From a bacterium (GTDB lineage: Bacteria > 4484-113 > JAGGVC01), in assembly GCA_021158185.1 (NCBI GenBank), contig JAGGVC010000006.1:1-35740 (forward strand): a stretch of 35,740 bases of DNA. Direction: 5' to 3'. The notes under the pieces were generated by a model. That model ran no database searches. It saw only the letters and a list, made by a program, of their open reading frames with translations, and was not told the origin of the DNA. Shown here piece by piece: positions 1-35,740 of the stretch (position 1 is the first letter of the stretch; each line of letters begins with the position of its first letter). Position numbers and translations under genes: made by a program.

Positions 1-147
1 ATCGGTGAATGGTGCCTTGTGCACACGGGGTTTATCATTCAGCGACTGAGCGAAGAGGAAGCCGAGGAAACGCTTCGGCTTCTGCGTGAGTATATTGACG
101 CCGTACCGGAAATGACCGGTGATCGGCAGGGAGATCGTGGTGCTTAA
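1..147 (+). CDS. hypC: HypC/HupF-family hydrogenase maturation chaperone, 3' end only
   Basis: Frame 1 is open from the first base to TAA and encodes 48 residues, too short for the ORF track. The stretch GEWCLVHTGFIIQRLSEEEA matches the conserved second half of HypC proteins, followed by the usual helix (AEETLRLLREYIDAV). HypC works with HypD as the scaffold on which the Fe(CN)2CO group of [NiFe] hydrogenase is built, and it escorts the group to the large subunit in the cytoplasm. The N-terminal essential Cys2 lies outside the window. The last 8 bases overlap the preferred hypD start, and hypE follows, so the identity is well supported by context as well as by sequence. The gene is cut by the window edge, not broken. 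Confidence 0.9.
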   Translation: MGEWCLVHTGFIIQRLSEEEAEETLRLLREYIDAVPEMTGDRQGDRGA

Positions 148-1273
148 CGAGGAAAGATTCCGCGATCCCCGATTGGCCAAAGCGCTGATAGATCGGATTC
201 AAAAGCTGATTGAAACTGTCGCACAAAGGAAAGAAGGGCTTCTCGGTACGGATGAAAATCCGATCAATCTAATGGAAGTATGCGGTACGCACACCGTCAA
301 CATTTTCCGAAGCGGGCTAAGGAGCATCTTCGACGAAATGCCGGGGCTTAGGCTTCTATCGGGCCCCGGATGCCCGGTGTGCGTGACTACGAATATGGAT
401 ATCGACGCCGCGCTCGCGATCGCGGCTAGGGACGATGTCGTCTTCGCGACGTTCGGAGATATGGTGAAAGTACCCGGAAGCAAGAAGAGTTTTGCCGTTC
501 TCAAGGCTGAAGGTGCAAGCATCAGGTTGATTTATTCACCGACAGAGCTTATCGAGATCGCAGAGTCCGCGCCCGATAAGCAGGTTTCGTTTCTCTCAAT
601 CGGCTTTGAGACGACGACGCCAGGCATCGCATATGCGATAAAGAAGGCCAAGGCGCTCGGCATAAGGAATCTATCGATTGTCGCGTCGAATAAGCTCGTT
701 CCACCCGCACTCAACGCGCTGTGCGCAAATCCTGATGTGAACCTGAACGGCTTCGTTCTGCCGGGGCATGTAACGACGATAATCGGGCTTGCCCCGTACG
801 AGCCGGTCGCACGAGATTTCGCGATGCCGTGTGTGGTGACGGGTTTCGAGCCGGTGGATATATTACGGGGCGTCGAAATGCTCGTTGCCCAGTTATCGGA
901 AGGCCGCGCCGAGGTTGAGTGCGCGTACAGGCGAGCGGTGCCGGTTAACGGCAATCCCGATGCAAGAAAGATAATGTCGCAGGTTTTCGAGCCGACCGAT
1001 ATGCGATGGCGCGGGCTTGGCGTGATTCCACAGTCTGGGCTGAAGCTCAATGCGCAGTACGAGGATTTCGACGCGCGGAATAGGTTCAATGTTGAAGCCT
1101 CAGAAGAGATTGAGAATCCGAAGTGCAGATGCGGTGATGTGCTCATCGGGAAGTGCCTGCCGACCGAATGCGAGCTTTTCGGGCGCGGATGCGATCCTGA
1201 GCATCCATTGGGCGCGTGCATGGTGAGTTCAGAAGGAACTTGCGCGGCGTATTATCGGTTTGGGTTCACATAA
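140..1273 (+). CDS. hypD: Hydrogenase maturation protein HypD
   Basis: HypD carries a [4Fe-4S] cluster and, with HypC and HypE, assembles the Fe(CN)2CO moiety of [NiFe] hydrogenases in the cytoplasm. Family signatures are visible: MEVCGTHT near the N-terminus, GPGCPVCVT about 35 residues later, FLSIGFETTTPG, GFVLPGHVTTIIG, and a C-terminal Cys-rich block (CRCGDVLIGKCLPTECELFG, then CAAYYRF) that holds the cluster ligands. The track starts at GTG 119, but GTG 140 gives MLNEERFRDP, which fits the family N-terminus, and it has AGGGAG (128-133) six bases upstream. This gives 377 residues, near the family length. It overlaps hypC by 8 bases and touches hypE with no gap, so the three are translationally coupled. 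No hydrogenase structural gene is in the window. Confidence 0.95.
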   Translation: MLNEERFRDPRLAKALIDRIQKLIETVAQRKEGLLGTDENPINLMEVCGTHTVNIFRSGLRSIFDEMPGLRLLSGPGCPVCVTTNMDIDAALAIAARDDVVFATFGDMVKVPGSKKSFAVLKAEGASIRLIYSPTELIEIAESAPDKQVSFLSIGFETTTPGIAYAIKKAKALGIRNLSIVASNKLVPPALNALCANPDVNLNGFVLPGHVTTIIGLAPYEPVARDFAMPCVVTGFEPVDILRGVEMLVAQLSEGRAEVECAYRRAVPVNGNPDARKIMSQVFEPTDMRWRGLGVIPQSGLKLNAQYEDFDARNRFNVEASEEIENPKCRCGDVLIGKCLPTECELFGRGCDPEHPLGACMVSSEGTCAAYYRFGFT

Positions 1274-2317
1274 ATGGAAAAGATGATCAGATTGGCACAT
1301 GGTGCAGGCGGTGTTCTATCGCATGAACTGCACAAATACATTGTCGAGCGGCTCGGCGGGCAGGATGCGAGCGCGCTTGCCGACGGTGCGGTGCTCGACC
1401 TCGATGAAATGGGCGCGGGGCAGGGCGGCAGGCTGGTGTTTACCACCGACAGCTTTGTCATCGTACCAAGAAAATTTCCTGGAGGAGATATCGGCAAGCT
1501 TGCGGTGTGCGGGACGATAAACGATCTTGCAGTTATGGGTGCAAGGCCGGTTGCGATTTCGATGGCGCTTGTTATAGAGGAAGGGCTTGAAACTGAGAAG
1601 CTCGGCGAATATCTTGAGAGCGCTGCGATGGTCGCTGCCGAATGCGATGTACGGATCGTGACAGGCGATACGAAGGTCGTGGAAAGGGGTAGTGCGGACA
1701 GGCTTTTCATTAACACGAGCGGAATCGGCATCACAGAAGGTGGTAATGAAATCGGCCCGCAGATGGCGCGGCCAGGACAGAAGATTCTGATAAACGGGAA
1801 CTTGGGAGACCACTCGATTGCCGTTGTTTCTGCGCGTGAGGGGTTATCGTTTGCAGGCCAGATCGAGAGCGACTGTGCGCCGCTTTTCGGGTTGATCGGA
1901 AACGTGCTTGAAGCTGCCGGTGGAAAAGTAAAGGTGATGCGTGATCCAACCAGAGGCGGGCTTGCAAGCGTACTGAATGAGATAGCCGGATCGAGCCGTG
2001 TGAACATTAGGATCGACGAGGCCGAGATTCCGGTGAACGATAAAGTTATGGGTGCCTGCGGGCTTCTCGGATACGACGTTTTTCACTTGGCTAACGAGGG
2101 TAAGTGCGTGTTCTTCATCGAGGATGACGACGGCGCGGTCGAAAACGCGCTTCAAGCAATGCACGCGCATCCGCTCGGACGCGATGCCGCGGTCATTGGC
2201 GAAGTTGAAGGAATAGTAGATGAAGGCGCGACGCCGCGCGTTATCCTTAAAACGATTATAGGCGGAAGGCGCATCATCGATGTGCTTACGGGCGATTTGC
2301 TGCCGAGAATCTGCTGA
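1274..2317 (+). CDS. hypE: Hydrogenase maturation protein HypE (carbamoyl dehydratase)
   Basis: HypE uses ATP to dehydrate the thiocarbamate that HypF places on its C-terminal cysteine, making the cyanide ligands of the [NiFe] hydrogenase active site. The protein is 347 residues, the normal size, and ends in PRIC, the diagnostic C-terminal tail whose last Cys is modified. The N-terminal LAHGAGG motif and the PurM/AIR-synthase-like fold (TTDSFVIVPRKFPGGDIGKLAVCGTINDLAV, MRDPTRGGLASVLNE) are present. The ATG directly follows the hypD stop codon, and the hypD end provides little room for its own Shine-Dalgarno, so translation is probably coupled. About 120 non-coding bases follow before the cysteine desulfurase gene. 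The identity is secure. Confidence 0.97.
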   Translation: MEKMIRLAHGAGGVLSHELHKYIVERLGGQDASALADGAVLDLDEMGAGQGGRLVFTTDSFVIVPRKFPGGDIGKLAVCGTINDLAVMGARPVAISMALVIEEGLETEKLGEYLESAAMVAAECDVRIVTGDTKVVERGSADRLFINTSGIGITEGGNEIGPQMARPGQKILINGNLGDHSIAVVSAREGLSFAGQIESDCAPLFGLIGNVLEAAGGKVKVMRDPTRGGLASVLNEIAGSSRVNIRIDEAEIPVNDKVMGACGLLGYDVFHLANEGKCVFFIEDDDGAVENALQAMHAHPLGRDAAVIGEVEGIVDEGATPRVILKTIIGGRRIIDVLTGDLLPRIC

Positions 2318-2440
2318 GTGAAGGAAACTGGTATCTTATGGCACCTTTTCCGGAATCCTGCACCTGTTTTTTGATCATTTTCGGTGCGGTGCGGTAAAAA
2401 TAGATGACATTGGGCGCTTGCAACTATCAGAGGTGTAATT

Positions 2441-3598
2441 ATGCAAACAGTTTATCTTGATCATTCGGCAACATCTTATGTGCTTCCGGAAGTGTTGGAG
2501 GCGATGCTGCCGTATTTCAGCGACCAGTTCGGCAATCCGTCGAGCCTCCACTCACTTGGACGTGCGAACAGAAAAATCCTGGAAGATTGCAGGGAACGCG
2601 TTGCGGATTTGATGAGAATTGAACACGCTGACGTGATTTTCACGGGCAGCGGAAGCGAAGCGGACAACCTGGCCATCATCGGCAGCCTGCTTGCGCAGCG
2701 TGATAAAGGAAATCACATCATCATATCCACAATTGAGCATCACGCTGTCGAGCACACTTGCGAGTTTGCAAAGAAATATCTCGGAGCCGAAGTAACGTAC
2801 GTGCCGGTTGACGAATACGCAAGGCTGCGACTCGATAAGCTCGAAGACGCGATAACGGATAAAACGGTGCTCGTATCGATAATGAGCGCCAACAACGAGG
2901 TAGGCACGATTCAGGATATTGATGCGATTGCCGAGATATGCAAGAAAAAGGGCGTGAGATTCCACAGCGACGTTGTCCAGTCCATCGGCCTTCATGACCT
3001 TGACCTGAAAAATAAACCAATAGATATGGCGAGCTTTGCAGCGCACAAATTCTACGGGCCGAAGGGCGTGGGCTGTCTGATCAAGCGAAAGGGGCTTAAG
3101 ATCGTGCCGCTCGTCCACGGCGGAGCACAGGAATTCGGGCTGCGTGCGGGAACGGAGAACATACCCGGCATCGTAGGACTGACGAAAGCGCTCGATATTG
3201 CGATGACTCATATGCCCGAAAACATCGAAAGGCTTACCGCTCTGCGAGACAAGTTCGTAAAAAACGTGTTGGAGAACATTACCGATACGCACCTGAACGG
3301 TCATCCGACATTCAGGCTTCCGCACAACGCGAATATAGGCTTTTCCAGGATCGAAGGTGAAAGTATCCTGCTTCAACTCGATATGCACGGAATCGCAGCA
3401 TCGAGCGGTAGCGCGTGCACTTCGAACAGCCTCGATCCGAGTCACGTGCTTACGGCGATGGGACTTGAACCTGTCGTAGTACAAGGCAGTGTGCGATTCA
3501 CGCTGGGGCATCGTACGACTGATGAAGATATTGACTACGTTCTCGAAATCTTGCCTGGCATCATCGAAAAACTGAGAAGCATCAGCGCGGTGTATTGA
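2441..3598 (+). CDS. Cysteine desulfurase, NifS/IscS type (PLP-dependent)
   Basis: A 385-residue aminotransferase class V protein that takes sulfur from cysteine for Fe-S cluster or thiolation pathways. The start YLDHSATSYVLPEVLEAM is the standard NifS/IscS N-terminus. The PLP-binding lysine lies in SFAAHKFYGPKGVGCL, and the catalytic cysteine is in the mobile loop SSGSACTSNSLDPSHVL. The GAQEFGLRAGTENIPGIVG motif (family GGGQE...RSGTEN) is also clear. GAGGTG lies five bases before the ATG. It follows hypCDE in the same direction after about 120 bases; since HypD, hydrogenases, IspG and the Kor ferredoxin all need Fe-S clusters, it could serve them. The downstream mnmA (28.5 kb) also needs a desulfurase. 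No iscU or nifU scaffold is adjacent, so I do not assign nifS or iscS. Confidence 0.93.
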   Translation: MQTVYLDHSATSYVLPEVLEAMLPYFSDQFGNPSSLHSLGRANRKILEDCRERVADLMRIEHADVIFTGSGSEADNLAIIGSLLAQRDKGNHIIISTIEHHAVEHTCEFAKKYLGAEVTYVPVDEYARLRLDKLEDAITDKTVLVSIMSANNEVGTIQDIDAIAEICKKKGVRFHSDVVQSIGLHDLDLKNKPIDMASFAAHKFYGPKGVGCLIKRKGLKIVPLVHGGAQEFGLRAGTENIPGIVGLTKALDIAMTHMPENIERLTALRDKFVKNVLENITDTHLNGHPTFRLPHNANIGFSRIEGESILLQLDMHGIAASSGSACTSNSLDPSHVLTAMGLEPVVVQGSVRFTLGHRTTDEDIDYVLEILPGIIEKLRSISAVY

Positions 3599-3648
3599 TT
3601 TCTAATTAAGCCTGTTTTGTGAGCATCACTGAAGTTTATGCAGGGCGG

Positions 3649-4245
3649 CTATTCTCCAGAAAACGATCCTCTGAAGATAAAGTCTGATTGGGGCTTGCGC
3701 GGCGAGGGAAATTCGCGTTCCTGAAGCTCGTCCGGAAGGAAGTCCCGCGGCGCAATCTTCCCGATTGCAATTGCAACAATCGGAGTGTAGCCTTCAGGAA
3801 TATCCAACTTTTCGATTGCCTCTTCCGCGCTGAATCCGGCCATTGTGTGTGTTACGTAGCCGCGGCGCGTGGCTTCAAGAGCGAGGAAGCCGCAAGCGCA
3901 GCCGCAGTCGTAGAAACTCCATTTGTTAGGCTCGCCATTGTGGCTGAATGTATCCTTGGCTGCGACGATTAAAAGGGCGGAGGCTTTTTTTGCCCAGTCC
4001 CAGTTATATTGAACCAGTATGGCTTTGAACCTGTCGAAATTCGGTGTTCCCGACAGTGCGAAAACGAAGCGCCACGGTTGTTCGTTATAGGCGCTTGGAG
4101 CGAATCGTGCGGCCTCAAAAATGGCGAACAGATCATCGCGCAGAATCGGATCCCCCGTCATTGATCTCGGAGACCAGCGTTCAAGGATATGCGGAAGGAT
4201 TTCGTATTCTGCAAGCCGATTGTCGTGTCCCATTATCGAAATCAT
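3649..4245 (-). CDS. Nitroreductase-family FMN oxidoreductase
   Basis: A 198-residue protein of the NADPH/NADH-dependent flavin nitroreductase fold. The N-terminal block RWSPRSMTGDPILRDDLFAI and the ARFAPSAYNEQPWRFVFA motif are the classic FMN-binding start of the family (R-S-x-R then APSA.N.QPWRF). The centre has DCGCACGFLALEATRRGYVTHTM, and the C-terminus has GYTPIVAIAIGK. The physiological substrate cannot be told: family members reduce nitro compounds, quinones or flavins. GAGGAG lies nine bases before the chosen ATG. It is the last gene of a minus-strand run with the MBL-fold hydrolase, about 150 bases away, and it converges on the cysteine desulfurase gene with a 50-base gap that shows no terminator. 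Confidence 0.9.
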   Translation of the reverse strand: MISIMGHDNRLAEYEILPHILERWSPRSMTGDPILRDDLFAIFEAARFAPSAYNEQPWRFVFALSGTPNFDRFKAILVQYNWDWAKKASALLIVAAKDTFSHNGEPNKWSFYDCGCACGFLALEATRRGYVTHTMAGFSAEEAIEKLDIPEGYTPIVAIAIGKIAPRDFLPDELQEREFPSPRKPQSDFIFRGSFSGE

Positions 4246-4330
4246 GGCTCAAAACTCCTCAAAAGAGCAAATCGTTAGCCGGATTGTATGTTCGCTTACA
4301 CTAATGTGCGTTCACAAATGGCGTCTCGTT

Positions 4331-4352
4331 CCGGAATCTGTTACGGTTCCGG
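4331..4352. repeat. Short inverted repeat upstream of the nitroreductase gene
   Basis: CCGGAA and TTCCGG form a perfect 6-base inverted repeat with a 10-base centre, in the 147-base gap between the MBL-fold gene and the nitroreductase gene. It could be an operator half-site pair or the base of a weak intercistronic hairpin. No U-tract follows on the minus strand, so it is not a convincing terminator. Confidence 0.35.
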
Positions 4353-4392
4353 AGTCGGCGTAGTTTAGCAAAAAAACGGTGCAATTCTATCT

Positions 4393-5043
4393 TCAGAAAC
4401 CTTCACCGCCCATTTCACGAACAAACGGGTTTGAACGCTTTTCTACGCCAATCGTAGTCGACGAACCGTGGCCAGGGAAAACCCGCGTATCATCAGGCAG
4501 GGCGTAGAGCTTGGTGCGGATTGCGCGAATAAGAGCTTCGTGGTCAGAGCCGGGAAGATCCGTTCTGCCGATGCCACCTGCAAATAAAGCATCGCCTACC
4601 AACGCGTCAAGTCCGTTGATAATTGCAATTCCGCCCGGCGAATGCCCCGGAATTTCAAGAATGTCGAACGCATGTTCACCTAGCTTAAGGGACGTCTCCG
4701 CGGATATGAATTCATCGGGCTCGGGCGATGATTCGGCGTCAAAGCCGAACATTGCAGCCATTTCGGTTTGAGAGTGGAGCATATGTGCATCGGCCTTGTG
4801 CATCATAAGGCGCGATTCCGGAAACTCGTTCTTGAAAAAGCGATTGTTGAAAGTGTGGTCGAAATGGCCGTGCGTGTCGATGATGAATCGAAGGACGAGG
4901 TTCGCACGGGTAATGCGCTCCGCGATGAAGTCTGAGCCGATTCCCGGATCTACAATCATAGCCTCGCGACTCTGTTCGTCGAACCATAGATAGACGTTGT
5001 TGGCGAGAGGACCGCAAATATGACATTCAAGGCTAAGACTCAT
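4393..5043 (-). CDS. Metallo-beta-lactamase-fold hydrolase, glyoxalase II-like
   Basis: A cytoplasmic binuclear-metal hydrolase. DTHGHFDHTFNN carries the HxHxDH metal signature, and IPGHSPGGIAI and VFPGHGSSTTIG supply the later His ligands, all in the order found in small hydroxyacylglutathione-hydrolase-like enzymes. The substrate is unknown; thioesters such as S-lactoylglutathione are known for relatives, but the family is broad. The track starts at 5082; I prefer ATG 5043 (MSLSLECHICGPLANNVYLW) because AGGAA lies just upstream and the family normally begins here, which gives 216 residues. It sits about 80 bases after the propeller-like gene and upstream of the nitroreductase, and may share a transcript with recX. 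Confidence 0.9.
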   Translation of the reverse strand: MSLSLECHICGPLANNVYLWFDEQSREAMIVDPGIGSDFIAERITRANLVLRFIIDTHGHFDHTFNNRFFKNEFPESRLMMHKADAHMLHSQTEMAAMFGFDAESSPEPDEFISAETSLKLGEHAFDILEIPGHSPGGIAIINGLDALVGDALFAGGIGRTDLPGSDHEALIRAIRTKLYALPDDTRVFPGHGSSTTIGVEKRSNPFVREMGGEGF

Positions 5044-5121
5044 CGTATATTCCTGCGCAAAAGCTGAGCAGTAAACGGCCATCGAAGTATTCTGAACTGT
5101 TTCAAGTTGAGTTTCATCCTT

Positions 5122-6369
5122 TTAGCTTGCTCCTTCCTGGATCGGGGCACCGTCCGATTCCTGCACTTCCGATGTTTCAAGCAGCTCAAGCCGATTGGAG
5201 TTTTCAATTACTACAGCGGCGAAATTTCCATTCGGGGAGCATGCAGCAAGCCGCACATTCGGGGCAACCGTGGAGTATGTGCCCTGAGAAAGGATAACGA
5301 AACGCGGAGCAAGCATTTTGCCGTCACCGGAACGTGGCTTGAAAACGGCAGCATAGCAGGAATCGTTGATTTGCCAAACACGCGTGAATTGCCCTCTCAG
5401 TGCGGACGGCCTTAGCGCGATTCTGCTGCTGGGTCGAATCTCCCACCAGTTGCTTGGATCAAGCCCGGCCTTTCCTGCGGCCTTTCGAGGATCGAGAAGG
5501 ACTGTTATTCCGCTCGAATCGGCGATAAGACCATCAGGAAGAAGCGTGCCCTGGATTAACGGCAATTCCTCGCTGTTTTCGGAAGCCAGACCTACAAGCA
5601 GCGGTGGATCGTAAACCTGCTTTCGAAAGATCGCGGTTGAAATCCAAAGTCTGTACGAACCCTCTTCGAATGCAAGGTTCGATACAAGACCAGGGGAACC
5701 CGGTAGTGCTTTTCCGTTTGACCGGATCATACCCATCTGCTTCTGTGCGGTTAGGTCGAAAACGCAAATCTCACTGCCTACTGAGGATGAAGGATGGCGT
5801 GAAATTGCTAGATAACGATCATCACTGGAAAAGCTGCCAGCTCTCAAAAAAAAGCCATCCGGTAGGTCAAGTGAAATTGATTCTCTTACGATTCCTTGTT
5901 CGAACCTTAGCAAGATGCAGGCAGGATGCTTTCCTTCTGGAATGGTCGGCCAAATCAGAAGGTATTTCCTCGATGGTGAGTATTCAAGGGCAACGTTGGT
6001 CAGCCATTCCGGGTTCGGAATGAGGTTTGCGAGAAAACCCGATGGAACGGTTTTTTTCTTGGAAGGACCTTCGGTATTCAACTCCCAGATGGCTGCTCCT
6101 TCCGGATTGGCGAGGTAAATACACAGGTTCGAGTCATCTCTGAAAGTGATGTTCGTTATATATCCTTCATCGAAGTTCCAGACACCAACGCGCTTGAAAG
6201 TGAGATGAACCGATGGTGCCGGCGCAATTGTCTCAGCGCTGCATTCCAGCGGAGAAAAGAATCCAATTGAAATAGACAACTGAATGAAGAACATTGTCTT
6301 CAGCAAGAGGATTGCCAGCTTCGTAAGTCGTTCTCGCAGCATGTTTTCAGCTTGATTCAAAGATTTCAT
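5122..6369 (-). CDS. Exported beta-propeller-like protein of unknown function
   Basis: I do not recognise this 415-residue protein as a named family. A hydrophobic segment at about residues 17-38 followed by ECSA-ET looks like a signal peptide with cleavage after the Ala. The mature part has repeated patterns of the kind seen in TolB/WD40-like propellers: SPSRKYLLIW, FSSDDRYLAIS with SEICVFDLTAQKQ, and SPNGNFAAVVIENSNRLELLE. The first ATG overlaps the recX end by 23 bases and has AAGG seven bases upstream; ATG 6342 (residue 10) would remove the overlap and still keep the signal peptide, so the start is open. The position behind recX suggests cotranscription, not a shared function. Confidence 0.7.
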   Translation of the reverse strand: MKSLNQAENMLRERLTKLAILLLKTMFFIQLSISIGFFSPLECSAETIAPAPSVHLTFKRVGVWNFDEGYITNITFRDDSNLCIYLANPEGAAIWELNTEGPSKKKTVPSGFLANLIPNPEWLTNVALEYSPSRKYLLIWPTIPEGKHPACILLRFEQGIVRESISLDLPDGFFLRAGSFSSDDRYLAISRHPSSSVGSEICVFDLTAQKQMGMIRSNGKALPGSPGLVSNLAFEEGSYRLWISTAIFRKQVYDPPLLVGLASENSEELPLIQGTLLPDGLIADSSGITVLLDPRKAAGKAGLDPSNWWEIRPSSRIALRPSALRGQFTRVWQINDSCYAAVFKPRSGDGKMLAPRFVILSQGTYSTVAPNVRLAACSPNGNFAAVVIENSNRLELLETSEVQESDGAPIQEGAS

Positions 6370-7063
6370 CCATTAACCTTGAAATAATATGGGTTTCATA
6401 GCCATGGCGGTAAAGGGCTCTCGCGGCTTTCATTCGTGTTTCACTTCGGACTTTTGCTCCATCGCCTTCAGCAGGGAGGTATTTCCCGCCCCTCTTTGAA
6501 AGCCATTTGCGCGCGCTCGAAAGCTGGCTTTCATCGTCGGCTATGCTTCTAACGATGTCCGCTGCGGTACTTCTCTCGATGCCTTTATGTGTAAGCTCGT
6601 TGATGATAATCCTGACGCCCTTCCCGGGCTTTTTCAGCCGAATCGAGGCGACCCTCTCAGCTATCACCGGTTCATTGACGATGTTTAGCTTTCCGATTTC
6701 CACAAGAGCAAACTCTACCGCCTCTCGTCTAAACGAACGCAACCTCAATTTACGCTTAAGCTCCGCAAATGTATGGTCGCGCATTCCGACTAAGCTAAGA
6801 GCGGTCGTGAGCGCACGCGCATTTTGGATATCTTTCCACAACAGCAAACGCAACTCCTCAGAGACCTCTGTTCCGCGGCCGATTTCGTGCTTCTCGACGA
6901 AGGATTTGGGGGCACGCCATACAGTACCGTCATCCCAGTAAATCCTGACGGTGGATGATCGTCCGCGTGCGGGCCCGATTCTCGATATGCAGGCATCGCA
7001 CAGTTCAGGCTGTGCACCATCGCGGATAAGAATCCAGTTGTTGCTTCCAAAGGATTTCGGCAT
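6347..7063 (-). CDS. recX: RecX-family regulator of RecA
   Basis: RecX proteins bind RecA filaments and cap or limit recombinase activity. This 238-residue protein has the helical RecX repeats: AREYL-type ALTTALSLVGMRDHTFAELKRKLRLRSF, then AVEFALVEIGKLNIVNEPVIAERVASIRLKKPGKGVRIIINELTHKGI (the F.R.R...GP..I..EL..KGI pattern), and a third repeat near the C-terminus (MKAARALYRHGYETHIISRLMDEI). About 70 N-terminal residues form an extra beta-rich region typical of longer RecX proteins. No recA is beside it. A promoter of consensus spacing lies upstream (7097-7125), leaving a leader of about 30 bases with no Shine-Dalgarno. It probably heads a minus-strand run with the propeller-like gene. Confidence 0.88.
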   Translation of the reverse strand: MPKSFGSNNWILIRDGAQPELCDACISRIGPARGRSSTVRIYWDDGTVWRAPKSFVEKHEIGRGTEVSEELRLLLWKDIQNARALTTALSLVGMRDHTFAELKRKLRLRSFRREAVEFALVEIGKLNIVNEPVIAERVASIRLKKPGKGVRIIINELTHKGIERSTAADIVRSIADDESQLSSARKWLSKRGGKYLPAEGDGAKVRSETRMKAARALYRHGYETHIISRLMDEIFESS

Positions 7064-7096
7064 AACACTGCAACGCTAAGCATCGAGCTGACCACG

Positions 7097-7125
7097 ATTC
7101 TAGCATGGGCATTTTAAGCCGTAAA
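7097..7125 (-). promoter_or_regulatory. Predicted promoter of recX
   Basis: Read on the minus strand: TTTACG, a 17-base spacer, then TAGAAT with an upstream TG (TGCTAGAAT), an extended -10. The same nine-base element appears at 18098-18106. The start site would fall near 7090. Confidence 0.6.
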
Positions 7126-7216
7126 TCTGTCCGGATATTTCAGGGGGATTGCGATATTCAGGCCCTCAAATTCACTTTTCCGCTCGGATACCGGCATGGC
7201 GCGATTGAAGAATATC

Positions 7217-7225
7217 TGGTATAAT
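7217..7225 (+). promoter_or_regulatory. Extended -10 promoter of the candidate small RNA
   Basis: TGGTATAAT is a perfect -10 hexamer with the extended TGn. The predicted start, about seven bases on (near 7232), coincides with the first base of the closing stem of the structured RNA. No good -35 is seen at 17 bases, which extended -10 promoters can lack. Confidence 0.65.
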
Positions 7226-7231
7226 TGAATT

Positions 7232-7374
7232 GCCCTGCGTACCTGTGGGTGTTATGTTGATGGAGTCAACACTTTGGTCGAGGGAACCGGGTATTGTGTA
7301 GTCTCGTGGGGCTGCACCTAGGTGCCCACTTGGAAGCTACGGCTGTACCAATGTTGCCCACACCGCGGGGTTTT
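7232..7374 (+). ncRNA. Candidate structured small RNA, 6S-like architecture
   Basis: This gap between divergent recX and the thioredoxin gene contains no ORF but nests perfectly paired segments. CCCTGCG (7233-7239) pairs with CGCGGGG (7364-7370) and TGTGGG (7244-7249) with CCCACA (7357-7362), forming a long closing stem. Inside, GGTA (7290-7293) pairs with TACC (7346-7349) and GTAG (7298-7301) with CTAC (7337-7340). The apex is GTGG/CCAC around the palindrome GCACCTAGGTGC (7314-7325). The 5' side of the central bubble can fold its own hairpin, TGTTGA-TGGAG-TCAACA (7255-7271). An extended -10 precedes the stem, and TTTT follows it. Length near 143 bases, a closing stem, a large bubble and an apical arm fit 6S RNA, but no conserved 6S sequence was recognised. 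SRP, RNase P and tmRNA core motifs are absent. Confidence 0.6.
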
Positions 7375-7415
7375 GCTTAACTATGAATGCTATATGGAAT
7401 CTACCGTGCAGGTTT

Positions 7416-7424
7416 TGATAAAAT
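7416..7424 (+). promoter_or_regulatory. Extended -10 element before the thioredoxin gene
   Basis: TGATAAAAT (TGn plus TAAAAT) ends 12 bases before ATG 7437, so the mRNA leader would be about six bases and the gene has no Shine-Dalgarno. It belongs to the set of start-proximal -10 elements in this window. Confidence 0.5.
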
Positions 7425-7436
7425 CAGCGCGATTGT

Positions 7437-7763
7437 ATGAGCATAAATTCACTTAACCTGAATACGTTCGAGAAAGAGATCAGTTCTGCAAAGCAGCCTG
7501 TTATCTGTTTTTTCTGGACTGCTTACTGTAGCGCCTGCAACCAAATGAGTGTTGCGATAAGCAATCTCGAGCGGCGACTTGGAGACAGCGCGAAGTTCTG
7601 CACGATAAACCTTGAAGAGTATCCAAAGATTAGCGATCATGCTGGTGTTATCGTTGTACCTACCGTCATTATCTATAAGAACGGACGTGCCGTAACACGG
7701 ATATTCGGACTAACAGGCGAAGAAGAGCTCGGTTACACCATAGAAGAAATGATTGTTGCCTGA
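7437..7763 (+). CDS. Thioredoxin-family protein (CSAC active site)
   Basis: A 108-residue single-domain thioredoxin fold with no signal peptide, so it should be cytoplasmic. The redox motif is WTAYCSAC (Cys31 and Cys34) in place of the usual WCGPC, and the cis-Pro segment IVVPTVIIYKNG follows at the right distance, ending with GEEELGYTIEEMI. It would reduce or exchange disulfides; the changed residues between the cysteines should shift its redox potential compared with classical TrxA, so I do not call it trxA. There is no Shine-Dalgarno before ATG 7437, but a start-proximal extended -10 is present. It stands alone, downstream of the candidate small RNA. Confidence 0.88.
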   Translation: MSINSLNLNTFEKEISSAKQPVICFFWTAYCSACNQMSVAISNLERRLGDSAKFCTINLEEYPKISDHAGVIVVPTVIIYKNGRAVTRIFGLTGEEELGYTIEEMIVA

Positions 7764-7930
7764 AACAGCAACAAAGTCGCAACAGCTCTGAAATCTCCGA
7801 ATCCACACTGTTAATTGATTGAAACCATCTCCAATCAAATGAATATGCTGGCGGCAAATTGTCCAATTTCGACTGAGATTAGTGCTTGAGAAACCTGTAC
7901 AAAAAAAATAATTTCAGCGTGCATACGATA

Positions 7931-7959
7931 TTGACGAAAGAAATTAAGAATCTTATAAT
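7931..7959 (+). promoter_or_regulatory. Near-consensus sigma-70-type promoter, almost leaderless
   Basis: TTGACG, a 17-base spacer and TATAAT. The start codon at 7968 is only eight bases after the -10, so the predicted start of transcription is at or one to two bases before the ATG. It is the best canonical promoter in the window and the strongest single case for leaderless mRNA. Confidence 0.8.
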
Positions 7960-7967
7960 TCCGGCCT

Positions 7968-8717
7968 ATGCCATGGTGTCCTAAATGCAGAACCGAGTTC
8001 AGAGAAGGCTTCTTGACATGTTGCGACTGCGGAAGCGATCTCGTTGATTCGCTTGATGATGATTTCGATGACTGCAATGCAGTGGCGAAACGTGAGCTCT
8101 CTATCGGAGAAGCCGAGGAAGCCTTCAGTAACGGGATGGCAGCATACGAAGAAGACGAATTCGATGAGGCGATCACATACTTCACTGAGGTTGTTCGCGC
8201 AGACCCAGAGCATCTCGATGCATTCAATATGCTTGGACTCACATTTGCTGCACTTGAACTGCCCAGAGAGGCCTGGCGGAGCTTCAAGCATGCAATAAGA
8301 CTTAAAGAAAATGACAGCAACACACATTTCTACATAGCTGATTTCCTGTGCGATCAAGGGGACTATGAGCTCGCGAAGGAATTTGCAGAACGGTATTTCA
8401 AATTGGAGCATGACGAAGAAGAAGGCGCTGAAATGAGCAAGATCCTTGAGGAAATCAACGGACACATCAGCGCGGGAGATCGCGGGAGCTTTGTTGGAGA
8501 CCTGAGTTTTGACCTTGAAACCCTTGCATCAACGTGCCCTGAGTGCAAGGTTCGGCTACCGCTCGATGCGCCATATTGCCCTGTATGCGGTGCGGCTCAT
8601 ATTTACCTTGACGACTTGTCCGATTATGAATACGACGATGAATCCGAAGACGACTGGGAAGAAGATTACGCCGAAATAGACGTGGCTGAAAACGGTAAAG
8701 CGATGGATGATGAATGA
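7968..8717 (+). CDS. Zinc-ribbon/TPR/zinc-ribbon protein with acidic tail
   Basis: A 249-residue cytoplasmic protein with an unusual modular order. Residues 1-25 form a zinc ribbon (CPKC at 4-7, CCDCG at 18-22). Residues about 48-160 contain three TPR-like helical pairs (FSNGMAAYEEDEFDEAITYF, HLDAFNMLGLTFAALELPREAWRSF, NTHFYIADFLCDQGDYELAKEF). A second zinc ribbon follows at about 190-208 (CPECKVRLPLDAPYCPVCG), and the last 40 residues are strongly acidic (DDLSDYEYDDESEDDWEEDY). TPRs normally hold protein partners, and the ribbons probably bind structural zinc. No enzyme domain is seen. The gene has its own promoter, no Shine-Dalgarno, and no obvious operon partner. Function unknown. Confidence 0.85.
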   Translation: MPWCPKCRTEFREGFLTCCDCGSDLVDSLDDDFDDCNAVAKRELSIGEAEEAFSNGMAAYEEDEFDEAITYFTEVVRADPEHLDAFNMLGLTFAALELPREAWRSFKHAIRLKENDSNTHFYIADFLCDQGDYELAKEFAERYFKLEHDEEEGAEMSKILEEINGHISAGDRGSFVGDLSFDLETLASTCPECKVRLPLDAPYCPVCGAAHIYLDDLSDYEYDDESEDDWEEDYAEIDVAENGKAMDDE

Positions 8718-8887
8718 GCAGAGAATGCTGCAGGCAGGTTCGATGCTGATCGTACGGCTCCCCGTTCAAAGAAAAGACGGTTTTATCTTGCACACACCGC
8801 GACTCTTGTGCGCAGTTCTAGATATGCGGCGTTTGGGCGGGCAATAATCCACCGAAAATAAAGCCTGCATACTTCCGCTGGATTCAT

Positions 8888-8895
8888 GTTACACT
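8888..8895 (+). promoter_or_regulatory. Extended -10 element abutting the octahaem cytochrome gene
   Basis: TGTTACACT (TG at 8888-8889 region, hexamer TACACT at 8890-8895) ends six bases before the GTG start at 8902. Transcription would therefore start at or beside the first base of the start codon. An in-frame TGA just upstream (8896-8898) rules out an earlier start. Confidence 0.6.
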
Positions 8896-8901
8896 TGAAC
8901 C

Positions 8902-9786
8902 GTGTGTAAATATTCGCTAAGAACATCCATTGCGGTCGTCCTTGTGATCGCAATTTCGATTTCCAGCTCATTAGCCGAGAAAGATCAGATTCCCGATCGT
9001 TCCAGCCTCAATGAGCCTGATGCGGTTGATGCGACTGGCGAACCGTATACGCACGAAGCCGATTCGGATTGCCTTGAATGTCACAGCGAACTTTTGTCGA
9101 ATATGCCGTCGGTTAGACAATTACGTGACCAAGACTGCGAATCATGCCACTCGCGATCGTTTATCCGCGCAAATCTAACAGATTGGACGCACGCAATCAG
9201 CGATGCAATGCTTGCTGGAACAGAGTGTGGAAACTGTCATTCAGTTGCCGACGGCGGCAAAATTGAACTCGTTGATACCGGCAACGATCTATGCGCAGAT
9301 TGCCACTCTGACAGCTTGGATGAATTTATGCTGTTGAGCAATCATCCGCTGTACGAGGGGCTCGTTGAATGCCGCGACTGCCACCCAGTTCATCGTGAAT
9401 GGCGTGTAGCTCTTACATGTACCGATGTTGAATTCTATATGCCAGGTGTTCTTCAGTGGCACGATCCGCTCAGTCAGAATGAATCGTGTCTCGCATGTCA
9501 TCAGTACCTGATGCTGACGGATCTTTACCAAAGTGAATTCGTAATTGCAAACACGATGAATCTGCATAAGGTGCATTGTGAACAAGGCTTTGCGGCCTGC
9601 GTGGAATGCCACCGCCCGCATGGTTCATATTCTCCAAGCCTCATCCGCAGCAAGCTTGAAGATAGCGAATATCTCACTTTTATTGGGGGTGACGGATGGG
9701 GTACGTGCTCAACAACCTGCCATTCCGAGCCTCACATTCAGAGGCGATACGGATCCGATCCCGAAGCTCTTTCTTACTTGCCTTAG
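8902..9786 (+). CDS. Exported octahaem c-type cytochrome (doubled-CXXCH type)
   Basis: A 294-residue exported protein. The hydrophobic stretch SIAVVLVIAISISSSLA at residues 9-25 is a signal peptide, with likely cleavage after SLA. Seven CXXCH haem sites follow (CLECH, CESCH, CGNCH, CADCH, CRDCH, CLACH, CVECH), plus one CX3CH site near the C-terminus (CSTTCH), so up to eight haems. The spacing in pairs and the late CX3CH fit the doubled-CXXCH group of periplasmic or cell-surface electron carriers. GTG 8902 is the only possible start since a stop codon lies just upstream in frame. With the tetrahaem protein at 20.7-22.2 kb it points to extracytoplasmic electron transfer. Electron donor and acceptor cannot be told. 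Confidence 0.92.
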   Translation: MCKYSLRTSIAVVLVIAISISSSLAEKDQIPDRSSLNEPDAVDATGEPYTHEADSDCLECHSELLSNMPSVRQLRDQDCESCHSRSFIRANLTDWTHAISDAMLAGTECGNCHSVADGGKIELVDTGNDLCADCHSDSLDEFMLLSNHPLYEGLVECRDCHPVHREWRVALTCTDVEFYMPGVLQWHDPLSQNESCLACHQYLMLTDLYQSEFVIANTMNLHKVHCEQGFAACVECHRPHGSYSPSLIRSKLEDSEYLTFIGGDGWGTCSTTCHSEPHIQRRYGSDPEALSYLP

Positions 9787-9833
9787 CACGTCCGAAAAAC
9801 GCGCGATGCTCCGAATCAGCATTTTCCTGACGT

Positions 9834-10817
9834 TCAGGGCTTGAGCAAAATTTTACCGAATCCAATTCCATCCTTGATTGCGCGCCATGCCGCTGGCGCT
9901 TCATCGAGAGAAAATCTAGAGCCGATTATCGGTTTCAGCGAGCCCTTAGTGATATGGACGAGCAAATCATCCTCAGCCCTTTTCAGGAGAGCTGGTGATT
10001 CTCTGAGAGTCATCATTGTGAAACCCAGGATGCCTGTAGCGTTCGCTATGAGCGAAGCAAAATCGACGACTGGCGGTTTGCGGCTGACCGCGCCGTAAAC
10101 AACAACGCGGCCAAGCGGTTTAAGTGCCTTCATAAGAGACATCGTTGTATCTCCTCCCACAGCGTCAAAGGCGTGGTCCGCACCACCGAGTTGCCTGATC
10201 GTATCGACGAGGTCTGATTTCTCAGAATTGATAACATGGTCAGCCCCGAGCAACTTCAACCGCTCGATCTTCTCGTCGCTCCTCGTTGTTGCGATAACGG
10301 TGGCGCCGAACGATTTGGCAAGTTGCACCGCAATGTGTCCCACGCCGCCGGATGCAGCAGTAATCACAACTGTCTCACCGGGCTTGACATCGAGAAGATG
10401 AATCAAGCCGCCCCAGGCGGTAAGTCCGGCAAGCCAGAAACCCCCGGCATCCTCATCCGAGAACTGATCGGGAGTCTTATGCAGATCATCAGGATAACAG
10501 GTCACGAATTCAGCAAATGAGCCTTGAACACGCCCGAATCCGACGCTCCCCTGGCGAAACGTAACGCGATCGCCGGGCTTGTAATCGGTGATGGACGAGC
10601 CGACAACATCGATGACTCCCGCGCCTTCAAATCCTGGCTGATAGGGCAGGGGGGGCTTTCTGAAATAATATCCGGCAGTAATCAAAACATCGACCGGATT
10701 CAATCCTGCCGCCTTAACTCGAACAAGAACTTCGCCGTCAGCAGGCTCAGGCTTTGGAATATCAACAACTCTTAAGATATTCTCGTTTCCAAGTTCGTCA
10801 AAGCGAATCGCCTTCAT
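9834..10817 (-). CDS. Zinc-free NADPH:quinone oxidoreductase-like MDR protein
   Basis: A 327-residue medium-chain dehydrogenase/reductase. It begins MKAIRFDELGNENILRV, the standard Qor-type N-terminus, has the VRVKAAGLNPVDV segment, and lacks the Cys-rich structural zinc loop of alcohol dehydrogenases. The nucleotide-binding Rossmann motif is AASGGVGHIAVQLAKSFGATVI. Members reduce quinones, enones or other carbonyls with NADPH; the substrate is unknown. GAGG lies seven bases before the ATG. Its upstream neighbour in the same direction is the Rrf2-type regulator, about 200 bases away, which may control it, although this is inference. It converges on the octahaem cytochrome gene with a 47-base gap and no terminator. 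Confidence 0.9.
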   Translation of the reverse strand: MKAIRFDELGNENILRVVDIPKPEPADGEVLVRVKAAGLNPVDVLITAGYYFRKPPLPYQPGFEGAGVIDVVGSSITDYKPGDRVTFRQGSVGFGRVQGSFAEFVTCYPDDLHKTPDQFSDEDAGGFWLAGLTAWGGLIHLLDVKPGETVVITAASGGVGHIAVQLAKSFGATVIATTRSDEKIERLKLLGADHVINSEKSDLVDTIRQLGGADHAFDAVGGDTTMSLMKALKPLGRVVVYGAVSRKPPVVDFASLIANATGILGFTMMTLRESPALLKRAEDDLLVHITKGSLKPIIGSRFSLDEAPAAWRAIKDGIGFGKILLKP

Positions 10818-11015
10818 CTTTGTACCTCATAAGAACACGGGATCGGTAAGCAATTTTACACGAAGAAAAACGATAAGGCGAACGATGAACCCACGAATGA
10901 ATATGCAATAGCGAAAGGAAGTGCTGCAAAATACATCGTTACACGGTAACCACAAACGATAAAGAGTGTACTAGATCTGATGCGAATGTTGATCGTCGCT
11001 GCAACAACGCTGGTT

Positions 11016-11411
11016 CTATGACGTCAGCTTGTCGAGCGTTACTTCGCCTAAGGATGTACGAATATCTTTATCCAAGCGTTTCCAGATCGGGTGTGCAGTG
11101 CATGTGGCCATTAGAACGCATTTTGGAGGTTTTTCCATACATGGAACAAGTTCAATCGGGCCGTGAATGGTCTCAACGATTTCAAGAAGCGATACGGTTT
11201 CGGGATCGCATGAAAGCTGATAGCCTCCCTTGAAGCCGCGATAGCTCCTTACGTAGCCCCGCTGTTTTAATGTTCGAATTACCTGTTCCAGGAATCGATA
11301 GGGAATATTTAGTTTTTCGGAAAGCTCTCTCGCAGAGATCGTTTTGTCTCTGTTCTTGGCCAGAGTTATCAGAACCCTAACCGCGTAGTCAGCTCTTCTT
11401 GAAATCTTAAT
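11016..11411 (-). CDS. Rrf2/IscR-family transcriptional regulator with an ATT start (missed by ORF track)
   Basis: I translated this by hand on the minus strand. It gives 131 residues beginning (M)KISRRADYAVRVLITLA, the canonical Rrf2 N-terminus, then a winged helix (SARELSEKLNIPYRFLEQVI, RSYRGFKGGYQLS) and a wing segment. Three cysteines at 91, 98 and 104 (VPCMEK, PPKCVL, MATCTA) match the Fe-S ligand region of IscR/NsrR, with spacing CX6CX5C against CX5CX5C in IscR. The first residue codon is ATT and is directly preceded by an in-frame TAA, so no ATG, GTG or TTG start can give the conserved N-terminus. AGGAG lies 11 bases upstream. Either ATT is the real start, or a one-base indel broke a GTG start just upstream. 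A consensus promoter lies at 11473-11500. Confidence 0.88.
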   Translation of the reverse strand: MKISRRADYAVRVLITLAKNRDKTISARELSEKLNIPYRFLEQVIRTLKQRGYVRSYRGFKGGYQLSCDPETVSLLEIVETIHGPIELVPCMEKPPKCVLMATCTAHPIWKRLDKDIRTSLGEVTLDKLTS

Positions 11412-11472
11412 TTAGAATCACGCTCCTGAAAGTGGTAAATGAACGAAAAACACGAAGCACAAGTGATTTCAA

Positions 11473-11500
11473 ATTTTATCTAAACGATACAAAATGTCAA
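11473..11500 (-). promoter_or_regulatory. Promoter of the Rrf2-type gene, with internal palindrome
   Basis: On the minus strand: TTGACA, a 16-base spacer, then TAAAAT. The spacer contains TATC-GTTTA-GATA, a small inverted repeat that could be the regulator's own operator. It faces away from the CsgG-like gene, so the region is a divergent promoter. Confidence 0.65.
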
Positions 11501-11559
11501 TAAATTGCGTGTCCATAATCAGGATGCTTAGATATCCTGCAGAAAACTGGCTTGTGCGT

Positions 11560-11565
11560 TATAAT
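11560..11565 (+). promoter_or_regulatory. -10 element before the CsgG-like/TPR gene
   Basis: TATAAT ends nine bases before ATG 11575. The predicted mRNA would have a leader of about three bases, and no Shine-Dalgarno is present. No convincing -35 is seen. Confidence 0.5.
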
Positions 11566-11574
11566 AAAATTGTT

Positions 11575-13560
11575 ATGAAAGGTAATTCACAAATTCTGGG
11601 TTTTGTCGTCCTCGTTGTTGTTTTTCACGTTTTTCTTGCCGGCATCTGTCGGGCTAGTGAACCAGTCAGGCTTGGGGTTCTTGAATTCGAGAACATCACA
11701 GGTGATTCAGAGTTTAACTGGGTAAGCCGCGGCATACAGGAATCACTGTCGTCCAAGCTGGCAGCGCTTCCGAATGTAATCGTTATTGAGCGTGGCCAGA
11801 TAAACAAAATACTTGAAGAGCAGCGGCTTCAGATGTCAGGATTCGTAGATACGGACACTGCCGTCGAGGTTGGCAAGGTCATAGGCATAAAAAAGGCCGT
11901 GACAGGAAGCTATCAGGTATCATCTTCGTCAATCCTGATTAACGCACGAATCATCGATGTCGAGACAGCTGAAACAAATGAAGGATTCGAGGTGCAGGGC
12001 GGTGTTGACGACATTTTTTCTCATTACTCTAGGCTTGCCACCGATTTGTCCGGTTCATTCGGCGACGAGGCAGGCGCACAAGGCAGCGAGACGCATACTA
12101 TTGCTCAGCCTGCGCAGCAGGAAATTGCCCGACAGGATACGACCAGTTTCAGCGCGTACGAGTATTACATCAAAGCAAACGAAGTAGCATTCGGCTCGGA
12201 TTCATGGATCACTGCGATGATCGATATGATCGATAAGGGCAAGGAGATAGATGAATCGGAAGAGATCAACAGGGAGGCTGTAGAGCTTTTTGAGAAAGCT
12301 GTTGACATCGATCCGAACTACGCCCGCGCCTGGGCTCTTCTCGCGCTAGGCTACTCCTCTCTGCAAGATTATACGTCTTCTGAGAACGCAATGCGAACAG
12401 CATTGTCGCTGGCATCGGACGATCCCTTCATCCTATGCACAGAGGGACTGTTCCGCTCTTTCGTATCCGAACGAACCGGCGGCTCTACGAAGGCGTTGGC
12501 AGCGTTTAAGCAGGTTCGTCGCGATTTCCCGGGCACATATTATGCCGGGCTCAGCAGTCTTTTCATTGTGCTAATCGAATTGACCGAAGATGAAGAATGG
12601 ATGCTTGCACATACAGGTGAAGGGCTTTCTCTTCTTACAGATGCTCGCGCGAATATGCCCGAAGCTGGATTTGTCCGCGCATTTCACGGAATGTTCGCTA
12701 TAGTCAAGCTGTTTACAGAGCTTGAATCAACGTTCACCGATGAAAATATCGAGCTTGCCGTAGTATCCGATGCAAAATCCCGGTTAGATACGGCAGTGAA
12801 TGACATCGATAAGTACGTTCAAGCGTATCCAGGAAGCATGATCGCGCCTGATATTGGCACGTTCCTTCCTGACGCAAAGGCCCTTCAATCAATGTTCAGC
12901 GCGCTTGAGGTTGTTCTTACGATTCAGGAAAGAGCAGGAGGCGACCCAAGCGGGATTTCATCGATTCCTGAAAACGAACGAATGAAATACAAAGATCGGC
13001 TTGCAAGAGATTCGCGCGCTATGCAGGAATACGTGAACGCCTATCCGTATGGAATGCTCGTTGATACGATCAATGCAGATGTTCTTCCTGCTGTAGATGT
13101 GTTTATTCAAAGCCTTGAAGGTGGAGGCAGCTATCCACAGGGAGGCGGAATGCAGGGCAGCGGCCAGGAGTTTTACAACCAGCCCAGCCTGAGCCTTGAT
13201 GACGGCATCATTGCCGCGTCTGACCTGATTATCAACGATGATCCCTGGTCGGCTATGGATATTCTTGTCGAACTCGACGAGGCATATCCTGATGTTTACG
13301 ACGTTTACTACCTTATGGTGCTTGCGATGATTGGTGTCGAAGACTACGAATCCTCCGCTGAGTTGTTGTTTACGATCACGGATTTGTGGCCAAATGAGCC
13401 TGATCCTTACTACTGGCTTGGCGCGATATACGACTACTCAGACGATCCGGTAACAGCCTATGACTATTACCTCGCTTATTTGTCTTTAGCCCCGGACGGT
13501 CAGTTTGCTGAAGATGCGTACAATCGCGCTCTTGAAATCGAGTCGTATTACAGTTACTGA
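11575..13560 (+). CDS. Exported CsgG-like domain protein with C-terminal TPRs
   Basis: The track starts at 11494, but ATG 11575 (residue 28 of the ORF) begins a clean signal peptide: MKGNSQILG, then a hydrophobic run ending AGICRAS. This gives 661 residues. The first 150 mature residues match the CsgG/FlgO-like fold: RLGVLEFENITGDSEFNWVSRGI, KLAALPNVIVIERGQINKILEEQ, and GKVIGIKKAVTGSYQVSSSS with ILINARIIDVETAET. CsgG itself forms the curli secretion channel, but its domain is widely reused in envelope proteins. TPR-like repeats follow at about 230-300, and three or more near the C-terminus (AYPDVYDVYYLMVLAMIGVEDYESS and similar), with a glycine-rich linker between. No curli genes are near. 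Function unknown, probably an envelope scaffold. Confidence 0.8.
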   Translation: MKGNSQILGFVVLVVVFHVFLAGICRASEPVRLGVLEFENITGDSEFNWVSRGIQESLSSKLAALPNVIVIERGQINKILEEQRLQMSGFVDTDTAVEVGKVIGIKKAVTGSYQVSSSSILINARIIDVETAETNEGFEVQGGVDDIFSHYSRLATDLSGSFGDEAGAQGSETHTIAQPAQQEIARQDTTSFSAYEYYIKANEVAFGSDSWITAMIDMIDKGKEIDESEEINREAVELFEKAVDIDPNYARAWALLALGYSSLQDYTSSENAMRTALSLASDDPFILCTEGLFRSFVSERTGGSTKALAAFKQVRRDFPGTYYAGLSSLFIVLIELTEDEEWMLAHTGEGLSLLTDARANMPEAGFVRAFHGMFAIVKLFTELESTFTDENIELAVVSDAKSRLDTAVNDIDKYVQAYPGSMIAPDIGTFLPDAKALQSMFSALEVVLTIQERAGGDPSGISSIPENERMKYKDRLARDSRAMQEYVNAYPYGMLVDTINADVLPAVDVFIQSLEGGGSYPQGGGMQGSGQEFYNQPSLSLDDGIIAASDLIINDDPWSAMDILVELDEAYPDVYDVYYLMVLAMIGVEDYESSAELLFTITDLWPNEPDPYYWLGAIYDYSDDPVTAYDYYLAYLSLAPDGQFAEDAYNRALEIESYYSY

Positions 13561-13563
13561 TTG

Positions 13564-14109
13564 CTAGCTGCCGTTTTTCACGAGTGCGGCTCCGCGCCCC
13601 AGTGCTTCAACGTTAAGCGGAATAAGCTTGTGCCTGTGTTCCGGCAGGAGTTTCTTCAATGCCATTTCGAGTGATTCCGTCTTAACAAGGTTCATTGCTT
13701 CATTAAGTCCGCCGAGAGCCACCATTCCAGCAAAGACCAGATTTCCAAGCTCCTTTGCAACCCCTGCGGTGTCGAGATAGAAGCTCTTGATATCATCGCG
13801 CTTCGATACATCCGATATAAGGGAACTGTTGACTATAAGCGTACCACCGGGCTTAATTTTCGGCTCAAACTTGTGGAAGCTTGGAAGATTCATTACCATC
13901 ACGGCGCCCGGTGTATCGGTCGTCGGGCTACCGATGACATCATCACTGATTATCACATTGCAGTTGGCTGTGCCGCCGCGCATCTCAGGACCATAAGATG
14001 GAATCCAGGCGACGTTTTTGTCCTCAATCATACCCGCATACGCAAGCGTCATTCCAAGCGTCATGATGCCCTGACCGCCGAATCCTGCGAAAATCATTTC
14101 GACAAGCAT
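13564..14109 (-). CDS. 2-oxoacid:ferredoxin oxidoreductase, gamma subunit
   Basis: The gamma subunit of a KGOR/VOR-type enzyme that oxidatively decarboxylates a 2-oxoacid to acyl-CoA and reduces ferredoxin. The N-terminal EMIFAGFGGQGIMTLG is the family signature, followed by WIPSYGPEMRGGTANCNVIIS. The track starts at 14133; ATG 14109 (MLVEMIFAGFGGQG) is better because GGAGG lies five bases upstream, giving 181 residues. It is the last gene of the minus-strand operon delta-alpha-beta-gamma. A 110-base gap with two competing hairpins separates it from the beta gene. It converges on the CsgG-like gene with only three bases between the stop codons. Confidence 0.93.
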   Translation of the reverse strand: MLVEMIFAGFGGQGIMTLGMTLAYAGMIEDKNVAWIPSYGPEMRGGTANCNVIISDDVIGSPTTDTPGAVMVMNLPSFHKFEPKIKPGGTLIVNSSLISDVSKRDDIKSFYLDTAGVAKELGNLVFAGMVALGGLNEAMNLVKTESLEMALKKLLPEHRHKLIPLNVEALGRGAALVKNGS

Positions 14110-14174
14110 ACTTTCCTCCAATTCTAAATCCAAACAGCGATCACGCTGATCGATGTGAATTTACTTCATCTTTT

Positions 14175-14206
14175 CACGAGCCTGCCATCCCTCGTGGAAG
14201 GGCAGG
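14175..14206 (-). repeat. Mutually exclusive intercistronic hairpins between beta and gamma genes
   Basis: CACGAG (14175-14180) pairs with CTCGTG (14191-14196), and CCTGCC (14181-14186) pairs with GGCAGG (14201-14206). The two stems interleave, so only one can form at a time. They sit between the beta stop and the gamma start in an operon whose other gaps are 9-30 bases. Possible roles are mRNA processing or setting the subunit ratio; neither is shown. Confidence 0.5.
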
Positions 14207-14219
14207 GAGGTGAGTGGTC

Positions 14220-15011
14220 TTACTTCTTGCTCTTATCAGCGAAGACATCTTTGTAAACACCGAGCGGGAAAGCCTTCACCATTTCTTCATCTATGAATTT
14301 ATTGGCTTCCTGCGGTGTTTTGCGCCAGTTTGTGTTGCAGTTGGAAAGGATTTCCACAATGCCAAACCCTTTCTTTTCAATCTGAGAACGAAATGCCTTC
14401 TTCATATATGCTTTGGCTTTAAGAATATTCCTGGGTGAGCTGGATGAACCGCGAGCTGCAAAAGCAACACCGTCCAGGTTGGCGAGAATTTCAACCATCC
14501 GAATCGGCCCGCCTGCTAAGATCGGATCACGACCGAGCGGTGAAGTAGTTGTAACCATATTCTCAAGAGTTGTTGGCGCCATCTGGCCGCCGGTCATCCC
14601 GTATATCGCATTATTTACGAAGATAACCGTAATCTGCTCACCACGGTTGGCGGCGTGCATAATTTCAGCCATGCCGATGCTTGCAAGGTCACCGTCTCCC
14701 TGGTAAGAGAACACAAATGCGTCAGGATGCGCACGTTTCACACCTGTAGCAGTTGCCGGTGCTCGTCCATGTGCACAGCTAATGAAATCACAGTCAAAGA
14801 ACCAGTAGCTGAAAACACTGCATCCAACGCTGGCCATTCCGATCGCGCGATCCTGTACGCCGAACTCGTCGATCAGCTCTGCAACGAGCCTGTGAATAAC
14901 CCCATGTCCGCACCCAGGGCAGTATGTGAATCCCCGTTTAGTGAGTGATTTCGGACGATCAAAAACCAGCTTTTCTTGAACAGGCTCAGCGATTGTCTTT
15001 ACATCAGACAT
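14220..15011 (-). CDS. 2-oxoacid:ferredoxin oxidoreductase, beta (TPP-binding) subunit
   Basis: A 263-residue subunit that binds thiamine pyrophosphate and catalyses decarboxylation. The N-terminal FTYCPGCGHGVIHRL motif (CPGCGHG) is present, and the TPP/Mg2+ site is GDGDLASIGMAEIMHAANRGEQITVIFVNN ending NAIYGMTGGQMAPTT. The SVGCSVFSYWFFDCDFISCAHGRA segment is also typical. AGGAGG lies five bases before the ATG. The gene starts nine bases after the alpha gene. Best fit is to the branched-chain 2-oxoacid (VOR) or 2-oxoglutarate (KGOR) type; the sequence alone does not fix the substrate. Confidence 0.95.
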   Translation of the reverse strand: MSDVKTIAEPVQEKLVFDRPKSLTKRGFTYCPGCGHGVIHRLVAELIDEFGVQDRAIGMASVGCSVFSYWFFDCDFISCAHGRAPATATGVKRAHPDAFVFSYQGDGDLASIGMAEIMHAANRGEQITVIFVNNAIYGMTGGQMAPTTLENMVTTTSPLGRDPILAGGPIRMVEILANLDGVAFAARGSSSSPRNILKAKAYMKKAFRSQIEKKGFGIVEILSNCNTNWRKTPQEANKFIDEEMVKAFPLGVYKDVFADKSKK

Positions 15012-15020
15012 ATAAACCTC

Positions 15021-16130
15021 CTATCGAATCGGCGTCCAGGCCGTTTTCGGGTTGTTCGGATCTTTATCTATGGCGCACACAAACTCCTCGATCTCCGCCG
15101 GTGTAAATAACAAGCCACCATGCTTCCCTGCAAAATGGATAGGCGTCTTATCGCCTATCGCCAGACGAACATCTTCAACCATTTGCCCCCAGTTCATTTC
15201 AAGAACGAGAATTGCCTTGTAGTTCGATGCAATTTCGTTAAGGATTCTGTAGGGATAGGGCCAAAGACTAATCGTTCGCAGCATTCCCGCTTTGACTTTT
15301 CCTTCTTCGCGTAAGTGTCTGATTGCTGTTCTCGCCACCCGTGAGGAATTTCCATAGGAAACGATAAGAATATCTGCGTCTTCGGTTCTGAATTCTTCGT
15401 AGTACTGAACTTCTCTGCGGATGCGGTCGTACTTGTCTATCAGCTTCAAGTGCATCTGAGCCATATCTTCTGGCTCAAGGTAGATCGTCGTATGCACATT
15501 CCTTTCGCGCTTGTCCTGTCCAAGGCCTACCGCCCAATCCTTCTTTGGTGCATCTTTTGCGGGAATTGTAGCGAGGTCAACCGGTTCCATCATCTGACCG
15601 ATAACTCCGTCTGAAAGGATGAGCGAAGGATTCCGATATTCATCCGCAAGATCGAACGCCTTGTAAGTAAGCTGTGCCATTTCTTGAACGCTGGCAGGCG
15701 CGAGCGTGATAGTACGATAATCGCCGTGCCCGCCGCCCCGCGTTGCCTGGAAGTAATCGCCCTGGTGTGGTGCAATGTTTCCAAGTCCCGGTCCGCAACG
15801 CACTACATTCGCAATAACACAGGGAAGCTCAGCCATAGCGATGTAGCTGATTCCTTCTTGCTTGAGCGATATCCCAGGCGATGAACTCGATGTCATCGCT
15901 CTTACTCCCGCCGCCGCGGCGCCGAACACCATGTTAATCGCTGCGATTTCACTTTCGGCTTGAATGAAGCTTCCACCAGCTTTAGGCATGTGGAACGACA
16001 TATACTCGGTTGCCTCATTCTGAGGCGTAATCGGGTAACCGTAATATGCACGCGCACCGGACCTGATGGCGCCAAGACACATTGCATGATTTCCCTTCAT
16101 TAACTCTCGTTGTGATTCACTCACTGCCAT
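15021..16130 (-). CDS. 2-oxoacid:ferredoxin oxidoreductase, alpha subunit (VorB/KorA-like)
   Basis: A 369-residue subunit. GNHAMCLGAIRSGARAYYGYPITPQNEATEYMS, FIQAESEIAAINMVFGAAAAG and MTSSSSPGISLKQEGISYIA are the standard pyrimidine-binding and core motifs, and GPGLGNIAPHQGDYFQATRGGGHGDYRTI resembles proteins usually labelled VorB (3-methyl-2-oxobutanoate:ferredoxin oxidoreductase). I therefore lean to VOR, but KGOR is close. The track starts at TTG 16142; ATG 16130 (MAVSESQRELMKGNHA) is preferred, with AGGAGG immediately upstream. It lies 30 bases after the ferredoxin-like subunit gene, in the order delta, alpha, beta, gamma. Products would be acyl-CoA and reduced ferredoxin, which fits the presence of hydrogenase maturation genes. 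Confidence 0.95.
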   Translation of the reverse strand: MAVSESQRELMKGNHAMCLGAIRSGARAYYGYPITPQNEATEYMSFHMPKAGGSFIQAESEIAAINMVFGAAAAGVRAMTSSSSPGISLKQEGISYIAMAELPCVIANVVRCGPGLGNIAPHQGDYFQATRGGGHGDYRTITLAPASVQEMAQLTYKAFDLADEYRNPSLILSDGVIGQMMEPVDLATIPAKDAPKKDWAVGLGQDKRERNVHTTIYLEPEDMAQMHLKLIDKYDRIRREVQYYEEFRTEDADILIVSYGNSSRVARTAIRHLREEGKVKAGMLRTISLWPYPYRILNEIASNYKAILVLEMNWGQMVEDVRLAIGDKTPIHFAGKHGGLLFTPAEIEEFVCAIDKDPNNPKTAWTPIR

Positions 16131-16160
16131 ATCCTCCTGCAAGACCCTTTACTCAGAATC

Positions 16161-16370
16161 CTACTTATATACACGAATCGCAACATCCGGGCAGATGATG
16201 GCGCATAGCATGCATCCGGTGCACTTGTCCTCCGGATCAACATACTCGACCGGATAATACCCCATTTGGTTGATTTCAGTTTTAGTAAACAACACTAACC
16301 CGTGCGGGCACGCCGGAACACAAAGTTGGCAGCCCTTGCAGGACTCCTTAATGACCTCGATTCTGGGCAT
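16161..16370 (-). CDS. 2-oxoacid:ferredoxin oxidoreductase, delta (2x[4Fe-4S]) subunit
   Basis: A 69-residue ferredoxin-like subunit with two [4Fe-4S] binding motifs: CKGCQLCVPACP and CTGCMLCAIICP. It carries electrons from the TPP site to free ferredoxin. The track starts at 16454, which adds 28 residues with no family resemblance. ATG 16370 (MPRIEVIKESCKGC) has AGGGAG six bases upstream and is the right start. It is the first gene of the kor/vor operon; the predicted promoter at 16467-16495 leaves a leader of about 90 bases. Confidence 0.95.
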   Translation of the reverse strand: MPRIEVIKESCKGCQLCVPACPHGLVLFTKTEINQMGYYPVEYVDPEDKCTGCMLCAIICPDVAIRVYK

Positions 16371-16466
16371 ATCAATCTCCCTTTGGACAACTTGATACGG
16401 TTTGGAGGCCTTAACGGAAATTCTCAAGGCACCCCTGAAAGTTTGCGAAGTCACTTTCGCGTTGAC

Positions 16467-16495
16467 ATAATATCATGTGCAACGTAATTTCGCAA
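16467..16495 (-). promoter_or_regulatory. Promoter of the 2-oxoacid:ferredoxin oxidoreductase operon
   Basis: On the minus strand: TTGCGA, 17 bases, then TATTAT with TGA before it (extended -10). On the other strand the same bases contain TTGACA (16462-16467) and, 17 bases later, TAATTT, so a weak overlapping divergent promoter is possible. Confidence 0.6.
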
Positions 16496-17149
16496 GCACT
16501 TGTGAAAAAAGATACGCACATCACAAGTGCATATTTTATTCGAATTTTCGTTCATGTTAATGCTCTGAAATACTTGAGACCGCTGTTCCAAAGATTCTAT
16601 TTCGCGCATAAACATATGAAGAGACAAGCCATTCGGGGCAGGGCACTAATCTGCTATCGTAGTTGATATCACAGCTGCGTATACTGCGCTTGTTGAAAGC
16701 CAATGACGCGCACCAAGAACTCATTTTGTCCGCCCAAAATGGCTTGAAGAATCAATGCGTCAAAAAGAAGGGCGAAATGACATCCAATCAAATTGAGATG
16801 CAAGCTAAATGCAAGATCAACGCCAAACCGGTCTTCTCAACGGAAAAGCTGAATTCATATTCGCACGAAAAGGGCAGAGTTATACGCACCACCATAATTC
16901 TCAGAGATATTTTTACACCTTCGTCGTTGCGCATAAGGTATATTATGTTACATTACCGAATCGACAAGGGACTTTTTATGAATCGCTATTGGAAGATAGA
17001 ATTCTTGCCTATATGATCTTCTCTGGATTCTGCTATTAAGTACTAATGATGCTTGAAATTGCGCGCGCTGGTATGTATGTCTTTGTTAGTTGTCGTCGCT
17101 GGGCTCAGATGCACTGGCATTACTCTGAATTGTATGAGAAAATCCCTTG
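16496..17149. other. AT-rich 650-base stretch without a convincing gene
   Basis: Several overlapping ORFs of 60-117 codons exist on the plus strand, but none has a recognised domain, a Shine-Dalgarno sequence or a strong promoter. Composition is more AT-rich than the flanking operons. The best candidate is listed separately at 16809-17039. It may be decayed coding sequence. Confidence 0.5.
16809..17039 (+). CDS. Doubtful small ORF, 76 residues
   Basis: Not a recognised family. The stretch FYTFVVAHKVYYVTLPNRQG has the beta-strand-like pattern of real protein, and the residues after it (FYESLLEDRILAYMIFSGF) look helical, but there is no Shine-Dalgarno, and a second ORF (16663-17016) runs through the same bases in another frame. 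It could be the remnant of a longer gene or chance. Listed so that the region is not read as empty. Confidence 0.2.
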   Translation: MQDQRQTGLLNGKAEFIFARKGQSYTHHHNSQRYFYTFVVAHKVYYVTLPNRQGTFYESLLEDRILAYMIFSGFCY

Positions 17150-18049
17150 ATGGTTGTATCTGGCTCATTCAATCCTAATTGCGACGAACCCAATGAATTA
17201 TCAGCGTCTATTTCTGATGAATATTTAACGAGGCTCATAGATGCTGCTAGTATCGCGGTGGGGATTGATGTTTCGATCTATCGAACCGATCATCTGCTAA
17301 GGCGGTTTGAAAAGGCAAAGAAGAGGCTCAAATCGAAGACTTGGTCCGAGCTTATTGATGCGATCAAAAATGATGAATCGGGTCGAAAGCTCATCACTGA
17401 CATGTTACCGGTTGGAACAGGCGGATTCTTTCGAGATCTGAAGCAGTACGAAATATTTGAAAGCCTGTTGACCGCCCTGCCCTGCAGGAAGGAAAGCCAA
17501 GAAGGGATCAGAATCCTCAGTGCAGGATGCGGAACGGGAGAAGAAGCATACTCAATCGCAATGCTTGCAGATCGGCTATTCACGCCATTAAGGCTAAACT
17601 GGGAGGTTATCGGGATTGACATCAATGAAGACAGAATAAGCCAGGCAGATGATGGGTGTTACAAGGCCGATGCGATTAAGGAGATTCCTGGTGAATTTCA
17701 GAATGGCATTATTGTAAGCACAGCAAGAAGTAATATTGCAATAAGAGATGATATTCGTGCGAACTGTACTTTCATTAAGGGCAATATTTTTCTGGATGAT
17801 ATGGTTGATAATTATAATGGTGCCTTAGACGTTATTACTCTAAGATACATTTCAGTATACTTAAAAGCCAAGGTTGCGAGGAAGATCTTTTGCGGACTAG
17901 CGAAACTTCTCAAGCCGGGAGGGATAATCTGGCTTGGAGAGGGCGAATACATCGAGAATTGCACACAAATTGGCTTGAGGATGATTGAGCCCGCGTTCTA
18001 TGAGCGTGACGCTAACGCGGGTGACTCGATTATATTTCTTCAAAAGTAG
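17150..18049 (+). CDS. CheR-like SAM-dependent methyltransferase, orphan
   Basis: A 299-residue protein with the two-domain layout of chemotaxis methyltransferases. Residues about 25-95 are the helical N-terminal domain (RRFEKAKKRLKSKTWSELIDAI), followed by VGTGGFFRD (family T.FFR). The SAM-binding motif SAGCGTGEEAYSIAM is intact, and GIDINEDRISQADDGCY matches the family D-I-d...A..G.Y. The usual CRNVLIYF motif is changed to LRYISVYL, so the Asn near the active site is replaced. CheR methylates glutamates of chemoreceptors, but no receptor, CheB, CheA or flagellar gene is nearby, so the target is unknown. Start: TTG 17147 and ATG 17150 are adjacent; I chose ATG. The gene is more AT-rich than its neighbours, which may point to transfer. 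Confidence 0.85.
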   Translation: MVVSGSFNPNCDEPNELSASISDEYLTRLIDAASIAVGIDVSIYRTDHLLRRFEKAKKRLKSKTWSELIDAIKNDESGRKLITDMLPVGTGGFFRDLKQYEIFESLLTALPCRKESQEGIRILSAGCGTGEEAYSIAMLADRLFTPLRLNWEVIGIDINEDRISQADDGCYKADAIKEIPGEFQNGIIVSTARSNIAIRDDIRANCTFIKGNIFLDDMVDNYNGALDVITLRYISVYLKAKVARKIFCGLAKLLKPGGIIWLGEGEYIENCTQIGLRMIEPAFYERDANAGDSIIFLQK

Positions 18050-18097
18050 ATCTGGTAAAGCAATCGTCATTGCTTACTGACTTCCGTGTCTGAATTA

Positions 18098-18106
18098 TGC
18101 TAGAAT
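18098..18106 (+). promoter_or_regulatory. Extended -10 promoter of the small membrane protein gene
   Basis: TGCTAGAAT, identical to the recX element. It lies 25 bases before ATG 18132, giving a normal short leader with GGAGGG, in contrast to the leaderless set. Confidence 0.5.
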
Positions 18107-18131
18107 ACGATGGTTATCTGGAGGGAATATT

Positions 18132-18560
18132 ATGATCTACTCGTGCAAGTTGAGGCAGTACTTGCTTTTCAAGATATGGCTTTGGGCAATTATTGCGGTA
18201 CTGGCAGGAATTGTCGTTGCGCTGATTTTCTCGAACATCGTTGCCGTTTGGATCGGGCTTGGCATCGGCCTAGTCATACTTCTCGTGTTTCTTAACTTGA
18301 TCATTCTACCGCCGCGTCTTGAGGTGCATGAAGATGTGGTCAAGCTCAAGGAATTCAGATTTTTCGGTCTGTCGGTTGGCGAGCAAAGCGTTTCGTACGA
18401 CAAAATAGCGCTGGTGAAAAAGGACGAGGGGATATTCTTCAGCAGTATCGTGATCGAGACGAGTGGCGGCGACAGGGACTTGTTCTTTTCTGAGCTCAGA
18501 CGAGGGAATGCACGCAAGGCCTATAAGATTATCGAAGAAAAGCGCGGAAAATCCTCGTAG
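18132..18560 (+). CDS. Small membrane protein with PH-like cytoplasmic domain
   Basis: A 142-residue protein of unknown role. Two close hydrophobic segments at about residues 12-30 and 34-56 form a membrane hairpin. The remaining 80 residues (RLEVHEDVVKLKEFRFFGLSV, ISYDKIALVKKDEGIFFSSIVIET and a final helix) resemble the bacterial PH-like domains found behind such hairpins (bPH2-type), but this is a fold-level impression only. GGAGGG lies six bases before the ATG. It has its own promoter and lies between the CheR-like gene and ispG. Confidence 0.7.
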   Translation: MIYSCKLRQYLLFKIWLWAIIAVLAGIVVALIFSNIVAVWIGLGIGLVILLVFLNLIILPPRLEVHEDVVKLKEFRFFGLSVGEQSVSYDKIALVKKDEGIFFSSIVIETSGGDRDLFFSELRRGNARKAYKIIEEKRGKSS

Positions 18561-18778
18561 CGTTCCTGTAGAGCAATTCAAATCGGTTTAGATCAATCAC
18601 GCTTGCTCGCGTTTTTTAAGCTAAAATCAGTAATTTGCAGCAGTCGATGCTTAACTAGACAAGCATAATAAATACCAATAACGTATAATAACAATGCTAG
18701 ATATAATTGCAATTAGTCGACCATATACAAGAAAATAAGCGCTGCATTACTCCCGCACCCGCAAATTGGTACGGATCA

Positions 18779-18787
18779 TGGTATTCT
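18779..18787 (+). promoter_or_regulatory. Extended -10 element before ispG
   Basis: TGGTATTCT ends eight bases before ATG 18796. The mRNA would begin within one or two bases of that ATG. No Shine-Dalgarno precedes either candidate start. Confidence 0.5.
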
Positions 18788-18795
18788 CAGTTTTC

Positions 18796-19863
18796 ATGGA
18801 TGAAATCATGCGCAAGGTGACCAGGCTGGTTGTTGTCGGCGGTGTACCGATCGGACGCGGCAATCCCTGCGTCGTTCAGTCGATGACGACTTCAAAGACG
18901 AGCGATTTCCGCAAGGCGATTGATGAAATAGAAAGGCTCGCCGAAGCAGGCTCCCAGATCGTTCGTGTGGCAATAGCTGATGGAAAGGATGCCATCGCTT
19001 TAGGCGACATTATCAGGCTAAGCCCGATTCCAATCGTTGCCGACGTTCATTTTGATTTCAGTCTTGCAGTTGAAGCTATCAAGGCGGGCGTTCATAAGCT
19101 GCGGATAAACCCAGGCACACTTCGTTCCAGAGAAAAGCTTTTCGAGCTTGCATCAATGCTAAGGAGCGAGCGTATTCCTGTCAGAGTCGGATGCAACAGC
19201 GGTAGCATTGCGCCGCAGTTTCAGAATCTCTACAATGAAAATCCTGCCGAGGGACTGGTGCAAAGCGCACTTCACTATGTCGAGATTCTCAAGGATAAGC
19301 AGGTCGAAGATATCGTTGTTTCGCTAAAATCCAGCGACGTTTCCACAACAGTTGCTGCATACGAGAGGTTCAGTTTTCTATCCGACATTCCGCTTCATAT
19401 CGGTGTTACGGAGGCCGGACCGGGCGTAATCGGCGCGGCGAGAAGCACGGTTGCTTTGACACTGCTTCTGGCGAAGGGCATTGGCGACACGATAAGGGTT
19501 AGTTTGACGGGCGATTCTGTCGCGGAGGTTCGCGTTTGCTATGAAATCCTCAGTTCACTAGGTCTTCCCATGGCGCACCCATACCCAAAGCTCATCAGCT
19601 GTCCGACATGCGGGAGGATAAGTTACGATTTGATTTCACTCATTCGCGAAATCGAACCTAAGCTTTATCGTGTGAGGAAGGATATCAAGGTTGCAATTAT
19701 GGGCTGTGCAGTAAACGGTCCTGGCGAAGCGAAAGAAGCCGATATTGGAATCGCTGGTGAAAAGGGACGCTTTCTCCTTTTCAAAGCAGGCAAGATCCTG
19801 GGGAAGAATCTGACTATCGAAGAAGCACGAGATATGCTCTTTGCTGAGATAGAAAAGCTATAG
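18796..19863 (+). CDS. ispG: 4-hydroxy-3-methylbut-2-enyl diphosphate synthase
   Basis: IspG (GcpE) converts methylerythritol cyclodiphosphate to HMBPP in the MEP route to isoprenoids, with a [4Fe-4S] cluster and reduced ferredoxin or flavodoxin as donor. Signatures are VVVGGVPIGRGNPCVVQSMT at the N-terminus, PIVADVHFDFSLA, KLRINPG, HIGVTEAGPG, and the cluster region ISCPTCGR with GCAVNGPGEA. The protein is the short bacterial form without the plant-type insertion. The track start (18766) is too early. ATG 18796 (MDEIMRKVTRL, 355 residues) sits directly after an extended -10; ATG 18808 (MRKVTRL) is the other option and matches the family N-terminus equally well. It stands in no MEP operon. 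Ferredoxin from the kor operon could supply the electrons. Confidence 0.95.
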   Translation: MDEIMRKVTRLVVVGGVPIGRGNPCVVQSMTTSKTSDFRKAIDEIERLAEAGSQIVRVAIADGKDAIALGDIIRLSPIPIVADVHFDFSLAVEAIKAGVHKLRINPGTLRSREKLFELASMLRSERIPVRVGCNSGSIAPQFQNLYNENPAEGLVQSALHYVEILKDKQVEDIVVSLKSSDVSTTVAAYERFSFLSDIPLHIGVTEAGPGVIGAARSTVALTLLLAKGIGDTIRVSLTGDSVAEVRVCYEILSSLGLPMAHPYPKLISCPTCGRISYDLISLIREIEPKLYRVRKDIKVAIMGCAVNGPGEAKEADIGIAGEKGRFLLFKAGKILGKNLTIEEARDMLFAEIEKL

Positions 19864-19995
19864 CGATATTCACCAAGCGATCAAGTGGAAGCAATGCAAT
19901 GCCCTGCCCTATCTTATCCTGTGATAGGATTTCTAGTCCTGAGCTTTAATTCTGTTTCGGCTTGAGTTATTGGAGGGCTCGCCATCACTACCGAT

Positions 19996-20649
19996 ATGCA
20001 TGATAAGAAAGCAGGTCTTGTAGTCCCTGCATATAACGAGGCGAAGACGATCGGAAACGTTCTCACCGTCGCGCGCGAAAGCGGCGTTTTCGAGAAAATC
20101 GTCTGCATTGATGACGGCTCAAGTGATGGAACATCGCAAATTGCAGCCACAGTCCGGGATATCACCGTAATCAGCCAGAAAAACTCAGGGAAAGCTCTTG
20201 CAATGATGCGTGGGCTAATGGAGATCGAATCCCCTGTAATCTGTTTTCTTGACGGAGATCTTCTCAATCTTACAGCGGAGCATATCAGATCACTTGTAGA
20301 ACCTGTTGCTTCAGGTGCTGTGCTCGCAACGATAGGTATCTTCAAAAGCGGACGCGGGCCTACGGATTTCGCACAGCGTGTTGCACCGATGATAAGCGGC
20401 CAGCGATGTCTAAGGAAGGACTTGCTCGATGACTTCAGGGTTTGGCAGACCGTCAGGTTCGGCATCGAACATGCCTTGAACGATCACTTGAAATCCAAGG
20501 GAATAACGATGCGCGAGATTGCCCTGCCGGGCGTTAGCCACCTAATGAAAGAGGAAAAGCGCGGCGTAATTCAAGGCTTCATACAGCGCGCAAAAATGTA
20601 TCTTGAAATTCTACGCTACAACATTTCAAAACACACTCGAACAAAGTAG
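19996..20649 (+). CDS. Family 2 glycosyltransferase
   Basis: A 217-residue cytoplasmic GT-A enzyme. It begins AGLVVPAYNEAKTIGNVL, the GT2 N-terminus, followed by KIVCIDDGSSDGT and the metal-binding DXD-type segment CFLDGDLLNL. The short size resembles the dolichol/polyprenol-phosphate sugar transferase group without a membrane domain; donor and acceptor are unknown. GGAGGG at 19972-19977 is too far from ATG 19996 to serve it but would suit an in-frame ATC at 19984, so the start is unsettled. The nearby ispG supplies precursors of polyprenyl carriers, which may be coincidence. It converges on the tetrahaem lipoprotein gene with 10 bases between. Confidence 0.88.
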   Translation: MHDKKAGLVVPAYNEAKTIGNVLTVARESGVFEKIVCIDDGSSDGTSQIAATVRDITVISQKNSGKALAMMRGLMEIESPVICFLDGDLLNLTAEHIRSLVEPVASGAVLATIGIFKSGRGPTDFAQRVAPMISGQRCLRKDLLDDFRVWQTVRFGIEHALNDHLKSKGITMREIALPGVSHLMKEEKRGVIQGFIQRAKMYLEILRYNISKHTRTK

Positions 20650-20659
20650 CGAAGTACAT

Positions 20660-22231
20660 CTAATCGCTGCTATTGTTTTCGGTTTCGCCAGGTACCGTAG
20701 GACCGTCCCAGTGCTTAATTTTCGCGAAATACTCTTCATATTTCACTGCAAATTCGGTCGAATTTTCTGGTGTGTGACATTTGACACAGTGATCGAATCC
20801 AAGTTCTTCATTCAACGGTTTGACGTTCGCTGCGTTTGCGGTCGCGTCCTCAATATGGTTGTCCCACGAGCGATAGTGGCATGCCGAGCACTGCAAAGAT
20901 AGCTGGTTATCGTTCAGCTCGTCGAATTCGATATGGCAGCTCACGCATTCAGGATTCCAATTTTGCCCTTTTTCCTGAAGTGTTTCGAGCGCACGCGAGT
21001 GGGCGCTATTGCGGTATATCTCAAAAGCTTCCGTGTGACATCTCTGGCATTTGACCGAATAAACAAATTCACTGCCGATCGGCTGTGATTGCAGATGAAA
21101 CAGGCTTTCGAGCTCGGGCCTGTACTCGTTAACCATGATTGCAAGCAGATCTTTTCTCTCGGCAATCGTATCCTCTACAGCAATTTCATTCTGCGTAATG
21201 AAATAGTTACCATCCTGAAGATTGACCGATGTTGCGCCAATGTATTTTCCTTCCTGGAAGATATTCTGCCAATGCTGCCCTGCTGTTGTTTCCATGCTTC
21301 CCACGATGGATTCGCCCTTTCGCGGGTTTCCCGATAGCCAGATCTGTATCTCGGGCAATGCAACCATCAGGCTTTTGATGGTTGTGCCATCCGCCTCGAT
21401 CATTGCAATCCACAAATCGGCTTTATCCGCATATTTCGTTACGAGCTGCTTAAACGAATCTCGTATAGGCAGCGCTACGAGATCACCATCCGCCAAGCTG
21501 TCTACCCATTCAGGCTTTGTTGCGCCGAGGATTCCGAGCCGGAAGTTGCCGAGTTGAACGAATATTACTGGGGATGCAAGCCAGTCGAGTTCCTTGGCAT
21601 GGACATCGCCTTTAACTTCCCTAAAAAATTCTCCAGCTTTAACTTCATTCGTTGCATCCAGAGAGCCGAGGTTTTTAAGCGCTTCGGTGCGGACGAGGTT
21701 CGTCTTGCCGGAAGAGGTAAGCACATTCGAGGAAACGAGCGGGAATTTTGCCTGGTCCGCCCATTTCGAAAGCTCGGCCAGGTCAAATACAAGTTCATAC
21801 ACTCCAAGATTGAGAGCAGAATAATTCATCTGATTCATCATCTTGATGATTATGGTGACCTTGAACTTCGAGAAATCCGTGGCGTCTGCAAGAATCTTTC
21901 CGCCATCCAGCATAAGCATCTGGCGGTTATAGTTGGTTTCGTAGTCTCTGATTATGGTGCCGCGGCGTGATAGGCCGCCGAGCTGCCGTGTTGAACACCC
22001 GCACGTTTCCATTTTTCCGTTTGTATCGTAGGAATATACGATGAAGAGGCTGTTGTCATCGATAGCCGGCGTTTCGACTGTTTCTGCGGAGCCATTCGAT
22101 GAATTGCTCAATTGTCCTTTATTCGAGTCAACTTCGGATGAGCTGTTATCGCTTTGGGGATTACAGCTCGAAAAAACAACGAGCACTATCAACAGTGCTG
22201 TAAGTGCTAGAAAACCACGCATCGAGAGCAT
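20660..22231 (-). CDS. Tetrahaem c-type lipoprotein with degenerate 5'-nucleotidase-like domain
   Basis: A 523-residue exported protein. The signal segment LTALLIVLVVFSSC looks like a lipoprotein signal with the lipidated Cys in FSSC, followed by a Ser/Asn-rich linker. Residues about 60-340 follow the UshA/5'-nucleotidase metallophosphatase layout (QLGGLSRRGTII, QMLMLDGG, MNYSALNLGVYE, FPLVSSNVL), but the metal ligands are lost: D-x-H is DTN, GD is GG, NHE is VYE, and the late GHxH is SGNP. A CGC motif near the start is kept. Residues about 400-490 hold four haem sites (CQRCH, CVSCH, CSACH, CVKCH). It may be an envelope electron carrier with a binding rather than catalytic domain. AGGAG lies 11 bases before the ATG. 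Confidence 0.85.
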   Translation of the reverse strand: MLSMRGFLALTALLIVLVVFSSCNPQSDNSSSEVDSNKGQLSNSSNGSAETVETPAIDDNSLFIVYSYDTNGKMETCGCSTRQLGGLSRRGTIIRDYETNYNRQMLMLDGGKILADATDFSKFKVTIIIKMMNQMNYSALNLGVYELVFDLAELSKWADQAKFPLVSSNVLTSSGKTNLVRTEALKNLGSLDATNEVKAGEFFREVKGDVHAKELDWLASPVIFVQLGNFRLGILGATKPEWVDSLADGDLVALPIRDSFKQLVTKYADKADLWIAMIEADGTTIKSLMVALPEIQIWLSGNPRKGESIVGSMETTAGQHWQNIFQEGKYIGATSVNLQDGNYFITQNEIAVEDTIAERKDLLAIMVNEYRPELESLFHLQSQPIGSEFVYSVKCQRCHTEAFEIYRNSAHSRALETLQEKGQNWNPECVSCHIEFDELNDNQLSLQCSACHYRSWDNHIEDATANAANVKPLNEELGFDHCVKCHTPENSTEFAVKYEEYFAKIKHWDGPTVPGETENNSSD

Positions 22232-22363
22232 ATGCTAGATATCTCCTGTGAAAATGCTACGCCATCTCTATCCTACCCAGATTCCGGGCTTGTTTATAAT
22301 CTTGAGTGGAAAGTAATCAACATCACATTCTGTTGATTAAGGCATCCCAATTTCTTATAGCAG

Positions 22364-22822
22364 CTACTCGCTCACTCGGAAAACAAACTCGATCTCCACT
22401 GGAGCATCAAGCGGCAGAGAATTTGCGCCGAAGGCAGCTCTGACGTGATGAGCGCTTTCGCCCAGATGCTCGACAAGGAAGTCGCTTGCACCGTTTGCAA
22501 CCTTGGCGTGATCCGTGAACTCGGCTGTACCTGACACGATTGCCCTGAGCGAAACAACTTCGCGAAGCCCGGCAAGGCTTCCTCCCAGGTGTTCTCGGAG
22601 GAGGCTTAAGGCGTTTATGGCGCACAAGCGAGCACATTCCTGTCCTTCCTCAACGCTTACATTCGCACCGAGCTTTCCTGAAAAAAGGAGCTTTCCATCC
22701 TTCAACGGGATTATTCCAGATGAAAAAACAAGGTCGCCTATCTGCTTAGTGAAAACATAGCTGCCGACAGGTTTAATAGGTGTCGGAAGCAATTCCTCGA
22801 GTTTTGCTTGGTTCTCGTTCAT
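22364..22822 (-). CDS. RidA/YjgF family protein
   Basis: A 152-residue protein of the RidA superfamily, which hydrolyses reactive enamines and imines made by PLP enzymes, or plays other roles in related subfamilies. Family features: PTPIKPVGSYVFTKQIGDLVFSSGIIPLKDG, FTDHAKVANGASDFLVEHLGE, HHVRAAFGANSLPLDAPVEIEFVFRV. The expected catalytic Arg of archetypal RidA lies in an RAAFG context here, and the general layout is that of the longer YjgF relatives (about 150 residues) rather than the 128-residue archetype. AGGAG lies six bases before ATG 22822, so the TTG one codon upstream in the track is not needed. Nearest partners are a cytochrome gene and the DNA glycosylase gene, with no clear link. 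Confidence 0.88.
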   Translation of the reverse strand: MNENQAKLEELLPTPIKPVGSYVFTKQIGDLVFSSGIIPLKDGKLLFSGKLGANVSVEEGQECARLCAINALSLLREHLGGSLAGLREVVSLRAIVSGTAEFTDHAKVANGASDFLVEHLGESAHHVRAAFGANSLPLDAPVEIEFVFRVSE

Positions 22823-22891
22823 CAAATACTCCTGAACAATAAACGGTTCTGAAGAAAGAACAATATTATATTACAAAGAACCTACTGCGGA

Positions 22892-23545
22892 TTATGACTT
22901 TTTACTCACGCGAGGATTTCCTTGTTCACAAAATCGCCAAGGAAGATCAAGCGCTTTTGATAGCCCGATTCTTGTTGAACTGATAATCACAGGGATGTCT
23001 CCTGATAATCGCGGATAGAGTACGAGTTTGCCGTTTTCATTATCGAGAAGATCGAGGCCGTCAAGTTCACGCGTGATATCGAGCTTTTTGCAGAGCTTTC
23101 CTGGACCGGCAAAGCTTCGATCCGGTCTCTCGTCCGTCACTTCTGGCAGTGGAGAATCCTGAACAGCGCGTATAAGAACAGCTGACCCTTCACCGTCAAT
23201 GCCAGCGACAATGTTAAAGCAGTGGTACATCCCGTATATTAAATACACGTATGCAAGGCCTGCTCTTCCAAACATAGTTTTCGAACGGGATGTGGGGCCT
23301 CGAAATGAATGCGATCCAGGTTCACTTTGATGATAAGCTTCAGTTTCAATTATGCGAACGCATTTCTCAGTCATATCCGGCATGGATCGAATCAGACGGC
23401 AGCCGATGAGACGTTTTGCGGCATCAACAACATCGCCTGAAAGAAACGCTTTTAGATTAAGACACACGGTGATAGAACTGAATTCAAATGCTCCATCTCT
23501 TGGGAGGTGGCTATGACGATTGGTCGTCACCTGGAGTTGAATCAA
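22892..23545 (-). CDS. 3-methyladenine DNA glycosylase, AAG/MPG type
   Basis: A base-excision repair enzyme that removes alkylated and deaminated purines. AAG-fold signatures are clear: RLIGCRLIR, IIETEAYHQSEPGSHSFRGPTSRSKTMFG with YVYLIYGMYHCFNIV, AVLIRAVQ, GPGKLCKKLDI and the C-terminal PRLSGDIPVIISSTRIGLSKALDLPWRF. The track start (TTG 23545) overlaps the jag end by 35 bases and adds about 26 residues with no family match. GTG 23467 (MCLNLKAFLSGD) is a reasonable alternative of 191 residues, near family size. It follows jag closely, so the cell probably cotranscribes it with the rpmH-jag cluster. Confidence 0.9.
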   Translation of the reverse strand: MIQLQVTTNRHSHLPRDGAFEFSSITVCLNLKAFLSGDVVDAAKRLIGCRLIRSMPDMTEKCVRIIETEAYHQSEPGSHSFRGPTSRSKTMFGRAGLAYVYLIYGMYHCFNIVAGIDGEGSAVLIRAVQDSPLPEVTDERPDRSFAGPGKLCKKLDITRELDGLDLLDNENGKLVLYPRLSGDIPVIISSTRIGLSKALDLPWRFCEQGNPRVSKKS

Positions 23546-24149
23546 ACTCCCTTGGTTTGATGTAGAGCGTTCTCGCCCTGCCCTTCCCTATACTTATAGT
23601 TGTGAGATAAGGATGATTGTTCAAATGACGATGGATGATCTTACGTTCCTTGGGAAGCAAGCCCGGGACTGGCCGCTCCTTGTGATCGCGTTCGATTTCG
23701 CTAATAATGTCCTTGACCATTCGAATAAGCGAGGTTTCGCGGCGCTCGCGGTAACCGTTAATATCAAGGAGAATGATGCGGTTTACAGAGAATTCTCGGT
23801 TGAGAATCACGCTTATGATCATTTCAAGTGCGTCAAGAGTAGCGCCGTGATGGCCAATCAGAAAACCATTATGCTTACATCGGATATCCACAGTGAATTC
23901 GCTGTAATCATCGTTAGCTCGTACGCTTATCACGGCTCTGGAATCGAAGAGCTTGATAACATAGGAAGCAACTTGGTTCGAAAGAGACTTAACCTGCTCT
24001 ACAGCATAGGCATAGAATACAATTTCATCGTCACGGTCTGTTCTGTCCAGAATTATTTCGAGGGGGCCGAAGTGATCCTGAGCCATTTTTCTGGCCTCGG
24101 CTTCATCCTCTCCCTGCCACCTAAAAACCTCTAACTGCTGTATGTCCAT
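23511..24149 (-). CDS. jag: Jag/KhpB RNA-binding protein
   Basis: A 212-residue protein with the three-part layout of Jag (SpoIIIJ-associated protein, KhpB). Residues 1-50 are a Jag-N-like start (EVFRWQGEDEAEARKMAQDHFG). The KH domain follows with the RNA-binding loop GFLIGHHGATLDALEMIISVILNR, and the R3H domain at about 165-205 (LPKERKIIHRHLNNHPYLTTISIGKGRARTLYI). In other bacteria KhpB binds many RNAs with KhpA and influences cell elongation. Position directly after yidC, 11 bases on, is the standard neighbourhood. It is acidic at the C-terminal end. Identity is secure. Confidence 0.93.
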   Translation of the reverse strand: MDIQQLEVFRWQGEDEAEARKMAQDHFGPLEIILDRTDRDDEIVFYAYAVEQVKSLSNQVASYVIKLFDSRAVISVRANDDYSEFTVDIRCKHNGFLIGHHGATLDALEMIISVILNREFSVNRIILLDINGYRERRETSLIRMVKDIISEIERDHKERPVPGLLPKERKIIHRHLNNHPYLTTISIGKGRARTLYIKPREFDSTPGDDQSS

Positions 24150-24160
24150 TCACTCGCCTA

Positions 24161-25225
24161 CTAACGTTTCCTTCGCCGCCGCCTCGACTTGCGAACCGAC
24201 TCCGAAGCTTCACCGTCACCCTCAATGATACCACCATTTGGGGCAGATTCTGTTTGCTCGGACGAAATGGATTTCGTATCAGAAGATGGCTGTGCTGTTT
24301 TCGGTTCGTTTGTCGTCAGATCCTTGAACACTTGCTCAAGATTCCTGCTTTTTATTGCCGCAATTGCGCTGTTCATTATCAGGTGGTACTCGAAAATCGA
24401 ATACAGATTCTGTGTGATGAAATAGAGCATAGCGCCAGAGGGAATAATCATCCCGAATATGACGACGACGAACATCATAATGTTGGGATTAAAGGGCTGT
24501 TTCTGTGGCTCTGCGTTGTTTCCAAAGTCGTATTTCGGAAGCCTTTTCTGAACAGTCTTCATCTGATGCTGGTAAAACAGGCTGGTTGCGATATAAGCTA
24601 CAACAATCGCAAGGGCTGGCACGTAAAGAAATACGTTGGTTTTCCCAAGCATAAAGCTGACAACGCCCTGCTCCCCCAAGTCAATGACCTTATCCATGCC
24701 GGGATACCTTCCCATCGAGAGAGCGGGAAGGGCGGCATACATCAGATGAATCCCGAGGAACTTGGCCTTGCCGAATACATCAGGATTATACAGTGCCCTA
24801 AAGATTGCGAAAAAGATTGGAAGCTGGATCAAAAGAGGGAGGCATCCGCTTAATGGATTAATTTTGAGCTCCTGATAGAGCTCCATAGTTTTCTTGTTTG
24901 CCGTTTCCTTGTCGCCCTTGAAATGCGCGATCAGTTCCTTTTGCATCGGTGCTAGAACCTGCATCCAAGCCATTCCCGTAAACTGCGCGACGCTCAAACG
25001 GAACATAAGGAGTTTCACGATCAGTGCGGTAAGTATTATCGCAAGCCCCCAGCTTCCCGTGAATGCCTGCAACGTGACGATGACCAGAATTACAAGGTCT
25101 ACGATTGGACCGAGCAGCCCGCCTGTTTGAGGCGGTGCGGAAGGTATGGGCCCCATAATTCCTTCGCCCTGACCTGTAGCCTGGAGCATAAGCCCCAGCT
25201 TAAGAAACCAATTGCTCAAATGCAT
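24161..25225 (-). CDS. yidC: YidC/Oxa1/SpoIIIJ membrane protein insertase
   Basis: A 354-residue insertase for single membrane proteins and partner of SecYEG. It is short and lacks the large periplasmic domain of Gram-negative YidC. Five hydrophobic segments are visible, with the family core AFTGSWGLAIILTALIVKLLMFRLSVAQ, the cytoplasmic hairpin QKELIAHFKGDKETANKKTMELYQELKINPLSGCLPLLIQLPIFFAIFRAL, and PSGAMLYFITQNLYSIFE. The functional Arg of the hydrophilic groove (IVR in E. coli) is Lys here (IVKLL). The C-terminus ends in a strongly basic tail (KSRRRRRKR), which in relatives helps contact the ribosome. It begins 12 bases after yidD. Confidence 0.95.
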   Translation of the reverse strand: MHLSNWFLKLGLMLQATGQGEGIMGPIPSAPPQTGGLLGPIVDLVILVIVTLQAFTGSWGLAIILTALIVKLLMFRLSVAQFTGMAWMQVLAPMQKELIAHFKGDKETANKKTMELYQELKINPLSGCLPLLIQLPIFFAIFRALYNPDVFGKAKFLGIHLMYAALPALSMGRYPGMDKVIDLGEQGVVSFMLGKTNVFLYVPALAIVVAYIATSLFYQHQMKTVQKRLPKYDFGNNAEPQKQPFNPNIMMFVVVIFGMIIPSGAMLYFITQNLYSIFEYHLIMNSAIAAIKSRNLEQVFKDLTTNEPKTAQPSSDTKSISSEQTESAPNGGIIEGDGEASESVRKSRRRRRKR

Positions 25226-25237
25226 TCTGTATTCCTT

Positions 25238-25450
25238 CTACGGAACGGGATCATAGCCTCCGGGATGGAACGGATTGCATTTCATTACCCTTTTTATGGC
25301 AAGCCATAAGCCCTTAATCGCTCCGTGCTTCTCAATTGCCTCAAGTGCGTATGTGCTGCAACTAGGTTTGAATCTGCATGTCGGCGGAGTAAGCGGCGAA
25401 ATCCTTGCTCTGTAAAACCTGATGAGTGCAATCAACAATCGTTTCATCAT
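25238..25450 (-). CDS. yidD: Membrane protein insertion efficiency factor YidD
   Basis: A 70-residue protein with the complete family pattern: [57 protein letters not shown]. YidD is an amphipathic membrane-associated factor that helps YidC-dependent insertion. It lies between rnpA (three bases) and yidC (12 bases), the usual order, and must be cotranscribed. Confidence 0.96.
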
Positions 25451-25453
25451 CGG

Positions 25454-25789
25454 CTAATCTGAAAGACCAAGGCGCTTGAGCATCATTCGTGTTTGCCATT
25501 GCAGTTCCCGAAATGGAATACGATCAATCTCCTTATCCACGTAGACAACGATGTCGAATACGCATTGAAGCTGGGGAATAATCCCTGCCATAATATGCCT
25601 GAAACGCCTGCGGATTCGATTTCTCACGACCGCCTTGCCGGCCTTTTTGGTAACTACAAGCCCGAGCCGGGAAAGAGACCCTTCCCGCTTGAGATAGTTG
25701 ATACGGAAATACTTTCCACGTATCGATTTACCTTGTCTGAAGACATAAGCAAAACTAGCGCTGCCTTTAAGAGAAATGCAACGATTCAT
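25454..25789 (-). CDS. rnpA: Ribonuclease P protein component
   Basis: A 111-residue basic protein that binds the RNase P RNA and helps remove tRNA 5' leaders. The RNR signature is seen as KKAGKAVVRNRIRRRFRH, and the N-terminal pattern ASFAYVFRQGKSIRGKYF and final RELQWQTRMMLKRL fit the family. Its ATG overlaps the rpmH TGA by one base (TGATG), so the two are translationally coupled. No RNase P RNA gene is in the window. Confidence 0.96.
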   Translation of the reverse strand: MNRCISLKGSASFAYVFRQGKSIRGKYFRINYLKREGSLSRLGLVVTKKAGKAVVRNRIRRRFRHIMAGIIPQLQCVFDIVVYVDKEIDRIPFRELQWQTRMMLKRLGLSD

Positions 25790-25923
25790 CAGACAGCGAG
25801 CTTAGCACGTCCACGGCTGCGCCGGTTCTTGATCACTCGGCGGCCCTGTGGCGTACTCATACGTTGCAGAAAGCCGTGCCTTCTCAGTCTGCGTCTTTTC
25901 TTGGGTTGGTACGTTCGCTTCAT
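25789..25923 (-). CDS. rpmH: 50S ribosomal protein L34
   Basis: A 44-residue protein: [20 protein letters not shown], then [18 protein letters not shown], the textbook L34 sequence. The track ORF begins 17 codons too early; ATG 25923 has AGAAAGGAC directly upstream. It is the first gene of rpmH-rnpA-yidD-yidC-jag. In most bacteria dnaA and the origin lie just upstream, but here a divergent unknown secreted protein gene takes that place. Confidence 0.97.
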
Positions 25924-25964
25924 GTCCTTTCTCGAAACACAATCCAGCTGAAAAACGAAAAAGC

Positions 25965-25993
25965 AGAATAACATACATCCGTTTTCTTAGCAA
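25965..25993 (-). promoter_or_regulatory. Promoter of the rpmH-rnpA-yidD-yidC-jag operon
   Basis: On the minus strand: TTGCTA, 17-base spacer, TATTCT preceded by TG (TGTTATTCT). The start site should lie near 25958, giving a leader of about 35 bases that carries the rpmH Shine-Dalgarno. Confidence 0.65.
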
Positions 25994-26044
25994 ACGATTC
26001 ATCAGCATTTGCGTTTTTAGGAATTGCAGCGTTCGTTTCCAAGA

Positions 26045-26053
26045 TGATACAAT
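26045..26053 (+). promoter_or_regulatory. Extended -10 abutting the secreted unknown gene
   Basis: TGATACAAT ends seven bases before ATG 26061, so transcription should start at the A of the ATG or one base before it. It fixes the true start far downstream of the track start at 25848. Confidence 0.65.
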
Positions 26054-26060
26054 AACCTGT

Positions 26061-27158
26061 ATGGCTAGGATTGGACTTCTTTCTTTCGCAGTGTGTTTTG
26101 GCTTGCTGGTGTTGTTTGTATCAGCACAGGAACCGGTAAGCGCCCAAGCGCAGAACAGCTTCGACGCATCTATTCTCGAAGCAAGCGCGATCAGCGTTGA
26201 CATTCCTCTTCCAGTTGATACTCCCGTTTTAACCTGGCTTCTTCGACACAAGATGAAGTTCGACGAAGATTTTCTCGTCAAACGCTTTTTGAAGGGTGAT
26301 ACAACATCCAGAACCATTTACTCAGCGATATATGGCGAAGGTACGGGCTATATTTTATCCAAGGGCGGTGAAGTTGAAGCGCACCTTAAGGTGTTCGATT
26401 TCGGCTTTGAATATCAGAAAGCGGCGAAGAACATCAATAAGGGCGTGGCAAAATTCATCCCTGATCCTGAGAGCGGTAAAGTCGAGAAAGGATCCACAAT
26501 GTTCGACCAAGGCTATACCTATTTCGAGTACAAATCCGGCCTTAAGGGGACTTGGAAGTATGTATTTCCTCCTGACGAAGGCAAAGTTGCGGCTATGAAA
26601 ATCCTCAAGGATGTTGTTGGTGAAATTCCCGACCAGGGAAGCGATTTCACATTCGAGTATGAAGCCGTAATCGACAAATCAGAAGAAGGCCTGTTTCACC
26701 TGAATGTGAATAAGTATTTCCGTGGCGTACAGCTTCTGGATGATTACATACAAATATCCCTCGATGCGGACATGCAATTGGTAGGCTTTTCCTATTTCTG
26801 GGATAATCGGACTGTGCCCGGCCCGTCTCCCCCTGGGGATCGCCGTATCGTTGACTCAAGCTTCGCAGTGAACCAGGCTAAGAAGTGGGTGATCCAGAAT
26901 TCCAACGGGGCTGCTCCGTATCTGACTTTGGTGCAGATTCGACTTGGCTACATTACATTGCGCGGGGATTATATAACCATCGTTCCCGCATGGATTATGT
27001 CTTGCGCATGGCAGCATAAGGTTGGTGCGGATCTGGATGTAGAGGCTCCCGGGCTGCGCAAGAACAGGCCAACCATGAAGAGGTTCGTGGAATGGCTTGA
27101 AAAATACGACGTTTATATCGCCATCGAAGGCATCACGGGACGGCCAATGGAGCTTTAG
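26061..27158 (+). CDS. Secreted protein of unknown function
   Basis: Not a family I can name. The track ORF starts at 25848, inside the divergent rpmH region, but ATG 26061 begins a standard signal peptide (MARIGLLSFAVCFGLLVLFVSA, cleavage near AQA) and sits one leaderless distance after an extended -10. This gives 365 residues. The mature protein is mixed alpha/beta, with TWLLRHKMKFDEDFLVKRFL near the start and two similar stretches of beta-hairpin pattern with bulky residues. The C-terminal part (SSFAVNQAKKWVIQN, then LGYITLRGDYITIVPAWIM) has the look of PepSY/YycI-like domains, where a helix is followed by strands ending in PAW; this is a weak impression. Probably extracytoplasmic. Confidence 0.75.
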   Translation: MARIGLLSFAVCFGLLVLFVSAQEPVSAQAQNSFDASILEASAISVDIPLPVDTPVLTWLLRHKMKFDEDFLVKRFLKGDTTSRTIYSAIYGEGTGYILSKGGEVEAHLKVFDFGFEYQKAAKNINKGVAKFIPDPESGKVEKGSTMFDQGYTYFEYKSGLKGTWKYVFPPDEGKVAAMKILKDVVGEIPDQGSDFTFEYEAVIDKSEEGLFHLNVNKYFRGVQLLDDYIQISLDADMQLVGFSYFWDNRTVPGPSPPGDRRIVDSSFAVNQAKKWVIQNSNGAAPYLTLVQIRLGYITLRGDYITIVPAWIMSCAWQHKVGADLDVEAPGLRKNRPTMKRFVEWLEKYDVYIAIEGITGRPMEL

Positions 27159-27287
27159 GCTGTTGCGCGTGAAATCGATAGCGAGAGATTTCTTTAAGCT
27201 GCTCTCTGCATTAAAGACAGTATATCTGTATTGCTTTGATGCTGACAATTGTTACCGGATTCTGCTGTTAAACGACCGGGTTAGGCT

Positions 27288-28418
27288 ATGGAATACCTTA
27301 ATCTGTTTGATATACCTTCCAAGTCGGTACTGAACTGCGCGAGAGATCAAGCGGAGATGTATGGTCACCCGGACATTGAGCCGGAGCACGTTCTTCTCGC
27401 GCTTGTTCTTTCCGAGCAGACGAACGCACACCGTCTTCTCTCACAGGCCTGCGGAAATCTCTCCGCACTTGAAGTTCGGCTTAAAGGGATGCTGACTCAA
27501 AGGAGCTTCGGCGAAGAAGTCGGCCAACGACCAGGTTTCTCAAGGCGCACAATGCTACTTCTTACGCAGGCGTTTCAGGAGATGACCAGAACAAAGGACG
27601 GTCATGTAGGTACCGAACATCTTCTCCTGGCCATGGGCTTTGAGAGGTTCGGCCCGCTCGCGAGGCTGCTTGAGGAATTTGAGATAACACGGGACATTTT
27701 TCTGATGTGGATGTCGGGCGATGAAAGCGAGGATGATTCCGGCGAAGATAGTGAAGAAATCGTAGTTGTAGACGAAGAACCGTCGTTTGATGAAGAAGAT
27801 GAACTGCTGTTTAGCGATGGTCTGTTCAGCTATCCATTTCTGATTTTCGTAAGAATGCTATGTGATTACAGCATCGCAACATCGATTCAAAATCAGATTG
27901 CCATCCATCTTCTGCTTAAACCCAGTCTACTGACGCCCGAAGATATAGTTTTTTCGGTTATTCGGGCAGAAATAGCGAGGAAAGGTTCTCTCATCGACAA
28001 GCTTGGCTCAATCGGCCTTGATGTTGAATGGACATACCTCAGGCTGAAGCAGGCGGTTCAGCAAAACGAACTCAGGGCACATGGCGAGGTTTTGGGAACG
28101 TTCAGCGAAGACGAATCGGGAATGGGAAATGATACAGTCACTCATGATTACCAAGAAAGCGTGGCAGAGGTACAGGATAAATCCCAGGAGGCCGATTCAG
28201 TTTCAGGGACGCTCCTTGATATCAGATGGCCTGTCGTCGAATTCATGCTTGAAGCAGCGCATATTGCTTCAGGAGCCGGTTTTGCCAGCGTGCTTCCTCA
28301 ACATATTGTTTCGGTCTTTCTTCAATCGAGCCTTAATTCCGCTGCAAGGATACGCAGGCAATTCAAATTAAGAAAGAGAGATATCGAAAAACTGGCTGCT
28401 GTGAGTTTAGACGACTGA
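27288..28418 (+). CDS. Clp-N repeat protein without ATPase domain
   Basis: A 376-residue cytoplasmic protein. Residues 1-145 form a full Clp-N domain (two repeats) as in ClpC/ClpA: ALNCARDQAEMYGHPDIEPEHVLLALV type at 16-45, and LLLTQAFQEMTRTKDGHVGTEHLLLAM at 85-112. A very acidic linker follows (DESEDDSGEDSEEIVVVDEE). Two more diverged copies come next, at about 185-265 (LLTPEDIVFSVIRAEIARKGSLIDKL) and 320-375 (FMLEAAHIASGAGFASVLPQHIVSVF). No Walker A/B ATPase motif is present. Clp-N domains bind substrates and adaptors such as MecA or McsB, so this could be a stand-alone adaptor or anti-adaptor for a Clp protease. Function is inference; the domain calls are firm for the first pair. Confidence 0.85.
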   Translation: MEYLNLFDIPSKSVLNCARDQAEMYGHPDIEPEHVLLALVLSEQTNAHRLLSQACGNLSALEVRLKGMLTQRSFGEEVGQRPGFSRRTMLLLTQAFQEMTRTKDGHVGTEHLLLAMGFERFGPLARLLEEFEITRDIFLMWMSGDESEDDSGEDSEEIVVVDEEPSFDEEDELLFSDGLFSYPFLIFVRMLCDYSIATSIQNQIAIHLLLKPSLLTPEDIVFSVIRAEIARKGSLIDKLGSIGLDVEWTYLRLKQAVQQNELRAHGEVLGTFSEDESGMGNDTVTHDYQESVAEVQDKSQEADSVSGTLLDIRWPVVEFMLEAAHIASGAGFASVLPQHIVSVFLQSSLNSAARIRRQFKLRKRDIEKLAAVSLDD

Positions 28419-28529
28419 TCGAGAGCATCGCCCGCCGATGCAGACTCCAGGGACTGCAGAATCTGCGCTGCATTTACGGATAACTTGCAGTTACCGCGCA
28501 ATCCGGCTTTTGACGCGGTATCATTATTT

Positions 28530-29627
28530 GTGCCCAGCAAACGAGTAATTGTGGCTATGAGCGGGGGCGTGGACAGCACGGTTGCAGCGTTCCTCCTCAG
28601 CAAGGAAGGATTCGAAGTCATCGGAATTACGGCAAAGTTCCTTCCTGACGCGTACGCGAGTGAATCGAAGCAGTGCTGCAATGCGGACAGTGCATATGCG
28701 GCCGAGCGGGCGTGCGATTTGATCGGCGCTCAGCACATCACTTTGAATCTGACGGATGCATTTCGGGAAAGCGTCGTCGCAAGGTTCGTCGAAGGATACA
28801 AGCGCGGTGCAACGCCCAATCCATGCATCGACTGCAACAGGTTTATCAAGTTTGAACTTTTCTTCAAGTACGCAGAGGAACTCAACGCGGAATTTCTGGC
28901 TACCGGGCATTATGCGCGAATCGAACGCGATGAGAGCGGGCTAATGCGCCTAAAGAAGGGCGTGGATTCCGACAAGGATCAATCATACTTCCTTGCTTCG
29001 ATCCCGTATGAATCTCTGGAAAAGATAAAATTCCCGCTCGGTACGCTTAAGAAGAAGGATGTACGTAGAATTGCGGCGGAAATCGGGTTCAGAAACGCCG
29101 AGCGGCAGGAAAGCCAGGATATCTGCTTCGTGTCGAAAGATACAGATTTTGCCCGATTGATCGAAATCTACGAGTTGAACGTTGCACATCCCCTTCCAGG
29201 CCCGATAATTGATGAATCCGGACGCGTTCGCGGAGAGCATCGCGGTATAGAGTATTTTACGCTCGGACAAAGGCGCGGCTTTCGAGTCGGAATGGAAGAA
29301 AAGAAATTCGTTTATGCAATCGATGCCGATTCAAACAGCATTCTCGTCGGCCCGCGGTGTCATTTCCCAGTTCATCATGCCGAGCTTGCTGACTGCAACT
29401 GGCTCGCACGGGACCTGCTGCTCCAATCGGATGAGTTCAAATGGCGGCTCAGGTATCGCTCTGAGCCAATTGCGGCAGCATTGAAAATGCAGGAAAACGG
29501 TGCAGCCGCGAGTGAAGCCGTTTTGACTTTTGCCGAACCGATGTATTTCGTAACTCCGGGGCAATGGGCGGTGGCGTATCTTGGAGATACAGTTGTCGGA
29601 TGCGGCGAAATAATACGCGCGTATTGA
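28530..29627 (+). CDS. mnmA: tRNA-specific 2-thiouridylase MnmA
   Basis: MnmA adds sulfur to U34 of tRNA Lys, Glu and Gln using persulfide from a cysteine desulfurase. The ATP PP-loop is MSGGVDSTVAAFLL, the catalytic cysteines lie in NPCIDCNRFIKF and ESQDICFV, and GHYARI, SDKDQSYFLA and the YTLGQRRG-like YFTLGQRRGF motif are present. The track begins at 28485; GTG 28530 (MPSKRVIVAMSGGVDS) gives 365 residues, the normal length, and is preferred. A TATCAT hexamer ends five bases before that GTG. The active-site loop has an extra Cys (NPC) compared with the more usual NPD. The desulfurase at 2441 could be the donor. Confidence 0.94.
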   Translation: MPSKRVIVAMSGGVDSTVAAFLLSKEGFEVIGITAKFLPDAYASESKQCCNADSAYAAERACDLIGAQHITLNLTDAFRESVVARFVEGYKRGATPNPCIDCNRFIKFELFFKYAEELNAEFLATGHYARIERDESGLMRLKKGVDSDKDQSYFLASIPYESLEKIKFPLGTLKKKDVRRIAAEIGFRNAERQESQDICFVSKDTDFARLIEIYELNVAHPLPGPIIDESGRVRGEHRGIEYFTLGQRRGFRVGMEEKKFVYAIDADSNSILVGPRCHFPVHHAELADCNWLARDLLLQSDEFKWRLRYRSEPIAAALKMQENGAAASEAVLTFAEPMYFVTPGQWAVAYLGDTVVGCGEIIRAY

Positions 29628-29696
29628 TTTACTTGACCGACATCAGGATTCATTCACGCTTTCGAAGTGATAAGGATCATTTACCCAGTCAGGCTC

Positions 29697-29705
29697 TGGT
29701 ACAAT
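29697..29705 (+). promoter_or_regulatory. Extended -10 abutting murG
   Basis: TGGTACAAT ends six bases before GTG 29712, so the predicted first transcribed base is at or next to the start codon. No Shine-Dalgarno is present. Confidence 0.6.
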
Positions 29706-29711
29706 TCCGGC

Positions 29712-30851
29712 GTGCGAATTGCTGTTACAGGTGGAGGAACGGGCGGGCACGTTTATCCTGCTATTGCCGTTCTTGAAGCTATGAACACGCTTCTATGCGA
29801 ATCCAGCGGGGATGCGCTTGTAACTCTGTGGATTGGAACTGACAGAAAGGAAGCTGAAATTCTGCCCAAGTACGATATCCCGCTTGCAGAAATAGATATT
29901 TCGCCGCTTAGAAGGTCTATTAGGCTGACCGCGCTTAAACAGAATATCAAGCTGGCTGCCAATTTGCTTGCCGGACGAGCTTGCAAGCAGGCCGCAATGC
30001 ACCTGACGAAGTTTCAACCGGACTGCCTTATCGGTACCGGCGGATATGTCGCATATCCTGCATGTCGTGTGGCATCAAAGCTCGGTATCCCCCTTTATCT
30101 CATCGAGCCGAATGCGATCCCCGGTCTTGTGACAAGGCGCGTGGCAAAATATGCCGAAGCCGTATTCTGTGCGACCGATGGATCTGCGATGGCTCTAGGC
30201 GGCGAGAATACAAAGGCAATTGGAGTGCCGGTACGATCATATTCGGGCAGTTACAGCAAGGAAGAGCTTTATCTGAAATACGAGCTTGAGCCGCATAGAA
30301 AAACGATCTTCGTAACCGGAGGAAGCCTTGGCGCCGGGTTTATAAACAAAATTGTCTTCAATCAGATTGTCGAAATGCTCAACGCAGATTGCGATCTTGC
30401 GAAATCAGTGCAAATAATTCACCAGACCGGAAGCCGTGATTACGAAACAGCCTTGAATCTCAGAAAGGAGCTTCAATTCCCTTATCGGCCATTTAAATAC
30501 CTTCACGATTCAACGGAAGCCTTGTTTCTGGCAGACTTGTTCATCGGGCGTGCAGGTGCTTCTTCAGTTGCAGAAGCGGCACATTTTGGCCTTCCCTCGA
30601 TTTTCCTGCCATATTCGCACCATTCCGATATGCAGCAGTTCAGAAACGCATATCCGCTTGCGGAAGCCGGTGCGGCTTTCATCCATATAGAAGATGAATT
30701 CGACCGGAATGCCTTTGGCGAAAATCTGCTCGAATTGATCCGAGCGTGTCGCAACGCCGAGCTTATTGCGAGGATCAAGGAGTTCGACAAGAACGCTGCG
30801 GAAGTAATCGCTTCGCAAATAATATCCGGGCTTTCGGGAGACAGTCGTTGA
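29712..30851 (+). CDS. murG: UDP-GlcNAc:lipid I N-acetylglucosaminyltransferase
   Basis: MurG makes lipid II from lipid I on the inner face of the membrane. GTG 29712 gives MRIAVTGGGTGGHVYPAIAV, the standard N-terminal glycine loop; the track start at 29667 is too early. Other signatures: CLIGTGGYVAYPA, PLYLIEPNAIPG (family HEQN is IEPN here), FVTGGSLGAGFIN, HQTG, and RAGASSVAEAAHFGLPSIFLPYSHHSDMQQFRNA. The His-Glu-Gln to Ile-Glu-Pro change is mild and seen as variation in the family. 379 residues. It sits outside a dcw cluster, between mnmA and the cell-wall amidase, and its TGA overlaps the TTG start of the amidase gene. Confidence 0.93.
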   Translation: MRIAVTGGGTGGHVYPAIAVLEAMNTLLCESSGDALVTLWIGTDRKEAEILPKYDIPLAEIDISPLRRSIRLTALKQNIKLAANLLAGRACKQAAMHLTKFQPDCLIGTGGYVAYPACRVASKLGIPLYLIEPNAIPGLVTRRVAKYAEAVFCATDGSAMALGGENTKAIGVPVRSYSGSYSKEELYLKYELEPHRKTIFVTGGSLGAGFINKIVFNQIVEMLNADCDLAKSVQIIHQTGSRDYETALNLRKELQFPYRPFKYLHDSTEALFLADLFIGRAGASSVAEAAHFGLPSIFLPYSHHSDMQQFRNAYPLAEAGAAFIHIEDEFDRNAFGENLLELIRACRNAELIARIKEFDKNAAEVIASQIISGLSGDSR

Positions 30852-32572
30852 TAGAATATTCCTCGAATTCGGTTCACACACTTCTCGGGGCTGATGGCAG
30901 GCAGGCAGGCGCCTGTACTCTATCGGTCAAGCTGGCTGATTCAACAGCGAGCCGTCGACTTCGTTTTGCTGCGTTTTTCCTCTGCATCGCAGGTCTATTC
31001 GTTATCAGCACGCCTTCATTTTCCCAAGTACAACCGCCGTCAGGCGAGACAACTCCCTGGGTAATATATATAGGAAATACGGCATATCCCGTTCCTGTAA
31101 AGCCCGTTCGGATTGCCAACGGGAACGTGTTTCTCGGCCTAGATTCGCTTCGCGCCCTGGGCGGAGAACTGAGTTTTGATTCCGAAACCAAGACGGTCAC
31201 GGCGAATCTGGCCGGGAATAAGTTTGTTCTCGATATCAGGAAGAAATCGGCGGCCCTCAACGACCAATTCATCGACAGAGACAAACTTCTTGAAGTGAAC
31301 AATAAGTGGTATCTCGCCGTGGACGTTTGGGAGACGTGGGGATATCGCCCCATCTGGCATCCGAATTTCAAGGCGTGGCAGATAATCGGCAGGATAACGC
31401 GGCATGCCTACAACGACGATGCAAAGGATCTCGTGTTTGAGTCCACGTTGCCCTTTGAGATTCTGCAGACTCAGGCTTATGATGAGAAGAAGATAACGCT
31501 TACGATTCTAGGCGCATTCGTATCGGAGTCGGTTTACGAAGAACCAGGGGAATCCGCCCTCGACACACTCAAAATTGAATCCGACTCATTAGGTCGCGCA
31601 GTAATGCTCGATGTAACGCAAAAGGAAACGACAGGATTCAGGGTTTATTTAGACAAGAATCGTACATTTGCCCGCGTTAATTTCCGCAATCACTTCCAGC
31701 TTGCGGATTACGACTTGACAAGCTCTGGAGAGATTCGGTTGAAAGTCAAGTTTGCCAAGCCGACCGACTTGAGCGTGATGGAACTGGCAAATCCGGATAG
31801 GCTGGTCCTTGATTTCCCGGGATGCATCTATACAGACGCCACAAAAACAATCGACGTCGGCATTGGCCATGTTAAGCGTGTGCGGATCGGACAGTTTAGT
31901 GAGCCCCCGAAGCCCTACACCGTGCGGGTTGTCGTGGATTTATCCGAGATGATCGGATACAGAATAATTCCATCATTAAGCAAAGACACATATTACATCC
32001 AGTTCCTGGGCAGAATGACCGGCAAGTACGCGATTGTGATTGACCCGGGACACGGCGGAAGCGATCCGGGGGCGCTGACATCGTTCAGCAATTCGAGGGA
32101 GAAGGATCTCAATCTTGATATTGCGCTTAGGGTGCGGGATCTTCTCGAAAGCAAGGAGCAAACCGTATTTATGACCCGCGAGGGAGATTATTACGTGTCT
32201 CTCGCGGAAAGAGCCGAAATCACAAATAGGCTTCTCCCGATGTTCTTCGTCAGCATTCACAACAACGCGTTTGAAACAGAAGAAATGCACGGTGCAATGA
32301 CCTTTCATTACGAAGGCAGTCGGCAAGGCCGGATTCTTGCAGGTTTCATTCAAAGACGAATCGTGACCCAGTGTGGCGCACAGGACAAGGGTGTTCGAAC
32401 GGCAAACTTTTTTGTTCTCCGTGAGACGATTGTGCCCGCAGTGCTTGTCGAATGCGGGTTTATGACAAATCCAGACGAGGAAGCCAAGCTGCGCGATCCG
32501 AACTACAGACGAACTATGGCGATGGCGATTGCAAATGGGATTCTAGATTATTGCGCATCGATTACACGATAG
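30848..32572 (+). CDS. N-acetylmuramoyl-L-alanine amidase with stalk and AMIN domains
   Basis: A peptidoglycan hydrolase that cleaves between MurNAc and L-Ala. The chosen start is TTG 30848, overlapping the murG stop (TTGA) with GGGAG seven bases upstream, giving 574 residues; the track start at 30746 lies inside murG. A signal sequence (RFAAFFLCIAGLFVISTPSFS) comes after a long basic n-region. Next is a copper-amine-oxidase-N-like stalk domain (VRIANGNVFLGLDSLRALGG, VNNKWYLAVDVWETWGYR), one or two AMIN-like regions (VMELANPDRLVLDFPG, RIGQFSEPPKPYTVRVVVDL), and Amidase_3 at the C-terminus with its zinc ligands in IDPGHGGSDPGA, REKDLNLDIA, SIHNNA and VECGFMTNPDE. It is coupled to murG, a sensible pairing of wall synthesis and remodelling. 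Confidence 0.92.
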   Translation: MIEYSSNSVHTLLGADGRQAGACTLSVKLADSTASRRLRFAAFFLCIAGLFVISTPSFSQVQPPSGETTPWVIYIGNTAYPVPVKPVRIANGNVFLGLDSLRALGGELSFDSETKTVTANLAGNKFVLDIRKKSAALNDQFIDRDKLLEVNNKWYLAVDVWETWGYRPIWHPNFKAWQIIGRITRHAYNDDAKDLVFESTLPFEILQTQAYDEKKITLTILGAFVSESVYEEPGESALDTLKIESDSLGRAVMLDVTQKETTGFRVYLDKNRTFARVNFRNHFQLADYDLTSSGEIRLKVKFAKPTDLSVMELANPDRLVLDFPGCIYTDATKTIDVGIGHVKRVRIGQFSEPPKPYTVRVVVDLSEMIGYRIIPSLSKDTYYIQFLGRMTGKYAIVIDPGHGGSDPGALTSFSNSREKDLNLDIALRVRDLLESKEQTVFMTREGDYYVSLAERAEITNRLLPMFFVSIHNNAFETEEMHGAMTFHYEGSRQGRILAGFIQRRIVTQCGAQDKGVRTANFFVLRETIVPAVLVECGFMTNPDEEAKLRDPNYRRTMAMAIANGILDYCASITR

Positions 32573-32596
32573 ATAGACGCGTGAAACACCGTCCGA

Positions 32597-34087
32597 TCAG
32601 TACGAAAGCTTGATGTCGATCCATTTACGCTGTTTGATGCGATGTACGATGAGGATTGCCTCGACGAGGTTTGAAATGACCATTCCACACCATACTCCAG
32701 AAAGCCCCATGCCGAACGTTACAGCCAGAATGTAAGCTGCGGGGAGCCGCACTGCATACAGGGCAATAAGCGTCAAAAGCAATGGATATTTGGTATCCCC
32801 GGCACCTCGCAGGCAGCCAATACCGGCGAAGGTAATGGCCATAAGCGGCTGGGCGAATGCATGAATTCTAAGGTACAGCGTGCCTTCCGTAATTACTCCG
32901 GCGTCGTTTGAAAAGAAGTCTACAAACGGAGTGGCAAATATGAATAACACTGTACCGAGTATGCTCATAATAACCAGTGTGAACATTACAGCTTCCCTAT
33001 ACGTTTCAAGAGCCTTATCCTTGCGCTTTGCACCAAGCGCTTGACCGACCAATGCACCCGCCGAGATCATCACTGCAATCCCGAGCATGAAACTTATCGA
33101 TTCGACGATTATGCCGAGGCCGAGCGTGGCCGCACCGGCAGTGGCATTCGGCGTCATGGAGATTATTCTGAAGAGGCCGATCATCGCTCCCTGCCTTGAG
33201 ATGGCCTGCAACATCATCGGCGAACCCAGGCGAAGCATGTTTCTTATGGTCTTCTCCGCGCCCCTGAAGTGAGCAAGGGCGAATGATGCCCATCTGTTAT
33301 GGTAAAGGATATATATTGCCGCAGCCATTACGATCCCGCATGTCGCAATAGTGCTCATCGCCGAGCCCATCACGCCGAAGCGCGGAATCAGGATCAGGTT
33401 ACCAAGGAAATTGGCCAGGTTGAAAATAACATTCAGGTACATCGGAAAGCGCGTTTGGCCGAGCGCGTTGAACACGCCGTTCGTTACAAAACGCATTCCA
33501 AAGACTGAAATGCCGAGATATATAATTGAAATATAATCCCAACCATAACCCGCTGATGCGCCCTCTGCTCCAAGCAGAGTAAAAAGGTAAGGGCCAAGCG
33601 CGAAGCCAAGAAGCATTATCGGAAATGATAGGTATATGCATACCATTATCGCTTGCGCCGCATACTGGCGGGATTTTTGTGTTTCACCAGCTCCGAGCGT
33701 TCGGGATACAAATGCGGACGCGCCTACGCTTACGCCCATAAACACGCTGTTGACAACGAAAATGCCTGTGCGGCTCATCGCGAATCCTGCGTGTGCTTCC
33801 TTCCCTAGTTCCTGAATCATATAGAAATCGACATATCCGATTAGCGTTGTCAGGATATTAGCCATAACCAAGGGAAGCGCTAGTTTGATCAGCGTTGAGC
33901 GAATGGGTTTTTCAAAATCAAGAGCTTCAAGCGCCCTGCCATGCCTGAGGGAATTATATTGAGTGGGCATATCAGGCTCATTATGTGCCTGATTATCGTT
34001 CTCGGCGCCGGGAGCAGCTTCTTTTGATGAGTGTTTGCGACGATCAGATGACGCTGAATTGTCTTCTGTCGGTTTTATTCCACCCAT
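32597..34087 (-). CDS. MATE-family multidrug/toxin efflux transporter
   Basis: A 496-residue membrane protein with 12 hydrophobic segments and the two-fold MATE repeat: RSTLIKLALPLVMANILTTLIGYVDFYM at the start of the first half, NMLRLGSPMMLQAISRQGAMIGLFRIISM at the start of the second, and GVSVGASAFVSRTLGAGE with LVGQALGAKRKDKALE. Such proteins export cationic drugs or metabolites with H+ or Na+. The first 60 residues are polar and probably disordered, longer than usual. ATG 34087 overlaps the ssb TGA by one base (TGATG), so translation is coupled to ssb. The substrate is unknown. It converges on the amidase gene with 24 bases between. Confidence 0.92.
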   Translation of the reverse strand: MGGIKPTEDNSASSDRRKHSSKEAAPGAENDNQAHNEPDMPTQYNSLRHGRALEALDFEKPIRSTLIKLALPLVMANILTTLIGYVDFYMIQELGKEAHAGFAMSRTGIFVVNSVFMGVSVGASAFVSRTLGAGETQKSRQYAAQAIMVCIYLSFPIMLLGFALGPYLFTLLGAEGASAGYGWDYISIIYLGISVFGMRFVTNGVFNALGQTRFPMYLNVIFNLANFLGNLILIPRFGVMGSAMSTIATCGIVMAAAIYILYHNRWASFALAHFRGAEKTIRNMLRLGSPMMLQAISRQGAMIGLFRIISMTPNATAGAATLGLGIIVESISFMLGIAVMISAGALVGQALGAKRKDKALETYREAVMFTLVIMSILGTVLFIFATPFVDFFSNDAGVITEGTLYLRIHAFAQPLMAITFAGIGCLRGAGDTKYPLLLTLIALYAVRLPAAYILAVTFGMGLSGVWCGMVISNLVEAILIVHRIKQRKWIDIKLSY

Positions 34088-34548
34088 CAACCTGACGGAT
34101 TCAAGATATTATCGCCATAGTCGTCAAGCGGCGGACCGAGCTCATCATCATTTCCATCTCTGGGTTTTGCAGGCGACTCCGTTCTTCCCGCTGCGGGTGC
34201 AGAACTGGGAGCATCATCTCTGCGTCCGAGCAGAATCAGTTGCCGGGCGACAACTTCGGTTCGGTAATGCTTCTGGTTTTCAGCATCTGTCCATGTGTTT
34301 GTCGAAATCTTTCCTTCGATGTATACCTGCTTTCCCTTGCGGACATACTCGTTCGCGATCTCCGCAGTTTTTCGCCAGAGAACGATGTTGTGCCATTCTG
34401 TCCGTTCCTGCTGATTCCCACTCTTGTCGGTATAGCGTTCGGTTGTTGCCAGTGGGAATTTACAAACGGGAACGCCTTCAGCAACATAGCGGATCTCAGG
34501 ATCCTTACCTACGTTCCCAATCAACAGAATCTTGTTGAGACTTGCCAT
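34087..34548 (-). CDS. ssb: Single-stranded DNA-binding protein
   Basis: A 153-residue OB-fold protein: MASLNKILLIGNVGKDPEIRYV, VCKFPLATTERYTDKSGNQQERTEWHNIVLW, KGKQVYIEGKISTNTWTD and RTEVVARQLILLG are the standard SSB core. The flexible tail is short, about 45 residues. It ends DDYGDNILNPSG, without the conserved acidic DDDIPF-type tip that recruits partner proteins, so it may be a secondary SSB or have a variant tip. GAGAGG lies just before the ATG. The MATE gene is translationally coupled behind it, an unusual partner; rpsF and rpsR, its common neighbours, are not here. Confidence 0.93.
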   Translation of the reverse strand: MASLNKILLIGNVGKDPEIRYVAEGVPVCKFPLATTERYTDKSGNQQERTEWHNIVLWRKTAEIANEYVRKGKQVYIEGKISTNTWTDAENQKHYRTEVVARQLILLGRRDDAPSSAPAAGRTESPAKPRDGNDDELGPPLDDYGDNILNPSG

Positions 34549-34637
34549 ATCCTCTCATTCTCCCCTTCAGTACGTACAATCGATCAAATGTTCATCTCGA
34601 ACCGGAAATCCGAGATAGTGAATATCTGATTCAAGGA

Positions 34638-35366
34638 TCAACTCAGCGTTACGTGGTTAATGATAAGCTCGAAACTCGTACTCAGTTTCTCGGCTGCCTT
34701 TCTGCTTATGACCATCCTATCAAGGAAAATTTCGAAATACTGCATCACACTTGCAAACTGAGTGTCAATTTCAAGCTCAAGAGTTAGTTTCGGAATATCG
34801 CCATCCACAACAAGCCCGCTTTTCACGCAGGCGTAATTGACATCATCGTGGATATCGTTTGCACGAGGATCGTATTTGCGCACACGGCTTCGATGCACAT
34901 CGCTTTTGTCGGCAATGATCACTGCTGCACAGATCGAATTGAGAGGTGTACCGTATTCCTCCTCGTGATTTCCGATGGCACCAAGCACGATTGCCTTTTG
35001 ATAATTTGTGAATCCGAGCCTTGTCAAGATCGGGTAAGCAAGCATCGCGCCTGTTTGACCGTGAGCCATACGCCCGAAAATATTCCCTACATCGTGCATA
35101 AAGCCTGCCACACGCGCACATTCAACCTGTTCTTCTGAATGACCCAGAGATTCAAGGATATATCCGGCAGCCTGGCTCACTTGAAGGGCATGACGAAAAC
35201 CATGCTCCGTGTAGCCGATTGCCGCAGTGTTTTCATCCGCCATATCAAGGTACTCGCGTATCTCGTCATCGTTGTAAACGCGAATAAAGATGCTTTTTTC
35301 CGAATCCGGGATATCCCTTCTGTCGTGGTAGGGATGATCCAGTAAAAGCGCATAACGCTTACGCAT
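34638..35366 (-). CDS. HD-domain phosphohydrolase
   Basis: A 242-residue protein with the HD metal-binding set: GFRHALQV (His), FMHDVGNIFGRMAHG (His-Asp), IGNHEEEYG and IADKSDVHRSRVR. This is the layout of small HD nucleotidases or phosphodiesterases; the substrate is unknown. The C-terminal 50 residues (KLTLELEIDTQFASVMQYFEIFLDRM) resemble an effector-free tail of uncharacterised HD proteins. The track starts at 35423; ATG 35366 (MRKRYALLLDHPYHD) has a perfect AGGAGGT four bases upstream. It lies about 100 bases after the DivIVA-like gene, in the same direction. Confidence 0.9.
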   Translation of the reverse strand: MRKRYALLLDHPYHDRRDIPDSEKSIFIRVYNDDEIREYLDMADENTAAIGYTEHGFRHALQVSQAAGYILESLGHSEEQVECARVAGFMHDVGNIFGRMAHGQTGAMLAYPILTRLGFTNYQKAIVLGAIGNHEEEYGTPLNSICAAVIIADKSDVHRSRVRKYDPRANDIHDDVNYACVKSGLVVDGDIPKLTLELEIDTQFASVMQYFEIFLDRMVISRKAAEKLSTSFELIINHVTLS

Positions 35367-35467
35367 ATCCACCTCCTGACCGTCGGAATCAGGCATATGC
35401 CGACACCTCCGATTTTCCCGCAATCAATTCCCGGCTTTTCTTCATAACAGAAACCGTTAAATCTGCC

Positions 35468-35740
35468 TCAATTGCCATCCTGTTCACCGGCATCAGACAA
35501 GTCGTGACGTATCTGCGCCGCCATATTTGTACCAGGAGAGCTGTCGGATTGAGCAAGATTAGGATGGGTTTTCTCGATTTTCATCAAAAAGCCCTTCAGA
35601 AGCCCGTAGAACTCATACTCGAAAGCATCACGTTCGGCTTTAAGCCCTGCAAGCTCGTTTCTTAGCCTGACCTCCTCAAGACGGGCCTCCTTGATGATAC
35701 TCTCAGCTTCCTTTTTTGCAATACTGATTACCTGATCGCG
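35468..35740 (-). CDS. DivIVA-domain protein, C-terminal part only
   Basis: The minus-strand frame is open from the window edge to a TGA at 35468-35470 and encodes 90 residues, absent from the ORF track because its start lies outside the window. The coiled coil (SIAKKEAESIIKEARLEEVR, then NELAGLKAERDAFEYEFYGLLKGFLMKI) has the DivIVA C-terminal pattern, where EAE.II..AR.EA...EL..L...R..FE..FR.LL..FL is typical. DivIVA proteins bind curved membrane and guide pole or division-site functions. A 25-residue polar tail closes the protein. The call is on the coiled coil only, so another coiled-coil protein is possible. Confidence 0.75.
   Translation of the reverse strand, partial: RDQVISIAKKEAESIIKEARLEEVRLRNELAGLKAERDAFEYEFYGLLKGFLMKIEKTHPNLAQSDSSPGTNMAAQIRHDLSDAGEQDGN

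Follow-up and report, generated by a model that had tools for sequence, protein, structure and literature searches.

Do the −10 elements that directly precede many start codons in this DNA indicate that the corresponding mRNAs begin at, or nearly at, the start codon itself? The question is raised by the window, the whole stretch of 35,740 nucleotides that was analysed, in which a sequence-only reading had noticed seven genes that lack a Shine-Dalgarno (SD) sequence and have a −10 hexamer at a short distance upstream, mostly in the extended form TGnTAnnnT. Genes that lack a leader and have a −10 hexamer directly in front are an established kind (PMC3160421, PMC12340547). Judged from the sequence, it is highly probable that in about one called gene in seven of this bacterium the promoter abuts the coding region, with the 5' end of the mRNA predicted at the start codon or no more than about 3 bases from it.

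The −10 elements of the window

All seven motifs are present at the distances claimed, as read directly in the window sequence, and five of them carry the TG. Here, the gap is the number of bases separating the hexamer from the start codon, and posteriors are those of the motif model described below; all features lie on the forward strand. Upstream of murG (29,712 to 30,851), the extended −10 TGGTACAAT (29,697 to 29,705) is followed at gap 6 by the GTG at 29,712, so that the start codon lies directly on the predicted transcription start site (TSS); the protein begins MRIAVTGGGTGGHVYPA, the usual N-terminus of MurG. The same spacing is seen for gene 8902, with TGTTACACT at 8,887 to 8,895 and a gap of 6 to a GTG whose G is the predicted TSS. 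This gene (8,902 to 9,786) encodes a multihaem cytochrome c-like protein that matches cytochrome c families; its N-terminus resembles a signal peptide, its composition is atypical and the codon-usage gene finder missed it. At slightly larger gaps are TGATACAAT of gene 26061 (26,045 to 26,053; gap 7, posterior 1.00) and TGGTATTCT of ispG/gcpE (18,779 to 18,787; start 18,796, gap 8, posterior 0.71), the orthologues of which in the related genomes G002 and G003 have TATAAT at gap 9 from an in-frame ATG. The two motifs without TG are both TATAAT. One, at 7,954 to 7,959, precedes gene 7968 for a TPR/zinc ribbon protein (gap 8, posterior 0.95) and has, as had been claimed, the −35 element TTGACG 17 bases upstream (7,931 to 7,936); the other, at 11,560 to 11,565, precedes gene 11575 for a CsgG/TPR protein at gap 9 (posterior 0.87), giving a predicted leader of 3 nt. 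The weakest of the seven is trx, encoding thioredoxin (start 7,437), where TGATAAAAT (7,416 to 7,424; posterior 0.97) lies at gap 12 and the leader is predicted to be about 6 nt, making the gene nearly leaderless. A tentative eighth case is TGAGAAAAT (17,135 to 17,143; posterior 0.89), at gap 6 from the ATG of cheR at 17,150; it is a weak one, the first base of its hexamer being G.

The absence of SD sequences from these genes is borne out by SD posteriors of at most 0.16 for the six of the seven that are in the gene set, gene 8902 being outside it. Rfam and tRNA scans of the window gave no matches. It should be noted that seven TAnnnT cases in a single window could be largely due to chance, since by our own estimate about 15% of genes are expected to have such a motif within nine positions.

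A probable promoter class that abuts the coding region

The position of the −10 elements was therefore analysed at the scale of the genome, a fragmented draft assembly that is 91% complete and has 52% G+C. The test covered 1.54 of the 2.33 Mb, in 121 stretches, and genes were called by a simple script based on ORFs and codon usage rather than by a trained gene finder. In a positional profile that used longest-ORF starts, and hence was blind to upstream motifs, 34 of 1170 genes had the hexamer of TG.TA...T at exactly −12, versus about 3.5 expected per position, and 41 had TA.AAT at −12, versus about 4 expected. Relative to the start codon, the hexamer spacing peaks at −12 to −7. In 150 kb of Escherichia coli K-12, the negative control, none of TG.TA...T, TATAAT and TA.AAT was present at these offsets, nor was there any enrichment of plain TAnnnT, whereas pTT27 of Thermus thermophilus, a known leaderless user that served as positive control, showed a TAnnnT peak also at −12, without TG.

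An expectation-maximisation (EM) model with two motifs and a hidden choice of start was fitted to 1175 genes. From random starting points it recovered the SD but missed the −10, its second motif reflecting coding composition; for this reason, TGnTATAAT was supplied as the seed of the −10 model, which was then checked against shuffled sequences. The SD and the start-proximal −10 then separate as distinct classes, comprising 744 (~63%) and 167 (14%) of the 1175 genes, respectively, and the learned consensus of the latter is T.61 G.83 n T.92 A.97 T.58 A.87 A.87 T.97. With the same motifs, dinucleotide-shuffled upstream DNA placed 0, 5 and 0 genes in the class, versus 167 for the real sequence. 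This is the shuffle check that the sequence-only reading had named, run on two thirds of the genome, and the shuffles fall far below the real counts. The view that the hexamer is an effect of chance or of the composition of A/T-rich upstream DNA could draw on the window, where several of the seven motifs might have arisen by chance; the shuffles, the single-base peak at −12 and the TG placed one base upstream of the hexamer rule it out for the class, leaving it a negligible probability. The class is also present in G008, of the same family (28 of 127 genes), in G003, of another family and with 59% G+C (28 of 123), and in Thermus (28 of 136), and no gene of E. coli was assigned to it (0 of 139); G004 and G009 were outside the profiling.

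The members of the class have several features of sigma-70-type promoters. TG was found in 98 of the 167 matches. A −35-like hexamer at a spacer of 16 to 18 accompanies 22 of the 69 matches without TG (3 of 69 at control spacings) and 10 of the 98 with TG (8 of 98 at control spacings); hence, where TG is present the −35 is largely dispensable, and TG and the −35 element tend to substitute for each other, as they appear to do in the window. Consistent with the use of extended −10 elements, the primary sigma factor (RpoD, locus L001) contains IRKPVHMVE and so retains the H and E that contact the extended −10, which correspond to H455 and E458 of E. coli RpoD, in sigma region 3.0. The neighbouring gene is on the opposite strand for 87 of the 167 matches, and only 2 are less than 25 bases from an upstream gene on the same strand. 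The genes of the class are mainly the first or only genes of transcription units. Measured to the motif start, the offsets cluster at −18 to −15 (leaderless) and at −48 to −37 (leadered promoters). Intermediate offsets, which would give a leader too short for an SD, are few, in keeping with leaders that are either absent or of sufficient length to hold one.

These features bear on the alternative that the genes lack an SD but do have leaders, being translated with the aid of S1 or of unstructured A/U-rich leaders, and that the motif serves translation and is not a promoter. An A/T bias before start codons has been read that way for other phyla (PMC5397173). The promoter grammar of the motif (TG, a −35 at spacer 17 mainly where TG is lacking, intergenic placement) and the promoter-like pyrimidine followed by purine at the predicted TSS make this alternative most improbable here. 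The reading of start-proximal extended −10 elements as signs of genes with no leader, or almost none, is supported by the spacing peak, the lack of an SD and the intergenic position, and is backed further by the scarcity of intermediate −10s, the conservation in the phylum, the residues of the sigma factor and the shuffles. In the mechanism that we propose, the hexamer of sigma-70-type promoters, many of them of the extended −10 class, lies at −12 to −7, and transcription would begin on the start codon itself at gap 6 and 1 to 3 bases ahead of it at gaps 7 to 9. Such mRNAs leave no room for an SD and are presumably translated from the 5' end by the leaderless route. Throughout the phylum, leaderless genes, mostly first in their transcription units, would coexist with a normal SD-led majority. 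In this assembly, the 3' end of the 16S rRNA, which holds the anti-SD region, is missing.

Coupling of the start codon to the gap

Two features had escaped the sequence-only reading: the tendency of TG and the −35 element to substitute for each other, and a dependence of the start codon on the gap between the −10 and the start, with GTG prevailing at gap 6. At this gap there are 50 GTG, 23 ATG and no TTG starts (68% GTG), at gap 7 there are 16 GTG and 22 ATG, and at gaps 8 and 9 together 9 GTG, 35 ATG and 2 TTG, while the SD-led genes start with GTG in 78, ATG in 572 and TTG in 28 cases. The excess of GTG at gap 6 has an odds ratio of 16 relative to SD-led starts (p 7e-25) and of 8.5 relative to gaps 8 and 9 (p 5e-7). 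It is also seen independently of the model: with longest-ORF starts, TA.AAT at −12 precedes GTG 27 times, ATG 13 times and TTG once. Gap 6 in G008 has 15 GTG and no ATG; in Thermus it has 11 ATG and 3 GTG. A 5'-terminal start that is mostly AUG, characteristic of the actinobacterial and Deinococcus types, was looked for and is not what this genome has.

It could be argued that these are ordinary promoters, that translation really starts further downstream, after a leader that includes an SD, and that the RTG on the predicted TSS is merely part of the initiator. An in-frame ATG does occur within 30 codons in 21 of 50 genes with GTG at gap 6, but in only 1 of the 50 is an ATG a short way downstream preceded by an SD-like site. 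In addition, the RTG shares the reading frame of the gene much more often than one time in three: of 58 cases of TA.AAT-N6-GTG, 43 are followed by 100 or more open codons in phase with the GTG, and 1 and 9 by such a stretch in the other frames, whereas for TA.AAT-N6-YTG the numbers across the three frames are 7, 3 and 7 of 52. Finally, when ten proteins with GTG at gap 6 were scanned for profile starts, agreement was obtained for most: the NCBIfam profiles of KdtA, Tmk, DeoB, Obg, RecN, RadA, NadE and Fmt begin at most a few residues from the GTG, and MurG is conserved from its GTG codon. On this evidence from ORF frames, SD sites and family profiles we reject a downstream-start artefact, which we consider very unlikely. 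For fmt (L044:11699-12796, minus strand), which encodes methionyl-tRNA formyltransferase, a leaderless mRNA with GTG as its start codon is likewise predicted.

Taking the gap-6 GTG as the true start, we asked what causes the bias. Judged from base composition, the TSS would be located at hexamer+12, the position that coincides with the first base of the start codon at gap 6. At gap 7, where this position is base −1 and hence within the leader, it is G in 21 of 38 genes, and at gap 9, where it is base −3, in 17 of 24 (gaps 7 and 9, p 2e-8); there was no such preference at gap 8 (4 of 22). The base preceding hexamer+12 is mostly a pyrimidine. Intergenic promoters with leaders also have more G than A at hexamer+12 (42:17); the sharp G initiator at +1 that was sought in them appeared as a tendency only, the depletion of A (15 to 20 of 128 at each position from hexamer+11 to +14) being clearer than the enrichment of G. 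The RNA polymerase may therefore favour G after a pyrimidine at hexamer+12, and where the start codon begins at this very position, GTG rather than ATG would result. Given that G is favoured within the leader at gaps 7 and 9, we regard such an initiating-nucleotide preference as the likely, though only moderately supported, cause of the GTG bias.

The bias might instead be translational, if a 5'-terminal GUG is what the lineage's ribosomes or initiation factors prefer, with the G at +1 simply a consequence. The confinement of the dominance of GTG to genes whose start codon is the predicted 5' end, and the 15 GTG of 15 at gap 6 in G008, speak for this explanation. The preference for G at hexamer+12 within the leader at gaps 7 and 9, and the predominance of G over A at that position in leadered promoters, speak against it, and we consider it rather unlikely. 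We give no more than tentative credence to a combination, in which the phylum would use 5'-terminal GUG as its standard leaderless start by means of both an adapted translation machinery and a polymerase that prefers G. With polymerase preference as the favoured explanation, these genes may be a clean case of a start codon that seems to be set by the nucleotide with which the transcript is initiated, since translation would begin on that same base. Whether leaderless ribosomes can prefer GUG thereby becomes a testable question. On the practical side, gene finders that expect an SD or penalise GTG will misplace such starts.

Distribution in the phylum and comparison with known systems

In 9 of the phylum's 10 genomes murG has kept this upstream arrangement, even where protein identity has fallen to about 30%. 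It is TGGTACAAT-N6-GTG in this genome (G000), TGTTACAAT-N6-GTG in G008 (protein 56% identical), TGCTACACT-N7-GTG in G001 and TGCTAGACT-N8-ATG in both G002 and G003; as read by eye, G005, G006 and G007 have TAAnAT-type hexamers 7 to 9 bases before an in-frame ATG, and G009 has TACAAT-N7-GTG. Only murG of G004 looks leadered, with an SD.

The same holds for the phylum genome-wide, where TGNTANAAT-N6-GTG and TGNTANAAT-N6-ATG are overall more frequent than TGNTANAAT-N6-YTG and the reversed pattern. For G000, G008, G001, G002 and G003, in this order, the counts are 41, 39, 21, 30 and 24 with GTG, 16, 9, 12, 15 and 28 with ATG, and 10, 5, 5, 7 and 10 with YTG, which represents two codons. For G004, G005, G006, G007 and G009 they are 9, 10, 8, 11 and 4 with GTG, 9, 23, 6, 5 and 0 with ATG, and 5, 9, 7, 8 and 1 with YTG. 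Reversed-pattern controls gave 0 to 2 in the ten genomes, and the extended pattern is weaker in the f3 and f4 genomes. Among 108 genomes that do not belong to this phylum, GTG counts reached at most 18, in a genome whose reversed control is 12. Only G044 combines at least 10 GTG matches with an excess of GTG over ATG (15 to 6) and a low reversed control (2); this genome, from another phylum, possibly represents an independent lineage with GTG-preferring leaderless genes. The counts of G105 (GTG 11, ATG 8) are near its control.

How does this set relate to known leaderless systems? As in the TA-led genes of Deinococcus-Thermus (PMC3160421, PMC12340547), the −10 lies a few bases before the ORF, there is no SD, and the class makes up a large share of the genes, mixed with SD-led ones. 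Unlike there, where TAnnnT occurs without TG and gap 6 in Thermus has ATG 11 to GTG 3, the ratio here is GTG 50 to ATG 23. The leaderless genes of Actinobacteria (Mycobacterium, Streptomyces, Corynebacterium) likewise have ATG or GTG and hardly any TTG at the 5' end, and mycobacteria are good at translating from 5'-GUG, with CTG and TTG being rejected (PMC4633059), which makes the mechanism proposed here plausible. However, GTG is favoured here and not in Actinobacteria, where AUG accounts for 79% of leaderless starts in Corynebacterium glutamicum (PMC3890552), 67.8% in Streptomyces lividans (as ATG; PMC8079986) and 76.4% of leaderless mRNAs in Streptomyces coelicolor (PMC4895711). In Mycobacterium tuberculosis, start codon use is alike in leaderless and leadered genes, and TGn precedes only 7% of the TANNNT motifs (PMC3898074). 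A strong TG before the Pribnow box is shared with the Lactococcus-type leaderless signals, which were described, in a survey of 2011, for genomes of low G+C (PMC3160421), unlike the 52% G+C here and 59% in G003. Compared with the sets described in open-access papers, the differences therefore lie in the extended TG at medium G+C and the GTG majority. With these genes, a small phylum would join the lineages that are rich in leaderless genes, here with extended −10 elements and at medium G+C.

Among the matches listed for G003, the 18-mer TGCTACAATCTGCCTATG occurs seven times, at sites that include C2:10737, C5:6328, C12:11243, C15:5569, C17:169828, C30:41018 and C35:7755. These copies probably belong to a repeated or mobile gene family with a leaderless promoter.
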